Assembly: GCF_020447105.2 (NCBI RefSeq)
Contig: NZ_CP096184.1
Coordinates: 2,604,001 to 2,668,000 of the forward strand
Source: Demequina sp. TMPB413
GTDB taxonomy: Bacteria > Actinomycetota > Actinomycetes > Actinomycetales > Demequinaceae
DNA length: 64,000 nucleotides
Direction: 5' to 3'
Shown: piece by piece, positions 1 to 64,000 of the stretch
Layout of the letters: each line of letters starts with the position of its first letter
How positions within the stretch are numbered: the first letter of the stretch is position 1
Made by a program: the position numbers and the translations under genes
The notes under the pieces: model-generated
Told to the model about the DNA's origin: nothing
Database searches by the model: none
The model's input: only the letters and a program-made list of their open reading frames with translations

Positions 1-1
1 T

Positions 2-901
2 GAGCCAAACCGGTGCCTGCGCACGGTGCCCGGACGCCTCGCGGTGGAGGAAACGCGCGACGCAGGCGCGACGTGGACGGACGCGTGGGCTGCTGGCGAG
101 GACGACGTCAAGGCGTTGCGGGATGCCTACGCACTTCCACCGGACGAGCCGCTGGAAGCCACTGGAGTCGCCTTCGTCGGGCCGGATGAGGCGGGCACGA
201 CTGATATCGAGGCCGTCGCGACTCTTGGACGCGACGGACTTCTGGTGCTCTCCAAAGGCGGCAGTTGGGAGCGGCGAGGATTTGCCGACCTCGAGTGCTG
301 CTCCGCCTGGCCCCTAGCCGCATTGCCCACGCGCTGGATGCCGTACGGCGCTCTCGTGCCGCCCGCGGTGGCATGGGCGATCGCCGCGATGGCGTCGACT
401 AGTGCGCTGATGCTGGCGCTGGCACGACGGCGCCTGGTGAGTCGCGAGGAGCACACCCCTTCACCGCGTGTCCGCCATGCGACCTGGTGGGCTGGAGGCA
501 CTGGCGCGTCTGCCGCTATGGCCGCGATCGCGTCGGGTCCGCTTGGGTTCAACGGGTCCGTCTACAGCGACCAATGGATGGTCCACCAAGCCCTCTCTGT
601 GGTCTCCCTCTGCGCTGCGGTGCCGCTCGCTGTGATCGCGTTCTCCGTTGCGGGAGGTTGGACGCGTCGCCTGCGGTGGCGCCTCGCCCTTCTCGCAACC
701 GGAGCCGCGGTCGTGGTGGGGGCGCTGGTCTATGTGGTGCCGGGAGATGGTTGGGCAGACGCGCTTGTCGGCCTCGTCACTGGCCTCGCGGGAGCAGTGG
801 CAGGAAGCCGATTGCTTGCGCACGTGGCCGTGGCGTGGGGCCTGAGCCCCTTCCCGAGCAAGCCAGTGCCTGCGGAACCGCCTGCGCAGCCGCCAGCCTA
901 G
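2..901 (+). CDS. Membrane protein with Asp-box ectodomain, 5' end outside the window
   Basis: The frame is open from base 2, so the gene begins before the window; the GTG at 26 is probably internal. The first ~100 residues form an exported-looking domain with an Asp-box (DAGATW near base 65), the turn motif of BNR/sialidase-like propellers. Four or five hydrophobic segments follow and the protein ends in a Pro-rich tail. It is a paralogue of the 634-residue protein at 4589-6493: both share the order Cys-containing loop, Asp-box, a W/ERxGF block, a CC(S/A)W motif and then membrane helices. Function unknown. It overlaps the convergent DUF4190 gene by 4 nt. Confidence 0.75.
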   Translation, partial: EPNRCLRTVPGRLAVEETRDAGATWTDAWAAGEDDVKALRDAYALPPDEPLEATGVAFVGPDEAGTTDIEAVATLGRDGLLVLSKGGSWERRGFADLECCSAWPLAALPTRWMPYGALVPPAVAWAIAAMASTSALMLALARRRLVSREEHTPSPRVRHATWWAGGTGASAAMAAIASGPLGFNGSVYSDQWMVHQALSVVSLCAAVPLAVIAFSVAGGWTRRLRWRLALLATGAAVVVGALVYVVPGDGWADALVGLVTGLAGAVAGSRLLAHVAVAWGLSPFPSKPVPAEPPAQPPA

Positions 902-1335
902 ATCAGGAACAAGAACATCCACTTGATCAGCAGCGAGAACACCACGGCGATGATCGCGCACACCAGCCCGGCCGTCGCAGGCCCGCGGCCCACCGGCCCG
1001 TAGCCGTGGCGCTCGAACTGGTTGGCGTTCTTCAGGCCCACCGACGCGAAGATGATGCCAAGGATTGAGGGCACGAACAGCGTGTTGATGAACAGGGCGA
1101 CGATGCCGAGCACCAGTCCTGCAGTTGCGGCGCCATTCGAGATGGTCCCGGCGGAGGGCACGGCGTAGGCGTGCTGAGGGTAGGCGCCCTGGCCGGGCAT
1201 CGGGTGTGCCGAGTAACCGGGAGGAGGCGCGATCGACTGTGGTGCCATCCCGGCGAACGACGGCGGCGGGGGTGGAGCCGGGAGCGACGGTGGCGCCGCG
1301 TAGGTGGGCGGCTGCTCGGGCGGGAAGTCGGACAT
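898..1335 (-). CDS. DUF4190 small membrane protein
   Basis: 145 residues. The first ~65 are a Pro/Ala/Tyr-rich low-complexity cytoplasmic tail. Two hydrophobic helices follow, separated by a loop with LGIIFASVGLKNA and a second Gly-rich turn (GRGPATAGL). This tail-plus-two-helix plan is typical of actinobacterial DUF4190 proteins, whose role is unknown. ATG at 1335 is preferred over GTG at 1341 because GAGGGG sits 5 nt upstream of it. Confidence 0.8.
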   Translation of the reverse strand: MSDFPPEQPPTYAAPPSLPAPPPPPSFAGMAPQSIAPPPGYSAHPMPGQGAYPQHAYAVPSAGTISNGAATAGLVLGIVALFINTLFVPSILGIIFASVGLKNANQFERHGYGPVGRGPATAGLVCAIIAVVFSLLIKWMFLFLI

Positions 1336-1411
1336 GTGCACCCCTCAGTAGTCACTGTCGCTGCCCACCGAACGTAGCACCGCTGGTTGTGGCGCGACCA
1401 GGACCCTCGAG

Positions 1412-2749
1412 TCACTGCGCGCGTCCGGCCTCCGGCAGCCCCGTGCCCACGACCGCCCCCGCCACGCCCAACGCGGCGAGCAGCAGCAGCGCGAACTCGT
1501 TGCCCAGCGCGGCCAGCGCCGCGGTGACCGCGCCGACGGCCAGCAGCAGCACCCCCATGATCGTGTTGGCCACCGCCACGTACTGGGTGCGCTGATCACC
1601 TTCGGCGATGTCCACCACGTACGTCTTGCGCGCCAGCCGCGTCCCCACATGGACCAGGGCGAGCAGCAGGTAGGTGGCGGGGGCAAGCCACACAGCGTCG
1701 CCGACGCCGGGGAGGGCGAGTAGGCCGAGGAATGCCACGATCACCGACGAGGCCGCAAGGGCGGCGCCGATCATGAGTCGCCGGGAGGATCTGTCCGCGA
1801 GCCGGCCGAACACGCGCCCGCCCACCAGTCCCGCCACGCCTTGCGCCATCACGAACAGGCCAAGCGAGGACAGCCCCGACTGGCCCTGCTGGACCCCTAG
1901 GCCCACCACGAACGGCGGGCTGAGCGCCGAGACAAGCAAAAGGGCCCGCGCGACAACAAACCGCCGGAACACCGCGTCGGACCGCCACAGGTGTACGGAC
2001 TGCGAGGCCCAGCCGGGCTGGTCGGCGTCACCGTCACCCCCAGCGTCGGCCGTATTGCCGTCCGCCGCCGCGACCTCCCCGGCGGGCTCCCGGATGGTCC
2101 CGTAAATCACGGCCGCCACCACCCACGCGAGCGCCGCCGCGCCCAGCAGCGCGGCGAGCACCCCGGCCCCTAGGCGGTCGCCGCCCCAGAGCCGCAGCGC
2201 GAGGCCGAGCGTCAGCGCCACGGCGGACGATGCCACGGTGGTGACGCCCTTGATCTGGCCCCGCTGCCCCTTGGGCACGGTGCGGCCCAGCACGTCCTTA
2301 CCGGCGAGGGAGCTGAGCGACCGGGCCAGCGCGAACACGGCCAGGGACGTCAGGACGCCCACACCTGCGACCCAGCCCGACGCGGTGGCCGCGACGAGCG
2401 CTAGCCCCGCCGTCGCCAGCGCCTGGCCGGCGGCTCCCGCGACCCAGACGCCCTTGCGTCGGCGCCGCGACCGCACCCGCGGAGCCCACGCGGCCTGCGG
2501 CAACATCGACCCCGACTCGCGGATGGGCACCAGGAACGCGACGAACGCCCCCGGCGCGCCCAGCGCGTTCAGCAACCACGGCAGCACCGTCTTGGCGTTG
2601 ACCACCTGGTCGCCCATGGACTGCAGCGTCTGGGCGCCCATCTGGCGCAGCGCGTTGGTGGCCACATGTGGCCGGGCTTGCTCGCTGAGGCTGTCGATGT
2701 CGGCGTCGTCGCCGCGGACCAGGCGTTGGTAGATCGATTGGGAGGCCAC
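1412..2749 (-). CDS. Major facilitator superfamily transporter
   Basis: 445 residues with about 11-12 hydrophobic helices. The N-terminal part contains VLPWLLNALGAPGAF and PIRESGSMLPQ, followed by a basic RSRRRRKG loop, and a cytoplasmic GGRVFGRLADRSSRR loop marks the second half. These features fit an MFS permease subfamily common in bacteria; the substrate cannot be read from sequence. An acidic inter-half loop (DGNTADAGGDGDAD) lies near residue 225. The GTG start has only a weak ribosome binding site, so the exact N-terminus is uncertain. It is not obviously in an operon. Confidence 0.8.
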   Translation of the reverse strand: MASQSIYQRLVRGDDADIDSLSEQARPHVATNALRQMGAQTLQSMGDQVVNAKTVLPWLLNALGAPGAFVAFLVPIRESGSMLPQAAWAPRVRSRRRRKGVWVAGAAGQALATAGLALVAATASGWVAGVGVLTSLAVFALARSLSSLAGKDVLGRTVPKGQRGQIKGVTTVASSAVALTLGLALRLWGGDRLGAGVLAALLGAAALAWVVAAVIYGTIREPAGEVAAADGNTADAGGDGDADQPGWASQSVHLWRSDAVFRRFVVARALLLVSALSPPFVVGLGVQQGQSGLSSLGLFVMAQGVAGLVGGRVFGRLADRSSRRLMIGAALAASSVIVAFLGLLALPGVGDAVWLAPATYLLLALVHVGTRLARKTYVVDIAEGDQRTQYVAVANTIMGVLLLAVGAVTAALAALGNEFALLLLAALGVAGAVVGTGLPEAGRAQ

Positions 2750-2893
2750 GTTTCATTATGGCCAGGCGTTGGGGCGGACGACGCTGGGGTGGGGTGGGGC
2801 GCGCGATGTCGGGTTCCGTATCGGGCATTTAAGCCTGAGCTGAAATGCGAAATTCGGTGAGGCGGCGCCCGTGCGGGCCTTGCCGGGAAGAGG

Positions 2894-3484
2894 CTAGGCG
2901 GCGAGACCCAAGCGGGTGCGCGGGGGGACAGCGCGCGGGGTGGCGTCAGCTGTCGCGGGTGCAGGTGCCCTGCGGTCGGTCGCAGAACCACCGGCCGACG
3001 CTGTCGCGACGGTCGCGGTGTCGCTCAGTACCCCGCGCGGGCGGTCCAGCCAGATGACATGCCCAGCGACGGCAGTCAGTTGGCGGGAGGTCTGATTCGA
3101 GAGGCAGGCAACGGTGGTGTCGACGCCGGCGTCGGCGAGGGCGCGGAGGGGCTCGCGCAAGATGTGCGACCCGCTGGCGACGACCGCCTCGTGGTAGCGG
3201 CTCGCGATGAAGTCCGCGTCCTCGAGCGCGGTGCACAGTGCGAGGTCCGCGCCGTGACGGCCCGCTCGTACGAGTAGCCGCGCGAAGGGTGCGAGCGCCT
3301 TGACGGTGAATGCCCAGTCGGGCGTGACGGCGATGATCAGGTGGTCGGTGGCTTCGCGGAAGCTTACGGCGCCGAGTGATCCTGCGATGGCGAACTCCCA
3401 GCGCGCCTTGCTCGCTTTGCCCGGGCGGCAGCCGAGGAGGGTCTGAGCGTCCACGGCGATGAGGCGGCGAGGTGTGGAGGTCAT
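2894..3484 (-). CDS. NYN/PIN-like domain protein
   Basis: 196 residues starting at ATG 3484 with AGGGTG 6 nt upstream. The N-terminus has a hydrophobic strand ending in Asp (RLIAVDAQTLLG), a central LxxCTALEDADFI stretch supplies more acidic residues, and DTTVACLSNQTS is the late strand-loop of NYN-type ribonuclease folds. The C-terminal ~50 residues are Ala/Pro/Arg-rich and probably disordered. By family it may be a metal-dependent RNase; the active site was only partly matched. It is divergent from the DUF1778/GNAT module, sharing a ~190 bp promoter region. Confidence 0.55.
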   Translation of the reverse strand: MTSTPRRLIAVDAQTLLGCRPGKASKARWEFAIAGSLGAVSFREATDHLIIAVTPDWAFTVKALAPFARLLVRAGRHGADLALCTALEDADFIASRYHEAVVASGSHILREPLRALADAGVDTTVACLSNQTSRQLTAVAGHVIWLDRPRGVLSDTATVATASAGGSATDRRAPAPATADATPRAVPPRTRLGLAA

Positions 3485-3640
3485 GGCGATCACCCTTCGT
3501 TGGGTTTGTCCCGGGACTGCCGCCTCGGGCTTCGTGTAACGAAACGATAACAAACAGATAACGGAAGCACAACGACGACGCGATGGTGAGTGCGAAACTC
3601 GGAGTGATCGCGACTGATCTGGTGGGCGTTCGGTGCCGTG

Positions 3641-3659
3641 CCGTACACTGTCCGTACAC
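3641..3659 (+). promoter_or_regulatory. Probable antitoxin operator, direct repeat CCGTACAC
   Basis: Two exact copies of CCGTACAC are separated by TGT (period 11 bp, one helical turn) and end 19 bp before the DUF1778 antitoxin start. DUF1778 ribbon-helix-helix antitoxins usually autoregulate their operons, so this is a reasonable operator by position. A related GTAC-centred repeat precedes the second DUF1778 gene at 58.1 kb. Confidence 0.5.
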
Positions 3660-3678
3660 CTGGCGAAGGGGAGCCCGC

Positions 3679-3960
3679 ATGTCGCACACCACAAAGAAGG
3701 ATCAGCGCTTTGAGTTCCGCACCACCGCCGCCGACCGCGAGTTGTTTGCGCGTGCAGCCGACGCCGCAGGCACGCCCGTCTCGACGTTCGCCAACGAGCA
3801 GTTGCGCATCGCCGCGCTTCGCGTGCTCGCCGATCGCACCGAGTTTGTGCTCTCACCCGTCGAGGCCGCGCTGTGGGACGAGATGTGCGAGCGGCCCGCG
3901 CGCGACTTGCCCGATGTGCGCGCGCTGCTCTCCGAGCCAAGCATTTTCGTCACCGAGTAG
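3679..3960 (+). CDS. DUF1778 antitoxin (TacA-like)
   Basis: 93 residues. It begins with a basic strand (KDQRFEFRTTAADRELFARAAD), then a helix with PVSTFANEQLR, the ribbon-helix-helix plan of DUF1778. The acidic/hydrophobic tail (VEAALWDEM...LPDVRALLSEPSIF) is the usual toxin-binding part. ATG 3679 has GAAGGGGAG upstream. It lies 9 nt before the GNAT gene in the same frame order as known TacAT operons. Expected role: repress the operon and neutralise the acetyltransferase toxin. Confidence 0.85.
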   Translation: MSHTTKKDQRFEFRTTAADRELFARAADAAGTPVSTFANEQLRIAALRVLADRTEFVLSPVEAALWDEMCERPARDLPDVRALLSEPSIFVTE

Positions 3961-3969
3961 GCGGCTGCC

Positions 3970-4503
3970 ATGACAGGCCGGGCTGGGGGTGCGCCATCCT
4001 ATGTTGCACCCTCTCTGCTGCGGGGCGACCACGTTCTCGACGGCTTCCGCTCTCGTTCCACCGAGCAAACCCAGTGGCTACTGAAGCAAGCCCCCGGATC
4101 CCACGGCGGAGGATTCACGCGCACTTTCGTGGTAGTGGAGAGCGGCGAGCCCGACGTAGTGGCGTACTACGCGTGGACGATGGGAGCGATCAGCTTTGAG
4201 GCCGCTCCGACGCGCGTCGCTGCCGGCGGTGGGAAGCACGCAGTGCCGGTTGCGCTGCTCGCGCGCCTTGCGGTGGATCAGCGTCACGAAGGCCACGGGT
4301 TAGGCAGGGCGCTACTTCGAGATGTGGTCGCACGGACTCTTGAGGTGGGGAGCCGCATCGGGTGTCGCGGACTGCTGGTGCACTGTGAGACGGAGGAGGC
4401 GCGAGAGTTCTATCTGCGGCACTTGCCGTCGTTTGAGCCAAGTCCGAGCGACCCGATGCACCTGGTGCTCCACATGAAGGACCTGCGGCGGGCGGTGGGG
4501 TAG
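3970..4503 (+). CDS. GNAT acetyltransferase toxin (TacT-like)
   Basis: 177 residues. The acetyl-CoA loop is visible as QRHEGHGLGRALLRD (R/Q-x-x-G-x-G/A type) after the LLARLAVD strand, and the C-terminal strand carries EEAREFYLRHLPSFEPSPSD. The family transfers acetyl groups to aminoacyl-tRNA and blocks translation. Its place directly behind a DUF1778 gene makes it the toxin of a type II pair. It appears full length. Confidence 0.85.
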   Translation: MTGRAGGAPSYVAPSLLRGDHVLDGFRSRSTEQTQWLLKQAPGSHGGGFTRTFVVVESGEPDVVAYYAWTMGAISFEAAPTRVAAGGGKHAVPVALLARLAVDQRHEGHGLGRALLRDVVARTLEVGSRIGCRGLLVHCETEEAREFYLRHLPSFEPSPSDPMHLVLHMKDLRRAVG

Positions 4504-4588
4504 CGCTTCGTCACGGTTCGGTTGCGGTGCATTGCGGCTTGGCCTCAATGCCTGCCATGCCTGGGCAGAGTCGCGCTAGTTTGCGTTC

Positions 4589-6493
4589 ATGGGGGAATCG
4601 CAATTGCGCGCGACGCTGAGGTGGCTCGCACATCCGGTGTCGCTGGTGGCCATTGGCGTACTGGTGCTCAACGATCACGTGCTCAAGGCTGCGTATGGCA
4701 CGTGGTGGACGGGCAAGCTTTCCGACGTTGCCGGCCTGGTGTTCTTTCCGGCGCTCGTGGCGGTGGCGCTCGCCGCGGTGGCCCGGGTGCTGCGGCGGCC
4801 GGAGGTGCGCCAGCTTGACCTGGCCGCGGTCGCAATCACGGGCGTGGGCTTCGTATGGGTCAAGGCGACGTGGGCGGGAGCCGCGACGGCGTCGGCCGTG
4901 CTGAGTGCGATCGCCGGACCCAGCGTCGTCCGCGCCGACGTGACCGACCTGTTGGCCCTGCCCGCCCTGGGCCTCGCCGCGTGGGTCGCGGGGCGCTCGC
5001 GAACGCAAGGTAGCGCGCGTCGCGCTCGGCTCAAGAACTCGGTGACCGTCGCCGTGGTGCCGCTGGCGCTGCTCGCATCGGTCGCGACCTCCGCTTCAGA
5101 TGACCCGCACGCCAACGTGGTGGTCGACAACGAGGGGGTCACGCAGGCTTATGTCTCTGGTGTCAATGAGCACTACGAGACCGTGCGCTTCACCTATGAG
5201 AACGGCACGTGGCACGGAGTGGGCATCGAGTCGGTTCGGGCCGAGGACTACGGCTACGGGATTCCGATCCCGAATCAGACTGAGGACTGCGTCCCTTCCG
5301 ATCCGTCCGAGTGCTTCCGAGCGATGACGGGGGCGACTGGTGTGGAACGGAGTGCCGACGGTGGTGCGACCTGGGACGTTGACTGGCAACTCACCCCTGA
5401 CCAACTGGAGCAATTGGAGCACGCATATGGCAAGGCGCCTTCCGACTTTGTGACCAACGGCGTGGGCGTGGTCGCCACGAACACCGGGTTTGTGGTGATC
5501 GCGGGCAACGGCACCGACGGATTCGCGGTGCGCGACGCGAAGGGCGCCTGGGAGCGCGTCGGCTTTGAAGGGATGCCTTGTTGCGCTTGGGCGAAGACGG
5601 CCGAGCTCGGGACAGTCGACACGCTTACGGAGGTTCACGCCTTCCCCGTGTGGTTGCTGTTGGGTGTGGGCCTGGCGGCCCTTGCGGTGCCGTTCGTGGG
5701 GATCGCGCTTCGGCACAAACACGAGTTCGCTGCACCCATCAGCCTCACCGCTGGGGAATGGGTTCTCTACGGTTTCGGCGCGCTCTTTGGCTTCATCATC
5801 ATCGGAGCGAACTCCAACTATGGCCCGCTCACGCGAAGGCCCGTGTCGAGCGACGCGTTCATGATGCTGCCGGGGGGCGCAACGGTGTTGGCGCTGATAG
5901 TGATCGTGGTGGCAACTGCGGGGCTGCTCAAGCCGTGGAGAAGGGCCGCCACAATCTGGGGCTGGGTCCTCGGCGCGATCGCTGCAGGCGCCGCCTCCGC
6001 GTTGGTGCCGGGCGGCATCTGGCTGCAGTCTGCGGCTGCTGTCGCAGCGCTGGTGGCGGTCTATGCGGCGTACGTTCCTTGGGCTCGACGGAGGTTGGTC
6101 GGGTCGCAGGCTCGCCGGGTCCGGGCCGGCGCGCCTACCTGGACACAGGACGATGCTGCGGCCTTGAGGGGCGTCGGCCATGGCAGCGAGCCGACGCCAC
6201 CGCATCAGGTGTTCGCCCGGGCAGGCTACCCACAGCCTGGTTACCCGACGACGGCCCAACTCGAGGTGAGCCTGGGGCGGCTTGTTGCCTCTGGACTGGT
6301 GAGGTTCGCGGGCGTCGGCCAGTTCAGGGCGACCCGCGAAGGCCGCAGGCTGATACAGCACGGAAGTCGAGGCGAAGAAGACGCCGTCCCGCACGAGCTC
6401 GACGCGACCCTCGCGGCGCTGCGCGAAGTGCCGTGCAGGGACGGGCGCGTGCGCATCAGCGGGGAGCTGTACGACCAGGCGGTCAGTCTGTGA
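4589..6493 (+). CDS. Multi-pass membrane protein with Asp-box ectodomain and winged-helix-like tail
   Basis: 634 residues. Three or four N-terminal helices (residues ~10-165) are followed by an exported domain with an Asp-box (SADGGATW, ~residue 257) and a CCAW motif, then four helices (~350-500). The cytoplasmic tail (~520-634) has alternating helices and basic residues ending in FRATREGRRLIQHG, resembling a winged-helix unit. It is a paralogue of the first gene, which lacks this tail. No known family is assigned. Its stop codon at 6491 abuts a remnant of the repeated exonuclease gene, so the 3' end may have been reshaped by recombination. Confidence 0.65.
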   Translation: MGESQLRATLRWLAHPVSLVAIGVLVLNDHVLKAAYGTWWTGKLSDVAGLVFFPALVAVALAAVARVLRRPEVRQLDLAAVAITGVGFVWVKATWAGAATASAVLSAIAGPSVVRADVTDLLALPALGLAAWVAGRSRTQGSARRARLKNSVTVAVVPLALLASVATSASDDPHANVVVDNEGVTQAYVSGVNEHYETVRFTYENGTWHGVGIESVRAEDYGYGIPIPNQTEDCVPSDPSECFRAMTGATGVERSADGGATWDVDWQLTPDQLEQLEHAYGKAPSDFVTNGVGVVATNTGFVVIAGNGTDGFAVRDAKGAWERVGFEGMPCCAWAKTAELGTVDTLTEVHAFPVWLLLGVGLAALAVPFVGIALRHKHEFAAPISLTAGEWVLYGFGALFGFIIIGANSNYGPLTRRPVSSDAFMMLPGGATVLALIVIVVATAGLLKPWRRAATIWGWVLGAIAAGAASALVPGGIWLQSAAAVAALVAVYAAYVPWARRRLVGSQARRVRAGAPTWTQDDAAALRGVGHGSEPTPPHQVFARAGYPQPGYPTTAQLEVSLGRLVASGLVRFAGVGQFRATREGRRLIQHGSRGEEDAVPHELDATLAALREVPCRDGRVRISGELYDQAVSL

Positions 6494-6603
6494 ACCGGCG
6501 CTACATGCTGGGCATGGTGGACGCGATGCGTACGGCCAGCCAACTCACCCGCGAGGTTCGGGAGTGCGAGATCTCGGTGGAGGGCGACGAGGCTTTCTTG
6601 TGA
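6489..6603 (+). pseudogene. Remnant of the DnaQ-TerB-BRCT exonuclease gene (TerB-like part)
   Basis: Starting at the stop of the membrane protein gene, translation reads NRRYMLGMVDAMRTASQLT, matching NRHYMLGVVDA...DDQLT in the three long exonuclease copies at 15.2, 22.3 and 27.8 kb. About 75 bp are clearly homologous at DNA level before similarity fades and a stop is reached at 6601-6603. No start codon of its own is credible. It is the left member of two exonuclease fragments that bracket the giant helicase gene. Confidence 0.7.
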
Positions 6604-6735
6604 AGCGGACCACGCATCAGGATCAAGGACTGGTGGCCGTGGTTGCGCTTGATGGAGATCGCTGGCGCCCGTCTAGGTCTAGGCCAGGTCGCCAGGCCTC
6701 GATACAGTGGCGCCACCGGCTGATGAGGGGTGCTG

Positions 6736-9700
6736 ATGATTACGGGTCGCGCGGCGGTCAAACTGAGCCTTGAATGTGTAGTGGAAGGCGCTCGTACATC
6801 CATCGATAGGGCGCTCGGTGCTCAGACCAAACACGGCGACTGGGTCGCCATGTTGGAGATGCGCGACGAGGTCCGCACTCGCCGTCCCCAGCGCCACGAC
6901 GCGAGCGACCCCGCATTGATCCTTCGGGTCCTCACCGAGGAGTGGCGTTCCTTCACACCCGAACTGAGCTTCGAGCAGCGTGCTCTCGCCACCGAACTGC
7001 GTTCGGCCGCGACTCGCTGGTCGCACGGCGAGGCGTTCGGCCGGGCCGACACGCATCGCATCATCGACACCGCCGCGCGATTGCTTGACTCGCTCGGCAC
7101 GGAGGCGGCAGTACTCGCGGCTGCGGCTGCTCGGAGCCTCGCACCCCAGGTCGAAGGCGATCCCGTTGACGCCGACGCGGTGGACGTCGCCCTGATGACG
7201 GATGAGAGCGGCGCCATCGAGGCCGTGCTCACCGACGCGGAGCTCGAACGCGTGCTTGACGATTGGCGCGAACGCACCGCTTTGGGCGAGATGCGCGTGG
7301 CGCTCCCGAACCTTGAAGTACACCTCACGTTCCAGACGGCCGTGAACTTTGCCTTGTCCCACAATGGTGTCTCGCCCCTGGTAGATGTCACGGTGACGAA
7401 TGCATCGGGCGCGGACGTCGAGGTCTCCACGCTGGAGTTCGTGCTCGCGGCGGGCGAGGGAATCGACCTTGGCGCCCCGCTGGTGCTCGGCCCGCTCAGC
7501 GTGAGCGCCGGTTCCGAGCGGCACATCCCAGTTCCGCTGCTGCGGTGGCCATTCCCTTCGGCCACGCTTGCCGCGATCGACGAGGCACTCAACGCCACGC
7601 TGCGGGTGACTCTCACGTCGGCCGATGGCAGGGCCGACGCGGAGGGCACCATTCGCCTTCTGGCGGCCGACGAGTGGTGGGCAGGTGCCATTCCGGAGAG
7701 CCTTGCGGCGTTCGTCATGCCGCGCGACCCCGGCGTCGAGGGGATCGTGCAGGCCGTGTCCGCGCGCCTGGCGAGCACCACGCGCGACGGCACACTGAAC
7801 GGCTATGAAGGCGGCGCGGAGCGCGCGATCGCCATCACGAAGGGCATCTGGGACGAACTCATCGCGCTCAAGTTGTCACGTCAGCGCGCGGCGGAAGGCG
7901 GCTCCTCCGTGGCGCGGCGAGTTCGCCGCCCCAGCGTGGTGCTCGAGTCTGGGCGGGCGACGGACCTTGAGGCCGCCACGATCTTTGCATCCGTGGCGGA
8001 GGCTTGCGGGCTCAACCCGCTCATCGTTTCGGGTAGGCGCCGCGCGCTCGCTGGCGTGATGATCACCGACAGCCAGTTGCCGCTCGTGGCCATCGAAGAG
8101 GGATCCACGGTGCAGACCTTTGTCGACTCCACGATCCTGTGGCCGGTGGACACCAATGAGGCTCTCGCGCAGTCCGAGAGGTCGTTGGACGTCGCTGTCA
8201 AAAGCGCTCGCGACTGGATGCGTGAGTCTTCGCGGGAGATCGACTTCATTCTGGACGTGCGCCGGGCTCACCGCAGGGTGCGGCCGCTGCCAGTGATCCG
8301 GCGCATCGATGGCGAAGTGGTCGTGGAAGTGGAGCGACAGGCGGCGCGCGCCATCGAGCACCACAAGAACGACGCGTCGGCCTACGAGTCACGCGGCGTC
8401 AGCTACCCGCCTCGCGTCGCATCGTGGCGCAACGCGCTCCTTGACCTCACGTTCCGCAACCCGCTGCTCAACATGCGCACCCACCGCGCGGGGCTGGACC
8501 TCGCGATACCGCCTGGATACCTGGGCAGGTTTGAGGACATGCTCGCCAAGGGGGCGTCGTTCACCGTGGGCACGGCCGACGACGTCAATGCCCTGAGCAG
8601 GGCGAACGGCGTGGAGTCCACGCAGGACCTGCCAGCCGATCAGCTCGCGTCCATCATGGAGGGCGAGCACCTGCTGTACTCGCAGGTGACGTCCAGCCAG
8701 TACAACGGGCGCGTGGTGGGCTTGGCGCGCAAGGCCAAGACCGTGCTTGAAGAGACGGGCGCCAACAACCTGTACATCGCCCTCGGCTCACTGGAGTGGG
8801 AGGACACAGGACGCAAGGCCAAGGCGCCGCTATTCCTGATTCCCGCCACCATCAAGGTGCGGCGCGGCCAACTTGCCAAGATCCAGATCGAGGACGGTGC
8901 CGTCGCTGTGCCCAACCAGTGCCTCCTGGAGAAGCTGCGGGTGTCGCATCAGCTGGTCGTGCCCGCGCTGGCCAGCCCGTTGGAAGACGGCCACGGCATC
9001 GACGTAGACGACGCTCTAGCCCAATTGCGCTACGCCCTGTTGGACGCGGTGTTGGACTTCAAGGTCTCGGAGACCGCGCACCTTGCGGTGTTCCAGTTCT
9101 CTACGTTGCAGTTGTGGCAAGACGTGAGCGACAACTGGCAGCACTTCTTGGGCAACCCGGTGGTGCGCCACCTCGTGGAGACGCCTACCGACACCTTTGT
9201 GGACCCGGTGGCGGAGCCGACGATGGACGCGCAGGCCGAGGTGACCGAGGCGCTACCGGTCTCGGCTGACGGCTCGCAGATCGAGGCCGTGCGGTGGGCC
9301 GGGGTTGGCCGATCCTTCGTGCTGGAGGGCCCTCCAGGAACCGGCAAGTCGCAGACCATCACCAATATCATCGCCAACAGCCTTGCCAAGGGCAGGCGCG
9401 TGTTGTTCGTTGCCGAGAAGCAGGCGGCTCTGGACGTCGTCAAGCGCAGGCTCGATGCTGTGGGCCTCGGCCCGTACTGCCTTGATCTGCACGGGCGGAA
9501 CCAATCGCCCACGGATGTGCGCGCGCAACTACGCGCAGCGATGCACGCCCAGGTCAGTGGCTCGGCGAGCGTGGCGGAGGCGCTGTCCGCGCAGCAAAGC
9601 TCCCTGGTGAGCACGCTGGACCGCTATCCCAAGCAGCTGCACGAGCAGGGTGCTGCTGGTCTCTCCGCATGGGAGGCATCGCAGGTGGCGCTGGCGCTCG

Positions 9701-12700
9701 AGGGTTTGGTGCGGGACGCTGAGGTGCCCGACGTCTCGCTCGCCATTGCGCGGGACGGCGAGGCGTTCGCATGGACGGCAGAGGCGGCCCGCACCTTGGG
9801 TGAGGCGGTCCAGGATCTCGGCGCGCGCGTGCAGCGGCAGGCCTGGAACCTCGCCGGAACGCCCTTGCGCGACGGCGCGGACCGCGTGACGCTCGGTGCC
9901 ACCGCGGAAGGCGTGGCTCGTGCTGTAGCGGGCCTTGGCGACGGGCCCGAGCGTCGGCTCGTGGCTCAAGCGAGGTCCTACGACGAGTTTGACGTGGCGC
10001 TTGCGTTCGCAGAGCATGTGGCAGCGGGCCGCGGGCTGGACCCTGACCTGGCGGGCCCGCGCGTGGGTGCAGCGTGGCCGCAGGAAGCGGCGCGGCTCCG
10101 CGAGCAGGTGGAACAGGTGCGCACGGGCGCAAGCCAGCTACTGAGCGCGGCCCGACCCGAGCTGCTGCACCACCCCGAGCTCGAAGCGTGGGCCGTGGCT
10201 TCCCACGAGGCCGACCGCAAGTGGCTCAAGGGCCGCCGACGCAAGGCTCTGATTGCTCGCATGGCCGGGGTGCTCACCGAGGCAGGAGCAGCATCACCCG
10301 CTTCGCTCACCGCGGTGCTCGACGCCGCAGTGACGACACGTGCCTCTGCAGCGAAAGTACGGGCCGAAGCGCAGTCCCAGTTGGGCGTGGAACTCCCGCC
10401 CACGTGGAACATCCTCACGCCGCAGGGTGCTGACGAGTTCTGGAATCACGTGGAGGCGCTGTACGCGGCGGCGGGTGTCTCCCGCATGACCGACGCGGCG
10501 CGCGACGCCGCGCGGGACTTGCTGCGCGGCGATGCGCTGCCGCTCGCGCAGGCAACCACCGGCGACTCGTTCTCGTTCGGCGGGAGTTTGCTCGGCCAGG
10601 TGGCGGGTGCCGGTGCAGGGGCTTCCGCGGCCGAAGCGTCGGGCGAGGTCTCGCCGCAGGCGTCGGCTGGAGCGTCGGCCGCCACCGCGCTACGTGAGGC
10701 GTGGAAGTCTCTGCTCGAAGCGCTCGGGTCGAGACCGTCTGACGTGGCCCGTTGGATGGGTGACGACACGGTGTTGGGCGCGCTGGAGCGGGACCTGCCG
10801 GAGTGGCGCAAGGACGCCGACGGCGGCGCATTGGTGCGGCTCAGCAGGTGGGAGGCGGTGCAGTTCGAGGCGCGCCGGCTCGAAGATGTGGGCGCGGCCG
10901 AGTGGGTGGCCGAGGTGCGTGCTGGACGCATTCCAGGCGAGGACGTGGAGTCGTCGTTCAGGTTGGCCGCGGCACGTGCTGTGCTGCAGGAGCGACTCGA
11001 GGCTGCGGGCATGGTGGGCTTTGACGGTCGCCAGCGTGAGCGTCAGATCGAGCGGTACGTGGAGGGCACCGCAGCAGTGCGCGAGGCGCTAGTGACGGAG
11101 CTGCCGGCGGGGATTGTGCGGGCCAGGAGCTTCACGTCGGACAGGCTGATGGGCCGCGTGGGCGAGCTTGACCGCGAGTTGGGGCGCAAGCGCGGCGGCA
11201 TGAGCGTGCGCCGCATGCTGACGGAGTACGGCTCCGTGATCGGCGAGGTGACGCCCTGCCTGCTCATGAGCCCGCATTCGGTGGCGCGCTTCCTGCCCCC
11301 CGGTGCGATCGACATCGACGTGGTGCTGTTTGATGAGGCGTCGCAGATTCGCGTGGCCGAGGCCGTGGGCGCGATGGGTCGCGGCAAGTCCGTGGTGGTG
11401 GTGGGCGACTCCCGCCAGATGCCGCCCACGGAGTTTGGCGGCAGTGACATGTTTGGCGTGGAGGAGGACGACGAGGACGACGCCTTTGCGCCAGTGGATC
11501 AGGAGTCCATCCTTACCGAGGCAGTCGAGTCACGCTTGCCGCGGCTGTGGCTTTCGTGGCACTACCGCAGTCGCGACGAGAGCCTCATCGCGTTCTCCAA
11601 TCGCTACTACTACGAGGGCAGGCTGTCGACCTTCCCCTCCCCGCCTGGGGGTCGCGACGATGTGGGTATCTCGTGGCGTCACGTCAACGGCCAGTTTGAG
11701 CGCGGCAAGCGGCGCGTCAACCGAGCGGAGGCCGACGCCGTGGTGGCGGAGGTGCGCGCGATACTGGCGGCCAAGCCCGCAGCGTCGATCGGTGTGGTGA
11801 CGTTCAACGTCGAGCAGCGGGACTTGGTGCTTGACCTGCTGGAGGCAGCGCGTGACGAGCGGGTGGACGCGGCGTTGGCACGGCCTGAGGACCCGCTGTT
11901 CGTCAAGAACCTAGAGAACGTGCAGGGCGACGAGCGAGACGTGGTGCTGTTCACGCTTGCGTTCTCGCCGGACCCGGAGACGGGAAAGTTGCCGCTCAAC
12001 TTTGGCCCGCTCAACCGCGCGGGAGGCGAACGTCGGCTCAACGTGGCCATCACGCGTGCCCGCGAGCGAGTGGTGATCTTCTCCTCCTTCACTCCCGAGC
12101 ACATCGAGCTGGACCGTACCTCCTCCACCGGCCTGGAGCACCTGCGGGATTACCTGGCCGTAGCCGCGTTTGGCTTTGACGGCGCGCTCGCCATGCAGAC
12201 GGCGGAGCGGCGCGACCTTCACCGCGCCCGCATTGTCACGCGACTTGAGGCGGAGGGTCTGGAGGTGCGTGCGCAGGTGGGGCTGTCGGACTTCTCGGTT
12301 GACCTGGCCGTGCGCGCGCCAGGGCGCGGTTGGGTGGCTGTGTTGCTGGACACCCCCGAGTGGGCTGGCCGCAAGACGGTGGGCGACCGCGAGTCGCTCC
12401 CGCCCGCAATCCTGTGTGGTTCCATGGGCTGGGATTCCGTGGTGCGGGTGTGGCTACCGTCGTGGGTCTATGAGCCCGACGCAGTGGTGGCCTCGGTGCT
12501 GGCGGCCGCGCGGGGTGAGCGCGATGAGGCGGGCGCTCGCGAGGCCGACGAGGCGCCTGCGGAGGCAGAGCCCGTGGCCGCGGATGTCGCGGCGCATGAA
12601 GAGCCTGCCAACCATGGCGAGGCGGCGCAGCAGGACGACGCTGAGGACGGCGCGGCTGACGCTGCAGACTTCGACGCCGCGGACCCGGAGCACTTGGCGA

Positions 12701-13296
12701 CGCCGGAACTGCCGGCCGACGGGCGCCTCGAGGTGTGGCGCGAGGTGGACATGGGTGGAGTGAACCACATCACGGTGCACGATCTAAACCGCCTGCGATG
12801 GCCGACCTGCTACGGCCCGGTGACGGCAGTGGCGGACCAGATTGTGGCCGCGGAGGCCCCGCTGAGCCTTGACCGTCTCATGAAGCTCATCGGCCTACGT
12901 GCTGGCCTGAGCCGTGTAGTGGAGAGTCGCAAGGCGATGATCCGGCCGACCATTCGCTCTGGCTTGGTGCACTCGACGGTGCTGGGCGAGTTCGCGTTCC
13001 CTCAGGGCGTGCAGCCGCACGAGTACCGCAGTTTTCGGGTGGCGGCGCCTGGGGAGCGCCGCGAGCTCGCGGACATCGCGCCGCACGAGATCCTCAACGC
13101 CATGAAGGACGTGGCAGTGACGGGCCACGGCGCCGTGGCCGAGGAGGTGCTCAAAGAGACAGCGCGTCTGTTCGGATACACCCGACTCACGGCACCTGTG
13201 CGCGAGTTGCTAGCCAAGGTGCTGGACATCGCCAAGACGGCGGGTCTGGTTGAGGAGGTTGACGGGCGCGTGTTCGCGGTCGAGGGAGACGGGTAG
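6736..13296 (+). CDS. Giant DUF4011-helicase-nuclease-DUF3320 protein (Hhe-like defence ATPase)
   Basis: 2186 residues from ATG 6736 (AGGGG 5 nt upstream; GTG 6730 is possible). Order: unknown N-terminal half; DUF4011 (near 557: WRNALLDLTFRNPLLN); SF1 helicase split by a long Ala-rich insert, with Walker A GPPGTGKSQT near 864, DEAS near 1530, HYRSRDESLIAFSNRYYY near 1610 and VAITRARERVVIFS near 1770; a Vsr-like endonuclease unit near 1835-1920 (VDLAVRAPGRGW, GWDSVVRVWLPSW); an acidic linker; and DUF3320 at the C-terminus. This architecture matches large single-gene antiphage helicase-nucleases such as Hhe. The second Vsr acidic position reads LLDTPEW, so nuclease competence is uncertain. It is not in an operon. 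Confidence 0.85.
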   Translation: MITGRAAVKLSLECVVEGARTSIDRALGAQTKHGDWVAMLEMRDEVRTRRPQRHDASDPALILRVLTEEWRSFTPELSFEQRALATELRSAATRWSHGEAFGRADTHRIIDTAARLLDSLGTEAAVLAAAAARSLAPQVEGDPVDADAVDVALMTDESGAIEAVLTDAELERVLDDWRERTALGEMRVALPNLEVHLTFQTAVNFALSHNGVSPLVDVTVTNASGADVEVSTLEFVLAAGEGIDLGAPLVLGPLSVSAGSERHIPVPLLRWPFPSATLAAIDEALNATLRVTLTSADGRADAEGTIRLLAADEWWAGAIPESLAAFVMPRDPGVEGIVQAVSARLASTTRDGTLNGYEGGAERAIAITKGIWDELIALKLSRQRAAEGGSSVARRVRRPSVVLESGRATDLEAATIFASVAEACGLNPLIVSGRRRALAGVMITDSQLPLVAIEEGSTVQTFVDSTILWPVDTNEALAQSERSLDVAVKSARDWMRESSREIDFILDVRRAHRRVRPLPVIRRIDGEVVVEVERQAARAIEHHKNDASAYESRGVSYPPRVASWRNALLDLTFRNPLLNMRTHRAGLDLAIPPGYLGRFEDMLAKGASFTVGTADDVNALSRANGVESTQDLPADQLASIMEGEHLLYSQVTSSQYNGRVVGLARKAKTVLEETGANNLYIALGSLEWEDTGRKAKAPLFLIPATIKVRRGQLAKIQIEDGAVAVPNQCLLEKLRVSHQLVVPALASPLEDGHGIDVDDALAQLRYALLDAVLDFKVSETAHLAVFQFSTLQLWQDVSDNWQHFLGNPVVRHLVETPTDTFVDPVAEPTMDAQAEVTEALPVSADGSQIEAVRWAGVGRSFVLEGPPGTGKSQTITNIIANSLAKGRRVLFVAEKQAALDVVKRRLDAVGLGPYCLDLHGRNQSPTDVRAQLRAAMHAQVSGSASVAEALSAQQSSLVSTLDRYPKQLHEQGAAGLSAWEASQVALALEGLVRDAEVPDVSLAIARDGEAFAWTAEAARTLGEAVQDLGARVQRQAWNLAGTPLRDGADRVTLGATAEGVARAVAGLGDGPERRLVAQARSYDEFDVALAFAEHVAAGRGLDPDLAGPRVGAAWPQEAARLREQVEQVRTGASQLLSAARPELLHHPELEAWAVASHEADRKWLKGRRRKALIARMAGVLTEAGAASPASLTAVLDAAVTTRASAAKVRAEAQSQLGVELPPTWNILTPQGADEFWNHVEALYAAAGVSRMTDAARDAARDLLRGDALPLAQATTGDSFSFGGSLLGQVAGAGAGASAAEASGEVSPQASAGASAATALREAWKSLLEALGSRPSDVARWMGDDTVLGALERDLPEWRKDADGGALVRLSRWEAVQFEARRLEDVGAAEWVAEVRAGRIPGEDVESSFRLAAARAVLQERLEAAGMVGFDGRQRERQIERYVEGTAAVREALVTELPAGIVRARSFTSDRLMGRVGELDRELGRKRGGMSVRRMLTEYGSVIGEVTPCLLMSPHSVARFLPPGAIDIDVVLFDEASQIRVAEAVGAMGRGKSVVVVGDSRQMPPTEFGGSDMFGVEEDDEDDAFAPVDQESILTEAVESRLPRLWLSWHYRSRDESLIAFSNRYYYEGRLSTFPSPPGGRDDVGISWRHVNGQFERGKRRVNRAEADAVVAEVRAILAAKPAASIGVVTFNVEQRDLVLDLLEAARDERVDAALARPEDPLFVKNLENVQGDERDVVLFTLAFSPDPETGKLPLNFGPLNRAGGERRLNVAITRARERVVIFSSFTPEHIELDRTSSTGLEHLRDYLAVAAFGFDGALAMQTAERRDLHRARIVTRLEAEGLEVRAQVGLSDFSVDLAVRAPGRGWVAVLLDTPEWAGRKTVGDRESLPPAILCGSMGWDSVVRVWLPSWVYEPDAVVASVLAAARGERDEAGAREADEAPAEAEPVAADVAAHEEPANHGEAAQQDDAEDGAADAADFDAADPEHLATPELPADGRLEVWREVDMGGVNHITVHDLNRLRWPTCYGPVTAVADQIVAAEAPLSLDRLMKLIGLRAGLSRVVESRKAMIRPTIRSGLVHSTVLGEFAFPQGVQPHEYRSFRVAAPGERRELADIAPHEILNAMKDVAVTGHGAVAEEVLKETARLFGYTRLTAPVRELLAKVLDIAKTAGLVEEVDGRVFAVEGDG

Positions 13297-13303
13297 GGCC
13301 AGG

Positions 13304-13419
13304 GAGGTCTTGTCGCGCACAACAGCGCGTTCGACACCGGGGCACCACTCACGGATGCTCACGCGGCCCTCGCCGACGCTGAGACCACAGCCGCGTTGCT
13401 GGCCGAACTGGTGGTGAGG
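13304..13419 (+). pseudogene. Internally deleted exonuclease remnant (ExoII and ExoIII motifs)
   Basis: Immediately after the helicase stop, one frame reads VAHNSAFDTG and then PLTDAHAALADAE, the ExoII and ExoIII blocks of the repeated DEDDh exonuclease. Compared with the long copies, about 45 codons between these blocks are missing without loss of frame, and everything before ExoII is absent. No start or Shine-Dalgarno is seen. It is the right-hand partner of the fragment at 6489-6603 around the helicase gene. Confidence 0.75.
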
Positions 13420-13429
13420 AGCGTTGCGC

Positions 13430-13663
13430 CTAGCTTCGGACGGCGTCGATCCGGCACAGGACCTTGACGTGATCGGGCGCGTCAAGGTTGACCCGCTCGG
13501 CAACGACCGCCAAAGGCCACCCGGCTTGAATCAAGTCGTGGACATCCGAACACAGCCAGTCAGGCACGTAGCCCACCTTGCGATCGTCAGCGGTGTTGAT
13601 GAGCACTGCACACGGATTACCGGGGCTGGCCTCATCAAGGCGGAGGTCCAGGCCAGTAGCCAT
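13430..13663 (-). CDS. Short HIRAN-like protein, possibly truncated
   Basis: 77 residues. LRLDEASPGNPCAVLINT followed by KVGYVPDWLCSDVHDLI and VNLDAPDHVKVLCRIDA resembles the second half of a HIRAN-type domain (NPxAV..., GYVP..., a closing CR strand), found alone or fused to helicases and nucleases. ATG 13663 has AAGAGG 8 nt upstream. The usual N-terminal strands are missing, so it may be a remnant. It is antisense to its neighbours. Confidence 0.45.
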   Translation of the reverse strand: MATGLDLRLDEASPGNPCAVLINTADDRKVGYVPDWLCSDVHDLIQAGWPLAVVAERVNLDAPDHVKVLCRIDAVRS

Positions 13664-13822
13664 GGAGCAACCTCTTCTGATTCGCTTCAAGTAACTGGAC
13701 GATCAACGTACGCCTTACCTCTGGCACTACCGAGATGGGTACCACCGGGCATGTCCTGACGACGACAAGCACGACGACGACGAACACGACGATAAGCACG
13801 AGCACGAGGACTACAGCGGGAC

Positions 13823-13884
13823 ACTGCGGCGAATCGGCGAAATAACTGCGGCGAATCGGCGAAATAACTGCGGCGAATCGGCGA
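13823..13884 (+). repeat. 22-bp tandem repeats (2.8 copies) upstream of the DUF4143 ATPase gene
   Basis: Units start at 13823, 13845 and 13867; each begins ACTGCGGCGAATCGGCG, and the last is cut short after 18 bp. Copies are identical and end 19 bp before the ATG at 13904. Spacing of exactly 22 bp puts each unit on the same helix face, as in iterons or multi-site operators. No spacers, so this is not a CRISPR array. Confidence 0.85.
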
Positions 13885-13903
13885 CGAGGAGTAGGCTCAC
13901 CTC

Positions 13904-15145
13904 ATGACTGACAGCGTCGCGAGGTACGTGGCTCCTCGGGTGCACGAGGCGCTCGATGACACACGGATTGTGATCATCCAAGGCTCCAGGCAAGTGGGCA
14001 AGAGCACACTCGCTGCAACGATCGCGCGCGAGCGGAACGGACGCATCGTCACGCTCGATGATGACGCCGCCCGCTTTACCGCCGAGGCCGATCCTGTTGC
14101 GTTCGTCGCTCAGCATCCCAACGGACTCTTGGTGATCGATGAGGTCCAGCGTGCGCCTCGACTCAACCTCGCACTCAAACGAGCGGTGGACACGGACCAG
14201 GCACCCGGCAGGTTCCTCTTGACTGGTTCTGCGGATCTTCTGCGGCTGCCCGGTACCGAGGACTCTCTCGCAGGCCGGGCCGAAAGCATTGAACTGTTTG
14301 GCTTCTCCCAGGGCGAGCTCATAGGCCACGTTGAGCAATTCATCGATCGCCTCTTGTCCGGGAAGCCGTTTGCCAGCTACACGTCCAGTCTCAACCGGAC
14401 CGACTATATGGAGATTGTTGAGCGTGGCTCATACCCCGAGGCGCTGAGCCGCACGACGTCGCGTCGGCGCAGCCAATGGCTAGGCAGCTACGCCACACGC
14501 GTGACAACCAGGGACGCGGAAGATGTCTCGACGCTGAGACATCTCTCCGAGTTGCCGCGCATCCTGAAACTCGTGGCCACTCGCACCGCAACCGAGCTCA
14601 ATGTGACCTCGGTCGCCTCAGACCTTGAAATGCCACGCCGAACGCTTGACCCCTACTTGGACCTGCTCGACACTCTCTACCTCACTCAGCGCATCCCGGC
14701 TTGGCATACGAATCTCACCAAGCAAGTGGTCTCCAGACCCAAGATCACGCTGCTCGACACCGGGCTTGCCGCCCACTTGCTGGGCACTCAAAGTGGAGCT
14801 TCCCTTGCCGCCGACCGAGCAGGTCCACTGCTTGAGACTCTGGTCGCGGGCGAGCTAAGGCGGCAGCTTGGGTGGTGTGACGAGTCTGCGGAACTGTTCC
14901 ACTACAGGGACCGTCATGGCGCCGAGGTCGACTTCATCCTCGCCACACCCGACGGGCGCATCGCCGGAATCGAAGTCAAGGCGGCGTCTGGAGCGAATGC
15001 GCACGACGCTCGCTGGCTGGCGATGCTGCGTGACCGTCTGGGCGACAGGTTCGTGCGGGGGGTGGTGCTCCACACCGGCAGTTCCGCGGGCTCGTTGGGG
15101 GACCGGATCACGTCGGCCCCCATCGACCTCCTGTGGAACGCGTGA
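13904..15145 (+). CDS. AAA ATPase with DUF4143 nuclease-like C-terminus
   Basis: 413 residues. Walker A is QGSRQVGKST (residues ~26-35), Walker B is LLVIDEVQ (~75-82), and sensor 1 is FLLTGSADLL. DUF4143 follows, ending with the strand pattern FHYRDRHGAEVDFILATPDGRIAGIEVKAA, which fits a PD-(D/E)XK core (D then ExK). Length and order match the DUF4143 ATP-binding family, common as solitary mobile genes with unsettled function, often suspected in stress or defence. The 22-bp repeats lie in its promoter or leader. Its stop is 10 nt before the first long exonuclease copy. Confidence 0.85.
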   Translation: MTDSVARYVAPRVHEALDDTRIVIIQGSRQVGKSTLAATIARERNGRIVTLDDDAARFTAEADPVAFVAQHPNGLLVIDEVQRAPRLNLALKRAVDTDQAPGRFLLTGSADLLRLPGTEDSLAGRAESIELFGFSQGELIGHVEQFIDRLLSGKPFASYTSSLNRTDYMEIVERGSYPEALSRTTSRRRSQWLGSYATRVTTRDAEDVSTLRHLSELPRILKLVATRTATELNVTSVASDLEMPRRTLDPYLDLLDTLYLTQRIPAWHTNLTKQVVSRPKITLLDTGLAAHLLGTQSGASLAADRAGPLLETLVAGELRRQLGWCDESAELFHYRDRHGAEVDFILATPDGRIAGIEVKAASGANAHDARWLAMLRDRLGDRFVRGVVLHTGSSAGSLGDRITSAPIDLLWNA

Positions 15146-15155
15146 GGGGACCGCC

Positions 15156-16357
15156 ATGACAGGCTTCGCCGTCATCGACCTGGAGACCACGGGATTCGCC
15201 TACAACGGCGCGGACCGCATCTGCGAGGTGGGCGTGGTGCTCCTCGACCCCCAGGGCCGCCGCGAGCACTCCTGGACCACCCTCATCAACCCCCAGCGGG
15301 ACCTGGGCGCCCAGCATGTCCACCACATTGACGCGACGGACGCCCGCGTCGCGCCCCGGTTTGAGGACGTCGTGGGTGACCTCACCGAGCTGCTGTCCGG
15401 GCGGGTGCTCGCCGCGCACAACAGCGCGTTCGACACCGCCTTCCTCATCGCCGGGTCTTGAATGAGCGCAGCGCGCGCGCCGGGTGGCCGCTCGCACTCA
15501 CCCGCGAGGAGACGCTGTGCACCATGCGCCTGGCCCGCGCCTACGGTGCGCCCGCCAAGCTGGGTGAGTGCTGCGCGCACTTTGGAGTGCCCCTTAACGA
15601 GGCTCACGCGGCCCTCGCCGACGCTGAGGCCGCGGCCGGTTTGCTCGCCGCCTACATCGCGGCGTCTGCCTCGCGGCGCGAGTGGGATGGGTGGCTCGCG
15701 TTGGGTGAGTCGTTGCGGTGGCCGGCACCGCCTCCGCGTGGGGTGGCGCCGGTGCTCAGGGGCACGACGCGTCCCGGCAGTGCCGTCCTGGCGCGGGCGG
15801 TGGGGCACTTCGCCCCGGTGGACGACGTCGCCGGCGCCGACGAATACCTGGACCTGCTAGACCGCGTGCTGCTGGACAGGAAGATCTCTGTACCGGAACG
15901 CAGAGCATTGGACGGCATGGCGACGACGCTGGGGCTGGGCGCCGCCGACGTGGCCCGGCTGAACCGTCACTACATGCTGGGCGTGGTGGACGCGACGTGT
16001 GCGGACGATCAGCTCACGCACGAGGAGCGGGCGCTCGTGATCCAACTGGCGGGGCTACTGGACTTGGCTGACCTTGAGGTGGAGGGTCTGCTGGCGGCGG
16101 CTCAGGCACGGGTGGCGACGGTGGTCGAGGGCGTGGAGCTGAAGCCGGGGGACCTGGTGGTGTTCACGGGGTTCCCGGAGGCGCGCAAGGCGCAACTGCG
16201 TGAGGTGGCGGAGGCTCGGGGGCTGGTGGTGTGGCCTGCTGTGAAGCGGGGTGTGGCGGCGGTGATTGCTCAGGACCCAGGGAGCGGATCGGGCAAAGCG
16301 CGCAAGGCTCGGGAGTACGGGATCCCGGTGGTGGGGGACGGGTTGCTGGCTGGGTAA
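15156..16357 (+). pseudogene. DnaQ-TerB-BRCT exonuclease, copy 1 (one frameshift)
   Basis: ATG 15156 with GAGGGG upstream opens a DEDDh exonuclease: ExoI VIDLETTG (residues 5-12) and ExoII HNSAFD (~93-98). After FLIA a 14-nt insertion relative to copies 2 and 3 causes a stop (15459-15461). The other frame, which could restart at TTG 15458 in a TTGA overlap, carries ExoIII HAALAD, a helical TerB-like middle (VLLDRKISVPERRALDG) and a C-terminal BRCT domain (VVFTGFPEARK...KAREYGIPVV). An intact product would be ~400 residues, a 3'-5' exonuclease. It may be a true split gene, a pseudogene or an assembly error. Confidence 0.8.
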
Positions 16358-16429
16358 TGGTGCTGCGAGGGTCGTCGCGTCGCACGTCGTGGATACTCTC
16401 TCCTCAGCGGGTCCACACGGGGGGTTCAG

Positions 16430-16960
16430 GTGTCGAGTCAGATGTTCAGCGACGAGTCGAAGGAGCGGGGCTACCGCATGGCCGCGGTCGTCGTGCGTTC
16501 GGCCGTTGTCGCGCAGGTTCGCCAAGACTGCAGGTCTTGGGCGGCGCCGGGGTCTCGACGCTTCCATGCGCGCAAAGAGAGCGATGCACGGCGTAGGGAC
16601 GCGCTGAACAGACTGAGCGTCATGGGTGAAGACCTCAGGATCGTCATCGTGGAACGCCGCGCCAGGGTGAGAGAAGCCGAGCTCCGGGAGTCGGTCTTGG
16701 TGGCTCTCGCGCAGTGGGCCTCCGAGAACGGCGTCTCGCGCTGGATCATCGAACTCGATGAGTCTGCTCAGAAGGCCGACAATCGCGCACTGAGCAACTT
16801 CAGTAGATCAACGAATTCGCCTGACTTCGAGTATCTGCACCTGGCGGGCCCAGACGAACCAATCCTGTGGGTGGCGGATCTCGCGGCGTGGGCGTGGACC
16901 AAGGGCGGGCACTATCGAGACAAGGTCGGGCCTCTCGTCACAAGGCGCATTGTGCTCTAG
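16430..16960 (+). CDS. DUF3800-like protein
   Basis: 176 residues from GTG 16430. FSDESKERGY at the start matches the DESG-type acidic strand of DUF3800, and LAGPDEPILWVADLAAWAW near the end matches its closing xQxADLxA motif. The fold is RNase H-like. DUF3800 genes are frequent in phage-defence islands and mobile elements, but no reaction is established. It follows exonuclease copy 1 by 72 nt and its stop codon coincides with the start of the hairpin-bearing repeat. Confidence 0.7.
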   Translation: MSSQMFSDESKERGYRMAAVVVRSAVVAQVRQDCRSWAAPGSRRFHARKESDARRRDALNRLSVMGEDLRIVIVERRARVREAELRESVLVALAQWASENGVSRWIIELDESAQKADNRALSNFSRSTNSPDFEYLHLAGPDEPILWVADLAAWAWTKGGHYRDKVGPLVTRRIVL

Positions 16961-17065
16961 ACAGCGCGAAACCCGGCTCACCAACCGTCCGGATGGCTGC
17001 CGGGTTCACTTCTCGGAACTACTGTTCCTCGCGTGTATGAGTTTCGCATGGGCGCCGGTACACGT
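16955..17065 (+). repeat. Hairpin-bearing repeat, copy A (matches 27632-27745)
   Basis: About 60-75 bp are closely similar to the stretch upstream of exonuclease copy 3: CTCTAGA, GCGCGAAACCCGGCT, ACCGTCCGGA, GGCTGCCGGGT and weaker similarity to the ACACGT/GCACGT near the end. It folds as AACCCGGC (16970-16977) with GCCGGGTT (16999-17006) and a 21-nt loop. It could act as a terminator for DUF3800 and the convergent GIY-YIG gene, although no T-run follows. Because copy B precedes an exonuclease gene, copy A is plausibly an orphaned upstream region. Confidence 0.7.
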
Positions 17066-17928
17066 CAATAGTTGTGCGAGCCGTCCGCGTCCCAAACCGC
17101 GTGCTGTGCGGCATCGCCCCCGGCGCCGGAAGACCCGGGGTACCCGGCGAGGAACTGCCGGTACATGACCTGGTTGGGGAACGCGCCGCGCACCTGCGTG
17201 CCGACCGCGTACGCCAACTCCTCGGCTGGTCCCCCTTCGAAACCCCAGCGGTTCTTGCCTTCATCCCAGGGCATTTGCGACGGGAACCACGAATCGACAC
17301 GGTAGGCACCACGCACGACGCCGTAGGCGACGCCAAGGCAGTAACCGGCATGCCTGCGGACATGCTCTGAGATACGCCAGTGCCCACGAGTCTGCTCAAA
17401 TACTTCTACTTCCGTCATGTCCGGTCTCCAGCCTCGCTGGATCTTCACCATGATCACCGGCTCGTCGATCGGAGGACAGGGGGGCGCGACGTAGCGGGCG
17501 ACCACTGCGGGAAGCGACGCCAGGCCGAGCGTGCCAGAGTCGTGTCCGCGGACAAGATTGGTCAGGGCGTGACGGCTTGCCGCGAATCCGTCGATTACGC
17601 TCTGCTCCACCATGAATGCGGCCGCTTCGTCAGGAATGCCATGGCGGATCAGCACCAGGTCGACATCGTGCCCCGCGCGCTCAATGTCATGGATCTTCTG
17701 AAGCTTGGCGCGTTCGGATTGAGGGTCCTTGCCCGCCTCACGAACGTGAGCATTGATGCGGTCGCCTTTGCCCTTGCCAACGTAGAACACATCGCCGTCT
17801 CGCGGATCCCGCAATGCGTAGACATAGAAGCCCAGGTGATTGACAACCTCGTGCGGAATGCGGATTTCGTCGACCATGGCTCTGAACTTATCGCGTAGCG
17901 CGTCTGCGCCGACCGCTCGAGTGCCCAC
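17065..17928 (-). CDS. GIY-YIG nuclease-domain protein
   Basis: 287 residues from GTG 17928; ATG 17877 is an alternative, and neither has a strong ribosome binding site. The GIY-YIG core is visible as FYVYALRDP...VFYVGKGKGDRINAH (residues ~33-62), with the basic Arg/His residues of the family and an acidic FMVEQSVID helix near 130 (candidate catalytic Glu). The C-terminal ~130 residues are Trp-rich and resemble a separate unknown domain (AYRVDSWFPSQMPWDEGKNRWGF). It would cut DNA or RNA; the target is unknown. Divergent from the zinc-knuckle microprotein. Confidence 0.8.
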   Translation of the reverse strand: MGTRAVGADALRDKFRAMVDEIRIPHEVVNHLGFYVYALRDPRDGDVFYVGKGKGDRINAHVREAGKDPQSERAKLQKIHDIERAGHDVDLVLIRHGIPDEAAAFMVEQSVIDGFAASRHALTNLVRGHDSGTLGLASLPAVVARYVAPPCPPIDEPVIMVKIQRGWRPDMTEVEVFEQTRGHWRISEHVRRHAGYCLGVAYGVVRGAYRVDSWFPSQMPWDEGKNRWGFEGGPAEELAYAVGTQVRGAFPNQVMYRQFLAGYPGSSGAGGDAAQHAVWDADGSHNY

Positions 17929-17987
17929 GCGTTCGCCGCTGCCGGGAGTGGCTGCGTGGAGGGTGTGTGGTTGGCCATCGCACTAGC

Positions 17988-18164
17988 ATGAGTTCTATGG
18001 CATGTAGCAAGTGCGGCCTCGACGGTCACAACAGCCGATCCTGCGATGGCCCCCACTCGCTGTGTCCAAGTTGTGGCAAGCCAACGGCGAACATGAACGA
18101 CTACGCCGAACGCCACGACAGCGACTATTGCTCTCCTTTCACCTCGCCAGGGTGCTGGGGCTAG
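17988..18164 (+). CDS. Zinc-knuckle microprotein
   Basis: 58 residues (55 from ATG 17997). CSKCGLDGHNSRSC is an exact C-x2-C-x4-H-x4-C zinc knuckle, followed by CPSCGKP, an extra Cys pair, and a His/Cys-containing tail. Such knuckles bind single-stranded nucleic acid in other proteins. Below the usual annotation cutoff, but the Cys/His spacing is hard to explain by chance. It is divergent from the GIY-YIG gene (60-nt gap) and has no clear Shine-Dalgarno. Confidence 0.6.
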   Translation: MSSMACSKCGLDGHNSRSCDGPHSLCPSCGKPTANMNDYAERHDSDYCSPFTSPGCWG

Positions 18165-18308
18165 ACCACTGCCTGCCGTCCGCGCGAGATCACCGTTGGC
18201 GGAGTTGGTCGATGCTCCACATCTCGTTGACTCAGGAGACTTGAGGGGCCCGCTCGTCGAGCGCGTCGTGGTGGCGCGCCGCGGGGTTCTCCGGCGCCCC
18301 GATCGCGA

Positions 18309-19040
18309 TTAGGTCTCGAGGCGTTGACTCTGCCACGCATCAATACGCGCGTTGCGCGCCCGCACAAACGCGAGCGATGCGTCGCGGTAGGCGAGGTACC
18401 CGCTGACCGTCGCGGGCAGCGGGTTGGCGTCGAAGCCTGTGAAGGGCAAGAAGAAGGTGACCATGCCATCGTCGTCCAAGAGATCCTGCAACAAGAAGAA
18501 GTCGACGTAGCCGACGAAGTCCTCGAATAACGCAAAGAAGTCGCCGTACGCCTCTAGCGTGCGACTCATGGGGCTGGTGCCGCTCGCGTAGTGGAGGCGG
18601 ATGCACTCGAGGGTGAGGTCCATGCGGTCGGCGATGGCGGGGTTGAGGCCGCGTTCGCCGTTGATGGTGTGTACGCCGGGGACGCGGGTGCCGGGGAAGA
18701 CCATCATGCCGCCGATGGTGTAGCCGAGGCGCTGGAATTCGTCGAGTTCGTCGGCGGAGACCTGATTGATGATGGGCGCCGTGCGAGACCAGGTGCGATA
18801 CGAGTGGATCACCGAGTCACTGGTGAGCGTGAACTCTCCGCGCGCCGACGCGTGGTGCAGGTAGCGGCTCTTGGTGGCGGTGGTGAGAGTGAACGGCGTG
18901 CCGTCGGGTAGCGGCTTCGACCACAGGAGCTGGTGGTAACGGCGCAGGGTGGGGCTGTGGGAGTCGGGGTCCTTGCCCGCAGGGGTGTCCGTGCGGACGT
19001 CAAAGGTGGTGTCGATCGGCTCGAGACCCGCCTCAGCCAC
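18309..19040 (-). CDS. DUF6994-like protein
   Basis: 243 residues. The N-terminal block TTFDVRTDTPAGKDPDSHSPTLRRYHQLLWSKPLP and the later GMMVFPG...INGERGLNPAIADRMDLTLECIR fit the DUF6994 family as I remember it. A cluster of aromatic and acidic residues (FFALFEDFVGYVDFFLLQDLLDDD) follows. The role is unknown. Its start overlaps the end of the upstream gene by 8 nt, so the two are translationally coupled. Confidence 0.6.
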   Translation of the reverse strand: MAEAGLEPIDTTFDVRTDTPAGKDPDSHSPTLRRYHQLLWSKPLPDGTPFTLTTATKSRYLHHASARGEFTLTSDSVIHSYRTWSRTAPIINQVSADELDEFQRLGYTIGGMMVFPGTRVPGVHTINGERGLNPAIADRMDLTLECIRLHYASGTSPMSRTLEAYGDFFALFEDFVGYVDFFLLQDLLDDDGMVTFFLPFTGFDANPLPATVSGYLAYRDASLAFVRARNARIDAWQSQRLET

Positions 19041-19563
19041 GACTGGGCTCCACGGGTCTGAGGCAGGCGTTGATCGCTTCGATCATCGCATCCAGGTCCC
19101 CGGGTCGCTCGGAGAAGAGATCTCGGCTCAGAATGAGGGAGCGACCGTTGCGCAGGTGAAGCTGGAGATTGGACGGAGGCACCAAGGCCCATCGCTCGTC
19201 GAAGAGCAACTCACGTGAGAACGCGGCCGCAGAGATCTCGTAAGACGCGATCTCTGCCAGCGGTAGTACATGGAGCGAATCCAGTGTGCCGGTGGAAGTC
19301 AGCCGGGCATGAACGAGAACCCCTTCCGCGAGCACCACAACCTGAGTGTCGGTCTCCGACTCCTCGTCACTATGGACCCGCGGCGACGACACCCAGGCTC
19401 GCTCGGGCCGCGCACCCCCGAGCGCGACGTGCACCCATTGCAGAAACTGCACGTGAGTTGACACTCGGTGTGGCACCGGGCGCGCATCCAGAGACGGCGG
19501 CGGCCAGAATTGCCAAGAGCGCTCTAGTACTGCCTTCAACTCTCTCAGATGTTCTGTCGGCAT
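19033..19563 (-). CDS. Unknown protein coupled to the DUF6994-like gene
   Basis: 176 residues. ATG 19563 is chosen because AGAGG lies 5 nt upstream. The C-terminal half has the strand pattern VVVLAEGVLVHA...LPLAEIASYEI...LQLHLRNGRSLILSRDLF and a final helix, reminiscent of a PH-like fold, but no family is recognised. No membrane segment or metal site is seen. It is the first gene of a two-gene unit with the DUF6994-like protein. Confidence 0.6.
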   Translation of the reverse strand: MPTEHLRELKAVLERSWQFWPPPSLDARPVPHRVSTHVQFLQWVHVALGGARPERAWVSSPRVHSDEESETDTQVVVLAEGVLVHARLTSTGTLDSLHVLPLAEIASYEISAAAFSRELLFDERWALVPPSNLQLHLRNGRSLILSRDLFSERPGDLDAMIEAINACLRPVEPSRG

Positions 19564-19873
19564 CATGTCCTCTCTCGACACTCCACTGTCTCTGCAAGGT
19601 CTGACATACGCGCCCTTTCGCCGGCGGCTGCGGCATCATCGGTCCCGACTCGCGGACGGAACCAGCATGAGATCGGGCGCAGGCAGTGCATGGGACTACC
19701 ATCACACCTCCGCTCCGGCCCGTACCTACGGTGCGCTCGCGGCGCTCGACATTTTTGGGTTCAGCGGACTCGACTGCGCGGTGAGTAGCCTTGGGCACCC
19801 AGCGAACGTCGTGCGGCAAGTGCAACCCGCCAACTCGCCGCACGACGGCCGCTACCTAAGCGGAACGGCAATT
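19564..19873. other. 310-bp stretch with no credible gene
   Basis: An open frame runs through on the plus strand, but its Arg/His-rich translation with no ribosome binding site looks like a shadow. The region probably holds the promoter of the minus-strand unit at 19563 and the end of the unit finishing at 19874. No strong hairpin noticed. Confidence 0.5.
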
Positions 19874-20044
19874 TCAATCCTCCTTGTCAACGGCGCGGTA
19901 CTCGGCACCAGAATCCATCGGCTCGGCAAAGTGGATCCCGGGCTCGTTGTTGCTCGCCTCCAAGTGACCCGACACCATCATCGGATTCGGCTTCGGATCA
20001 GGAACACCCGTCGTCGTCTGCGGATCGTTCTCGCTATCGCTCAC
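19874..20044 (-). CDS. Small acidic protein (56 residues)
   Basis: GTG 20044 is preceded by AAAGGGGGTG, one of the best ribosome binding sites in the window. The product is acidic and Pro/Asn-rich (DPQTTTGVPDPKPNP..., ending VDKED) with no membrane segment or Cys. It lies 28 nt behind the membrane protein gene on the same strand. The strong translation signal and tight spacing argue that it is expressed. Function unknown; it may partner the membrane protein. Confidence 0.6.
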   Translation of the reverse strand: MSDSENDPQTTTGVPDPKPNPMMVSGHLEASNNEPGIHFAEPMDSGAEYRAVDKED

Positions 20045-20072
20045 GTTTCACCCCCTTTCGGTCGCCTTGCAG

Positions 20073-20582
20073 TTAATCAACCGCGATCAGGACTATTGCT
20101 TCGATAATGATGGGTACCAGTGACACGCTGAGCAGAACGAAGCCGGATCGAAGTAGTGGCGCGATTCGCTTCAGACTCTCCTCCCTCTCTTCAAGCAGGG
20201 CAGCTCGTGTGTCATACACGCTGAGCAAGGCTTCGCGCTCGCTGGGAAGAGGTCCGTTGGGCGGCAGCAGTGCGGCACGGACTGCTGGAGCAGACATGTT
20301 CGGCTTCACCCGTGGCCACAGAGTCAGTGTGCCCAGCACGGCGGCTGCGAGGGCGGGGAGCAGGACACCCATGCTCGTGAGTGGTGCGCGCCCGATCGTT
20401 AGGCCGGCGAGCACCGCCGCGCCGGTAACGAGGAGTGCGGCCTTACTCTGGACCGCATCAAAACGCCGCTCGTAGTAGAGCGTCAGCCGATCGAGCTCGG
20501 AGTACGCGATTTTCAAGTTCGGCAGGTAGTCGACCTCGTTTGCCTCGCCCGCAGATTCGGTGTCACTCATGTGGTCGCTCAT
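20073..20582 (-). CDS. Membrane protein, possibly a membrane-disrupting effector type
   Basis: 169 residues from ATG 20582 (GGGGG upstream). An N-terminal amphipathic helix ([25 protein letters not shown]) runs into a two-helix hairpin (~residues 45-85). A cytoplasmic coiled stretch ([21 protein letters not shown]) and a last helix at the C-terminus follow. This order resembles small defence-associated membrane proteins such as the PycTM/SLATT groups, but no sensor or cyclase lies nearby. The start sits inside the last codons of an HsdR remnant. Confidence 0.55.
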
Positions 20583-20938
20583 CGAGCCCACCCCCACTCA
20601 ACGCCTCAGCCTGTTCCAAAACAGTAGCCACCGTACCCTCCGCGAGATCTGGCGGGTACCCGTACTTCTTCAGGACCCGCTTCACCATCACGCGCATCTG
20701 CGCCCGCACACTTTCCTGCAGCGTCCAGTCGATCGCAGCGTTCGAGCGCCAAGTCGACCAGTTCGTGGATCACCATCGCGGATTCGATCGCGCGGTTGCG
20801 GTACTTGATCGTCGGCGCTTCAAGCAGTTGCGAGAAGCGCCGCGCAAGCAGCACGTTCCACTTGCCGCGAACCTTGACCTCGTCCAGCAGCAGGCGCTCC
20901 AGTACCTCCAACGCGAGATTGCGCCCCGGCATGTTCAC
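20563..20938 (-). pseudogene. Type I restriction HsdR C-terminal remnant
   Basis: GRNLALEVLERLLLDEVKVR...FSQLLE...[20 protein letters not shown] is the conserved C-terminal helical domain of HsdR, the translocase-nuclease subunit of type I restriction. After this the frame changes and ~50 codons are missing. The second frame resumes with [20 protein letters not shown] and [11 protein letters not shown], the true HsdR C-terminus, ending at 20563. No HsdM or HsdS is present in the window. The piece overlaps the TPR-like gene end by 4 nt and the membrane protein start by 20 nt. Confidence 0.8.
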
Positions 20939-21489
20939 CGGGACCGCAGCTTCGTCCGAGTCGCCTCGACTTGGTCCATGATCACCCTCGCTGCCATCGG
21001 CCGACGCTGGGAGACGTCAGCGAGGAGATTTTCCGCCTCCCGTAGGGCCCGCCCCGCTTCGGACTCGAAGCCAAGGTCGATTGCGGCGTCGGCGTACCCG
21101 TCGAGGAGGCCCGCCAGAACCCAGTCGTCGTCTTCACACGGCTGTGTCGCCATGACTCGTCGTTGCATCTGAACGGCGTCGCTCCAGGTGGCGAGGTGCT
21201 CCACGGGGTGGTGGGCGTCGCCGTGGGCGCCCGCGAGATTGCTCAACAGCAACGGGAGGTCGGACTCGTCCTGCTGGGTGCCGATGCCCTGGTCGATCCG
21301 GTCTCGCAGGATCCGTGCGGCGAGTTCGCAGGACTCAATGGCGGCGTCGCGCTCGCCGCGCTGGCCATATGAACTGCTGGCGTTGGATAGGGCCCACGCG
21401 AGTTCGGTCGCGTCGCCCGCATCCGTGTAGAGGTACTGGGTCCACAGGACCTCGGCTTTGCCGACTGCCTCGGTGTGGAACGAACGCAT
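20935..21489 (-). CDS. TPR-like helical repeat protein
   Basis: 184 residues of helix pairs with TPR-type spacing: ELAWALSNASSSYGQRGERDAAIESCELAARIL, then LPLLLSNLAGAHGD...AVQMQRRVM and LAGLLDGYADAAIDLGFESEAGRALREAE. About three repeats are recognisable. Such proteins mediate protein contacts. It directly precedes the HsdR remnant, which may mark a recombination junction; the original partner may be gone. Weak ribosome binding site at ATG 21489. Confidence 0.55.
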   Translation of the reverse strand: MRSFHTEAVGKAEVLWTQYLYTDAGDATELAWALSNASSSYGQRGERDAAIESCELAARILRDRIDQGIGTQQDESDLPLLLSNLAGAHGDAHHPVEHLATWSDAVQMQRRVMATQPCEDDDWVLAGLLDGYADAAIDLGFESEAGRALREAENLLADVSQRRPMAARVIMDQVEATRTKLRSR

Positions 21490-21611
21490 GGGGCAAAGGT
21501 ATGGGTGGGGTGTGACGCGCTCGTCCGATGGGATTCGACATCAGGCCGCTGACCCGCGCGCTTTGCTCGACCCCCATCCACTACCGTGGAGAGGAACTGA
21601 GGGGAGTGGTC

Positions 21612-22274
21612 ATGGCAAAGATGCCTGAGATCCTGCAAGAAGAGTCGTACTTCCAGGCCGTGCACCTGGTGCAGAGGTACTTCGGACGCACCAACGAATC
21701 TGTGCGCCATCTGGGAGCGTCCTTCGAGACGATTGGCGGTCGTTGGGACGACCCTGCGAGCATCAACGAGGTGACGCCTGGCGACCTGATCTCGTTGTCC
21801 ACGCTGTCGGTTGAGGTGAAGGGTGCCTCGGCTATAATTTTGCTCGACCCGGAGATGAGCGCGACCATGACGGCGCTACTCGAGCAGATCCCAGCAGAAA
21901 AGACCTTGTTGGACGACGACGCCCCGGCGTTGCTAGACGACGGTGGCCCCGCCGCTGAATTGTGGGACGTCGTGCGTGAAGTCCACGATTTTGGTCAGAC
22001 TCGAACGAGCAAGCTCCTCGCGCGCAAGCGTCCGCGCCTGATTCCAGTTTATGACTCGGTGATCGCGGCGGAGCTTGGAATCAGCGGCTCCCGCGATCAC
22101 TGGAAGGTGATGCGCGACCTGGTCACTCAAGATGATGGAGCACTGTGGAAGCGGGCTCAACGCATTCATGCCGAGGTGGGATTGGACGACATCGTCACGC
22201 CCCTGCGAGTCATTGACATCGTCCTATGGCGCCACGGCAAAGACATTGGACGGGTAGTCGCGGACGACTCGTGA
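21612..22274 (+). CDS. DUF6308-like protein
   Basis: 220 residues from ATG 21612 (GAGGGGAG upstream). The sequence reads as an all-helical protein with TKLLARKRPRLIPVYDSVI and a closing LRVIDIVLWRHGK, features I associate with DUF6308. These resemble HhH-type glycosylase-like folds in which a helix carries Pro-Val-Asp, but catalysis is unproven. Its stop TGA overlaps the GTG start of exonuclease copy 2 (GTGA), so the two are fused at the junction. Confidence 0.6.
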   Translation: MAKMPEILQEESYFQAVHLVQRYFGRTNESVRHLGASFETIGGRWDDPASINEVTPGDLISLSTLSVEVKGASAIILLDPEMSATMTALLEQIPAEKTLLDDDAPALLDDGGPAAELWDVVREVHDFGQTRTSKLLARKRPRLIPVYDSVIAAELGISGSRDHWKVMRDLVTQDDGALWKRAQRIHAEVGLDDIVTPLRVIDIVLWRHGKDIGRVVADDS

Positions 22275-23453
22275 CAGGCTTCGCCGTCATCGACCTGGAG
22301 ACCACGGGCTTCGCCTACAACGGCGCGGACCGCATCTGCGAGGTGGGCGTGGTCCTCCTCGACAGAGAAGGACACCGCGAGCACTCCTGGACCACCCTCA
22401 TCAACCCCCAAAGAGACCTGGGCGCCCAGCACGTGCACCACATCGACGCGACCGATGCCCGCGTCGCGCCCCGGTTTGAGGACGTCGTGGGGGACCTCAC
22501 CGAGTTGCTGGCGGGGCGGGTGCTCGCCGCGCACAACAGCGCCTTCGACACCGCCTTCCTCATCGCCGAGTATGCGCGCGCCGGGTGGCCGCTCGCACTC
22601 ACCCGCGAGGAGACGCTGTGCACCATGCGCCTGGCCCGCGCCTACGGTGCGCCCGCCAAGCTGGGCGAGTGTTGCGCGCACTTGGAGTGCCCCTCACGGA
22701 TGCTCACGCGGCCCTCGCCGACGCTGAGGCTGCGGCCGGTTTGCTCGCCGCCTACATCGCGGCGTCGGGGTCGCGGCGCGAGTGGGATGGGTGGCTCGCG
22801 TTGGGTGAGTCGTTGCGGTGGCCTGCGCCGCCTCCGCGTGGGGTGGCGCCGGTGCTCAGGGGCACGACGCGTCCCGGCAGTGCCGTGCTGGCGCGGGCGG
22901 TGGGGCACTTCGCCCCGGTGGACGACGTGGACGGCGCCGACGAATACCTTGACCTACTTGACCGTGTGCTGCTGGACAGGAAGATCTCTGTGCCCGAGCG
23001 TCGTGCGTTGGAAGGTATGGCGACGACGCTGGGGCTGGGGGCAGACGACGTGGCCCGGCTGAACCGTCACTACATGCTGGGCGTGGTGGACGCGGTGTGC
23101 GCGGACGATCAGCTCACGCGCGAGGAGCGGGCGTTCGTGATCCAGCTGGCGGGATTGCTGGACTTGGGGGACCTTGAGGTGGAGGGCTGCTGGCGGCGGC
23201 TCAGGCGCGGGTGGCGACGGTGGTCGAGGGCGTGGAGCTGAAGCCGGGGGACCTGGTGGTGTTCACGGGGTTCCCGGAGGCGCGCAAGGGGGAGCTGCGT
23301 GAGGTGGCGGAGGCTCGGGGGCTGGTGGTGTGGCCTGCTGTGAAGCGGGGTGTGGCGGCGGTGATTGCTCAGGACCCTGGGAGCGGATCGGGCAAAGCGC
23401 GCAAGGCTCGGGAGTACGGGATCCCGGTGGTGGGGGAAGGGGTGCTGCCGTGA
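22271..23453 (+). pseudogene. DnaQ-TerB-BRCT exonuclease, copy 2 (two frameshifts)
   Basis: GTG 22271 begins VTGFAVIDLETTG, almost identical to copies 1 and 3. ExoI, ExoII and the FLIAEYARAGW segment are in one frame. One T is missing from the TTT of CACTTTGGAG at ~22681, moving ExoIII (HAALAD), the TerB-like middle and the helix LLDLGDLEVEG to a second frame. One T is also missing in GAGGGTCTG (~23187), moving BRCT (VVFTGFPEARK) to a third. The same two deletions occur in copy 3. As read it gives three partial proteins. It is coupled to DUF6308 by a GTGA overlap. Confidence 0.8.
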
Positions 23454-23472
23454 CCCGGTTGTGACTCACCTA

Positions 23473-23523
23473 GCCATATACAAGTCAAATATGGCATACT
23501 AAAGCCATTAACACGTCAAGTGT
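23473..23523 (+). promoter_or_regulatory. Probable HipB operator region
   Basis: A perfect inverted repeat, GCCATAT (23473-23479) and ATATGGC (23489-23495) with a 9-bp centre, lies in an unusually AT-rich 60-bp stretch. A smaller ACAC-N5-GTGT dyad follows at 23511-23523. HipB proteins bind such dyads to repress hipBA, and the hipB start is 19 bp further on. Confidence 0.6.
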
Positions 23524-23542
23524 GAACTAATAAGGAGCCACC

Positions 23543-23872
23543 GTGGCCACCCGTCCCTCTCGTCCCTCCGGCGCGGCGCCGCTGCCGGTGAGGCGTGGGC
23601 TCACGCGCATCGGCGAGGACCTCGCGACGTGGCGGCGGCTTCGGCGCCTGACCGTTGCCGAGGTCGCCGACCGCGCTGGCGTGGGCGTCTCGACCGTCGG
23701 CAGACTTGAGAAGGGCGAAGGTGCCTCGCTTTCCCACACACTCGCGGTCGCGCGCGCTCTCGGAGCGCTAGACCTGCTCACGAGCGCGCTGGATCCGTAC
23801 GACACGGACCTGGGACGAGCGCGCGCCGATGAGTCGCTTCCGCAGCGTGTGCGGCGCAAGGCGACCCCATGA
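23543..23872 (+). CDS. hipB: HipB-like antitoxin/repressor (XRE family)
   Basis: 109 residues from GTG 23543 with AAGGAG upstream. A helix-turn-helix of the XRE class spans ~residues 25-75 (LATWRRLRRLTVAEVADRAGVGVSTVGRLEKGEG). It should bind the operator upstream and restrain the HipA kinase. It overlaps hipA by 4 nt (ATGA), indicating translational coupling. The N-terminus has a short Pro/Arg extension. Confidence 0.85.
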   Translation: MATRPSRPSGAAPLPVRRGLTRIGEDLATWRRLRRLTVAEVADRAGVGVSTVGRLEKGEGASLSHTLAVARALGALDLLTSALDPYDTDLGRARADESLPQRVRRKATP

Positions 23873-25104
23873 GCGAGCCCATTGAGGTCTGGAACGACGA
23901 GGTCGGCCCGACTCGCGTCGGCACGCTCTACCCGCATCGTCGCCGCGGGACGGAGTCGGCGTCGTTTACCTACGAGGGCGCCTACCTTGCCAGGCCGGAC
24001 GCGTGCTCATGGGGACCTCAGTTGCCCCTGTCCGCCGCACCGCACCACACGCCAGCTGGACACCAACTGTTCGGGGCGTTCGCGGACGGTGCCCCGGACC
24101 GGTGGGGTCGCACGTTGCTGGTCAGGCAGGAGGCCCGGCGCGCGCGTGAGGAGAAGCGTCAGGCACGTTCCTTGGGTGAGGTCGACTTCCTGCTCGGCGT
24201 GCGTGACGACTTGCGCCAGGGCTCCCTGCGATACCGCCGGGCCGACGGCCCGTTCCTGGCGACGGAGGCCGACGGAGTTCCGCTCCTGACAGACCTGCCG
24301 ACGCTCATGGATCTTGCCCATCAGGCTGAGCGCGATGCGGTGTCCCTGCCTGATCTGAACAGGTTGGTGCAAGCGGGCGGGTCGCTTGGTGGCGCGCGCC
24401 CCAAGGCGCACGTCCTCACCCGCGAGGGGCGCCTCGCGATCGCGAAGTTTCCTTCGGCGGACCGCGACACGTGGGATGTGATGGCCTGGGAGCGAGTGGC
24501 GCTCCTGCTCGCTGCCGCGGCGGGGATCGAGGTCCCGGAATCGGCGCTGCTCGAGATCGCGGGGCGGAGCGTGTTGGTGACGGAACGCTTTGACCGGCAG
24601 GGCAAGGGGGAGGACGCGGGCCGCGTGGGGTACGTGTCCGCGATGACGATGCTGGAGGCCGACGACGGCGACACCGCTTCCTACCTGGACATCGCCGCCG
24701 TGATCGAGGAGGTATCGGACCGTGCATCCGCGGACCTAGAGCAGCTGTGGCGTCGGCTGCTGTTCTCGGTGGCGATCAGCAACACCGACGATCACCTGCG
24801 CAACCACGGGTTCTTGCATCAGGCGGGTCGCGACGTGTGGCGCCTCAGCCCAGCGTTCGACCTGAACCCCGAGCCAATGCCGGGTCCGCAGCACCACAAG
24901 ACGTCGATTGACGGGTCGGACGCGCCAGCGACGGTCGCTGGTGTCATGGCAGTCGCTCGAGACTTTCGATTGCGGCCTGGGGAAGCCGAACGGATCGCGG
25001 GTGAGGTGCTCGGGGCGGTTGCCCGGTGGCGTGAGGTCGCGCGTTCCGTGGGGCTGTCCCCGTTGGCCGTGGCGGCGATGGAGCCGGCGTTCGACGGGAT
25101 CTGA
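23869..25104 (+). CDS. hipA: HipA-like Ser/Thr kinase toxin
   Basis: 411 residues. The N-terminal subdomain contains FADGAPDRWGRTLLVRQEARRAREE (HipA N-terminal motif). The kinase core shows GGSLGGARPKAHV (ATP loop), KFPSADRDTWDVMAWE, LLVTERFDR-like strand (VLVTERFDR), and the catalytic/metal motif ISNTDDHLRNHGFL followed by LSPAFDLNP. All key residues of the NxDDHxxN and D-x-N segments are visible, so it should be active. The family phosphorylates glutamyl-tRNA synthetase or other targets, causing growth arrest. Confidence 0.9.
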   Translation: MSEPIEVWNDEVGPTRVGTLYPHRRRGTESASFTYEGAYLARPDACSWGPQLPLSAAPHHTPAGHQLFGAFADGAPDRWGRTLLVRQEARRAREEKRQARSLGEVDFLLGVRDDLRQGSLRYRRADGPFLATEADGVPLLTDLPTLMDLAHQAERDAVSLPDLNRLVQAGGSLGGARPKAHVLTREGRLAIAKFPSADRDTWDVMAWERVALLLAAAAGIEVPESALLEIAGRSVLVTERFDRQGKGEDAGRVGYVSAMTMLEADDGDTASYLDIAAVIEEVSDRASADLEQLWRRLLFSVAISNTDDHLRNHGFLHQAGRDVWRLSPAFDLNPEPMPGPQHHKTSIDGSDAPATVAGVMAVARDFRLRPGEAERIAGEVLGAVARWREVARSVGLSPLAVAAMEPAFDGI

Positions 25105-25135
25105 TGCTTCTGCGACGTGCACCCCAGCGCGGCCG

Positions 25136-25666
25136 TCAACGCGTCTGCCGTTCCTCCCAGTCGTTCACCACATTGAAGAGTCGGTCGAGCCCGTGGTGCG
25201 GCTCGCCCACTGACAGGGTGATGGTGTCCGTGAATCGGAACGCGACTTCCTCCCATTCCCCTTCGGAGCGCGGGTCCCAGTAGTCCAATTCGTACAGGCG
25301 CCGGTTGAGGATCCCCACCAGGCTGCGGTCCGCGGTCTTGAGCACCGCACCGCGGCCGGCGATGCGGTCCACGTGAGCATGGATGAACTCGTGCGAGATG
25401 AGGAGCCCGTCAAGTTGAGCGGCGATGTAGGCGGGCAAGCGGTCGAAGAACGTCACGGCGGGGGCGAGAGGGACGATGACGGTCATGAGCGTGGCGGCGT
25501 TCATCACCATCACGCGAGGCTTTCGGCGGCGAATGAGGTGGGCGTACCAGGCGTCGAGAGGCATCGGATCGGGTGCGGGGGCAGGGTTGGGCGTGAACCC
25601 TCCCAACTTGGCGGCGAGCGCGACGGTCGCGTGCAAGCGCAACGCCGACGGTGGGGCTTGGTTCAT
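25136..25666 (-). CDS. DUF6933-like protein
   Basis: 176 residues from ATG 25666. LRLHATVALAAKLG, then DAWYAHLIRRRKPRVMVMNAATLMTVIVPLAP and LKTADRSLVGILNRRLYEL, fit the small DUF6933 family as I remember it (a strand-rich unit with an LxPV-type core and a closing RSxxGxxN motif). Function is unknown. It is convergent with hipA, 31 nt away, and is not part of that operon. Confidence 0.6.
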   Translation of the reverse strand: MNQAPPSALRLHATVALAAKLGGFTPNPAPAPDPMPLDAWYAHLIRRRKPRVMVMNAATLMTVIVPLAPAVTFFDRLPAYIAAQLDGLLISHEFIHAHVDRIAGRGAVLKTADRSLVGILNRRLYELDYWDPRSEGEWEEVAFRFTDTITLSVGEPHHGLDRLFNVVNDWEERQTR

Positions 25667-25786
25667 TCGGAGGCCTCCCAAATCTGGGCGAAGGCACGGG
25701 ATCACCACCAAACGTGATCGCGCTCGGGGCGTCGGACGTTTGCAGACTAACGGCGTGGATGACTAAGGCCGATGGGGACGCGGCCG

Positions 25787-26044
25787 TTACGGCGTGATCT
25801 CCACGTACCCCAGACGCTTCCACTTCTCGACATCCTGGCGCAAGGTGTGATTGACCCGCTCCGGCAGGTCCTTTGGCAAGATGCACCCGCCGCCCCCTCC
25901 GCCAGTCGAGAAACCAGGGCCCTGCTCGTCCGCGCATCGCAGCTCGGGCGGAACGCCGCGCGTGAGTTCAATACAGACTTCGTGTGGCTCGTGCGAACCG
26001 CGGCACCGGTAGTGGACACGAACGCGATTGTTTGGATTGGACAT
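25787..26044 (-). CDS. Small conserved-looking protein (85 residues)
   Basis: ATG 26044 has a perfect AGGAGG 5 nt upstream. The product has a Cys at residue 14 (YRCRGSHEPHEVCIELTRG), a Cys at ~36, a Gly-run (GGGGGG) and a C-terminal helix (DLPERVNHTLRQDVEKWKRLGYVEITP). The two His and three to four Cys might bind a metal. No family recognised. It stands alone between unrelated genes. Confidence 0.6.
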   Translation of the reverse strand: MSNPNNRVRVHYRCRGSHEPHEVCIELTRGVPPELRCADEQGPGFSTGGGGGGCILPKDLPERVNHTLRQDVEKWKRLGYVEITP

Positions 26045-26387
26045 GCGAACCTCCTGTGGTGAGGGTGAGCGACATTGCTCACCACCATGTTCCGCCGCAG
26101 GTGTGACACGTCTCGCGAGGATCCCGCGCCGAGACAGGCTCGGAAGTCCTGAGGCCGGGGGTTCCGGGCGCGCAAGGACTGGAAGTGCGTGGCGGGAGAG
26201 GTGACCACCGCGCTCAGTTCGGCCCACGCGCCATACGCGATTGAGACGGCCCGCCAGCAAGACATTTGCCCGCTAGACGTCTAGGACATTTGCCCGGTTG
26301 GTGTGTAGATGAGTAACCCCACCGACGCCAGTACCGGTCATCCACAGGCCGGACGTCTCGTGATGGGCTCCGCCGTACGATGGCGAG
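26045..26387. other. 343-bp stretch without a gene
   Basis: It contains the promoters of the 85-residue protein gene (left) and of the RelA/SpoT gene (right). It also contains a 36-bp palindrome/direct repeat structure, listed separately. No coding frame with a ribosome binding site was found. Confidence 0.6.
26261..26296. repeat. 12-bp palindrome between two 12-bp direct repeats
   Basis: GACATTTGCCCG occurs at 26261-26272 and 26285-26296. Between them is CTAGACGTCTAG, a perfect palindrome. Together they form a 36-bp structure 92 bp before the RelA/SpoT gene. It may be an operator or the scar of transposon ends; no transposase is adjacent. Confidence 0.8.
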
Positions 26388-27293
26388 ATGGACGCACCGA
26401 GCGGCGCAATCTATCGACTGCCGGATCGCCCTGGCAGCCTCAACCAGCTCAAGAAGTTGGGCGACGCGATCCGCGACGATGATGCTGCGGCGTATGGGAA
26501 CCTTCACTACAACGAGGTTTGGTCGTGGTCCAACGATCTCGTAGCTGCGGCAGTCCGGGACATCGGTGATCTTGATCTCGCGTCCGTGCTCGATACGCCG
26601 GCGAACGTGTCGATTACCGGGCGAGCCAAGATCAGGGCGACTGTGCGCGAAAAGCTCCAGCGCCGTCGGAGCGATAGGCTGCCGTCGATTCAGGACCTGG
26701 CGGGAGTCCGTGTTGAGGCTGACATGACGTTGACCGAACAGGACCGTGTAGCCGACGTGCTGCGGCGACACTTTGGTCAGGGAGTCGATGCTGTCCATGA
26801 CCTCCGCGACGGCGCGCACTCCGGCTATCGTGCGGTGCACCTGTGGGTGCGGCTCGACTCGCCCCGCGGTGCGTGGTTTGAGGTGCAGGTGCGCACTCGG
26901 CTTCAAGGACACTGGGCCAACATGTACGAGTCGTTCGCGGACGTGCTTGGGCGCGAGATTCGCTACGGTGCACTCCCCTCAACTGAGGGTGATCGATCAT
27001 TGGTCGAACTCGTACAGAGACTCGCCCGCCGCGAGATACTGGCGATTGAGGCAGTGAACGACATTGTTGGCAAACTTGCGCGCGAAGAGCCGGTCGATCG
27101 AGCGCTGCTTGCTCAGGCCTTCGTGATGCTCGGGTTGGAGCCGACCGTGGCGAAGCGCCGTGCTTACCAAGCGGCGCGTCCGGGCGGAATGGACCTTGCC
27201 GCGATAGCCGCAGGCACTGTCGAAGATGTCTCGGCGATCTTGACCGAGATGGAGGAACACGTACGATCATTGTCTCAAGGGAAAGGAGAGTGA
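26388..27293 (+). CDS. RelA/SpoT synthetase-domain protein (toxSAS/CapRel-like)
   Basis: 301 residues. The pyrophosphokinase core is clear: SITGRAKIRATVREKL (ATP-side basic motif, ~residue 82), PSIQDLAGVRVEAD (~105-118), GAHSGYRAVHLWV (~145-157, the substrate Tyr), and EVQVRTRLQGHW (~165-176). There is no HD hydrolase, TGS or ACT domain, so it is a small alarmone synthetase type. The C-terminal ~100 residues are helical and not part of the core. A short downstream gene in tight coupling suggests a toxin-antitoxin or phage-sensing module, in which such enzymes make (p)ppApp or pyrophosphorylate tRNA. Confidence 0.85.
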   Translation: MDAPSGAIYRLPDRPGSLNQLKKLGDAIRDDDAAAYGNLHYNEVWSWSNDLVAAAVRDIGDLDLASVLDTPANVSITGRAKIRATVREKLQRRRSDRLPSIQDLAGVRVEADMTLTEQDRVADVLRRHFGQGVDAVHDLRDGAHSGYRAVHLWVRLDSPRGAWFEVQVRTRLQGHWANMYESFADVLGREIRYGALPSTEGDRSLVELVQRLARREILAIEAVNDIVGKLAREEPVDRALLAQAFVMLGLEPTVAKRRAYQAARPGGMDLAAIAAGTVEDVSAILTEMEEHVRSLSQGKGE

Positions 27294-27294
27294 C

Positions 27295-27516
27295 ATGTCT
27301 GGATTCGTGATCGAGTACCACCGCAAGACTCGCGAAAGCCGCGTCACCTCCTACTTGGGCGAGGACGGCTTCCGCGACGCGTTCACTGAACGCTTGCGGC
27401 TCGAGGCTGAGAACACCAACCCCGACATCGAGATCGTCTCCCTCGTGAGCGACTCACTCGAGTCGGCCCGCGCGACTCACTCTCGCTACTTCGAGCACGT
27501 CGTCACCTCGGTCTAG
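27295..27516 (+). CDS. 73-residue partner of the RelA/SpoT protein (candidate antitoxin)
   Basis: ATG 27295 follows the synthetase stop by 1 nt, and its AAGGAG lies inside the upstream gene, so the two are coupled. The product begins with two strands (GFVIEYHRKTRESRVTSYLG), then a helix (FRDAFTERLRLEAE), another strand (DIEIVSLVSDS) and a last helix. No family recognised. By position it resembles the antitoxins of toxSAS pairs, but this is inference. Confidence 0.7.
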   Translation: MSGFVIEYHRKTRESRVTSYLGEDGFRDAFTERLRLEAENTNPDIEIVSLVSDSLESARATHSRYFEHVVTSV

Positions 27517-27631
27517 CGCTGGCGGGTCCTGCGATCAGGGCCACCCGATTGCTGATCCGGCATGAGGTGATGCGGGGCGCGCGTCGGCGCGACGTGCCGG
27601 GACAGATCTGCTCGGAGCCGCGAGGATCCGG

Positions 27632-27745
27632 CTCTAGAAAGCGCGAAACCCGGCTCGCCCACCGTCCGGAGGGCTGCCGGGTCCATTTCTCAGGGCTACT
27701 GCCCTTCGCTCCACCGGTTTGCGCCGCGATCGGCTTGCACGTGAA
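27632..27745 (+). repeat. Hairpin-bearing repeat, copy B, upstream of exonuclease copy 3
   Basis: Matches 16955-17065. The hairpin arms are ACCCGGC (27648-27654) and GCCGGGT (27676-27682). Exonuclease copy 3 starts 72 bp after this element and has its own ribosome binding site. This makes copy B the best candidate for the native upstream region of the exonuclease gene, including its promoter. Confidence 0.7.
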
Positions 27746-27817
27746 GCGGATTCGGCGCGCCTGTGGACAACCCGCGCCCCCGCGCTACGCTCAAGACAAC
27801 TGAGGGAGGGGACCCCC

Positions 27818-29021
27818 ATGACTGGCTTCGCCGTCATCGACCTGGAGACCACGGGCTTCGCGTACAACGGCGCGGACCGCATCTGCGAGGTGGGCGTGGT
27901 CCTCCTCGACAGAGAAGGAAACCGCGAGCACTCCTGGACCACCCTCATCAACCCCCAACGAGACCTGGGCGCCCAGCACGTGCACCACATCGACGCGACC
28001 GATGCCCGCGTCGCGCCCCGGTTTGAGGACGTCGTGGGGGACCTCACCGAGTTGCTGGCGGGGCGGGTGCTCGCCGCGCACAACAGCGCCTTCGACACCG
28101 CCTTCCTCATCGCCGAGTATGCGCGCGCCGGGTGGCCGCTCGCACTCACCCGCGAGGAGACGCTGTGCACCATGCGCCTGGCCCGCGCCTACGGTGCGCC
28201 CGCCAAGCTGGGCGAGTGTTGCGCGCACTTGGAGTGCCCCTCACGGATGCTCACGCGGCCCTCGCCGACGCTGAGGCCGCGGCCGGTTTGCTCGCCGCCT
28301 ACATCGCGGCGTCGGGGTCCCGGCGCGAGTGGGATGGGTGGCTCGCGTTGGGTGAGTCGTTGCGGTGGCCTGCGCCGCCGCCACGTGGGGTGGCGCCGGT
28401 GCTCAGGGGCACGACGCGTCCCGGCAGTGCCGTCCTGGCGCGGGCGGTGGGGCACTTCGCCCCGGTGGACGACGTCGCCGGCGCCGATGAATACCTGGAC
28501 CTGCTAGACCGCGTACTGCTGGACAGGAAGATCTCTGTGCCCGAGCGTCGTGCGTTGGAAGGTATGGCGACGACGCTGGGGCTGGGGGCAGACGACGTGG
28601 CCCGGCTGAACCGTCACTACATGCTGGGCGTGGTGGACGCGGTGTGCGCGGACGACCAGCTCACGCGCGAGGAGCGGGCGTTCGTGATCCAGCTGGCGGG
28701 ATTGCTGGACTTGGGGGACCTTGAGGTGGAGGGCTGCTGGCGGCGGCTCAGGCGCGGGTGACGACGGTGATCGAGGGCGTGGAGCTGAAGCCGGGGGACC
28801 TGGTGGTGTTCACGGGGTTCCCGGAGGCGCGCAAGGGGGAGCTGCGTGAGGTGGCGGAGGCTCGGGGGCTGGTGGTGTGGCCCGGTGTGAAGAAGGGAGT
28901 GGCGGCGGTGATTGCTCAGGACCCTGGGAGCGGATCGGGCAAGGCGCGCAAGGCTCGGGAGTACGGGATCCCGGTGGCGGGGGAAGGGGTGCTTGCCGGT
29001 GGCTCGGGCGCGCGGCGGTGA
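27818..29021 (+). pseudogene. DnaQ-TerB-BRCT exonuclease, copy 3 (two frameshifts)
   Basis: ATG 27818 with GAGGGGA upstream. It is nearly identical to copy 2, differing by a few substitutions (for example REGN for REGH), and carries the same two single-T deletions (before ExoIII near 28229 and before BRCT near 28734). ExoI, ExoII, FLIAEYARAGW, HAALAD, the TerB-like middle and BRCT are all recognisable. Unlike copies 1 and 2 it is preceded by an intergenic leader rather than fused to a cargo gene, so it may occupy the ancestral locus. Confidence 0.8.
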
Positions 29022-29172
29022 CATGACCCAACCATTGGTCCCCTGTTCGCGGTAAGAACTCGCCCACTCAGACAGCGCACGGCCAGGGTAGACAACACCT
29101 CAATTCTAGCCAGCGAAGTCCCAGGCGCCCGCTGCGCCCCTCAGATAGCACTGGCGGTTCGGCGCGTCGCGG

Positions 29173-29451
29173 CTAGACGAGACGCAGTGCACGAACACTA
29201 CGCAAGAACTCGTGGTGCCGTTCCTCGTCAACCGTGAACGCAATTAGGTCGATTGGAGGAACCGCAAATTCCCACAGGGCCCGTCCCCGAAGTTGAATCA
29301 CCCGCTCGCGGTCTTGATAAAGAAGCGCCACATCAAGGTCGCGTGGCCGTTCAGAGCGCAGCGCCGATCCGAACAGCCAAACCTCCATCTCCCCAATCTC
29401 TTTGGCAGCCGCAACGAACTCGTCGAGGACCGGCCAAGTCAGCCGCACCAC
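29173..29451 (-). CDS. Minimal nucleotidyltransferase (MNT-like)
   Basis: 92 residues from GTG 29451. VWLFGSALRSERPRDLDVALLY is the pol-beta nucleotidyltransferase signature (GS, then D-x-D). The short length fits the MNT group, which in HEPN-MNT pairs AMPylates its partner. No HEPN protein is nearby. It is the last gene of a three-gene unit: 4 nt separate it from the unknown protein, which overlaps the HNH gene. Confidence 0.8.
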   Translation of the reverse strand: MVRLTWPVLDEFVAAAKEIGEMEVWLFGSALRSERPRDLDVALLYQDRERVIQLRGRALWEFAVPPIDLIAFTVDEERHHEFLRSVRALRLV

Positions 29452-29455
29452 GCAG

Positions 29456-30100
29456 TTAACGCCTCGACAATCGTGACCTCATGTCGTCCAGCGTCAGCAC
29501 TTCGACATCGATGCTTGTTGCACTGTCGCGAACTCGACGGGACACACCGTGGGCATTCGGATTGGTGATCAGCATTATGTCAGGGTTCATATCCCGATTC
29601 TTATCGAGCAGGAGCCACAATTCGTCATCGGTGAATTCGTAGCGATCGTGCGTCTGCAAGATGAGTGCGGGCAGCGCGCTGGAGCGCAGTACCCGCCACG
29701 CGTCGAGGCCCACTAGTTCTATGCCCATGACTTCCCGAAAACGGCTCATGCGGGACCGCACATACGCGTGCTCACGCGAGATGAAGTCGCCGATGTGGGA
29801 CTCGGCAAGCGAGGACCGGAAATGCCCGAACTCCGAGACGGCTATGCCTCGTGCGCGACCCTCCTCGAAGACCCCGAATTGGAGATCGCGCTTGATCAAC
29901 ACCACGGCTTCGAGACCCGGCAATTCATCTTGGAAGCGCTCGAGGTCCTCAAATCCAAACGGCTGGTTGGCCGGTTCGGGGAAGCCGACAGTCACGCTCG
30001 GTTCGTTCGTCCGATGGACCTCTATCCCAGCGCGACCCATGGCCTGCGCATCGGAGCCGTGGGCTATCATCCTCGCGAGCGCCCAATCTCGAATGGTCAT
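29456..30100 (-). CDS. Unknown protein between HNH nuclease and nucleotidyltransferase
   Basis: 214 residues. It alternates strands and helices: LEAVVLIKRDLQFGVFEEGRARG, a central helix-rich part (FISREHAYVRSRMSRFREVMG), then ALILQTHDRYEFTDDELWLLLDK and PDIMLITNPNAHG. Possible catalytic residues include EFGHF and the D in NPDIML, but no family is recognised. Its ATG overlaps the HNH stop (ATGA). Its constant placement between two enzyme genes suggests a shared function. Confidence 0.65.
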   Translation of the reverse strand: MTIRDWALARMIAHGSDAQAMGRAGIEVHRTNEPSVTVGFPEPANQPFGFEDLERFQDELPGLEAVVLIKRDLQFGVFEEGRARGIAVSEFGHFRSSLAESHIGDFISREHAYVRSRMSRFREVMGIELVGLDAWRVLRSSALPALILQTHDRYEFTDDELWLLLDKNRDMNPDIMLITNPNAHGVSRRVRDSATSIDVEVLTLDDMRSRLSRR

Positions 30101-30804
30101 TGCTTCAGCCCGATCTCTTCATGATCTGTGTCATACACGGAGTCGAATCCAACTGGGAAGCGGGTCGCTCCCGCCGTCCAATCGCCATCCACGTGGCGGG
30201 CACGAAGATCACGCAGGTGCAGAGCGAAGTCGGCCGCCAGTGACCTCTCCTCAGTCGTCATCAACTGGTAGTTCGCGTCCACCACAGCACGTATGCGCTC
30301 GCTGTTGGGAATGATCGTGCCCACCATGTTCCGCGCCCACTGATCCGCGCGCACGTCGTCGTGATCCCGGCCCGATGGCGCGAATCGGTCGTGCACGCTT
30401 CGATTCTCGGCGAACAACGGGGCCACGAGCGCTCGGGCTGCAGCGCGGTCGCTGACCCGAGGGACTCCGAAGGCCGCGGCTCGTTGGTTCTGGCTCTCGA
30501 GTTTCCAGCGTCTGAGTTCGTCGGCCGGGAAACTCGAGGGATCTTTGTCGATCACCGTGTGGCACGTGGGACATAGGACCAGAATGTTCTCAACCTGTGC
30601 CCTTGCGCTCGCTTCCAGGCTGACGGACTGCTCTCCACGCGGGCCATTAGCGCTCGCTGGGATGATGTGCGCGAGTTCGGCTATAGAGGCGTTATCCATG
30701 AGTGCATGCAGGTCTTCTCGGCACCGCGGGTTCTGACAGTGGCCTGCAGACTCCGACCACAACCTTTCCTTCGAAACCCGCGATAGAGGCACTCGCTCAG
30801 CCAC
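30097..30804 (-). CDS. HNH endonuclease
   Basis: 235 residues. The HNH core lies in residues ~22-90: CQNPRC (first Cys pair), IAELAHIIPAS (catalytic His in AHI), NILVLCPTCHTVIDKDP (Asn, second Cys pair, His). All expected metal and catalytic positions are present. The C-terminal half is helical and of unknown type. It is the first gene of the three-gene unit with the unknown protein and the nucleotidyltransferase. Likely a DNA-cutting effector. Confidence 0.85.
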   Translation of the reverse strand: MAERVPLSRVSKERLWSESAGHCQNPRCREDLHALMDNASIAELAHIIPASANGPRGEQSVSLEASARAQVENILVLCPTCHTVIDKDPSSFPADELRRWKLESQNQRAAAFGVPRVSDRAAARALVAPLFAENRSVHDRFAPSGRDHDDVRADQWARNMVGTIIPNSERIRAVVDANYQLMTTEERSLAADFALHLRDLRARHVDGDWTAGATRFPVGFDSVYDTDHEEIGLKQ

Positions 30805-30992
30805 CGTTCCCCCGTCCCGGCGCGCGGTTGCGGACCGCGCAGCACATACTCGAAGTCATCTGAACCCACATTAGCGTTTGTGCACCTACCAGGGCCTGGA
30901 GCCGTCTGCGAGGTGAGCGCCCGAGACATGACGAGGCTCACGAGACCAGCACGCAGGATCATCGCCAACGAAGAGCTCTGGCCATTGCGTAC

Positions 30993-33020
30993 TCAAGACT
31001 CGGTCTCGGGCGCGTCGCCACTGGCGGAGCCCTGCTCGACGATGCCGGCGTCCAGCGCTGCTTGGACGAGGGACGCATGTATTGAAGCGAGTTTCTTGGC
31101 GCCAGACGCAGTGAGCCAGGACCGAGGATCAGGGTCCGCTTCGATCCTTTGGGCGATCTCGGTGGCAAGTACCGATTTTCCGTGCAATCGCCGACCCAAT
31201 TCGTCCGCCAAGGTCTTTGCGCGGGGCAGCGACACGTCTGAGGCCTTACGATTGCGCAAAGCAGCGCCGTCCGCTCCGTCGCTGAGGGCTTCCGCCACGA
31301 TTTCGCGGTAGGCCGGCCAACGAATGAGATCTTCGAGCGCATGGTCTTTGGGCAGGCGGTGAATACGCGCAGAAGGAACGCCAACGGCGCGGAGACCCTT
31401 CTCGTACTTCCGTCCCTGTTCGTCACCATCAACGACGTAGTGAACGATTCCGCCTTGAGCTTCGAGTTGCTTGTATTTGTCGGGCGGGGTCCGAGCGACG
31501 CCAGGGGCGACTACGTATGGCAATTTCGTGACCCCGGATGCAGCTCGGAGAAGTGACGGCAGGAGTTGATTCTCAGTCTCGCCCTCGCACATCACAACTA
31601 TGCGGTTGAGAGCAAAGGCGGCGGATTCCGCTCCCATCGCATACAACAGCGAGTCGAACCCCGCGTGCTCGGAGTCCCAAAGCGAGTTCTCGAGCTTGCT
31701 GATGCCAGCTCCACCCGACCGAGCGAGCCGGACGCCAGTGCCCAAGTCCGGCGGCAGGCACCCCGGTGAATGCGTGGTGTAGATGACCTTCTGGACGTCG
31801 AGGTCATAGAGCGACTCAACTAAGACAGTTTGGGCGGCGTAGTGCAGGTGGTTCTCGGGTTCGTCGATAAGGAGGACGGTGTTGCTATCTGCCCCGTGCG
31901 CGATGAGAAACGCGCGCGCCGCGGCAAACGCGCGGAAGCCCTCACTTCTCCATCCGATAGGCACTCGGCCCGCTGATTCCCCATCGCAGCTGTCTTCCTC
32001 GATAGCCGAGATTGATGCGCCGTTGCGCTCAAGCCGCATGTGCAGCCGAACGTCCCGTGACCCCCATCGGATCACAAGGGCTTCCGCCCCTTTCGCAAAA
32101 TCGTCTTCGAAACGGGTGCGGACGACCTCAGATGGGCTTCGCACCGCCGCCCGAAACGTCCCAGTGGGCACCCCTGCCGCTGTGAGTAGATTCGCGAGAG
32201 GTTTCTCGAGCTGCTGAAGAGCCTTGTCGTCGGGAAACTCGTACCGTGATTGGAGAATGCGGTCCTGCTCCCCCATCAGGAGAAACCTCGGGACAAGTTT
32301 GCTAAGGCGCTCGGCTGCGATGGTCGAAGGCATCGTTGCTTCTAGACGATCCACAAGCCGCGTGAGCGCATCGGCGAACTCCTCGTCGACCGCTGCGAGC
32401 CCTTCGGCGTTCTGAACCTGTTTGCTTCGGGCCACCACGGTGTGCTTCGAGGGATGCCGCCGCGCCTGTCGCAGGAACGTCGCAAACTGGCGGACGCCGG
32501 ACACATCGCTGGCTTTCACCCCGGTCGGCACTGTCAGCGTCATCGCGCGCACGCGCTCCTCGAGACTTGCTAGCTCGGTCCGGGTATCCCCCTCGAGGTT
32601 GAGGCCCCGCACCCTTGCGAAGCCCTCGTCGCAGGCCGCGAGCAGTTCAGGGAGTTCTGGAATACTGCGATCTAGGGACGGCTCGACTGACACGAGCTGC
32701 GTTCCATCCACGCGCCGACCCCATCGCAAGTAGCGGGGCCTGTCGTTCGTGTCGAGACCAGCTACGGCGTCCTCGATCTCTTGCGGCGCGAGCACAAATC
32801 GCACTTCGACTACCACCTGCTGGGTGTCGATTCCGCCCACGTAGCGATCTTCCTCGGCGAGAGGCCGGTCTCCTGGTTGGCCTAGCCAAGCCAGACCCGC
32901 AAGCACCGAAGTCTTGCCCGTCTCATTGAGCCCCACTAGGGCCACAACGGGCGGCGAGACGTTGCAGGAGGTGGCCACAAGGCTTCGGTAACCGTTGAGC
33001 ATGATCTTGTCGAGTTTCAT
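30993..33020 (-). CDS. OLD-family ATPase with TOPRIM nuclease domain
   Basis: 675 residues from ATG 33020, which has AGGAGG 6 nt upstream. Walker A GLNETGKTS lies near residue 30, the SMC-like signature FRAFAAARAFLIAHG near 360, Walker B VLLIDEPENHLH near 384, and H-loop TTHSPGCLP near 410. The TOPRIM domain shows VVMCEGETENQLL (~476) and VDGDEQGRK (~530). This is the architecture of OLD nucleases and GajA. No GajB-like UvrD helicase follows, so it is not a complete Gabija system. The neighbour upstream is the SIR2 gene. Confidence 0.85.
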   Translation of the reverse strand: MKLDKIMLNGYRSLVATSCNVSPPVVALVGLNETGKTSVLAGLAWLGQPGDRPLAEEDRYVGGIDTQQVVVEVRFVLAPQEIEDAVAGLDTNDRPRYLRWGRRVDGTQLVSVEPSLDRSIPELPELLAACDEGFARVRGLNLEGDTRTELASLEERVRAMTLTVPTGVKASDVSGVRQFATFLRQARRHPSKHTVVARSKQVQNAEGLAAVDEEFADALTRLVDRLEATMPSTIAAERLSKLVPRFLLMGEQDRILQSRYEFPDDKALQQLEKPLANLLTAAGVPTGTFRAAVRSPSEVVRTRFEDDFAKGAEALVIRWGSRDVRLHMRLERNGASISAIEEDSCDGESAGRVPIGWRSEGFRAFAAARAFLIAHGADSNTVLLIDEPENHLHYAAQTVLVESLYDLDVQKVIYTTHSPGCLPPDLGTGVRLARSGGAGISKLENSLWDSEHAGFDSLLYAMGAESAAFALNRIVVMCEGETENQLLPSLLRAASGVTKLPYVVAPGVARTPPDKYKQLEAQGGIVHYVVDGDEQGRKYEKGLRAVGVPSARIHRLPKDHALEDLIRWPAYREIVAEALSDGADGAALRNRKASDVSLPRAKTLADELGRRLHGKSVLATEIAQRIEADPDPRSWLTASGAKKLASIHASLVQAALDAGIVEQGSASGDAPETES

Positions 33021-33161
33021 GGGCCGCCTCCTAGAGAATGGCATCGGCTGATTCCGAACGAGAATCTTGCAGTATTTGGCGGCCGCCACTTCGAGCGGTC
33101 CGCATGATCGCGGTGGAACCACGGTGTCGTGTTGCTACCAGTGAACCGTGACCCGAGTCTT

Positions 33162-34326
33162 CTACTTGCCGCGCCACGCCTCGTATTGGTGCGCGCGCCG
33201 CTCCTCGGCCTCGGGTACGAGTGCAAAGATGCGCCGATCGATCTCATGGTCGAGCCATGAGAAGTCCTGGTGATCGGCAATGTAATCGGAGTCGCGTTGC
33301 GCGCCCATGCGCTCTGCGAGTTGCGCAAACGTATCGAAGAACACGACCGCAGTCTGGGGGCGTAGTGCTGACCGCAGGACGCCGAGAATTCTCTCCCGAG
33401 CGATCGGATCGGGATTTGCGATGCATATGAGTTCCAGGTTGGTCACCTCAAGCCGTAACGCAGCGGCCGTGAAGATGTCCGACGTTGGCAATGAGTAGCC
33501 CGCGATCACGAGCGCTCTGGCGGCGCGGAGTTGGACTCGAGGTGCCCGCCAAACCTGCCCGAACGGTTCCCGTTCGAAGCGCTTGAGGTACTGCGGCGGA
33601 ATTTGGGGCCACCTCGTTGACTGGCACGGAGGCCTCGCTGGCAGCAATCTCGCTTTGGCTATCGTGCCACCGCCAGTGCAAAGAGCCATGCGGTTTGAGA
33701 AGTTGAGTGTAGTGCTTGTAGGGCGCTCCACGCTTTGGTGGCGGCAACCAGTTGGCTGCGACCCGATCGGGCGTGAATCCGTAGCTGTGATGCGGATCGA
33801 ACTTGGGGCCTAGGCCTGTGGCCATCGCGCGGTCTATGAGGAGGTCGTAGTTGAACGAGATAACCGCGTCACCGACTCCGAGATGTCTCGCGACTGCAAG
33901 ATGGCGGTCACACGTCGGCATTGTCTCCATCGACGCCCCGATGCTTAGCCGCAGGCATCCGACAATGAGCCGGGTGAGTTGGGCCACGCGCCTCTCATAT
34001 GTCTTTGGGCGCGGCCCTCGTTGAATCTCGTCCGTCGTGGCAGTGAACTGGCTGGTGACATCTAGTTCGGCGAAAATTGCCTCGAGTCCGTGCCGACCGT
34101 GCCCATACTGCTCAGCGAGGTACTTCAGGAAATCTCGTGCATCGTCACGGAAACTTCTGTCATCTCCATTCGCTGCGAAGTATTGCAATTGGTCGAAGAA
34201 ATCGCCGTCAACGAATACACGGCCTAGTGGGGCGGGTACCGACAGCCGAGCTCCTGCGGAGGCACCAGCACCAAGCATTACGACAGTCGGAAGGTCCCGA
34301 TCCACACCAAGCTTTGTGAGTCTCAA
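33162..34326 (-). pseudogene. SIR2-like NADase gene with a frameshift
   Basis: The first frame carries MLGAGASAG (NAD-binding loop), SFNYDLLID and LKPHGSLHW (catalytic His), the SIR2 core of defence NADases. Near 33604, after VNEVAP, the frame fails: removing one A from the AAA run of CCCCAAATT joins it to IPPQYLKRF, VIAGYSLPTSD and a C-terminus ending YEAWRGK at 33162. The intact product would be ~387 residues. The likely TTG start (34326) overlaps the stop of the upstream gene. It may be a pseudogene or a sequencing error; the rest is well conserved. Confidence 0.75.
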
Positions 34327-34643
34327 GGTGCGCCACCGATTTTGAGCTTGGGAAGTGCATCGACAATCCGCACAGTCTCCACGCTCACCCTCACCACCCG
34401 CGCCAGCAGATCCAAGATGTACCTCGGATCCTCCACCTCGCGCGACCAGTCGTTCGGGTCGTTCTTGATCTGCGAGGCTTTGTCGATCTTCACCTGGTAC
34501 CGCTCCATCACCCACTCGACGCCCGAGCGCGAGCCCAGCATGTACTCATACGCCTCGTCCGGGATGCCGCTCACCGTGATGTGCGAGTTGTAGACCACCG
34601 TCGAGCGGTCCTGCTGCTTGCCCTCGAGCACAACACCGTGCAC
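34323..34643 (-). CDS. Stand-alone C-terminal helicase-like domain
   Basis: 106 residues from GTG 34643, with GAGGGGGA upstream. YNSHITVSGIPDEAYEYMLGSRS, WVMERYQVKIDKAS, NDPNDW and DPRYILDLLARVVRVSVET resemble the extreme C-terminus of large DEAD/DEAH restriction helicases (type ISP-like). Here it stands without the rest. Before the IS481 insertion the gene would have followed the DUF2075 stop by ~20 nt, so it was the next gene of that operon. It may be a specificity adaptor or a relic. Confidence 0.6.
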   Translation of the reverse strand: MHGVVLEGKQQDRSTVVYNSHITVSGIPDEAYEYMLGSRSGVEWVMERYQVKIDKASQIKNDPNDWSREVEDPRYILDLLARVVRVSVETVRIVDALPKLKIGGAP

Positions 34644-34660
34644 GATTCCCCCTCTGCCCG

Positions 34661-35668
34661 CTAGCTGTTCTGGCTCATGACGTTGGTGACGCGGGCTTTG
34701 AGTCGTGAGGCTGGGGGCCGGTCCCCGATGGCAGTGTGGTCACGATGGTAGTTGTAGTGGATGTTCCAGCGCTCGATCGCGGCCGCGCGCTGTGCTTCGG
34801 ATAGCCAGATCCGGGCGTAGAGCAACTCGTTCGCGATGATCCGGTTGTAGCGTTCGACTTTGCCGTTGTGTCGGGGCGTGTAGGGACGGATGTATTGATG
34901 CCGGGACGCAGTCGCGGCGATGGTCCGGATGAAGTCTTTGGCCCGATAGTTGGCTCCGTTGTCGGTGACGACGGTCACGACCCGCTCGATGCCATGCGCT
35001 TTGAAGAATGCGCGGGCGCGGGCATAGAAGCCGATCGTGGTCGACGCTTTCTCGTCGGCCAGGTGTTCGGTGTAGGCCAGGCGGGAGTACCCATCGACGA
35101 TCGAGTGCAGGAACACGTAGCCGGCTTTGGCGCCTGCGACTTTGGCTCGCTCGGTGGCGCGATGCTGCTCGGATCCGCGGCCGTGGATACGATGACCACC
35201 ACCATCGGGGATGCGGCCGACTTTCTTCACGTCGAGGTGGACCATGTGACCGGGGAAACGTGCCGTGATGGTGCCCACGACCCGGTTGGTGGACCCGTCA
35301 GGGTCCAGATCCCGCAACCTTGAGATCCCCAACCGTTTCAGCCACCGCCCCACGGTCGCCAGCGCGATGTTGTGGCCGTGGGCGACCAGTTCGCGGCGGA
35401 TCGCCCGAGCTGTCCAGTGATGCTCGCGCCGCCACGTCTCGATCAGCTCCACAACCTCGGGCGCGGTGATCGTGGGGCGCGCATGCGGGGCCGAAGATCG
35501 ATCTGCGAGCCCGGCGAAACCATCGCTATCGAACCGGGATTTCCACTTCGACAAACACGCCCGCGATACCCCCGCCTCGGCGGCGACGTGAGCGATCGGA
35601 CGGTGCTGGCAACGCTGGATCAAACGCAGCCGGCCTTCGGCAGTGAGCGGGGCATTAGCGTGGTGCAT
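34661..35668 (-). CDS. IS481-family transposase
   Basis: 335 residues. An N-terminal helix-turn-helix (IAHVAAEAGVSRACLSKWKSRF) is followed by a second HTH and the DDE core: HLDVKKVGRI (first Asp), TVVTDNGANY (second Asp), PRHNGKVERYNRI (Glu). Length and motifs are those of IS481. The stop TAG (34661-34663) lies outside the terminal repeat, in the duplicated target GCTAGC. All catalytic residues are present. Confidence 0.95.
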   Translation of the reverse strand: MHHANAPLTAEGRLRLIQRCQHRPIAHVAAEAGVSRACLSKWKSRFDSDGFAGLADRSSAPHARPTITAPEVVELIETWRREHHWTARAIRRELVAHGHNIALATVGRWLKRLGISRLRDLDPDGSTNRVVGTITARFPGHMVHLDVKKVGRIPDGGGHRIHGRGSEQHRATERAKVAGAKAGYVFLHSIVDGYSRLAYTEHLADEKASTTIGFYARARAFFKAHGIERVVTVVTDNGANYRAKDFIRTIAATASRHQYIRPYTPRHNGKVERYNRIIANELLYARIWLSEAQRAAAIERWNIHYNYHRDHTAIGDRPPASRLKARVTNVMSQNS

Positions 35669-35776
35669 GAGGGATAGGTCCTTTTGGTCAGAACGGTCGT
35701 AGTGGTACTTCCATCCTGCCTGGGGGCCTATCCCTCGCTCACGGCCCCGCCGTCACCAACCTCATGAGACGCAACA
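34666..35776 (-). mobile_element. IS481-family insertion sequence, 1111 bp
   Basis: Ends match as imperfect inverted repeats: TGTTCTGGCTCATGACGTTG (left) against TGTTGCGTCTCATGAGGTTG (right, reverse strand), continuing for several more bases. Both sides are flanked by GCTAGC (34660-34665 and 35777-35782), a 6-bp target duplication. The intact duplication suggests a recent insertion. It sits in a minus-strand operon between the DUF2075 gene and the 106-residue gene. Confidence 0.9.
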
Positions 35777-35777
35777 G

Positions 35778-37649
35778 CTAGCCCACCTGCCTTCGAAGGT
35801 ACTCGAGTGTCTCCTCGTCCGTCGAGTACAGCACCGTCCCGATCATCCCCCGCGTGAGCAGGACCTTGTAGACGTGCCGCACGAGACGGTCGAAGTCGGC
35901 GTCGCTCACAGCGCTGCGGTTTCGGAAGTCGGGGTCCTTGTTGAACTGGCGCTGGCTTACCCACCGGCCCTCCCGAACCACAAGGTCCGGCCCGAAGATC
36001 ACGCCATTCCAGTCGTACTCGAAGCCCTGGGCCGTGTAGACGCACCCGACCTGACCGAAGCCCCCCTCCTCGGTGGCCCAAAGCGCAGACGTAGGGGCAT
36101 CGCCGATGCGACGGTCTGCCTTGGAGTTCCAGGGCCGTGACCAGTTTCCGATCTGCACGTCGGCGACCAGGCCGTCGTCGCCGGGGTTCGACCACTTCCA
36201 GCAGTAGCCAGCGGTCATCCGAGCCGAGTAGCCCTCATCCATCTTCTCGACCAGCCGGGCTTCGAGGTCTTCGACTGAGTCGGCCACCTCAACCGTGAAC
36301 GAGTCCTCGTTGGTCCAGGGTGGCGTGGTGCCTTCGCGGAGCCCGAGCATATGGAGGACCCAGTCGACGTACGCTGCGCTACCGCCCGCGCGATACTGCG
36401 CGCCAAGATCCACCTGTCGAACCTGGAAGCCACGGGAGGCCGCGTGGGCCTTGATCTCCGCGACGGTGCCCATCTCGCCAGGACGCACTACTTGGTACTC
36501 GTCTAGCAGGAACACCGGCACGCGCGCGACGTCGAGAAGTTCCTCCACCTGAGCGCGGGCGGTCTCTCGGAGAACCTTGGGCGTATAGCGGTTGACCGAC
36601 TTCTCGCGGATGCGGTGCGCCTCGTCGAGGACCACCACGTCCAACCCGTTCTTCTCGGCTTCCATGAAGCTGTTGAAGTACTTGAACAGTTGCTTCGTCT
36701 GCGGCGACCGGTGACCGGCGACCTTGCGCAGCGTCTCCGTGAAGGATCGAGAGCCCGTGGCGTGCAGCACTGTGCGGCCCTTGCGCGCCAACTCGCCTAG
36801 CAAGGAAAGGGCGATCACGCTCTTTCCTGAACCAGGTCCGCCCGTCACGACGATGACTTCTTTGGAGTCCGAAGAACGGGCAGTTTCGACGGCCCTCATC
36901 ACTAGCTCGAACGCGACTCTCTGCTCGTCGAGCAAGACAAACTGTTCACGGTCGCGAATCTCGTCCGCGGCGAGCTTGAGCAGTTGTTTTGACGGGGCGA
37001 CGGCAGACCCAATGAACGCGTCTGCGGCGGCGTTTCCACTTTCCGGAGAGAGGCGGCTTTGCAGAAACTCGACGAACTCTCCCCGACGCTCGCCCGTGTA
37101 CATGCGCCCGTCGTTGCTTGGGGGAACCGCCCAGAGGTCCGCGACCCCAGCGTCGACCGCGTTGTGCAGGAACGCCGCCCCGACGAGGGAGTCGGACTTG
37201 CCGTCGAGGACCTTCAGGAAGTCGCGGTAGTAGCGCGCATATCCGCCTACTTGGAGTGCCGGATGGAGCACAGGGTTGTAGGAGACACCGTCGACGTCGA
37301 CGAGCGTTTCCGAATCCTCGTGCCGATGAGCCTTGGTCCACTGCTTGAGCTCAACGACGACGTACGAGGGTTCCCCGGTGCGCGGATGAGTGCCCGCGAG
37401 AACCACGTCGGACCGCTTGCTGCTGAGCGGCAGGCCATGTTCGAGGATGACCTCGACGCCCATGAGGCCGGCATCAGTCAGGACATGAGCGAGCTGCGGA
37501 ATGCTGTTGTGCCACGATGCTGATTCCTTGGCTCCCGGCACGCCCAGTCCTCTGAATCTCATGAGGTCGGCAAGTTGGTGCTCGACCGTTGAGAAGTCGC
37601 CCGCCGCGTAGTTGGCGAGAGTGGCGGCGCTGTGCCGAACAACCTGCAT
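35778..37649 (-). CDS. DUF2075 nuclease-helicase
   Basis: 623 residues. N-terminal nuclease-like part: SDVVLAG...YVVVELKQW (~residues 80-110), a D...ExK pattern. Then a helicase: Walker A VTGGPGSGKSV (~270), DVVVLDEAHRI (Walker B), FLLDEYQVV, DLGAQYRAGG and a C-terminal motif VYTAQGFEYDWNGVIFG. This DUF2075 (Schlafen group-like helicase) layout occurs in defence islands. The TAG stop (35778-35780) lies inside the IS481 target duplication, so the insertion left the protein whole. Divergent from MazG. Confidence 0.9.
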   Translation of the reverse strand: MQVVRHSAATLANYAAGDFSTVEHQLADLMRFRGLGVPGAKESASWHNSIPQLAHVLTDAGLMGVEVILEHGLPLSSKRSDVVLAGTHPRTGEPSYVVVELKQWTKAHRHEDSETLVDVDGVSYNPVLHPALQVGGYARYYRDFLKVLDGKSDSLVGAAFLHNAVDAGVADLWAVPPSNDGRMYTGERRGEFVEFLQSRLSPESGNAAADAFIGSAVAPSKQLLKLAADEIRDREQFVLLDEQRVAFELVMRAVETARSSDSKEVIVVTGGPGSGKSVIALSLLGELARKGRTVLHATGSRSFTETLRKVAGHRSPQTKQLFKYFNSFMEAEKNGLDVVVLDEAHRIREKSVNRYTPKVLRETARAQVEELLDVARVPVFLLDEYQVVRPGEMGTVAEIKAHAASRGFQVRQVDLGAQYRAGGSAAYVDWVLHMLGLREGTTPPWTNEDSFTVEVADSVEDLEARLVEKMDEGYSARMTAGYCWKWSNPGDDGLVADVQIGNWSRPWNSKADRRIGDAPTSALWATEEGGFGQVGCVYTAQGFEYDWNGVIFGPDLVVREGRWVSQRQFNKDPDFRNRSAVSDADFDRLVRHVYKVLLTRGMIGTVLYSTDEETLEYLRRQVG

Positions 37650-37789
37650 GGACTTCCCCCTGGCAGCACGAAGTGATCGTGCGGAGGGGGCATATCCAGA
37701 AGAAGGAAGCCCGTCGGACCGCTATGCCAGCACTCTATCTGCGGCCGACGACTGGGCCGAACTTCGTCGTGTTGTGGGAGAGTCGGATC

Positions 37790-38146
37790 ATGGACAACTC
37801 CGACTCGATCGCGGCACTCACGGCAAACCTTAGGGAGTTTGCGCGCGAGCGCGACTGGGAGCAGTTCCACGACCCGAAATCCTTGGTGCTTGCGCTTGTA
37901 GGCGAGGTGGGGGAGCTCGCTGAGTTGCTTCAGTGGATTCCGGCGGACGGTGCCGTAGATCACTTTGCCGATCCGGCACGCAAGCGGCGTGCAGGCGAGG
38001 AGATGGCTGACGTGCTGACGTACTTGGTGCGGCTGGCAGATGTCCTCGACATCGATATTGCTGACGCGACGTGGGAGAAGTTGGAGGCATCGAGGGTGCG
38101 GTTTGCGCCGGAGGTCGTGAAGGGCCACGCACCCAGAAAGCCGTAA
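37790..38146 (+). CDS. MazG-like nucleotide pyrophosphohydrolase
   Basis: 118 residues from ATG 37790 (GGGAG upstream). LALVGEVGELAELLQW and EEMADVLTYLVRLADVL give the ExxE...ExxD metal motifs of all-alpha NTP pyrophosphatases. It is the single-domain type that hydrolyses (d)NTPs to monophosphates. It is the only plus-strand gene in the Hma-DUF2075-SIR2 island, sitting tail-to-tail with the helicase and divergent from DUF2075. It might deplete nucleotides as an effector or be a plain housekeeping enzyme. Confidence 0.9.
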   Translation: MDNSDSIAALTANLREFARERDWEQFHDPKSLVLALVGEVGELAELLQWIPADGAVDHFADPARKRRAGEEMADVLTYLVRLADVLDIDIADATWEKLEASRVRFAPEVVKGHAPRKP

Positions 38147-38181
38147 GGTGCTTTGCGCAGCGGTGGAACGCCGGACTGGTG

Positions 38182-41100
38182 TCAGAGTTTCTGGCGTGCT
38201 CCCCGCGGGTTAGCGTCCGCCCCTGGCGAAGGGAGCAGCGCCGCAAGTTCAGGCGTCCCAAAAGTGAGGAAGACAAGCGAGGCGTCGTCGCTCTCGTCCC
38301 AGGTCGCACGGTCGAACGTGACCGGGAGAGCCTCGACCGGAGACTGATTGAAGTACTCCTCGATGTCGCGTACGCCATCGAGTTCGTTGAATGAGAGCCT
38401 GGACACTGTCTCGGCCGGTGGCTTCAGGCGGTAGACGTTTGGACGCTCTTCGTCCAACTTGAACGCGGCGCGGGTGAGTCCATTCGTCGTGAGCAGGTGC
38501 TCCAAGTCCTCCGGTGATGTGGCGCCGACTAACTTGGGCGGCTCCTTGATGCGGCGCTCACCGGCGGGTTCGCCTAGGTCGCCGTTGCCCACCGGTTCGT
38601 TCTTGATGTCCTCAACCTGCTGGCGGATGTCGCCGACCTCGGACTCGATGTCGGTGGGTGTTGTGTGACCGAACAATGCGAGACGCTCGATGGCCTTCTC
38701 GATGTTCGCGAGTACGGGCGCGGCATCGCCAACGATGTCAGTGAAGTCTCCGTAGTCCTCCGCGATTCCCTTATAGACCTGCTCCTCAACCGTATCGGCG
38801 TAGAAGTAGTTGCTGATGCGGATGTCCTTGTAAGACGCGCCGATGCGATCAATGCGGCCGATGCGCTGCTCGACGCGCATGAGGTTCCATGGCATGTCGT
38901 AGTTGATGAGCCGTCCGGATGTTTGCAAGTTCAGACCTTCACTCATGGAGTCGGTGCCGATCAGCACTTCCAGCTCGCCACTGCGGAACTTGGTCTTGAT
39001 CTCCGACTTTGTGACCTCGGCCCAGGTCGCCGAGTCGGTGTCATAGACCTCACCGCCCCGGCCGGAGTAGCAACCGAGCCGTCGGTAACCTGCCGTGATA
39101 AGTCGTTCGCGGACGTAGTCCATCGTGTCGGAATACTGGGTGAAGATAACCACTGACGAGTACGTGTTCAGCGCCTCGGTCATGTCTGCAACGAGCTTGG
39201 TGGCTTTGCTGTCTTCGCCGGTGATGCTGTCGAGGTCTTGGAGGAACGACTTGAGTTCGGTTATCTCATCGCGGAGTCGGTCAGCCCTGGTGTCGAACGC
39301 CTCCGGCTCGAACAGCGACCCTTCGACATCGACATTGTCATCGTCGGTGAGCAGCTCAGCGAGGTGAGTGCCATTTTCCAAGACACTCAGCCGACGACGA
39401 AGCGACCGCTTGATCGCCTCGAACGATGAGGTCAAGCGACGGCGATAGACGGTCATGATGAACCCGAGCGCCTGATTTCCTGCCTCTGCCATGTACGCGT
39501 TGTAGTGGCGACGGATGTACTCCTCGATGCGCTCGTACAGTCGGCGCTCGTTCGGCTCCAGCGGGATGAACTCATCTTTGACGTGGCGGTACGGGATGAC
39601 CACGTCGTCGGGGATGATCCCTTCGGCTTGGTACTCGCGCATCGTCGTTCTGGTGTTGCGGAACACTCGATCCCGCATTGGCGTGTGTCGGCGGAGCCAC
39701 TTGTCCATCCACTCGGAAGTCTCGTTCGGGAACTTGGCCTTCAGGTCGGCACTCGGCGAGTTCCCGGCCAGAGCCGTGACCGCGTACGCACCCGTCCAGC
39801 CAAGGGCGTCGTCGATTTGCTGTTCGAGGTCAGTGTCCCGCTCGGCCTGTGGGTCGGAGAAGTAGTCCTCCAGCATCGCGCAAAGCAGGTCCCAGTGGCG
39901 ATGCATGGGGTCGATTGCCAGAAGTTTGAAGTATCGGATGAAGTCGTCGGCGCTGACGCCCCATCGACCCTTGAGTCCGAGTAGAGAGATCAGGTCCCAG
40001 GCTTCGTGCGGGTTCATCTGCATTGGTGTAGCCGTGGCCAGGTACAGTGCGCGCCACATCTCCCTGTCGCGCATCTCTTGGAGCAGTGCCAACAGCGAGT
40101 TCGGAGTATCGGTTGGCTTGGAGCCGCGTCGCCGGGCGTGGTGGGCTTCGTCGACCAGAACGACATCCCACGGACCCGCGTCGAGAACTTGACGCCGGCG
40201 GTCTCGGCGGCGGGCAAGGTGCGACGAAGCAAGCACGACGGGAAAAGCCGACCATGGATTCGCGTTCGGAGTAACGGGGATCGGCTGGTCGTGCCGATCC
40301 ACGAAGATGCCCTTGTCGAAGCGGGGAACATCGAGGTTCATCTTCTCGTGGAGTTCTTCTTGCCACTGCTTCATCACAGACGCGGGGACGAGTAGCAGGG
40401 CCTTCTTCGCCCTGCCTGATGTGAAGAGTTCACGGAGGACCATGCCGGCCTCGACGGTCTTGCCGAGCCCGACCTCGTCGGCCAAAAGGTAGCCGCGTGG
40501 GTAGGTGCTCACCACACGGTTGATGAGTTCAGCTTGGTGCGGGAGAGGTTGGGCCCATGCCGATCCGACACCGGTCCAGGACGATTCCCTTGGTGCGTCG
40601 CGCAATGCGACGAGTTCGTCCCATGCTGCCTCGACATCGAACTCATCGGTGTCGTCGGCCGCCGAATGCGGCACCTCCGAGGGAGGCAAGAAGACGCCCG
40701 GTGGTAGGGGTGGTGTGTCGGGCGCGTGCTCGATGAGGTGCATTCGCACTGCCGTCGGCAGGTCAATGACGGCCCATCCCGCATCGGCGTTGTCTGTCCA
40801 ATGCTTCTCGAAGTCGAGCACCTTGTGGACACCCAGGTAGTCCCAGATGGGGGTATTCCAGGATGGATAGGCGTCGAACGTCTCGTGGTTCTTGGCCCAG
40901 GCCGTCACCGAGGAGTTGTTCGAGCCGTTGAAGGCGACCCGGTTGCCGTAGCCATCCGCGAAGATGCCGTACTTGGTGTGAAAGTAACGACCCGACTGCT
41001 CATGCGTCAGTAGTTCGCCGCTCTCTCCTCGTGGGACACCGACGCGAATCTCAAGTCGGTCAGTGGCAACCATCCACGCGAGCACGCTCAGATATTCGTT

Positions 41101-41517
41101 CTGAACGATCCGTGCGCCCGCAAGTTCCGGGTCGGCGAGGAGCCTCTCCGCTACTACGTCGTCGAGGGGCTTGCCTTCGATGACGGCCTCCACGTCTCGT
41201 TGGGCGAGTTGCGCTCCGACGATCAGTCGCATCTTCCCGCCGTTCGCGAGGAAGTGGGCCGTACCCTGGGCTGCGTACTGAAGCTCGGCTGCCGACCAGT
41301 AGCCCACGGCTCTGTCGTAGGTGACTGCCCGTGCCAGCAACGGGAGGTAGAACGTCTCGAACGGACGATCATCCGGCGAGTAGGTTGCTCCAAGATCAAC
41401 CGTCTGGAACGAGTCGGGCGACGAGATCGGGTCGTAGGGAGACCGATCGGAGATCACCGGCGCAGCCGGTGCGGCTGGCGGTCCGGGCAGTAGAGCGTCG
41501 CTGTCGTCCGTGGTCAT
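38182..41517 (-). CDS. PLD-SNF2 helicase of an Hma-like defence system
   Basis: 1111 residues from ATG 41517, 1 nt after the methyltransferase stop. A phospholipase-D-type unit lies near residue 180 (HTKYGIFADGYGNRVAFNGSNN, H-x-K...N...GSxN). The SNF2 helicase has ADEVGLGKTVEAG (~354), VLVDEAHHARR (~458) and late motifs SEGLNLQTSG and QRIGRIDRIG (~880). A charged C-terminal region follows. By analogy with DISARM and Hma it would translocate on DNA, the PLD part being a possible nuclease. It is the last gene of the DUF499-DUF1156 operon. Confidence 0.9.
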   Translation of the reverse strand: MTTDDSDALLPGPPAAPAAPVISDRSPYDPISSPDSFQTVDLGATYSPDDRPFETFYLPLLARAVTYDRAVGYWSAAELQYAAQGTAHFLANGGKMRLIVGAQLAQRDVEAVIEGKPLDDVVAERLLADPELAGARIVQNEYLSVLAWMVATDRLEIRVGVPRGESGELLTHEQSGRYFHTKYGIFADGYGNRVAFNGSNNSSVTAWAKNHETFDAYPSWNTPIWDYLGVHKVLDFEKHWTDNADAGWAVIDLPTAVRMHLIEHAPDTPPLPPGVFLPPSEVPHSAADDTDEFDVEAAWDELVALRDAPRESSWTGVGSAWAQPLPHQAELINRVVSTYPRGYLLADEVGLGKTVEAGMVLRELFTSGRAKKALLLVPASVMKQWQEELHEKMNLDVPRFDKGIFVDRHDQPIPVTPNANPWSAFPVVLASSHLARRRDRRRQVLDAGPWDVVLVDEAHHARRRGSKPTDTPNSLLALLQEMRDREMWRALYLATATPMQMNPHEAWDLISLLGLKGRWGVSADDFIRYFKLLAIDPMHRHWDLLCAMLEDYFSDPQAERDTDLEQQIDDALGWTGAYAVTALAGNSPSADLKAKFPNETSEWMDKWLRRHTPMRDRVFRNTRTTMREYQAEGIIPDDVVIPYRHVKDEFIPLEPNERRLYERIEEYIRRHYNAYMAEAGNQALGFIMTVYRRRLTSSFEAIKRSLRRRLSVLENGTHLAELLTDDDNVDVEGSLFEPEAFDTRADRLRDEITELKSFLQDLDSITGEDSKATKLVADMTEALNTYSSVVIFTQYSDTMDYVRERLITAGYRRLGCYSGRGGEVYDTDSATWAEVTKSEIKTKFRSGELEVLIGTDSMSEGLNLQTSGRLINYDMPWNLMRVEQRIGRIDRIGASYKDIRISNYFYADTVEEQVYKGIAEDYGDFTDIVGDAAPVLANIEKAIERLALFGHTTPTDIESEVGDIRQQVEDIKNEPVGNGDLGEPAGERRIKEPPKLVGATSPEDLEHLLTTNGLTRAAFKLDEERPNVYRLKPPAETVSRLSFNELDGVRDIEEYFNQSPVEALPVTFDRATWDESDDASLVFLTFGTPELAALLPSPGADANPRGARQKL

Positions 41518-41518
41518 G

Positions 41519-44428
41519 TCACTCCACGTCGAACAGCGTGTTTTCGTTGGGGTCTCCCGGTGCGGCCATCTCTTCTGCCTCCGGTAGTACGACATCCTCG
41601 AAGTAGAGGGTGCAGAGTGTGTCGATGAGCCCAGCCTCCGGCACCACCCACGCGCCTTTGACTTTGGTGCGTGGGATCGCGTTCGCCAAACCTTGCAGGG
41701 TGGAAATGAACCCGGCGTTGCTGGTGTATCCATGACGGTCGAGGAACCGCTTTGCAGCCTGCTGGCCGTCCACATCGGCGATGTAGAGTGCCGTGTCAAC
41801 GGCGTCAATGACGTGCTCGAACGATGGTGCTTCTGGCGTCACTCCAGGCAGTTCAGAGTCGGCTCCCCGACGTAGACGTTCCTTGGGTGTCAAGAGTTTG
41901 ACCTTGCCAGATGCCTTCGAGACGATCTTCGCGCGTTCCAGTTCATCGACGTCCAGCCCTCCTACTGCGAGAGCCAGGAGACGTGCTGTGTCGAAGGGGA
42001 ACTCCCGAGCACCGAACGTATCCCATGCCAGGAGAACGAAGTCAGTGAGGCCGTCCACCTTTGCGGCCTGACCGACAAGGCGGGAGCGGCGAAGGTCCAC
42101 GATTTCCTCGCGCGCCAAAGCCAGGGCATCTTCGGGGCGGAGCAACTGGTCCCGCCCGTCAGCATCCGGAGTGGACGAGTAGACGGGCCAGTTCTGCGAT
42201 ATCACCGACAACGTAGGGCCGTAGGTTGAAAGCAGGAGGTCAACACCGTCGATGCCGTCGTGTTGAAAGCGGGTCGCGGCGTCTCGGGCCGCCTGACGAA
42301 TGTCGTGCTCGATGTCATCGAGATACACCTTGTGATCGTCTGCGTGATTGGCCCGCTTCCGACAGACCAGCATGATCGTCGAAGCAGCCGAGTTCATGTT
42401 CGCTTGGTGCATGGAGTGCTCGAACTCGGTGTTGACTGGCCACGACGTTTCGATCGTGAACCCGGCTTGCAGGAGTCCCATCCCAAGTGTGTCCCAAGCT
42501 TCCGCGCGCTTGTGAGTGAACATTACCGAGAGGACGCCGTCATCTGACAGTACGCGTCGCGACTCGGCGAAGATCGACGTCATCTTCGTTTCGTAGTCAA
42601 GGTCCGCGAGCTCGCTCTTGCGCTTGCCCATCGCCGCGAATCTGGCCGGGTTTGCGACGGCCTCGTTGTCCTTGTCGGTGAGGTCATCGTGGAAATAGTC
42701 CGGCACCAGTCGCCCGAGCGTCCGCTTCTCCCAGACGTAGAAGTAGTCGGCCAGCTCCGCGTACATGACGTTGTCGTAGTACGGCGGGTCCATGCAGACG
42801 TGAGTGATGGAACCGTCGTCGAGTAAGAGGCTCGCGGCACTGCCTTGAGTGACGGTGACCTCGCGATGAAGTCGTGCGCTCGTTCCCAGGTCCGCCGCTC
42901 CCGTCTCGTCCAATAGGCGCGCGATGCCGCCGTACGCATCGTCGAGCTGATCAAGGCACCACGAGTACAGCGCAGTGGCCCCTTCAAACTCTGCGAAGGT
43001 CCACTTGAAGGAAAAGTCGTGACGATCGAAAACGCTTCTCATCCCCTGGCGCGCGACGTTCCACGAAGAGAGCCGCGAGTTCCAGTTGAGGGCCTTGCCC
43101 TGCATCAGCGCAAGTTCGAAAAGAACGTCATCCGCCCCATCGCCTATCGCGTCGCGCAACTCGGGGATAAGCGCCGCGAACTCTTCGCCGAAAGTTCCGT
43201 GGACGAGCGCTTGTCTCGGAGTGTAAAAATCGATCCAGCGGTCGAGTCCGTAGTGCTTCGGACGGAGATCGTTGCCATCGGGAAACTCCTCTGTCGGCAG
43301 AATTCCGGATGAGAGCCACCCATCTTTGACATCGTCGAAGTGCTGAGCCGCTGCCCGCAACGCGTCAGTATCGGCGTTACTGGGGGCGCGGAAGGTTCGT
43401 TCCCCCGACGGCTTACGGATTGCCACTGCGTAGAGAAGTTGCTTCATCTGGCCGCCCTGTGCAGCCGTCTTGATGTAATCACCATCAATAACCAGATTGT
43501 CGTAAGGCGAAATCGCCTTTCCGCGCGATATGGTCCCTGTGCCCGCATCGACCCTATCTACATCCCGACCGAGGGCGACCTCGAAGCGCGGTTCCGCCAG
43601 CTCGGTCCCGTCGACAGATGTGACCAGCCGCACGGCTGCTTCCTTGCCTGCTGCCTTCCTCAGCCACTTGTCGGTGAGCAAGGGAACGAGACGACCGGTG
43701 CGAGGACAAGGGACCGCATTCGCCCAGATGTAGGCAGTGACGCTTTCCCCTTCGTTGAGGGGGAAGAACTCCTTGAGCCGCTTCTCGACTCGTTTTACGA
43801 GAATACTTCCCCATTTCTTGATCTCGGGAAGCAGGTCGAGACCACGGGTTGCGGGTATCTCGACGCCGGCTTTCAGCACGCTGGCAGCGACTCCGTTGAT
43901 GTCATTCGCAACGACGGGCAATCCCAGGCGGCTTGCCGCCCACGGAATCGACCCGCCGCCGGCAGTGGGGTCGGCTATGGTCGGAAGTTCACCCCAGGTG
44001 TGACGGAGAACAGCGTGAAGCAAATCGATGTCTAGGCGCGAGACTGGGTTTCGGAACGCTTGGCGGTAGCCGTACCCGTTGCCTTGTAGCTTCACGCCTG
44101 CAGCGTTGGCGGCGTCGATCATGCGCCGTCCCCGGACGGGGTCGCCGAGAATGCCCACGAGGCGGAGTAGCCAAGCCCGGTAGGCGGACTCTGTGCGCAC
44201 CTCTGATGAGTCTGGGAACGCCGATGCTAGATCTTCGGTCCATGTCGGCATGACACCGGCGAGCGCGACGGCGGCGGACGCCACAAGTGGTCGGCGAGCC
44301 CACCAGATGTGGAGAAAAGAAAGCGGCGGCAGGGCCGAGGCGGCTCCACGCTCTCGCCGCGACTCGATGCCGAGCTCTGCGACGGGTAGCCAGTCCTCGA
44401 TAAGGACTCGTGGTCTTGAAGTGGTCAC
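41519..44428 (-). CDS. DUF1156 adenine DNA methyltransferase
   Basis: 969 residues. The DUF1156 N-terminus reads VLIEDWLPVAELG...IWWARRPLVAS. SAM-binding motif I is DPTAGGGSIP (~152) and catalytic motif IV is DPPYYDNVMYAE (~550), the amino-methyltransferase (N6-adenine or N4-cytosine) type. Large DUF1156 proteins with DUF499 ATPases and SNF2-like helicases form defence loci that likely mark self DNA. It starts 9 nt after the DUF7680-like gene. No specificity subunit is recognised. Confidence 0.9.
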   Translation of the reverse strand: MTTSRPRVLIEDWLPVAELGIESRRERGAASALPPLSFLHIWWARRPLVASAAVALAGVMPTWTEDLASAFPDSSEVRTESAYRAWLLRLVGILGDPVRGRRMIDAANAAGVKLQGNGYGYRQAFRNPVSRLDIDLLHAVLRHTWGELPTIADPTAGGGSIPWAASRLGLPVVANDINGVAASVLKAGVEIPATRGLDLLPEIKKWGSILVKRVEKRLKEFFPLNEGESVTAYIWANAVPCPRTGRLVPLLTDKWLRKAAGKEAAVRLVTSVDGTELAEPRFEVALGRDVDRVDAGTGTISRGKAISPYDNLVIDGDYIKTAAQGGQMKQLLYAVAIRKPSGERTFRAPSNADTDALRAAAQHFDDVKDGWLSSGILPTEEFPDGNDLRPKHYGLDRWIDFYTPRQALVHGTFGEEFAALIPELRDAIGDGADDVLFELALMQGKALNWNSRLSSWNVARQGMRSVFDRHDFSFKWTFAEFEGATALYSWCLDQLDDAYGGIARLLDETGAADLGTSARLHREVTVTQGSAASLLLDDGSITHVCMDPPYYDNVMYAELADYFYVWEKRTLGRLVPDYFHDDLTDKDNEAVANPARFAAMGKRKSELADLDYETKMTSIFAESRRVLSDDGVLSVMFTHKRAEAWDTLGMGLLQAGFTIETSWPVNTEFEHSMHQANMNSAASTIMLVCRKRANHADDHKVYLDDIEHDIRQAARDAATRFQHDGIDGVDLLLSTYGPTLSVISQNWPVYSSTPDADGRDQLLRPEDALALAREEIVDLRRSRLVGQAAKVDGLTDFVLLAWDTFGAREFPFDTARLLALAVGGLDVDELERAKIVSKASGKVKLLTPKERLRRGADSELPGVTPEAPSFEHVIDAVDTALYIADVDGQQAAKRFLDRHGYTSNAGFISTLQGLANAIPRTKVKGAWVVPEAGLIDTLCTLYFEDVVLPEAEEMAAPGDPNENTLFDVE

Positions 44429-44437
44429 ATCGTGTCC

Positions 44438-44908
44438 TTAGTCGGCGAGGAGGGTTCGGAGTGCTTTGCGCGCGCGGTTACCGTCGAGTCCCATGCACTT
44501 GGAGTACCAGTAGTAGGTCTCTTCGATGCTCATTGCGTTGATTCCGGCGACAAGCGCCCGAACCCGTTCGTTCTTGGCAATGGGTTGTGTCGTGAGCAGG
44601 ACGAGCGCCAGACGGACTCCTTCGGCTTCGCCGAGGCGGATTGGCGCTTTGCGCTTGAACGCCAGAACGCTCGGATGGTGGCCCGCCTCACGAATCGCGA
44701 CGAACAGCGCGTCAACCACCCGACCAGACTGAACGGGTGTGGCGGTGCTTACCGGTGCGGTGATCGTGCCGCCGTTCTCGCCGTAGGTTTCCTCAAGTGT
44801 CACGCCGAAGGCTTCGCCGCGGCCCGGTGTTACGACGATTCGGAACCCTCGGACCCCTTCGACCAGCGCGAGGTGGGGTGCGGGGCGAATGCGTTTGACA
44901 GCGCTCAT
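44438..44908 (-). CDS. Small protein of the Hma-like operon (DUF7680-like)
   Basis: 156 residues from ATG 44908, overlapping the DUF499 stop by 4 nt. FRIVVTPGRGEAFGVTLEETYGENG and PIRLGEAEGVRLALVLLTTQPI give strands, while INAMSIEETYYWYSKCMG...ARKALRTLL closes the protein with helices. Small genes of this size lie between the DUF499 and DUF1156 genes in related loci and I associate them with DUF7680. Role unknown, possibly a scaffold. Confidence 0.65.
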   Translation of the reverse strand: MSAVKRIRPAPHLALVEGVRGFRIVVTPGRGEAFGVTLEETYGENGGTITAPVSTATPVQSGRVVDALFVAIREAGHHPSVLAFKRKAPIRLGEAEGVRLALVLLTTQPIAKNERVRALVAGINAMSIEETYYWYSKCMGLDGNRARKALRTLLAD

Positions 44909-47900
44909 TTGGTCACCTCGGCTGTCATCGTGGTGCTCTTCATTCCGAGGTTCTTGATGACCGTGTGAATCTGGGCGAACTGGGCATCGGTGATGTCCAT
45001 AGCCGGAGAGAAGCGCAAGATCAGGGTGACCTCGCCCGCGACCTTGTTCGCTCCGGCAACGGCCTTCTTCACATGGTTGTACGCGGACTGGAAGTCCTGA
45101 CGGTCGGCGGTTCCCTGGAATTGGACTCCGCCGGTGACACCCTTGAACTCGGCGCGGATGGTGGCGCGAACGGTGATGTGCTGCTTTTGCAGCATGCCGA
45201 GCGATGCCACGGCAAGGTCGATGTCGCTGGTACCAGACGCCTCGTCCGCGGTGACCTTCAAGGTCATCGTGCTGATTGTGGGCACGGTGAAGTCGGAAAT
45301 CTGATCGAGCAGGCTCTGCATTGCTGCACCACCCGGGCCTGATGCGCTGAACGTCTTCGAGTTCGGTGTGCGGGTTGGCACCTCGATCTCCTGCGCATCT
45401 GCTGTTTCTCGGCTCAGGATGCGCAGGCCGTCGAGACCCTTGTCCTTGATTGCTGACGGTGACAGTGCCCTGACGCCGGGGGTGGGCTCTGCGTCGAGGA
45501 CAACGAACCACTTGTAGTCGCTGGCTTGTACGGCGGTGGCGAGCAGTTCGAGGACATCGGTCTTGGTTGGCTCGCCGCCACACTGGGCTTCGAGACGAGA
45601 GCGAATCTCAGCGCCGGTGAGGTCATCGTTGGTGACGACGGCGCGCAAGTCGGCCTGGGTTGGCTTGCGCACGAGCAAGCCTCGTGACTGGGCTTCGGAA
45701 GCTGTCATCACTTCCGCGTCGGGTTTCATCTCCGGCGAGAACCCAGCCATCGTGCTTGACGTGTGTGTCTTTCCGGTACCTGCGTCGTAGTAGACCCAGT
45801 TCTCGTTCTTGACACCGTTGACGATCGCTTCACGGATCAGGTTCGGGTTTCGAACGATTTGGATGGTGTGGTCAGTCCAGAAGTAGTCGGCGATCGAGCG
45901 GGTCGTCGCCGAGCTCGCGGCGTGCCAGGTCTTCGAGCGGAGATAGGAGGCCGTGAAGGGGCTGCTTCGAATCTTGTCCTCATCTTCAAGGAGGCTCAAC
46001 ACTGCTGAGGTTGCGTTCTTTGTATCGCCCTGTGCTTGAGCTGGAAGCTCACGATGGCGCAAGTACCCCGTGGCTTTGTCGCCGAAAGGGAAGTAGATGT
46101 GCTTGTAGCAGCGCGTCACGGCGATGCGAGCGTTGAGGTTGGCCTCCTTGTTATAGACCTCCACCTTTTTGCGCACCTCGTCGCTGAACTGTGTCAGGCG
46201 CGCGGTGTCGCTGGCAAGGTTGTTGGAAGCGATCAGGGCGCGTGCGCGGTCCTTCAGGACCTCGACCTGCTCTTCGTCGGGGACTGCGAACACGACAGCG
46301 TTGCGGTAGGTCCTGGGACTTCCGACCGATCCGACCTTGTCAAGCATCTCGACGATCGCGCCAGGCGGCTGTTCTGCGCTTTTCTGCTTGACGGTCACGA
46401 CGTTGTAGTCGAGCACGACGACTCTCAGTCCCGCCTCGTCGTGGACCTCGGCAGGGCCAGACGGGAAGTGGACGGCTTTCGCGCCTCCGTCGTTGGCGAA
46501 CGCGTTGCGGATCAGGGTGTCCACCATCGCGGCTACTGCCGTGTTGGCGACGTTGCGCTTCTCGGTCTCGATGATGGCGTTGACGTTCGGCTCGATGTTG
46601 AACCGCCACCGACCACCGTCGAACGACAGGTGCCAGAAGACCTTTTCGGACTCGGTGAGCGCTTTCTCGAAGATGGCTGTGTCTTCACCCGGACGGAGCG
46701 TGCCGACGATCCAGTCATTGCGTCCAGCTCCTGCTGTCGCCACCATTTCTAGGGAGTGCGTGAACACGGTGCGCGCCACACGCGTGGCGTACGCAGGTTT
46801 GCCCGGGAAGACTTCGGTATCTACCGCCGCTGCGTGCGATTGCTTGCCCGCGAAGTCCCCCGCTGCCACCGATGCGTATTCGGCCCGCCCGAGTCCATCG
46901 GTGAGGTGGTTGAGGACCGGGTCGTTGTCGAAGTCGATGTCGCAAACGTTGATGATCCCTGCGTCATCGTTCGTGTCGTAGATGTGCGCCACGACCTCTG
47001 CGAGCAGTTTCAGCGCGCCTCGCGCCCGCTGGAACTGGGTGATGTTGCCCAATCGCTTGTCGAGCACACGGACCAACTCGGGATGGAATGGATACGTCGT
47101 CGTGACCAGGTCGCCGTAGGTCGCGGGGTGTTCTGCGCCGCCAGCGAGTTGCTCGGTCTTGCCGAGTGACTCGTAGAGGCCCCGGTACGCGTCGCCCGCC
47201 GCCTTTGCCGCGCTTTCGTCGACCGACTCGAAGATGCGCTTCTTGAGAATCTCGCCGATCTCGTTGTCGTCTGCCGGACGGATCACGGCAGATGGCTGGA
47301 CGGCACGGGTGAGCACGTCGCCAGTCTCTTCCGCGGCCTTGACCGAGGCGGCGTTCGCAGTGTCGGCGCGTTGCTTCTCGTCACCCGTTAGGTCGCTGAT
47401 CTCGGTTGTCTCGGCACCGAACGCGTTGGTCGTCGAGGCCAAGGTGATGATGACGGACACTTTGTTGGTTGGGTCGGAGGCGACCTCAAACAGATTCCCC
47501 AGGAACACCGGGATTGCCCGTGCCATGCGACGCACGTCTTCGCTGCCGGAGGACGACACCGCACGCAGGTACTTGGCGATCTCGTCCACGATGACGACGG
47601 CTGGCTTTCCCGCGAAAGCAGCCTTGATTGTGCCGGTGCCCGGAGCTGTGCGCTGGGCATCGTTCGCGGCCATGGCCTCGTATGCGGCGTCGCCGATCTG
47701 AGCGGCCATCTCGCCCCAGAGTGTGTACGTGCGGTGCCCACCTGTCTCGACGCCCGCCGTGGGATCAAGCGCGTCACCGACGAGCGCGGCCACCTGAATC
47801 GGCCCATCAGGCAAGAGCGCGGGGTCGATAAACTCCGCGATGTTCGTCGGGCGTGCCCCACCGGCGAGGTGGTAGACGGCGGTGAGGCCGTGAGTCTTGC

Positions 47901-48192
47901 CGCCTCCGAACGAGGTCGTCGGACGAAGGACCCCGTTCTCCCCAGCGACGCCTTTCGTTCCCGTGACGCGACCAAAGGTCTTGGTGAGTAGCGTCTTCAA
48001 ACCAGAGGTGGGAAAGGTCTGCGCGAAGAATGCTTCCGCGTCGCCGTAGACCGGGTAGTGTTCGGCGTCCCGCACGACCTTGTCGAGCTGGGCCGCGAAA
48101 TGGTTGTCGGCCAGGCCGCCCTGCAGGACGTCTTTGCGCGGCACGCACGTTTGCCTTAGTGGCGTCAGTCCCTGATCACTCATGGTTAGCAT
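44905..48192 (-). CDS. DUF499 AAA ATPase of an Hma-like defence system
   Basis: 1095 residues from ATG 48192 (AAGAGG 6 nt upstream; ATG 48183 is an alternative). Walker A SFGGGKTHGL lies near residue 94 and Walker B VVIVDEIAKYLRA near 203. This Gly-rich P-loop with GGGKTH is typical of DUF499/BrxC-like ATPases. The middle resembles other DUF499 proteins (PFHPELVRVLDKR, KLLAEVVAHIYD) and the C-terminal ~150 residues form a β-rich tail. It is the first gene of the operon, divergent from the DUF262 nuclease across 271 bp. Confidence 0.9.
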   Translation of the reverse strand: MLTMSDQGLTPLRQTCVPRKDVLQGGLADNHFAAQLDKVVRDAEHYPVYGDAEAFFAQTFPTSGLKTLLTKTFGRVTGTKGVAGENGVLRPTTSFGGGKTHGLTAVYHLAGGARPTNIAEFIDPALLPDGPIQVAALVGDALDPTAGVETGGHRTYTLWGEMAAQIGDAAYEAMAANDAQRTAPGTGTIKAAFAGKPAVVIVDEIAKYLRAVSSSGSEDVRRMARAIPVFLGNLFEVASDPTNKVSVIITLASTTNAFGAETTEISDLTGDEKQRADTANAASVKAAEETGDVLTRAVQPSAVIRPADDNEIGEILKKRIFESVDESAAKAAGDAYRGLYESLGKTEQLAGGAEHPATYGDLVTTTYPFHPELVRVLDKRLGNITQFQRARGALKLLAEVVAHIYDTNDDAGIINVCDIDFDNDPVLNHLTDGLGRAEYASVAAGDFAGKQSHAAAVDTEVFPGKPAYATRVARTVFTHSLEMVATAGAGRNDWIVGTLRPGEDTAIFEKALTESEKVFWHLSFDGGRWRFNIEPNVNAIIETEKRNVANTAVAAMVDTLIRNAFANDGGAKAVHFPSGPAEVHDEAGLRVVVLDYNVVTVKQKSAEQPPGAIVEMLDKVGSVGSPRTYRNAVVFAVPDEEQVEVLKDRARALIASNNLASDTARLTQFSDEVRKKVEVYNKEANLNARIAVTRCYKHIYFPFGDKATGYLRHRELPAQAQGDTKNATSAVLSLLEDEDKIRSSPFTASYLRSKTWHAASSATTRSIADYFWTDHTIQIVRNPNLIREAIVNGVKNENWVYYDAGTGKTHTSSTMAGFSPEMKPDAEVMTASEAQSRGLLVRKPTQADLRAVVTNDDLTGAEIRSRLEAQCGGEPTKTDVLELLATAVQASDYKWFVVLDAEPTPGVRALSPSAIKDKGLDGLRILSRETADAQEIEVPTRTPNSKTFSASGPGGAAMQSLLDQISDFTVPTISTMTLKVTADEASGTSDIDLAVASLGMLQKQHITVRATIRAEFKGVTGGVQFQGTADRQDFQSAYNHVKKAVAGANKVAGEVTLILRFSPAMDITDAQFAQIHTVIKNLGMKSTTMTAEVTK

Positions 48193-48463
48193 CCCCAGCC
48201 TCTTCCGAGCGTGGTCGCTCTCAAAGTCGACGAGTCGCACGCGCGGTCCGCGACGTGCCAAGCGACTTCTGACGACAGGGTTCAACTCTACCTAGCGGCC
48301 CACCAGCCCGAGCTTCGCAACCTCGTCGTGTCGAAACCCCGCGGCTCCATCGCTAGAAAGGGTCTTGCCCGCCGGGGCACGCCGCCACCCAGGTCACGCC
48401 GGGTGAGGCAAGCGCTCCTCAAACCTCGTTGCGCGCAGTTGTTGAGCCTGAAAGACTCCCCAC

Positions 48464-50143
48464 ATGGCAAACGCGCTCTCGGCCCACGAAAAGACTATTG
48501 AGAAGGTCCTCTGCAGCGATTTCCAGTTCGCAATCCCCGGTTACCAGCGGCCCTACCGCTGGGGCACAGATGAGGCGCTGCAACTGCTGGACGACCTCGA
48601 GGAGTGCCTCGCCCGCTCGTCGGACGAGCCCTACTTTCTTGGCTCATTGGTGCTTGTCGAGGCAGGTGGAATCGAGTTTGACGTGATTGACGGCCAGCAG
48701 CGCCTGACCACGCTGACGATTCTCTTCGCGGTGTTGCGCGATCTCGCATCTCCCGACGTCGCAGGCGAACTTGACCAGTACGTGCGTGAACCCGGCAGCC
48801 GGGTGGCCGGCCGTATGCCCAAGCCGCGGCTCGCATTGCGCACCCAGGATCGCGAGTTTTTCGAGGCCCGGATTCAAACACCGGGTGGAACCGCCGGCAT
48901 TGGGGACTTGAGCGATACCGACGCAGCCACCGAGCCGCAGCGCGCTATCCGAGACAATGCGTCGGCACTGCGCAAGCGTCTCGAGTCCACAACCGATGAA
49001 TGGCGTCTGGAGCTTGCTCAGTTTGTCACCCAGTCCACCTACCTGGTGGTGGTCGCGGCCCCAGACCTGAACAGTGCCTACCGCATCTTCAGTGTGATGA
49101 ATGCACGCGGACTGGATCTCACTCCCGCTGATATCTTCAAGTCTCAGGTGACCGGCGAGCTCGGAGACGACGCGACGGAGACGAAGCGGTGGGAGGGTCT
49201 CGAGGAGTCGCTTGGTACTGACGACTTCTCGGATCTGTTTCGAGACATCCGAACGGTGATCTCTGGAGACCGGGCGCGTCGCGAACTCTTGAAAGAGTTC
49301 CCGGAGCAAGTACTCGGCTCGTACCTAGCGCGTGGCGCAGATGGGCGTCGAGACTTCGTCAACTCGGTGCTGGACCCGTACGGCAAGGCGTTCCTCCACC
49401 TGCGAGAGAGGGACTTCGCGGGCGAAGGCTGGCACGAGGTCAATGTGTGGCTACGACGGCTCGCGGCGCTGGATAACTTCGACTGGCGACCGTCCGCGCT
49501 CTGGGTGCTGCGCCACCATGCGAGCGACCCTGTCTATGTAGCAACGTTCCTTGCGAAGCTCGAGCGGGTTGCCGCCTATCTGCTGCTGACCGGCAAGTAC
49601 ACCACCCCGCGCACCATGCGGTTCTTGGAGCTACTGAACCAACTGAGGGACGGCGACGAACTCGACGCAACGGCGCTAGAACTAAGTGCGGAGGAACGCG
49701 CGGACGCGCTCAACGCACTCGAGGGCGAGGTGTATCGCATGCAATCGCGGCGCGCCCGGTACGTACTACTCAGGCTCGATGAGGTGCTCGCGCAAGACCC
49801 GGGAGTGTCGTATAGCCACGGCGTGCTCAGCATTGAACACGTTCTCCCACAGCGACCTCGTGAAGAGAGCGTCTGGATGGCGAACTTCACAGACGAGCAG
49901 CGCGACTACTGGGTGCACCGCCTGGGCAACCTTGTGTTGCTCAATCGCAAGAAGAACTCCCAGGCGGGCAACTACGACTTCGACGAGAAAAAGGTCAAGT
50001 ACTTTGCCGCGAGCGGCGGCTCTGCCGTCTTTGCGTTAACGACCCAGGTGTTGAGTGAGCCTGTCTGGACTCCCGAGGTCATCGGGCGTCGGCAAGAGGC
50101 GCTTGTACGCACGTTGGCCGCGACTTGGGGGCTGCTCGACTAG
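48464..50143 (+). CDS. GmrSD-like DUF262/DUF1524 nuclease
   Basis: 559 residues. The DUF262 half has IPGYQRPYRWG (~25-35) and VIDGQQRLTTL (~74-84, the NTP-cleaving QR motif). The DUF1524 half has SIEHVLPQ (~456) and HRLGNLVLLNRKKNSQAGN (~490-508), the HNH-like nuclease. This single-chain plan is the type IV restriction enzyme GmrSD, which attacks modified phage DNA. It stands alone, divergent from the DUF499 operon. All core motifs are intact. Confidence 0.9.
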   Translation: MANALSAHEKTIEKVLCSDFQFAIPGYQRPYRWGTDEALQLLDDLEECLARSSDEPYFLGSLVLVEAGGIEFDVIDGQQRLTTLTILFAVLRDLASPDVAGELDQYVREPGSRVAGRMPKPRLALRTQDREFFEARIQTPGGTAGIGDLSDTDAATEPQRAIRDNASALRKRLESTTDEWRLELAQFVTQSTYLVVVAAPDLNSAYRIFSVMNARGLDLTPADIFKSQVTGELGDDATETKRWEGLEESLGTDDFSDLFRDIRTVISGDRARRELLKEFPEQVLGSYLARGADGRRDFVNSVLDPYGKAFLHLRERDFAGEGWHEVNVWLRRLAALDNFDWRPSALWVLRHHASDPVYVATFLAKLERVAAYLLLTGKYTTPRTMRFLELLNQLRDGDELDATALELSAEERADALNALEGEVYRMQSRRARYVLLRLDEVLAQDPGVSYSHGVLSIEHVLPQRPREESVWMANFTDEQRDYWVHRLGNLVLLNRKKNSQAGNYDFDEKKVKYFAASGGSAVFALTTQVLSEPVWTPEVIGRRQEALVRTLAATWGLLD

Positions 50144-50144
50144 T

Positions 50145-50774
50145 TCAGTCGTCGCAGTAGTCGCAGACGCCTGCGGCTGGCAACTGGTGTTGTCCGGTTC
50201 GGCAGAGTTGTGGAGCCGCGTCGGCAAAGCGCCGATGTGTGATGCCACCTGAACGGACAGCATTCTCAGGAAAATGCACAGTCCACCAGGATTCGTTGCG
50301 TACTGCGAAGTCGGCAACCGTGTGGCCAGCGTCGTTTCGGACCCATGCGTAACCCCTGTTGATCGTGGCGACGACTCGTTTGCCATCCGGTTCCACGAGC
50401 GCAATGTACGGCTGGTTCGGCTGGGGGATGTAGAGCGCCGAATGCTCGACACGGGCGGCAACTTCTCGCGCTCGAGACTGGTTCGCCACGGCAAGGCCGA
50501 ACTGGCGCAAGGCGTCTTCAATCGAGTCGAAGTACATCCTGGACGAGGGCGACACGGGGTCCTCGCTCGCACCGAAGTCCAGACCAAACTGAGGCAGACC
50601 AGAAGGCAATGACTTGCCGACGTGTCGCGCGACGTCGAGCGCCATCTCGTAGTCGAGTTGCCACCGGTCGTACGCGTCCTCGCCGTTGGGCCGGTAGACG
50701 GACCTTAGGTAGTCTCGCAACACCTTTGGCTCGAGTCCCAAGATCGCCGCGAGTTCGTTCGGTGTGATCCCCAT
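50145..50774 (-). CDS. Unknown protein with N-terminal DNA-binding-like helices
   Basis: 209 residues. ITPNELAAILGLEPKVLRDYLRSVYRP reads as a helix-turn-helix at residues ~3-30. The middle is strand-rich (PYIALVEPDGKRVVATINRGYAWV) and the C-terminus carries Cys residues in CRTGQHQLPAAGVCDYCDD, a possible zinc site. No family recognised. It is convergent with the GmrSD-like gene, 1 nt apart, and divergent from DUF429. Confidence 0.6.
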   Translation of the reverse strand: MGITPNELAAILGLEPKVLRDYLRSVYRPNGEDAYDRWQLDYEMALDVARHVGKSLPSGLPQFGLDFGASEDPVSPSSRMYFDSIEDALRQFGLAVANQSRAREVAARVEHSALYIPQPNQPYIALVEPDGKRVVATINRGYAWVRNDAGHTVADFAVRNESWWTVHFPENAVRSGGITHRRFADAAPQLCRTGQHQLPAAGVCDYCDD

Positions 50775-50850
50775 GGCTTGAACCTACGCCCTCGGCCTGA
50801 CGAACGACGCTGCGATTGCCCGTGTCTGCCCTCTCTGCCAGGCTCGACGC

Positions 50851-51555
50851 ATGACAGTGCTAGGGCTGGATGGCTGTAAGAAGGGGTGGGTTGTCGCTGT
50901 GGCGGAATCCGGCCGCCTCATCGACATGTTCATCGCGAAAGACGTCGGCCAGGCCATCGATGTAGCGGGGCGACGTTGGGACATTGATGCCGTAGTTATC
51001 GATATGCCGATTGGGCTCGCCGACACGATTCCGCGAGTAGCCGACGAGCAGGCCCGGCAACGACTCGGCGAGCGCCGATCTAGCGTTTTTGATGTGCCCA
51101 TTCGTAAGGCGCTTGAGGCCGGGTCTACGGCCGAGGCGAATCGCATCTCCAAGGAGATCACTGGCCGGGGCGTTGGCTCAATGTCATACGCCCTGCGCGA
51201 CAAGGTCTTTGAGATTGACGAGTTCGTGAGGTCCGCATCCGTCACCGTGCGGGAGGGGCATCCCGAGGTGAGCTTCGCGGGGCTCGCTGGGCGGCCGCTG
51301 AGCTACTACAAGAAGACCCTGCCTGGCGCCCTTGAGCGACGTGCGCTCCTCGAGTCAGTCGGCCTGCTCCCTGCCGTGGATGCAGAGATCGCACTCAAGC
51401 GCCAGGCCGCGTTTGACGACATTAACGACGCCGCCATCATGGCGTGGACGGCGCTCCGAGTGACGGCTGGAGAGGCGGAATCGCTGCCTGAGACGCCTGG
51501 GGTATTTTCAATGGATGGCCGAGCGCCATCTGGTTCTAGGTCCAGGCGACGGTAG
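50851..51555 (+). CDS. DUF429 (RNase H-fold) protein
   Basis: 234 residues. VLGLDGCKKGWVVAV at the start gives the first catalytic Asp of DUF429, AVVIDMPIGLAD the second strand-Asp, and DINDAAIMAWTALR the closing D-x-x-D-A helix motif. The family has a predicted RNase H fold and is thought to act as a nuclease or ATPase-like protein; the real substrate is unknown. A basic/Pro tail (GRAPSGSRSRRR) ends the protein. It precedes the NERD gene by 24 nt. Confidence 0.85.
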   Translation: MTVLGLDGCKKGWVVAVAESGRLIDMFIAKDVGQAIDVAGRRWDIDAVVIDMPIGLADTIPRVADEQARQRLGERRSSVFDVPIRKALEAGSTAEANRISKEITGRGVGSMSYALRDKVFEIDEFVRSASVTVREGHPEVSFAGLAGRPLSYYKKTLPGALERRALLESVGLLPAVDAEIALKRQAAFDDINDAAIMAWTALRVTAGEAESLPETPGVFSMDGRAPSGSRSRRR

Positions 51556-51579
51556 CTTGGAGGACGTAAGGGGGATCCT

Positions 51580-52506
51580 TTGACCGACATCGTCATCACA
51601 CCGTGGAAGCGGTACGGACATCACCGTGGTTACGCCGCGCTGCAAGACGGCACCAAGCTCGGCTGGATCGACGTGCCGACTGGCACGGTCGAGCTCGAAG
51701 ACGGTGCAGAGCGGACAAGCACCGAGACCGCATTGACCGCATGGCGTTCGCAGTTGATCGACGGTGAGCCAGAGGCAGGGGCTCCAGCGGGTCTCGTCGA
51801 AGTGGTCCCGGCCCCTGCGCCGGAGCACGTCGCGCCGAAGGCGCCTCTGGCCGTCGATCGCGACTGGGTAGACCTCGCTGACAACGTGCCCGGCCAGGGT
51901 GTTCGTCAGAAGGCCGCGGAGGAGTGGGAGCGGCAGAAGCGCATCGGCAACTTCCTGGCCTTCATGGGGCGTGTCGCCGATGCCGATACCGAAGAGCGCG
52001 CCTGGCGAAAGGGAGCCGAGGGCGAGGAGGTGATTGGCGCGGCACTCGACAAGATGCGCAAGCGTGGCTGGCGGATCCTGCACTCGATCCCGACCGGCGA
52101 GCAGTCGGACATTGACCACCTAGCCATCGGCCCGGGCGGGATCGTACTCTTCAACTCGAAGCGTCATAAGAACGCCAAGATCCAGGTGAGGCGCGGAGGC
52201 ATCTACGTCAACGGCGGGCAGACCACCCACGTCCTGCAGATCAGAAACCAGGTCAAGTTGGCGGCCAAGAAACTCTCTAAGGCCCTGGGCCGGCCGGTGC
52301 ACATCCAGGGATGCATCGCGATCCACAACGGCGGGATCAACGCGCCAGATGTCACGTTCTCCCACCACTTCGACGACGTGTGGGTTGCGACCCGATGGAA
52401 CGTCACGAACGGGATGAAGCGCGCCGATCCGGTCCTTACTGACGCCGAGGTCGAAGAGATCTACACCGTTGCCCGTCGATCCACCACCTGGTTGCCTCGC
52501 GCCTAG
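51580..52506 (+). CDS. NERD nuclease-domain protein
   Basis: 308 residues. After an N-terminal strand-rich unit (~1-60) and an Ala/Pro linker, the NERD domain spans ~145-275: KGAEGEEVIGAAL (Glu), WRILHSIPTGEQSDIDHLAIGPGGIVLFNSKRHK (D then N-x-K, catalytic core of a PD-(D/E)XK-like fold). NERD proteins are often stress or defence nucleases. TTG start at 51580 with GGGGGATCC upstream. It directly follows DUF429, perhaps as a unit. Confidence 0.85.
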   Translation: MTDIVITPWKRYGHHRGYAALQDGTKLGWIDVPTGTVELEDGAERTSTETALTAWRSQLIDGEPEAGAPAGLVEVVPAPAPEHVAPKAPLAVDRDWVDLADNVPGQGVRQKAAEEWERQKRIGNFLAFMGRVADADTEERAWRKGAEGEEVIGAALDKMRKRGWRILHSIPTGEQSDIDHLAIGPGGIVLFNSKRHKNAKIQVRRGGIYVNGGQTTHVLQIRNQVKLAAKKLSKALGRPVHIQGCIAIHNGGINAPDVTFSHHFDDVWVATRWNVTNGMKRADPVLTDAEVEEIYTVARRSTTWLPRA

Positions 52507-52582
52507 AGGCCAGAGGCGACGCAGCCAGTCGCACTCCGAGCCACGGGACCGCAACGTCTGACCTCTCTGGCACGCTGGGCTC

Positions 52583-53023
52583 ATGAACGACGTCGCGAAT
52601 CTGCTCGGCCCATTTGTGAGTCTCTTTGCGGCTGCTGCTGCGGTCATCTCTGCCGTGAGGGCCCATCGCAGTGCGGAGCGGATTGATCGGCGCCGCCATG
52701 AGGCCGAGCACCTCGGGGCGCTGATAACGTCGTTTCGCGCCGAGTATGCCGAGTTCATGGCGGCTTGGCCGTTGCAAGTCACGATGAAAGAACTTACCCC
52801 CGTCCTTTTTCGCGGCGAGGTCCTCTCGACCCATCCTCTTGCCAGCGCCGAACTGCAACATGGCCTTGAGGACGTTCTAAATCACCTTGTGCGCTCACTC
52901 GCCGAGCGTCGAAACGTCGGTGACGAGTTCAACGAGCAGATGGCGGCAGTCAGCCATGAAGTTCGGCGCATTTGTGCCTCGCAAACGGAGAAGAGGGCGC
53001 GCCTCTACAGCGGAGCTTCCTGA
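52583..53023 (+). CDS. Membrane-anchored unknown protein (146 residues)
   Basis: One helix near the N-terminus (LLGPFVSLFAAAAAVISAVRAHRS) anchors a cytoplasmic helical domain with charged heptads (ALITSFRAEYAEFM..., QHGLEDVLNHLVRSL). It resembles small phage or defence-island membrane proteins with one N-terminal span and a helical tail, but no family is assigned. It follows NERD by 76 nt. Confidence 0.6.
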   Translation: MNDVANLLGPFVSLFAAAAAVISAVRAHRSAERIDRRRHEAEHLGALITSFRAEYAEFMAAWPLQVTMKELTPVLFRGEVLSTHPLASAELQHGLEDVLNHLVRSLAERRNVGDEFNEQMAAVSHEVRRICASQTEKRARLYSGAS

Positions 53024-53168
53024 ACTATTGCTGAGCTGAATGTCGAGATGCGAGCGTGCAGGTCTTGCCGAACGTAGTTGCTTGGGAGCACTGTCCTCGA
53101 CTTGTGCGCTCACAGCGGGTGCACGGGCGCAACACCGCGCCAACCACCGCACATAGAGGTCCCGCGCG

Positions 53169-53348
53169 ATGAGCATCAAGCCCACCACCGCCGGGACCTC
53201 TGTGCACCCCTTTGAGCTCAGCGGTGCCGACGCGCGCTATCACGCCAACCCCTTGGCAGGCCGGACCAAGCACAGCGCGCTCCTGGGCGATCTCTTCCCA
53301 CGGGAGGAACGCCCAGTGCGCCGCGAGGGCTTGCAGTTCCAGCGCTGA
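53169..53348 (+). CDS. Small protein upstream of rtcB (59 residues)
   Basis: ATG 53169 opens a frame of 59 residues, too short for usual cut-offs. Composition is normal for a protein: FELSGADARYHANPLAGRTKHSALLGDLFPREERP. A 6-bp GC hairpin follows 11 nt after the stop. No family recognised. It could be a leader peptide or a small partner of rtcB, which starts 275 nt downstream, but nothing here is decisive. Confidence 0.5.
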   Translation: MSIKPTTAGTSVHPFELSGADARYHANPLAGRTKHSALLGDLFPREERPVRREGLQFQR

Positions 53349-53358
53349 TCACAGACGT

Positions 53359-53376
53359 GCCCACACGACCGTGGGC
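53359..53376 (+). terminator. GC hairpin after the 59-residue gene
   Basis: GCCCAC and GTGGGC form a perfect 6-bp stem around ACGACC, starting 11 nt after the stop codon. It lacks a U-run, common for GC-rich actinobacterial terminators. The following ~250 bp up to rtcB are C-rich with no gene and presumably carry the rtcB promoter and leader. Confidence 0.4.
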
Positions 53377-53623
53377 CCGCGTGACGGCGACGAGCCGGCT
53401 CCACCCCTAGGCATCGGCCACCCGACGCGTACCCTCGCCCGAACGCGAGCCGGGGCCCCAGCGTCGGCCCGGCCCACGCCAGGGAAGCCACCCCTCCACC
53501 CGTCACGGAATCGTGCGCGCGCACGCCTGCTCGCCGCGGCATCTCCACCACAACGTCGGCCGCCCTACCGCGGGGCCCCGCCGACACCCGCCACAACAAA
53601 CACACGAACAGAAAGGAAAGACC

Positions 53624-54814
53624 ATGGAGAAGCTGAACGCTCGGCTTCTGAACTGGGCATCCATCCTGGATCCCCAGACCAAGGAGCAGGCGATCACCAC
53701 CTCGTCCATGCCGTTCATCTACCCTCACCTCGCGCTGATGCCCGACGCCCACCTGGGTCTGGGCGCCACCGTCGGCTCGGTCATCCCCACCCTGGGGGCG
53801 ATCATCCCGGCCGCCGTGGGGGTGGACATCGGCTGCGGCATGATCGCGGTGAAGACGCAGTTCACCAAGGACGACGTCGCGGGTAAGGACTTGGGCGCGC
53901 TGAGGGAGCAGATCGAAAGGTCGATCCCGCTGAGCGCCGGAGGCAAGAACCAGAAGATTAGGCACACCGCTCAGGCACGGATCGAGGCCCTCGAGGCACT
54001 CGCCACGCCGACGCAGCTCGCCAGGATCGACGGCCTGTCGCGGCTGTGGCGGAACCAGTTGGGCACGCTCGGCAGCGGCAACCACTTCATCGAGGTCAGC
54101 CTTGATGAGGACGACGCTGTGTGGTTCTTCCTGCACTCCGGGTCCAGGGGCGTGGGCAACAAGATCGCGCAGCACCACATCGCGATCGCCCACACGGTGA
54201 TGAGCCGGTACTGGATCACCCTGCCCGACAAGGACCTCGCCTACCTGGTGGAGGGTTCGGAGGAGTTCGACGAGTACATCGCCGACCTCACCTGGGCTCA
54301 GGCGTTCGCGCTGGCCAACAGGGAGGAAATGATGGACAGGGTGGTCGACCAGTTCGAGCGGTGGATGGGTGCCGCGACTGGTTCGCCTGTCACCGTCGAG
54401 GAGTTCACCCGGATCAACTGCCACCACAACTTCTCCCAGCAGGAGAGGCACTGGGGCAAGGACGTCTGGGTCTCCAGGAAGGGCGCCATCCTTGCCCGGG
54501 AGGGCGAGTGGGGCCTCATCCCTGGCTCGATGGGCACCGCGTCGTACGTGGTTCAGGGTCTCGGCAACGCCGTGGCGCTGAACTCCTCGCCGCACGGGGC
54601 TGGTCGGGTGTTCTCGCGGACGGCCGCCAGGAAGCAGTTCACCAGGGAGGACCTGCGGGCCTCCATGGTGGGCATCGAGTACAAGGACTCCGACGCGTTC
54701 ATCGACGAGATCCCTGCCGCGTACAAGGACATCGATCAGGTGATGGCGGACGCCGCCGACCTGGTGGAGATCCGGCACACGCTCAGGCAGATCGTGAATG
54801 TGAAGGGGGACTAA
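53624..54814 (+). CDS. rtcB: RtcB RNA ligase
   Basis: 396 residues from ATG 53624 (GAAAGGAAAG upstream). Signature blocks: GVDIGCGM (first Mn ligands, ~66-73), GTLGSGNHFIE (~147-157), FLHSGSRGVGN (~170-180), RINCHHNFSQ and SPHGAGRVFSR, which carries the GTP-linked His. It joins 2',3'-cyclic phosphate or 3'-phosphate to 5'-OH RNA ends using GTP. No RtcA or RtcR is adjacent. Its last ~190 bp and terminator are duplicated at 58.5 kb, so the gene end bounds an inserted cassette. Confidence 0.95.
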   Translation: MEKLNARLLNWASILDPQTKEQAITTSSMPFIYPHLALMPDAHLGLGATVGSVIPTLGAIIPAAVGVDIGCGMIAVKTQFTKDDVAGKDLGALREQIERSIPLSAGGKNQKIRHTAQARIEALEALATPTQLARIDGLSRLWRNQLGTLGSGNHFIEVSLDEDDAVWFFLHSGSRGVGNKIAQHHIAIAHTVMSRYWITLPDKDLAYLVEGSEEFDEYIADLTWAQAFALANREEMMDRVVDQFERWMGAATGSPVTVEEFTRINCHHNFSQQERHWGKDVWVSRKGAILAREGEWGLIPGSMGTASYVVQGLGNAVALNSSPHGAGRVFSRTAARKQFTREDLRASMVGIEYKDSDAFIDEIPAAYKDIDQVMADAADLVEIRHTLRQIVNVKGD

Positions 54815-54843
54815 CCGGCCGACGCAGGGGCCAGGGCAGCAAG

Positions 54844-54873
54844 GGGCGCGGGCCTCGCCGAGAGGCGACGCCC
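54844..54873 (+). terminator. rtcB terminator hairpin
   Basis: GCCTC-GCCGA-GAGGC forms the inner stem-loop and GGGCG/CGCCC the outer stem. It lies 30 nt after the rtcB stop and occurs again at 58721-58750 at the end of the duplicated block. The duplication ends at this hairpin in both places. Confidence 0.6.
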
Positions 54874-55030
54874 TTCGGTGATTCGGGCCCCACCGGTAGC
54901 CAATGTGGGGTGGGCGTTGTACCTTGAGAAGCCACATGTGTTCGACCGTGCTTCAAAGAAGAAGCACGCGATACGTGCCAGGGGTGATTCAGGCGATGGA
55001 GTCATGAAGATTCTGGAGGCCAGTTAGCGT

Positions 55031-56917
55031 ATGCCGCTTCCGTATCGAACCTCCCTGCGCCTTCCGGATGACGTTGATGTCATTCGACTTGCCGAGCAGG
55101 AGGTCCAGGACTGGATCGAGAAGCGCAAGAAGGTTGATAGTTCGAAGCGCACAGGATTCATTAACGGCGCCTTCTTCGAGCCTGGCGTGCATGACCTCGG
55201 GAGTGGCAGGTCGCTAGCCGTAGCGCACTCGGATCGTGTCGAAGACGGCAGCCGACGCCGATACCTGCGTTTCACCGAGTCAAACGCAGCAGGCAAGTGG
55301 CGAGTCGATGCCGTGGCGATGGAGTACGCAGACTCTGGCCAGCCTCGCCGGAGTCTGATTGTTGAGGCGTTTCGGATAGACGATCCTGACGGGGAAGGCG
55401 AAGTAGATCCCCCAGGCCTGGTGAAGCAACTGCTCGCCGAGCAGGATGTGCAAGACGGTGTCACGCCCGTCACCGCCAAGCCTCGGCTAGTCGGACCAGA
55501 GGACGTTGACATCGTCTTCAACGCGATCACCGACAAGGCGCGAACCGTCTCAGTCATCGTTGCGGGCTCATTGGGTCCAAGTTTTGACGAGAAGCTCCGC
55601 AGCCGGGTTGACAGCCTGACCTCGAAGCTTACTGGCGCTGCGAGCGTTTTCGTGTTGACTCAGGACGCGACGAGGGAGTTGAACCAGCGGCTTCCCCGCA
55701 CCCATGCCGTTGATGTGGGCCACGTGCGCACGTTTATGCCCCGTGTCGATCTTGGAAACCCCGCCGACGGGCACAATCACAGATTCCTCGGCCCGAGCAC
55801 GCTTGCTCGAGCCATTGACGGTCCGCGAGTGAGGCCATACCTGCAATCGGCGTTTGCGGTACAGACGCGTGCACGCCAACTCTCGAGTCCGCTCCCAACC
55901 GACATACGGCGCCAGCGTCGGCTCATTGACGCCGCGCTCGAGGACGTGCTCAGCGGCGCCGTTGAAACGGCCACCGAGCAGGCCAAGGCGACAAGCAGGA
56001 AGGAAGCGGCCGAGCTCGAAGCGTCCGCCAAGCCAAGTCGAGCGGAGCAGTCGCCGTATGCGCAATTGCGAGGTCGCGCACGTCGACTACTCACGCGAGT
56101 CCTTGGCAAAGATGTGGGGCAGCCGACCGTAGAGGACTTCGACGCGGCGGAAGCCGAGCACGACCGACTACAAGCCTCAGTTGAGGCAGCGCGCGCCAAC
56201 GCGGTCCGGGATCGCGCCCGATTCGAAGACGAACAAGAAGCCCGCGAGTCTCTCCGGGAAGACTTCGAGTATCAAGGTTTGGAACTCGTAGAAGCACAAG
56301 AAGAAATCGGCAGGGTCTCTGACGAACTCCACTACCTGCGGATGGAGATGCTGAAACAGGGTCTCGGGGAGCAGGCGTACGCGTATGTCCGCGATACCAC
56401 CTCGGATACCCCCAGCGACCTTAGCGAACTTGCCCTCACGCTCTTGCCGGACACGAGCAAGCATGTCGCTAGCGCTCACATTGTGTTCACAGGGGACCTT
56501 GATCAAGTGTTGGGAGCACAACAGCGGGATGGCAACGGCCTCGTGGTCCAGCGTGCGTGGAAGGCAATTCGCGTTCTCCATGACTACGCGCGCCTGAAGG
56601 CGAGCAAGGAATTCTCCGGCAGTGTTGCGACGTACCTCGACAGCGACAAGCACAACGGCGCGAAGGTTCCCGCGGCTTGGCATGCTCGCGGAGAGACGCC
56701 TCAAACCATGGAGCAGTGGGGTGACGAGCGAGTCTTTCCGGTCCCGACCTCGGTTGATCCGACGGGTCAAGCGACGATGACCGCCCACTTCAAGTGCGAC
56801 TCAAGCAACACCTTCGCTACTCGCATGCACTACTTCGACGACACCGATGGAAGCGGAAAGATCTATGTCGGCTATATCGGGCGGCATCGCACAAATACCC
56901 AGACGAAAAACGCGTGA
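55031..56917 (+). CDS. Unknown large protein with coiled coil (628 residues)
   Basis: Residues ~1-120 and ~150-280 look like two α/β units (SVIVAGSLGPSFDEKL, SVFVLTQDAT), a coiled coil runs ~355-460 (AEHDRLQASVEAARANAVRDR, EAQEEIGRVSDELHYLRMEM), and a C-terminal domain (~480-628) ends in IYVGYIGRHRTNTQT. No Walker, nuclease or kinase motif is clear; I do not recognise the family. It is the first gene after rtcB inside the bracketed cassette and is likely a mobile defence or regulatory gene by context. Confidence 0.6.
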   Translation: MPLPYRTSLRLPDDVDVIRLAEQEVQDWIEKRKKVDSSKRTGFINGAFFEPGVHDLGSGRSLAVAHSDRVEDGSRRRYLRFTESNAAGKWRVDAVAMEYADSGQPRRSLIVEAFRIDDPDGEGEVDPPGLVKQLLAEQDVQDGVTPVTAKPRLVGPEDVDIVFNAITDKARTVSVIVAGSLGPSFDEKLRSRVDSLTSKLTGAASVFVLTQDATRELNQRLPRTHAVDVGHVRTFMPRVDLGNPADGHNHRFLGPSTLARAIDGPRVRPYLQSAFAVQTRARQLSSPLPTDIRRQRRLIDAALEDVLSGAVETATEQAKATSRKEAAELEASAKPSRAEQSPYAQLRGRARRLLTRVLGKDVGQPTVEDFDAAEAEHDRLQASVEAARANAVRDRARFEDEQEARESLREDFEYQGLELVEAQEEIGRVSDELHYLRMEMLKQGLGEQAYAYVRDTTSDTPSDLSELALTLLPDTSKHVASAHIVFTGDLDQVLGAQQRDGNGLVVQRAWKAIRVLHDYARLKASKEFSGSVATYLDSDKHNGAKVPAAWHARGETPQTMEQWGDERVFPVPTSVDPTGQATMTAHFKCDSSNTFATRMHYFDDTDGSGKIYVGYIGRHRTNTQTKNA

Positions 56918-57011
56918 GCGCCACGTTCGGCCGCATGGTGTATGGCTCGATGGGGGTTGGCGGGTACGTCCGACATAATCGGGTCCAGACCTGCCGTGTG
57001 GAGGGGGAACT

Positions 57012-57428
57012 ATGACCGAACTTGTAGTCGCATTGGTAGCCGCGAGTGCAGTGTTTCTAGCCGCGTGGTGGGGCCAACCTGGACGCAAAGCTGTCGGTAT
57101 CCACAGGTACGTTCAACTTCTCAACGAGTTGCCCGAGGACTCAAAGCAGAGAGACCGCCTCGTGGCCGAGATCGACAAGATGATCGACATAGAGCTCGAC
57201 AATCGCCTCTTCAACGAGGTTGCCCAGATGGTGTGGACCATCTTCGCGTTCGGCGTGGTCGGATCCCTCGCCACCTCGATCGCGCGTAGCCACGGTGGCA
57301 CGTGGTGGGCGGCGAGCATCGGCTTTTGGGTCATGACGTTTGCAATGGCGGGAGCGTTTGTCGTCGGGCTTTGGTACCGGTGGAAGGCACGGACACGCAA
57401 ACCGCTTGAGCCCGGTAAGAAGGACTGA
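57012..57428 (+). CDS. Small membrane protein (138 residues)
   Basis: One helix at the N-terminus (LVVALVAASAVFLAAWWG), a helical charged cytoplasmic loop (NELPEDSKQRDRLVAEIDKMIDIELD), then two more helices (~75-120) and a basic tail. The loop resembles those of small effector-like membrane proteins. No family assigned. It lies between the 628-residue gene and the GNAT gene inside the rtcB-bracketed cassette and may be an effector or partner of the large gene. Confidence 0.6.
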   Translation: MTELVVALVAASAVFLAAWWGQPGRKAVGIHRYVQLLNELPEDSKQRDRLVAEIDKMIDIELDNRLFNEVAQMVWTIFAFGVVGSLATSIARSHGGTWWAASIGFWVMTFAMAGAFVVGLWYRWKARTRKPLEPGKKD

Positions 57429-57539
57429 GATTGGGCCGACTTCTTGGCTGGGCTTCGGGTCCTCAACCCGCTGGTTGGGAGTCATCGCCATTGCCATAAC
57501 TCCGCCTTCTCTGCCAGTCTGTCCTCCGGGGGAGGGAAC

Positions 57540-58058
57540 ATGACTCAAGGCCTTATCGCGTTCTGTCCGTTCGATGCGTCGCTTCCCCGTGGCGGATTTG
57601 ACTGCGGCAATGAACTCATCAATGGGTGGTTCCGCACGCAGGCGGGACAGCAAGACAAGAGGCACAACGCTCGCACGCACCTGGGCCTAGCGACCTTCGA
57701 TTCGCGTATTGCCTCGTTCTTCACGCTACTGACGCACGAGATCGCGCTCGACGATCGAAAGAAATCGACCTTTCTCGCGAAGCGCAGTTACCCCGTCCCG
57801 GCCATCCTGATTGCCCAGCTTGCCGTCGACGCCCACTACCAAGGTCAGGGCGTGGGTCGTCTCACTTTGGCGCACGCGCTCTTCTGCATCAAGGGCCTAG
57901 TCGACACCGTAGGCTTCGAAGCAGTCGTCGTTGACGCGATCGATGAGAAGGCTCGGGCCTTCTACTCTCCATTCGGCTTCGAGCCACTGGTCGCGGATGG
58001 ACTTCGCCTAGTGCTCACGACGAGAGATTTGATCCGCAACGTCTCGACCGCTCCTTGA
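57540..58058 (+). CDS. GNAT acetyltransferase toxin, second module
   Basis: 172 residues from ATG 57540 (GGGGAGGG upstream). AQLAVDAHYQGQGVGRLTLAHALF is the acetyl-CoA loop (Q/R-x-x-G-x-G) and DEKARAFYSPFGFEPL the C-terminal strand, as in TacT/AtaT-type toxins. It precedes the DUF1778 gene, the reverse of the order at 3.7-4.5 kb, with 87 nt between. It probably acetylates aminoacyl-tRNA. Full length. Confidence 0.85.
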   Translation: MTQGLIAFCPFDASLPRGGFDCGNELINGWFRTQAGQQDKRHNARTHLGLATFDSRIASFFTLLTHEIALDDRKKSTFLAKRSYPVPAILIAQLAVDAHYQGQGVGRLTLAHALFCIKGLVDTVGFEAVVVDAIDEKARAFYSPFGFEPLVADGLRLVLTTRDLIRNVSTAP

Positions 58059-58100
58059 CGGAAGTGTCGGTTATGGTAACGATTCCGGTCGCGTAGTCGT

Positions 58101-58123
58101 TTGTACGTATGTAGGATGTACAA
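58101..58123 (+). promoter_or_regulatory. Inverted repeat TTGTAC-N11-GTACAA before the DUF1778 gene
   Basis: A perfect 6-bp dyad with an 11-bp centre lies 22 bp upstream of the DUF1778 start, between the toxin and antitoxin genes. It is a probable binding site of the ribbon-helix-helix antitoxin and suggests that the antitoxin has its own promoter. Shares the GTAC core with the repeat at 3641-3659. Confidence 0.55.
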
Positions 58124-58145
58124 GCCAAGGGGGAACGAGAGGGTC

Positions 58146-58442
58146 ATGAACGCACCGAAGAGCCGCATCAACATGCGCATCAGCGAGGAGAACCTCGCCA
58201 TCATCAAGAACGCAGCTGAAGAAAATGGTCAGGACATGACGTCGTTTGTGCTTGGCGCTGCGCTCGATCGCGCCCGTGCGGTGGTGTTGCAGGCACATGT
58301 CACGCGGCTGAGCGCGAGCGAAGCAGAGCGGTTTGAGGCGATGCTCGAGCGTGAGCCTCGCGAGATTCCTGCGCTGCGTGAGTTGCTCGACTCTGCGCGA
58401 CAGGTCGAGTACCACGTGCGGGATCAGGCGCGTACGCAGTAG
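58146..58442 (+). CDS. DUF1778 antitoxin, second module
   Basis: 98 residues. SRINMRISEENLAIIKNAAEENGQDMTSFVLGAALDRA is the ribbon-helix-helix part of DUF1778, and the rest (LSASEAERFEAMLEREPREIPALRELLDSA) is the toxin-binding tail. It should neutralise the GNAT toxin encoded just upstream and bind the dyad at 58101-58123. Its order after the toxin is unusual for this family. Confidence 0.85.
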   Translation: MNAPKSRINMRISEENLAIIKNAAEENGQDMTSFVLGAALDRARAVVLQAHVTRLSASEAERFEAMLEREPREIPALRELLDSARQVEYHVRDQARTQ

Positions 58443-58513
58443 CCGTGCAGTTTGCGACCTCCCGGCGTTCTGATACCGGGCCGCACTAAGTTAGTGCACT
58501 TGTCTGTCCGCAT

Positions 58514-58691
58514 CGCCAGGAAGCAGTTCACTAGGGAGGACCTGCGGGCCTCCATGGTGGGCATCGAGCACAAGGACTCCGACGAGATCCCTGCCGCGTA
58601 CAAGGACATCGACCAGGTGATGGCAGACGCCTCAGACCTGGTGGAGATCCGGCACACGCTCAGGCAGATCGTGAATGTGAAGGGGGACTGA
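58514..58691 (+). pseudogene. Duplicated 3' end of rtcB
   Basis: A block matching 54625-54814 of rtcB: KQFTREDLRASMVGIE through the C-terminus VNVKGD, in frame with a 12-nt in-frame deletion (after KDSD) and a few substitutions. It lacks the catalytic part and any start. The similarity continues past the stop into the hairpin at 58721-58750. It marks the right edge of the cassette begun after rtcB. Confidence 0.9.
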
Positions 58692-58720
58692 CCGGCCGAC
58701 GCTAGGGCCGGGCCAGCATG

Positions 58721-58750
58721 GGGCGCGGGCCTCGCCGAGAGGCGACGCCC
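58721..58750 (+). terminator. Second copy of the rtcB terminator hairpin
   Basis: Same GCCTC-GCCGA-GAGGC hairpin with GGGCG/CGCCC outer stem as at 54844-54873, ending the duplicated block. Beyond it the two sequences diverge. The following ~200 bp to the next gene hold no credible frame. Confidence 0.6.
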
Positions 58751-58949
58751 GCGCTACTTGCGGGTACCAATTGGGCATTTCAATCCTCGCTAAGACGCCC
58801 AGATTCTGACGTCGACCACTCGCTCAACCCTCGCAGCATGGGGCGTGGGCGCCTGTCGAGTTCTGGTGGACACAATGAGACGCGTGGGGGATGCTGAGTT
58901 CCAAAGATCATGTGGGCTTCCGAATAGGGGCACACGACGGGAGGACAGC

Positions 58950-59282
58950 ATGACCGCGAGTCGCGAAGAGCAGGCCGCGCGCTTCGCTGCATCCCCGGAC
59001 GCCTGGGGTGAGCCCCACCGCGTCCACAAAGGAGCGGACGCCGCAGCGCACGGACGTGCTGTGCTTGAAGCCGCAGGTGTGGACGTCGAGGCAGTCGAGC
59101 GTCGCGTCGGCCGACCGCGCATCGACGGCAAGGCCGGTCGACGAGGCGAGCGCAGTGCGCGCCTCAACGTCGCCGTGACCGATGTGCAAGCCGCGCTTAT
59201 AGACCGACTTGCAGGCGACGGGCGGACCCGCAGCGACATCGTGCGCGAAGCGCTCGACGAGTACCTCGCCGCGCGGGGGTGA
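58950..59282 (+). CDS. Ribbon-helix-helix (CopG-like) protein
   Basis: 110 residues from ATG 58950 (GGGAGG upstream). The last ~45 residues form the RHH fold (ARLNVAVTDVQAALIDRLA...RTRSDIVREALDEYL), a typical antitoxin or repressor DNA-binding unit. The front ~60 residues are Ala/Arg-rich (GRAVLEAAGVDVEAVERRVGRPRIDGKAGRR). No toxin gene follows, so it is an orphan antitoxin or a regulator. Confidence 0.8.
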   Translation: MTASREEQAARFAASPDAWGEPHRVHKGADAAAHGRAVLEAAGVDVEAVERRVGRPRIDGKAGRRGERSARLNVAVTDVQAALIDRLAGDGRTRSDIVREALDEYLAARG

Positions 59283-59342
59283 GGACGCCAGCCGGGCAGC
59301 AAGAGACTGGCGATCCCGCTCTCACAGGAAGATGTCCCCCCG

Positions 59343-60143
59343 CTACTTCCGCGCCTTCCGCTTCACCACCGAGACCTTGGGCTTCCCGTCTCCCGGCGAG
59401 CGCGATTCCACGTCGAAGCCGGGGTGCGCCTTGAGCAGGTCGGTGAGCTTGGCGAAGCCCCACGACCGGGAGTCAAAGTCTGACGAAAGCCTCGACAGGT
59501 TGGAGCCGACGGCTCCCAGGTGAGCCCAGCCGTCGTCGTCGGCCGATGCTTCGACCGCCTCGGACAGGAGCTTGGCGAGCCTCGTGTCGCCTTGGAGCGC
59601 TGGCTTGGCCTTTGTCGCCGTCGAGGTGCGAGTCACCGCAGGCTTCGCCTTGGTCGCCGTCACCTCGGGAGTCGCGGCAGGCTTGGGCGCTTCCTCCGCG
59701 TCACCCAGGTTCTCTACGTAGATGAACTTGGTGCACGCCGCCACAAACGGCTTGGGCGTCTTCTTCTGGCCGAAGCCGTAGGCAGCGAGGCCCTGCTCGC
59801 GGATCCGCGCCGCCAGCCGCGTGAAGTCGCTGTCGCTCGACACCAGGCAGAAGCCGTCCACCGTGCCGCCGTGGAGCAAGTCCATCGCATCGATGATCAG
59901 CGCACTATCGGTGGAGTTCTTGCCGGTCGTATAGGCGAACTGCTGGATGGGCTGCACCGAGTGCGCGAGCAGCTCAGGCTTCCACTTGGCTAAGCGCGCC
60001 GACGTCCAGTCACCGTAGGCGCGGCGGACGGTCGCGGTGCCGTACTTCGCGATCTCCACCAGGAGCCGCTCAAGATGCTGGGCGCTCGCGTTGTCCGCGT
60101 CGATCAACACAGCCAGCCGGGCGTCGTGCGTAGGTTCTGCCAT
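59343..60143 (-). CDS. NYN-domain protein with OST-HTH-like C-terminus
   Basis: 266 residues from ATG 60143. NYN core: AVLIDADNASAQH (first Asp), NSTDSALIIDAMDLL (D-x-A-L pattern) and FCLVSSDSDFTRLAARIRE (SDxDF, catalytic). An Ala/Thr/Lys linker with repeated TATKAKPA follows, then an OST-HTH/LOTUS-like domain (DTRLAKLLSEAVEAS...FDSRSWGFAKLTDLLKAHP). This plan is common in bacterial NYN-OST-HTH proteins predicted to bind and cut RNA. It is convergent with the RHH gene. Confidence 0.9.
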   Translation of the reverse strand: MAEPTHDARLAVLIDADNASAQHLERLLVEIAKYGTATVRRAYGDWTSARLAKWKPELLAHSVQPIQQFAYTTGKNSTDSALIIDAMDLLHGGTVDGFCLVSSDSDFTRLAARIREQGLAAYGFGQKKTPKPFVAACTKFIYVENLGDAEEAPKPAATPEVTATKAKPAVTRTSTATKAKPALQGDTRLAKLLSEAVEASADDDGWAHLGAVGSNLSRLSSDFDSRSWGFAKLTDLLKAHPGFDVESRSPGDGKPKVSVVKRKARK

Positions 60144-60495
60144 AGGAACACTGTCCCACTGACTGTGGCAATTGCACCTAGGTTTCGCGAGCGCGAGCCA
60201 GGACACCCGTCGTCACGCTGTTCACCATCGAGAGACAACCCTGCGCTCGCCTCATATCAATCCCTTGCGATAGGCGTCTCGAACGTACTTCCGTGCGCTA
60301 CGGAATCGGAAGGGATGAAGAAGTCTGTACCTCAGAATCTTCCTTGGTCCCTTGGCCTTGCGTGACCTCTTCATCGCCTATCGTCGACCTTCTTGTCGTT
60401 CGCGAGTACTCGTTCAAGTGCAAATGCGGGCACCCCGATGTAGAACTGCGAGACCAATCAGGTTCGTCCGGGTCGCCAGGAATCTTGCGCGTACG
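60144..60495. other. 352-bp stretch without a credible gene
   Basis: Short open frames on both strands have no ribosome binding sites or protein-like composition; the clearest start, ATG 60315, gives only 16 residues. Presumably it holds the promoter of the NYN gene and the 3' end of the zinc-ribbon gene. No strong repeat was seen. Confidence 0.5.
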
Positions 60496-60735
60496 CTACA
60501 GCGGATCGCCACAACTCTGACAGGAGGTCTCGCCTTCTTCGTAGATGGCACCACAACAGTACTTCGCGCCCGGCTCCGTCTCCGCGCAGGCGGCGCACAT
60601 GCCCTCTTCCATGTCATCCGAGTCCTCGTCGAGTTCGGCGTAGCAGACCATGCACGTCTGCGCTTCCCCGTCGCCGGTCGTCGAGCCATCGCCGCGATCA
60701 GATGATCCGCTCAACAGCTTTGTCAAGAACCCCAT
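60496..60735 (-). CDS. Small zinc-ribbon protein
   Basis: 79 residues from ATG 60735 (GGAGGAG upstream). Cys pairs CMVC, CAAC, CC and CQSC suggest two zinc ribbons, separated by an acidic helix (AELDEDSDDMEEG). The N-terminus is a short Gly/Ser-rich tail after a hydrophobic start (MGFLTKLLSGSS). Role unknown; such proteins often bind partners or RNA. Confidence 0.75.
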   Translation of the reverse strand: MGFLTKLLSGSSDRGDGSTTGDGEAQTCMVCYAELDEDSDDMEEGMCAACAETEPGAKYCCGAIYEEGETSCQSCGDPL

Positions 60736-60904
60736 AGTTCTCCTCCGAGCCCGGAAGGCGTGTCCCGCCGTCGATGCCACGGTATCGCGGCTGGTAGGAA
60801 CCCACAATGGAGTCAAGCCTTCATGTTGCGGTCGACACGCGGTCCGGCCGTCTGGCAGGCATCCACCCCAGTCGTGCGTGTTGCGAGCCGGGGCCATCTG
60901 CGGA

Positions 60905-61366
60905 TCAGGACAGAGGCGGCGCCGCGCCCTCGAACGGCTCGACCTCAGCGCCGCCCGTGAGGAAGACCCTCCGGTCGCCCAGCGGTTCCTGCAAGGCGAA
61001 CTCGAGGCTCCGCAACGCGGGGGCGTCGCATGGAGGTTGCGACAGTCCCCACCATCCGACCCAGAGTTCGACCCGGTCGGACTCCTGCGCCGCCGTCCAC
61101 GTCTCCTCGAGCCTCCAGTCCTCGCACGCTTCCACCACGAGGATCACGTGGCTATCGGACGGACCGGCGGCGTAACCAGCCACCCACGCGGGCACGGCGT
61201 TAGTTGCGGCCGTCTGCTCGCCACCGTCGGTGTCGTGTCGCCAGAGGATCGCGGCAGCGACCAAAGCTGATCCGAGGACAACGATCACGGCGGTGATCCG
61301 GAGACGCCGCCGCACAGTGTGTGCATCGCTGCCTCGCGTCATATCCAAGCGTTTCCACACCTGCAC
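60905..61366 (-). CDS. Membrane-anchored unknown protein (153 residues)
   Basis: GTG 61366 follows the upstream stop directly (TGAGTG), so it is coupled to that gene; ATG 61342 is an alternative. A single helix (ITAVIVVLGSALVAAAILW) lies at residues ~24-42, after which the rest is exported with two Cys (EACEDW, PPCDAP) that could pair, and a Trp-rich stretch (VELWVGWWG). No family recognised. Confidence 0.65.
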   Translation of the reverse strand: MQVWKRLDMTRGSDAHTVRRRLRITAVIVVLGSALVAAAILWRHDTDGGEQTAATNAVPAWVAGYAAGPSDSHVILVVEACEDWRLEETWTAAQESDRVELWVGWWGLSQPPCDAPALRSLEFALQEPLGDRRVFLTGGAEVEPFEGAAPPLS

Positions 61367-62356
61367 TCAAGCGGCCCCAAGCTTCCGTGCTTGCGCCCCG
61401 CGCTCTCGCAGGATGCTGTCGAAGAACCCCAATTGGTCCTCCGCCATGCCGGACGGGAAGCTGAAGCAACGTCCATCGATGATCTCGATCGCTCGTAGCG
61501 TCGCGCCAGCCGTTGGACCGTCGGTGGGAGCAAGCACGAGGACAAGGCGCGCAAGCGCGTCAATCTGATCGGGCGTCGGCGTGGGGCCGATGCTCTGAAC
61601 CATGAGCCATAGTTCGGACGAGAGTTCGTCCGCTTCGGCCGGACTGAGCGACGAAGGAAGGACCCTCTCGTCTACGGCGATGGCGCGCTCAATATGCGCT
61701 GTGGCGATCATGGCCCTCACTGCGCTACCCGGCGGGGCTTGCAGGAAGATGCGCGCGACCCGATACATCTCCTCATGCGAACCGAACCACTTGGCACACA
61801 CGAACTGCAGATACTGGTGTGCCGCCGCGAAGTTCCAGGGCTCCAAGCGATGAAGTGTGCCGGCGCGTTGGTCGAGCACCTCGCGCGGGTACTGCAGACC
61901 ACGGGCCGACGTCAGCAGGGGAATCCACAGCGAGGGCTCCGTCGGCCACTGTTGGGCGGCCCACATCATGAACTCGTCGGCCTCCTTCAACAGAGCATGA
62001 AAACCCCGGAAGTTCGCGGCGGCGGTGTGTTCCGCGTGGGCGCGACCTCGGACGAGCCACGCGTCGCGCACCAGCGCGCCCCCAAGGGCAGATGCGCGTA
62101 TCCCGGATGGTGCAGCCTCGTACCAAGCCCTCACGGTGGCCGTCGGTATCGGCGAGTCGTCCTTCCACACGATCCCCAGGACGTAGTCACGCTCGGCTGG
62201 CACGAGCAACGCGACATCGGACAAGCGATCCTTACCGGCGAGCAGGTCGCCGATGATCGCCCACAGTCGGAAATCTGCGAAGGGGTCTAGCGGTGCTTTC
62301 CCGCGGCGAATCTCTCGCCGACCGCCGCCCGAACCTTTCCGCCCCCAAAGTGCCAT
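61367..62356 (-). CDS. Unknown helical protein, DUF4034-like
   Basis: 329 residues. The sequence is nearly all helix with Trp/Pro-rich turns (QWPTEPSLWIPLLTSARG, LHRLEPWNFAAAHQYLQFVCAKWFGS, SHEEMYRVARIFLQ), resembling the HEAT/TPR-type repeats of the DUF4034-like group. Function is unknown. It is the first gene of a two-gene unit with the membrane-anchored protein. Confidence 0.6.
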   Translation of the reverse strand: MALWGRKGSGGGRREIRRGKAPLDPFADFRLWAIIGDLLAGKDRLSDVALLVPAERDYVLGIVWKDDSPIPTATVRAWYEAAPSGIRASALGGALVRDAWLVRGRAHAEHTAAANFRGFHALLKEADEFMMWAAQQWPTEPSLWIPLLTSARGLQYPREVLDQRAGTLHRLEPWNFAAAHQYLQFVCAKWFGSHEEMYRVARIFLQAPPGSAVRAMIATAHIERAIAVDERVLPSSLSPAEADELSSELWLMVQSIGPTPTPDQIDALARLVLVLAPTDGPTAGATLRAIEIIDGRCFSFPSGMAEDQLGFFDSILRERGAQARKLGAA

Positions 62357-62436
62357 ACGCCGACTCTAGGGCCTCACGCTCGCTCACGGTCGAGAGCACA
62401 CGCGGGCCCGCAGACACCGCCCCCTACCAGCTAGCC

Positions 62437-63237
62437 CTACCCCGCCAGCTGGCGTCCTCCGCACTCATCCGAACGCAGAGCAGGCTCCTCCAGCGCGGCC
62501 CGGAGCCGGGCAAGCGACTTCGTAATGGTGCGCGAGATCTGCATTTGCGACACGTTGAGGGCCTTCGCGATCTCCCGCTGAGTACGCCCATCCGCAAAGC
62601 GCATCGCCAGGACCTTCTGGTCCCTCTCGGGCAGGCTTGCCACCGCCCTGTGGATGTCAATGGCCGCAATGGATCCCTCGGCCAGGTCTTCTATCGAATG
62701 CTCCCCGGCCATCCCGCCATCCCCCAGCCGGTCAAGGCTGACGGTGAACGCACCCCTCGCGCTCGCGATGGCTTCTTCGACTTCCTGTCGCTCCACACCC
62801 AGGTGTTCCGCAAGTTCCGCCGACCTTGGCGCATGCTGCAGCGTTTGCTCTAGTTCGGGCAACGCAGTCGTTACGGCGATGGCCAGTTCCTGGACGGGTC
62901 GGGGCGGTCGGACCGCCCAGCCTGAATCCCGCAGGTACCTCTTGACCTCGCCGGAGATGGTGATCGACGCGAAGGCCTGAAACGGGTAGCCGCGATCGGG
63001 GTCGAATCGCTTGGCTGCCTTCACCAGGCCGAGCAGCGCCACCTGGCCCAGATCGTGAGGATCACCCACCGAGCCCGCGAAGCGCCTGGCGATGCGTCGC
63101 GCCAAACCCATGTTGTCGATGACGAGGCATTCCTCGGCACTGAGCCCATCGTCGGGCATCGGCGTGGGCCTGGTTGCGAGTTCCTGGAAGGCGTACGCGC
63201 CAAGCGACGCTGGCCGGGAAGGGGAAAAGTCGAGCAC
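62437..63237 (-). CDS. SigB/SigF-like RNA polymerase sigma factor
   Basis: About 266 residues from GTG 63237 (start uncertain). Region 2: GLARRIARRFAGSVGDPHDLGQVALLGLVKAAKRFDPDRGYPFQAFASITISGEVKRYLRD. Region 3: LEQTLQHAPRSAELAEHLGVERQEVEEA. Region 4: VASLPERDQKVLAMRFADGRTQREIAKALNVSQMQISR. This is the σ28/SigB class that runs general stress or sporulation-like responses in Gram-positives. No anti-sigma factor is adjacent, unlike most SigB loci. Confidence 0.9.
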   Translation of the reverse strand: MLDFSPSRPASLGAYAFQELATRPTPMPDDGLSAEECLVIDNMGLARRIARRFAGSVGDPHDLGQVALLGLVKAAKRFDPDRGYPFQAFASITISGEVKRYLRDSGWAVRPPRPVQELAIAVTTALPELEQTLQHAPRSAELAEHLGVERQEVEEAIASARGAFTVSLDRLGDGGMAGEHSIEDLAEGSIAAIDIHRAVASLPERDQKVLAMRFADGRTQREIAKALNVSQMQISRTITKSLARLRAALEEPALRSDECGGRQLAG

Positions 63238-63528
63238 GGGGACCTCAATCTCACTCCGATTGAAGTAGCACTTGGCTCGACTACTGGATTCAGAAAACCA
63301 CCCAAAACGGAAATGCGCAAGCCCGGGCGTTGCCCGCGACCGAGCAGAGCCCACCTGCAACTGCGGCACACACAGCAAAATCAAGCCCGACGTTCCCGGT
63401 GGTACGAAAAGGACAAAACGGGGAACTCATGAATCGTCGGCACTCATCGTTCCCCGCGCTGTGTCCCCACTGCGCGCGACGCGGACACCCGAGACCGTCG
63501 CAGCACCTGCGACGAAAGGACGAGCACC

Positions 63529-64000
63529 ATGACACAGGATTTGCACACCCCAGCAGGACCCACTCGGGCCCACACGCAGCCCTCCTTCCTGCAGCCTCCG
63601 CAGCAAAACCCGTGGGCGACAACAGCCATGAAGCCGGCCCCAGACCTCGACCAGTTCTCATATTCTGGGCGCCGTCGTTTGCTGGGGAGACGAGCCTTGA
63701 TCACCGGGGCCGACTCCGCCACAGGTCGCGCCGTCTCCACGGCGTTTGCCAAGGAGGGTGCCAACGTAGCGATGTGTTTCTCGGGCAAGCGTGCGGACAT
63801 GAGCGACACGTTGCGAGTGGTCGAGCAAGCCGGGCGCAAGGCGATGCTGCTTCCAGGCGACACCAGTCACGAGCGCGACTGCGTCTCCGTGGTCAACGAT
63901 GCCGCCGTGGCGCTTGGCGGTCTGGACCTTCTGGTGATGATCTCCGACGCCCACCACACCGTCGGCCACCTCGAGCTTCTCGACACCACCACGTTGGACC
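63529..64000 (+). CDS. Short-chain dehydrogenase, 3' end outside the window
   Basis: ATG 63529 has GAAAGGA upstream; the frame stays open to the window end. A ~45-residue N-terminal extension (ending DLDQFSYSGRRRLLGRRALITG) is typical of the YhdF/YghA-like SDRs. The cofactor loop is TGADSATGRAVSTAFAKEGANVAMCFS, with the usual TGxxxGxG changed to TGADSATG. The NADP-type loop and the catalytic Tyr-Lys region lie beyond the window or are not reached. Confidence 0.85.
   Translation, partial: MTQDLHTPAGPTRAHTQPSFLQPPQQNPWATTAMKPAPDLDQFSYSGRRRLLGRRALITGADSATGRAVSTAFAKEGANVAMCFSGKRADMSDTLRVVEQAGRKAMLLPGDTSHERDCVSVVNDAAVALGGLDLLVMISDAHHTVGHLELLDTTTLD

What the first reader, a model, noticed from the sequence alone, without database searches (positions are those of the whole stretch)
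6489..29021. One exonuclease gene recurs five times and brackets accessory genes
Three long copies of a DnaQ-TerB-BRCT gene (15.2, 22.3, 27.8 kb) and two fragments (6.5, 13.3 kb) occur in 22.5 kb, all on the plus strand. Every interval between them holds a different set of accessory genes: the giant helicase; HIRAN and DUF4143; DUF3800, GIY-YIG, zinc knuckle, DUF6994, HsdR remnant and DUF6308; HipBA and RelA/SpoT. No transposase or tRNA explains the repeats. The simplest reading is that a resident gene serves as a homologous-recombination anchor through which cargo cassettes are captured. I know of no named mobile system that works this way.
Basis: partly seen in the sequence, partly recalled or inferred. 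Interest (0 to 1): 0.8.

Follow-up and report, generated by a model that had tools for sequence, protein, structure and literature searches.

The report
Repeated exonuclease gene brackets defence genes
In an actinobacterium, one candidate anti-phage nuclease gene recurs in the same direction inside a defence island, its copies are more alike than expected, and different defence genes sit beside it in related species, which suggests that shared copies of an ordinary gene may help such islands to trade their contents.

Summary
In a one-contig 2.92-Mb genome (genus Demequina by one named relative), three ~1.19-kb copies (15156-16357, 22271-23453, 27818-29021; 92-98% identical) and two remnants of one gene lie in one direction within 22.5 kb. 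The gene is PADLOC candidate PDC-S48 (DEDDh exonuclease, BRCT end, weak TerB-like middle). By my count 13 of 44 genomes of the genus hold the gene or pieces of it, beside varying defence genes. Neighbourships stacked here occur in three other species (exo-ProA helicase in G006, exo-hipBA in G001, 172-aa gene-exo in G017). Copies cluster by genome and not by position around hipBA (p 6e-56), which speaks for homogenisation if exo-hipBA is ancestral. Against the nearest held relative (81-82% in two core loci) exo is 91-95% identical, while most DNA between the shared island flanks does not align. This fits homologous recombination using the gene as a passive anchor. Capture through exo was not seen, one junction points to another repeat, and six genomes with a single copy also have differing neighbours. 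Outside the genus 2 of 20 loci have a second copy nearby. New variant of a known kind.

The parts
15156..16357 (+). Exo copy A (PDC-S48; DEDDh exonuclease, TerB-like middle, BRCT end), split by an insertion near 15455; begins 10 nt after the stop of the DUF4143 ATPase gene
22271..23453 (+). Exo copy B, two frameshifts; its GTG start overlaps the stop of the DUF6308 gene
27818..29021 (+). Exo copy C, same two frameshifts as B; keeps the upstream region shared with G032 and G017, so probably the resident copy
6491..6584 (+). Exo remnant 1 (middle part), between the 618-aa gene and the ProA helicase
   Evidence: in G006 an exo remnant also lies 68 nt before the same helicase
13314..13405 (+). Exo remnant 2, two pieces with the part between them deleted
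6736..13296 (+). Cargo: 2186-aa helicase, NCBIfam anti-phage ProA (1533 bits, cutoff 1500), PADLOC PDC-S37
13430..13663 (-). Cargo: HIRAN remnant (below Pfam cutoff)
13904..15145 (+). Cargo: AAA_14/DUF4143 ATPase, PADLOC PDC-S01
16442..16960 (+).
16954..17032 (+). 3' end of the 172-aa gene and what follows it; second copy (85%) at 27631-27709
27631..27709 (+). Second copy of that 3' end, upstream of copy C; no third one found in the genome
17065..17928 (-). Cargo: LEM-3-like GIY-YIG protein
18309..19040 (-). Cargo: DUF6994 protein
20606..20938 (-). Cargo: remnant with type I restriction T1RH-like_C match
21528..22274 (+). Cargo: DUF6308 protein
23588..25104 (+). Cargo: hipB-type HTH_3 gene (94 aa) and hipA (HipA_C, 411 aa); also bracketed by two exo copies in G001
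26388..27293 (+). Cargo: RelA/SpoT-domain protein, PADLOC PDC-S33

Best explanation
The feature is a defence-island segment built on direct repeats of one candidate defence gene, the PDC-S48 exonuclease. Shown: the repeats and their single orientation, recombination traces among the copies, exo more alike between G000 and G032 than two core loci are, and different cargo beside exo in different species. Inferred: because exo-bearing strains hold the same ~1.2-kb sequence next to different defence genes, host homologous recombination (RecA type) can cross over inside exo, which adds, swaps or deletes what lies beside it and leaves cargo bracketed by exo copies; surplus copies then decay by frameshift and internal deletion. 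The exonuclease would be a passive anchor in this; its product is probably a nuclease that took part in defence before the copies here broke.
For: All 5 pieces here, and both pieces in G001, G017 and G032 contig C10, lie in one direction. Copies group by genome: G001 intact + G001 remnant 100/100 support; pairing B with the G001 remnant, which stands on the same side of hipBA, is rejected (p 5.9e-56), as is C with G001 intact (p 7.4e-5), although hipBA itself differs between the two genomes about as much as the core (73-79% vs 72 and 74% in the longest pieces of two core loci). Site patterns among A, B and C are clustered: 68 of 95 neighbouring informative sites alike, reached by 0 of 20000 shuffles. 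G000-G032: exo 91-95%, two core loci 81-82%, flanks shared, most DNA between them not alignable. Three exo-cargo neighbourships stacked here also occur in G006, G001 and G017. Three contigs of G032 and G006 end inside exo, as expected where an assembler meets a repeat.
Against: No pair of strains with and without one cassette was available. Independent recent duplication in each lineage would also make copies cluster by genome; the case for gene conversion rests on exo-hipBA being ancestral, and the spacer between exo and hipB is only 58% alike. The 172-aa gene lies after A and its remnant before C, which one simple integration at exo does not give. A and B begin right at the stop codon of another gene, which could reflect operon fusion by illegitimate recombination. 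53512-53797 is also 95.5% identical to G032, so high identity is not unique to exo. A, B and C as one clade apart from G032 is not rejected (p 0.168). The mismatch-clustering test is not significant for A/C (p 0.13) and the G001 pair (p 0.09). G032 contigs C10 and C107 are not proven to be neighbours.
Confidence: 0.5

Rival explanations
1. Exo is a passenger: PDC-S48 is a partner gene of several defence operons. Each operon arrived with its own exo, and gene conversion among the stacked copies later made them alike. Exo played no part in the capture.
For: Exo or its remnants stand on the same strand just before a defence or island gene in several genomes: type ISP R-M in G036 and G043 (58 and 85 nt), hipBA and another gene in G001 (about 165 and 62 nt), type I hsdM in G032 (204 nt), Mrr in G006 (47 nt), ProA in G006 (68 nt). 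The family is a PADLOC candidate.
Against: The partners differ at nearly every copy; in G005, G014, G026 and G021b, and after copy C, the next gene is on the other strand, so there is no stable operon. The long exo copies here are broken while ProA, the DUF4143 ATPase and hipA are open.
Confidence: 0.27
2. Tandem duplication first, insertion later: a unit (172-aa gene + exo) was duplicated, and cargo entered between the copies by illegitimate recombination, since islands tolerate insertion.
For: Copy C and G017 share the order 172-aa gene (a remnant at C) then exo, while the intact 172-aa gene lies after copy A, as an exo-gene-exo tandem would give. Old tandem exo pair in G207.
Against: Does not by itself explain the same exo-cargo neighbourships in other species, nor exo similarity to G032 above that of the two core loci.
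Confidence: 0.15
3. An unrecognised site-specific or transposable element carries exo as its own gene.
For: Gene-sized repeat with sharp ends: homology starts 0-14 bp before the start codon in A and B and ends near the stop.
Against: No inverted repeats of 40 nt or more; at the ends of A, B and C the longest inverted matches are 6-8 nt, as between random places, and no direct repeat of 6 nt or more flanks them. No tRNA. No recombinase among the 17 genes called between the copies; an IS481 transposase lies 5.6 kb beyond copy C. Of 72,556 plasmid and 50,697 phage records, 5 and 1 match at E 1e-20, none over 80% of exo.
Confidence: 0.05
4. Assembly artefact of one locus.
For: Repeats of 92-98% are error-prone; reads were not available.
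Against: Copies have different flanks, distinct lesions and 2-8% divergence on a one-contig genome; G001, G017 and G032 also hold two pieces on one contig.
Confidence: 0.03

Closest known systems
PADLOC candidate defence family PDC-S48
   Same: Intact relative in G001 matches the model over 1-399 of 411 positions, E 9.8e-141; start of window copy C E 5.2e-59.
   Different: Known to me only as a single-gene candidate; no paper in the held library contains 'PDC-S48' (0 papers). Multi-copy bracketing is not part of the model.
IS26 translocatable-unit arrays (pseudo-compound transposons)
   Same: Direct copies of one sequence alternating with different cargo, cargo + one copy moving as a unit (recalled; only the search listing of PMC4894685 was seen).
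   Different: The repeat here is no insertion sequence: it encodes an exonuclease, and no terminal repeats stand above chance.
Multi-copy cagA direct repeats of Helicobacter pylori (PMC5358911; abstract and outline seen)
   Same: A gene in direct repeats whose number changes, flanked by homologous stretches.
   Different: There the abstract says each copy is expressed and functional; here copies are broken and bracket other genes.
Defence islands and hotspots with exchangeable content
   Same: Recurrent island gene families, variable defence genes, shared flanks.
   Different: Repeated, alike copies of one internal gene at the module borders.
diDNases, DEDD nucleases of genomic islands (PMC11706625; passages and section 27 read)
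   Same: DEDD-superfamily nuclease genes in Actinomycete genomic islands near HipA, HIRAN and R-M genes.
   Different: The paper's main text holds neither 'BRCT' nor 'TerB'; sequence relation not tested.

Membership tests
PDC-S48 (PADLOC) | Full-length match to the family model | tested here: met
   Intact relative L042:10242-11432 E 9.8e-141; window copies match in pieces only
PDC-S48 (PADLOC) | Open reading frame over the whole model in this genome | tested here: not met
   All three long copies frameshifted
PDC-S48 (PADLOC) | DEDDh catalytic residues | tested here: met
   D8, E10, D93, H146, D151 invariant in 12 intact relatives; which columns are catalytic is recalled
IS/composite transposon | Transposase inside the repeat and terminal inverted repeats | tested here: not met
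   Repeat matches RNase_T and BRCT only; ends show no inverted or flanking direct repeats above chance
Site-specific genomic island (tRNA type) | tRNA or tmRNA at the border, integrase | tested here: not met
   0 tRNA in the window and in 29 stretches of 10 genomes (G006, G020, G032 and G021 contig C5 not scanned); no tyrosine or serine integrase among the window proteins scanned
Integron cassette array | attC sites between cassettes and IntI | not tested
   No attC model was run
Gene family under concerted evolution | Copies cluster by genome and not by position | tested here: met
   C half; positional pairing rejected; holds as conversion only if exo-hipBA is ancestral
IS26-like translocatable unit | Circular intermediate of one repeat + cargo | not testable with these tools
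   Needs reads or PCR
diDNase | Deoxydinucleotide-specific activity and active-site features | not tested
   Not compared by sequence or structure

The most novel reading that the evidence does not exclude
A transposase-free way of trading defence genes: a non-mobile defence gene (PDC-S48), shared by many strains in one island, serves as the common homology through which cassettes headed or closed by that gene are added, swapped and lost by host recombination, its copies being kept alike by gene conversion, and staying useful as DNA even after they stop coding.
Probability: 0.33. Interest if true: 0.72.

Novelty: new variant of a known kind. Interest (0 to 1): 0.52.

Why it matters
How defence islands gain and lose modules without obvious mobile elements is an open question. 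Here the repeat, the differing cargo and the recombination trace lie together in one genus with many sequenced species, so the question can be tested by strain sequencing and simple recombination assays. The case also warns that a candidate defence gene that recurs beside many systems may do so because its DNA is a good recombination partner, and not because its protein works with them.

Tried and rejected
A conserved att-like site at the 3' end of exo: the end looked conserved across species by eye, but 40-nt windows show no steady rise above the rest of the gene in the pairs compared; it is the BRCT motif that is conserved. Mobile carriage: no full-length exo on plasmids or phages. tRNA-anchored island: none found. 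Terminal or target-site repeats at the copies: none above chance. The 79-bp repeat as a dispersed element: two copies only. A general habit of the family: 20 loci from 18 genomes outside the genus were examined, out of 23 full-length rows (the three on short contigs or at contig ends, G327, G258, G358, were left out). 18 of 20 show no second exo copy; L130 has a decayed direct copy and L139 an old tandem pair. Short matches of 41-60 nt in L138, L144 and L146 were dropped and not looked into. Structure prediction was not run. The genus name rests on one named record (L037), which is the same contig as G032:C10 by length and by match rows shifted by a constant.

Rows dropped: rings in 44 of 44 genomes, because the model also matches ordinary DnaQ-type and ligase BRCT genes, and its list is cut; the 13 are my count of genomes with long or family-like matches, agreeing with the same-genus rows above its weak BRCT hits. 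In one search exo was excluded in Demequina but not outside, so one of the 3 of 233 outside hits is exo itself (L130). Hits of 72 nt in G021b and 31 nt in G014 were not counted as copies; the latter is on the other strand.
Full report
What is there. The window is G000:C1:2604001-2668000 of a one-contig genome of 2,920,349 bp. Three ~1.19-kb copies of one gene (A 15156-16357, B 22271-23453, C 27818-29021) and two remnants (6491-6584; 13314-13405) lie in one direction in 22.5 kb; B/C 97.6%, A/B 92.5%, A/C 91.7%. No other copy was returned from the genome. All three long copies are broken: A by an insertion, B and C by the same two length changes.

What the gene is. The start of copy C matches RNase_T and PADLOC PDC-S48 (E 5.2e-59). 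An intact relative in G001 matches PDC-S48 over 1-399 of 411 positions (E 9.8e-141). A profile of 12 intact relatives finds DnaQ/PolC exonucleases (best E 1.5e-20), DNA-ligase BRCT regions (E 2.8e-5 and weaker) and, weakly, a tellurite-resistance (TerB-type) protein (2ou3, E 0.015) in the middle. So DEDDh at the start and BRCT at the end are sound; TerB is only suggested. The columns I take as catalytic are invariant in the 12.

What lies between. ProA anti-phage helicase (NF058533, 1533 bits against a cutoff of 1500), a HIRAN remnant, the DUF4143 ATPase PDC-S01, a 172-aa gene without Pfam match, GIY-YIG, DUF6994, a type I restriction remnant, DUF6308, HipBA, DUF6933 and RelA/SpoT. Beyond copy C follow an AAA_15/OLD-like ATPase, a type ISP remnant, an IS481 transposase, a Schlafen-type helicase and a DUF499/DUF1156/SNF2 cluster. 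All 17 genes called between the copies were scanned; none is a transposase or integrase.

In the genus. By my count 13 of 44 genomes hold the gene or pieces of it (the PADLOC model as such rings in all 44 through other DnaQ-type genes): G000, G001, G005, G006, G014, G016, G017, G020, G021, G026, G032, G036, G043. Six have one intact copy and no counted second piece in the 60 kb examined (G005, G014, G016, G026, G036, G043). G021 has two intact copies on two contigs, 69% alike. G001 has one intact copy and one with an internal deletion, with hipBA between. G017 has a 5' piece and a 3' piece with two genes between, one matching GmrSD_C. G032 has a deleted copy and another that runs off contig C10; contig C107 ends in exo with a 49-nt overlap, so it may be the same copy. 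G006 has pieces on two contigs, both with the 3' end, hence two copies. G020 has one partial copy. The counted pieces that share a contig lie in one direction.

Other cargo. Many island genes recur around exo across species. Between G000 and G032 (two core loci 81-82% identical) the left flank (MFS gene 85%, 618-aa gene 67-86%) and the right flank (59336-60165, 87-88%) are shared. Between them, DNA matches of at least 80 nt are exo (91-95%), 53512-53797 (95.5%), 54652-54871 (88%), 58541-58748 (81%) and 58102-58373 (73%); one further gene (51580-52506) has a 40% protein match. G032 carries a type I R-M system after exo. Three neighbourships collected in G000 occur elsewhere: an exo remnant 68 nt before ProA in G006 (89% aa), exo before hipBA in G001 (80% and 83% aa), and the 172-aa gene before exo in G017 (51% aa). 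In G036 and G043 whole type ISP R-M genes stand 58 and 85 nt after exo, and only a type ISP remnant is left in G000.

Recombination among copies. If exo-hipBA-exo is ancestral to G000 and G001 (hipBA 73-79% identical, the longest core pieces 72 and 74%; but the spacer between exo and hipB is only 58% alike), B should pair with the G001 remnant. Instead the G001 pair is held together with 100/100 support, and B + G001 remnant is rejected with p 5.9e-56; C + G001 intact with p 7.4e-5. If the neighbourship is not ancestral, separate recent duplications would explain the same tree. The first 89 nt of the two G001 copies are identical and another 466 aligned positions are 87.6% identical. Among A, B and C, 98 sites vary; the pairings they support (66 BC, 19 AB, 11 AC, 2 none) are clustered along the gene, 68 of 95 neighbours alike, reached in 0 of 20000 shuffles. 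Mismatch clustering per pair: A/B p 0.0057, B/C p 0.0001, A/C p 0.13, G001 pair p 0.09.

Junctions. C shares its upstream region with G032 and G017, and next to it lies a remnant of the 172-aa gene, whose homologue stands at that place in G017; C is therefore the likely resident copy. A begins 10 nt after, and B overlaps, the stop codon of another gene (DUF4143 ATPase, DUF6308); the deleted copy in G032 begins 2 nt after one. The ends of A, B and C show no inverted or target-type repeats above chance. The 3' end of the 172-aa gene is repeated at 16954-17032 and 27631-27709 (85%) and was found nowhere else, so the 10.6-kb block between may have entered through that repeat and not through exo.

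How unusual. Of 417 other genes of 200 aa or more in the Demequina regions, 14 have a same-strand DNA match nearby; exo passes that yardstick in 3 of 13 genomes. Outside the genus, 2 of 20 loci show a second exo nearby. The habit is thus mainly one of this genus, within the exo group that includes G000, G001, G032, G017 and G006.

Mechanism and verdict. I hold homologous recombination through a shared, passive anchor gene to be the most likely account (0.5), with the passenger reading next (0.27). The repeats, the recombination traces and the differing cargo are shown; capture through exo is inferred. Literature: 'PDC-S48' is in no paper of the held library, and searches around defence candidates, defence islands, repeated genes, gene conversion and exchange by homologous recombination listed no paper that by title or abstract start describes this arrangement. 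Only listings were seen, apart from PMC11706625 (section 27 and passages) and PMC5358911 (abstract and outline).

Noticed in passing
window 53624-54814 and 58494-58750: A 396-aa gene and a fragment of it (94-95% identical over 171 and 76 nt) 3.9 kb apart in direct orientation; G032 shares 53512-53797 at 95.5%.
   Followed up: no
window 34323-34643; L049 10511-15316; L050 10613-15451: A type ISP R-M C-terminal remnant here, while whole 1601-1612-aa type ISP genes stand 58 and 85 nt after exo in G036 and G043.
   Followed up: partly
window 38182-50143: Cluster of SNF2-type helicase, DUF1156 methylase-like, DUF7680, DUF499 and a GmrSD restriction gene, a further defence-type block of the island.
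   Followed up: no
window 34661-35668: IS481-type transposase gene 5.6 kb beyond copy C.
   Followed up: no
L130 8818-8952: Outside the genus (G257), a decayed direct exo copy (88-91% DNA identity) upstream of the intact one with a 111-aa gene between.
   Followed up: partly
window 15455-15465: In copy A the first ORF's TGA stop overlaps a TTG start of the second ORF, so the split gene could in principle be made as two chains.
   Followed up: no
L054 8722-10736: Two Excalibur-domain genes, one with a GmrSD_C match, between the 5' and 3' pieces of exo in G017.
   Followed up: partly
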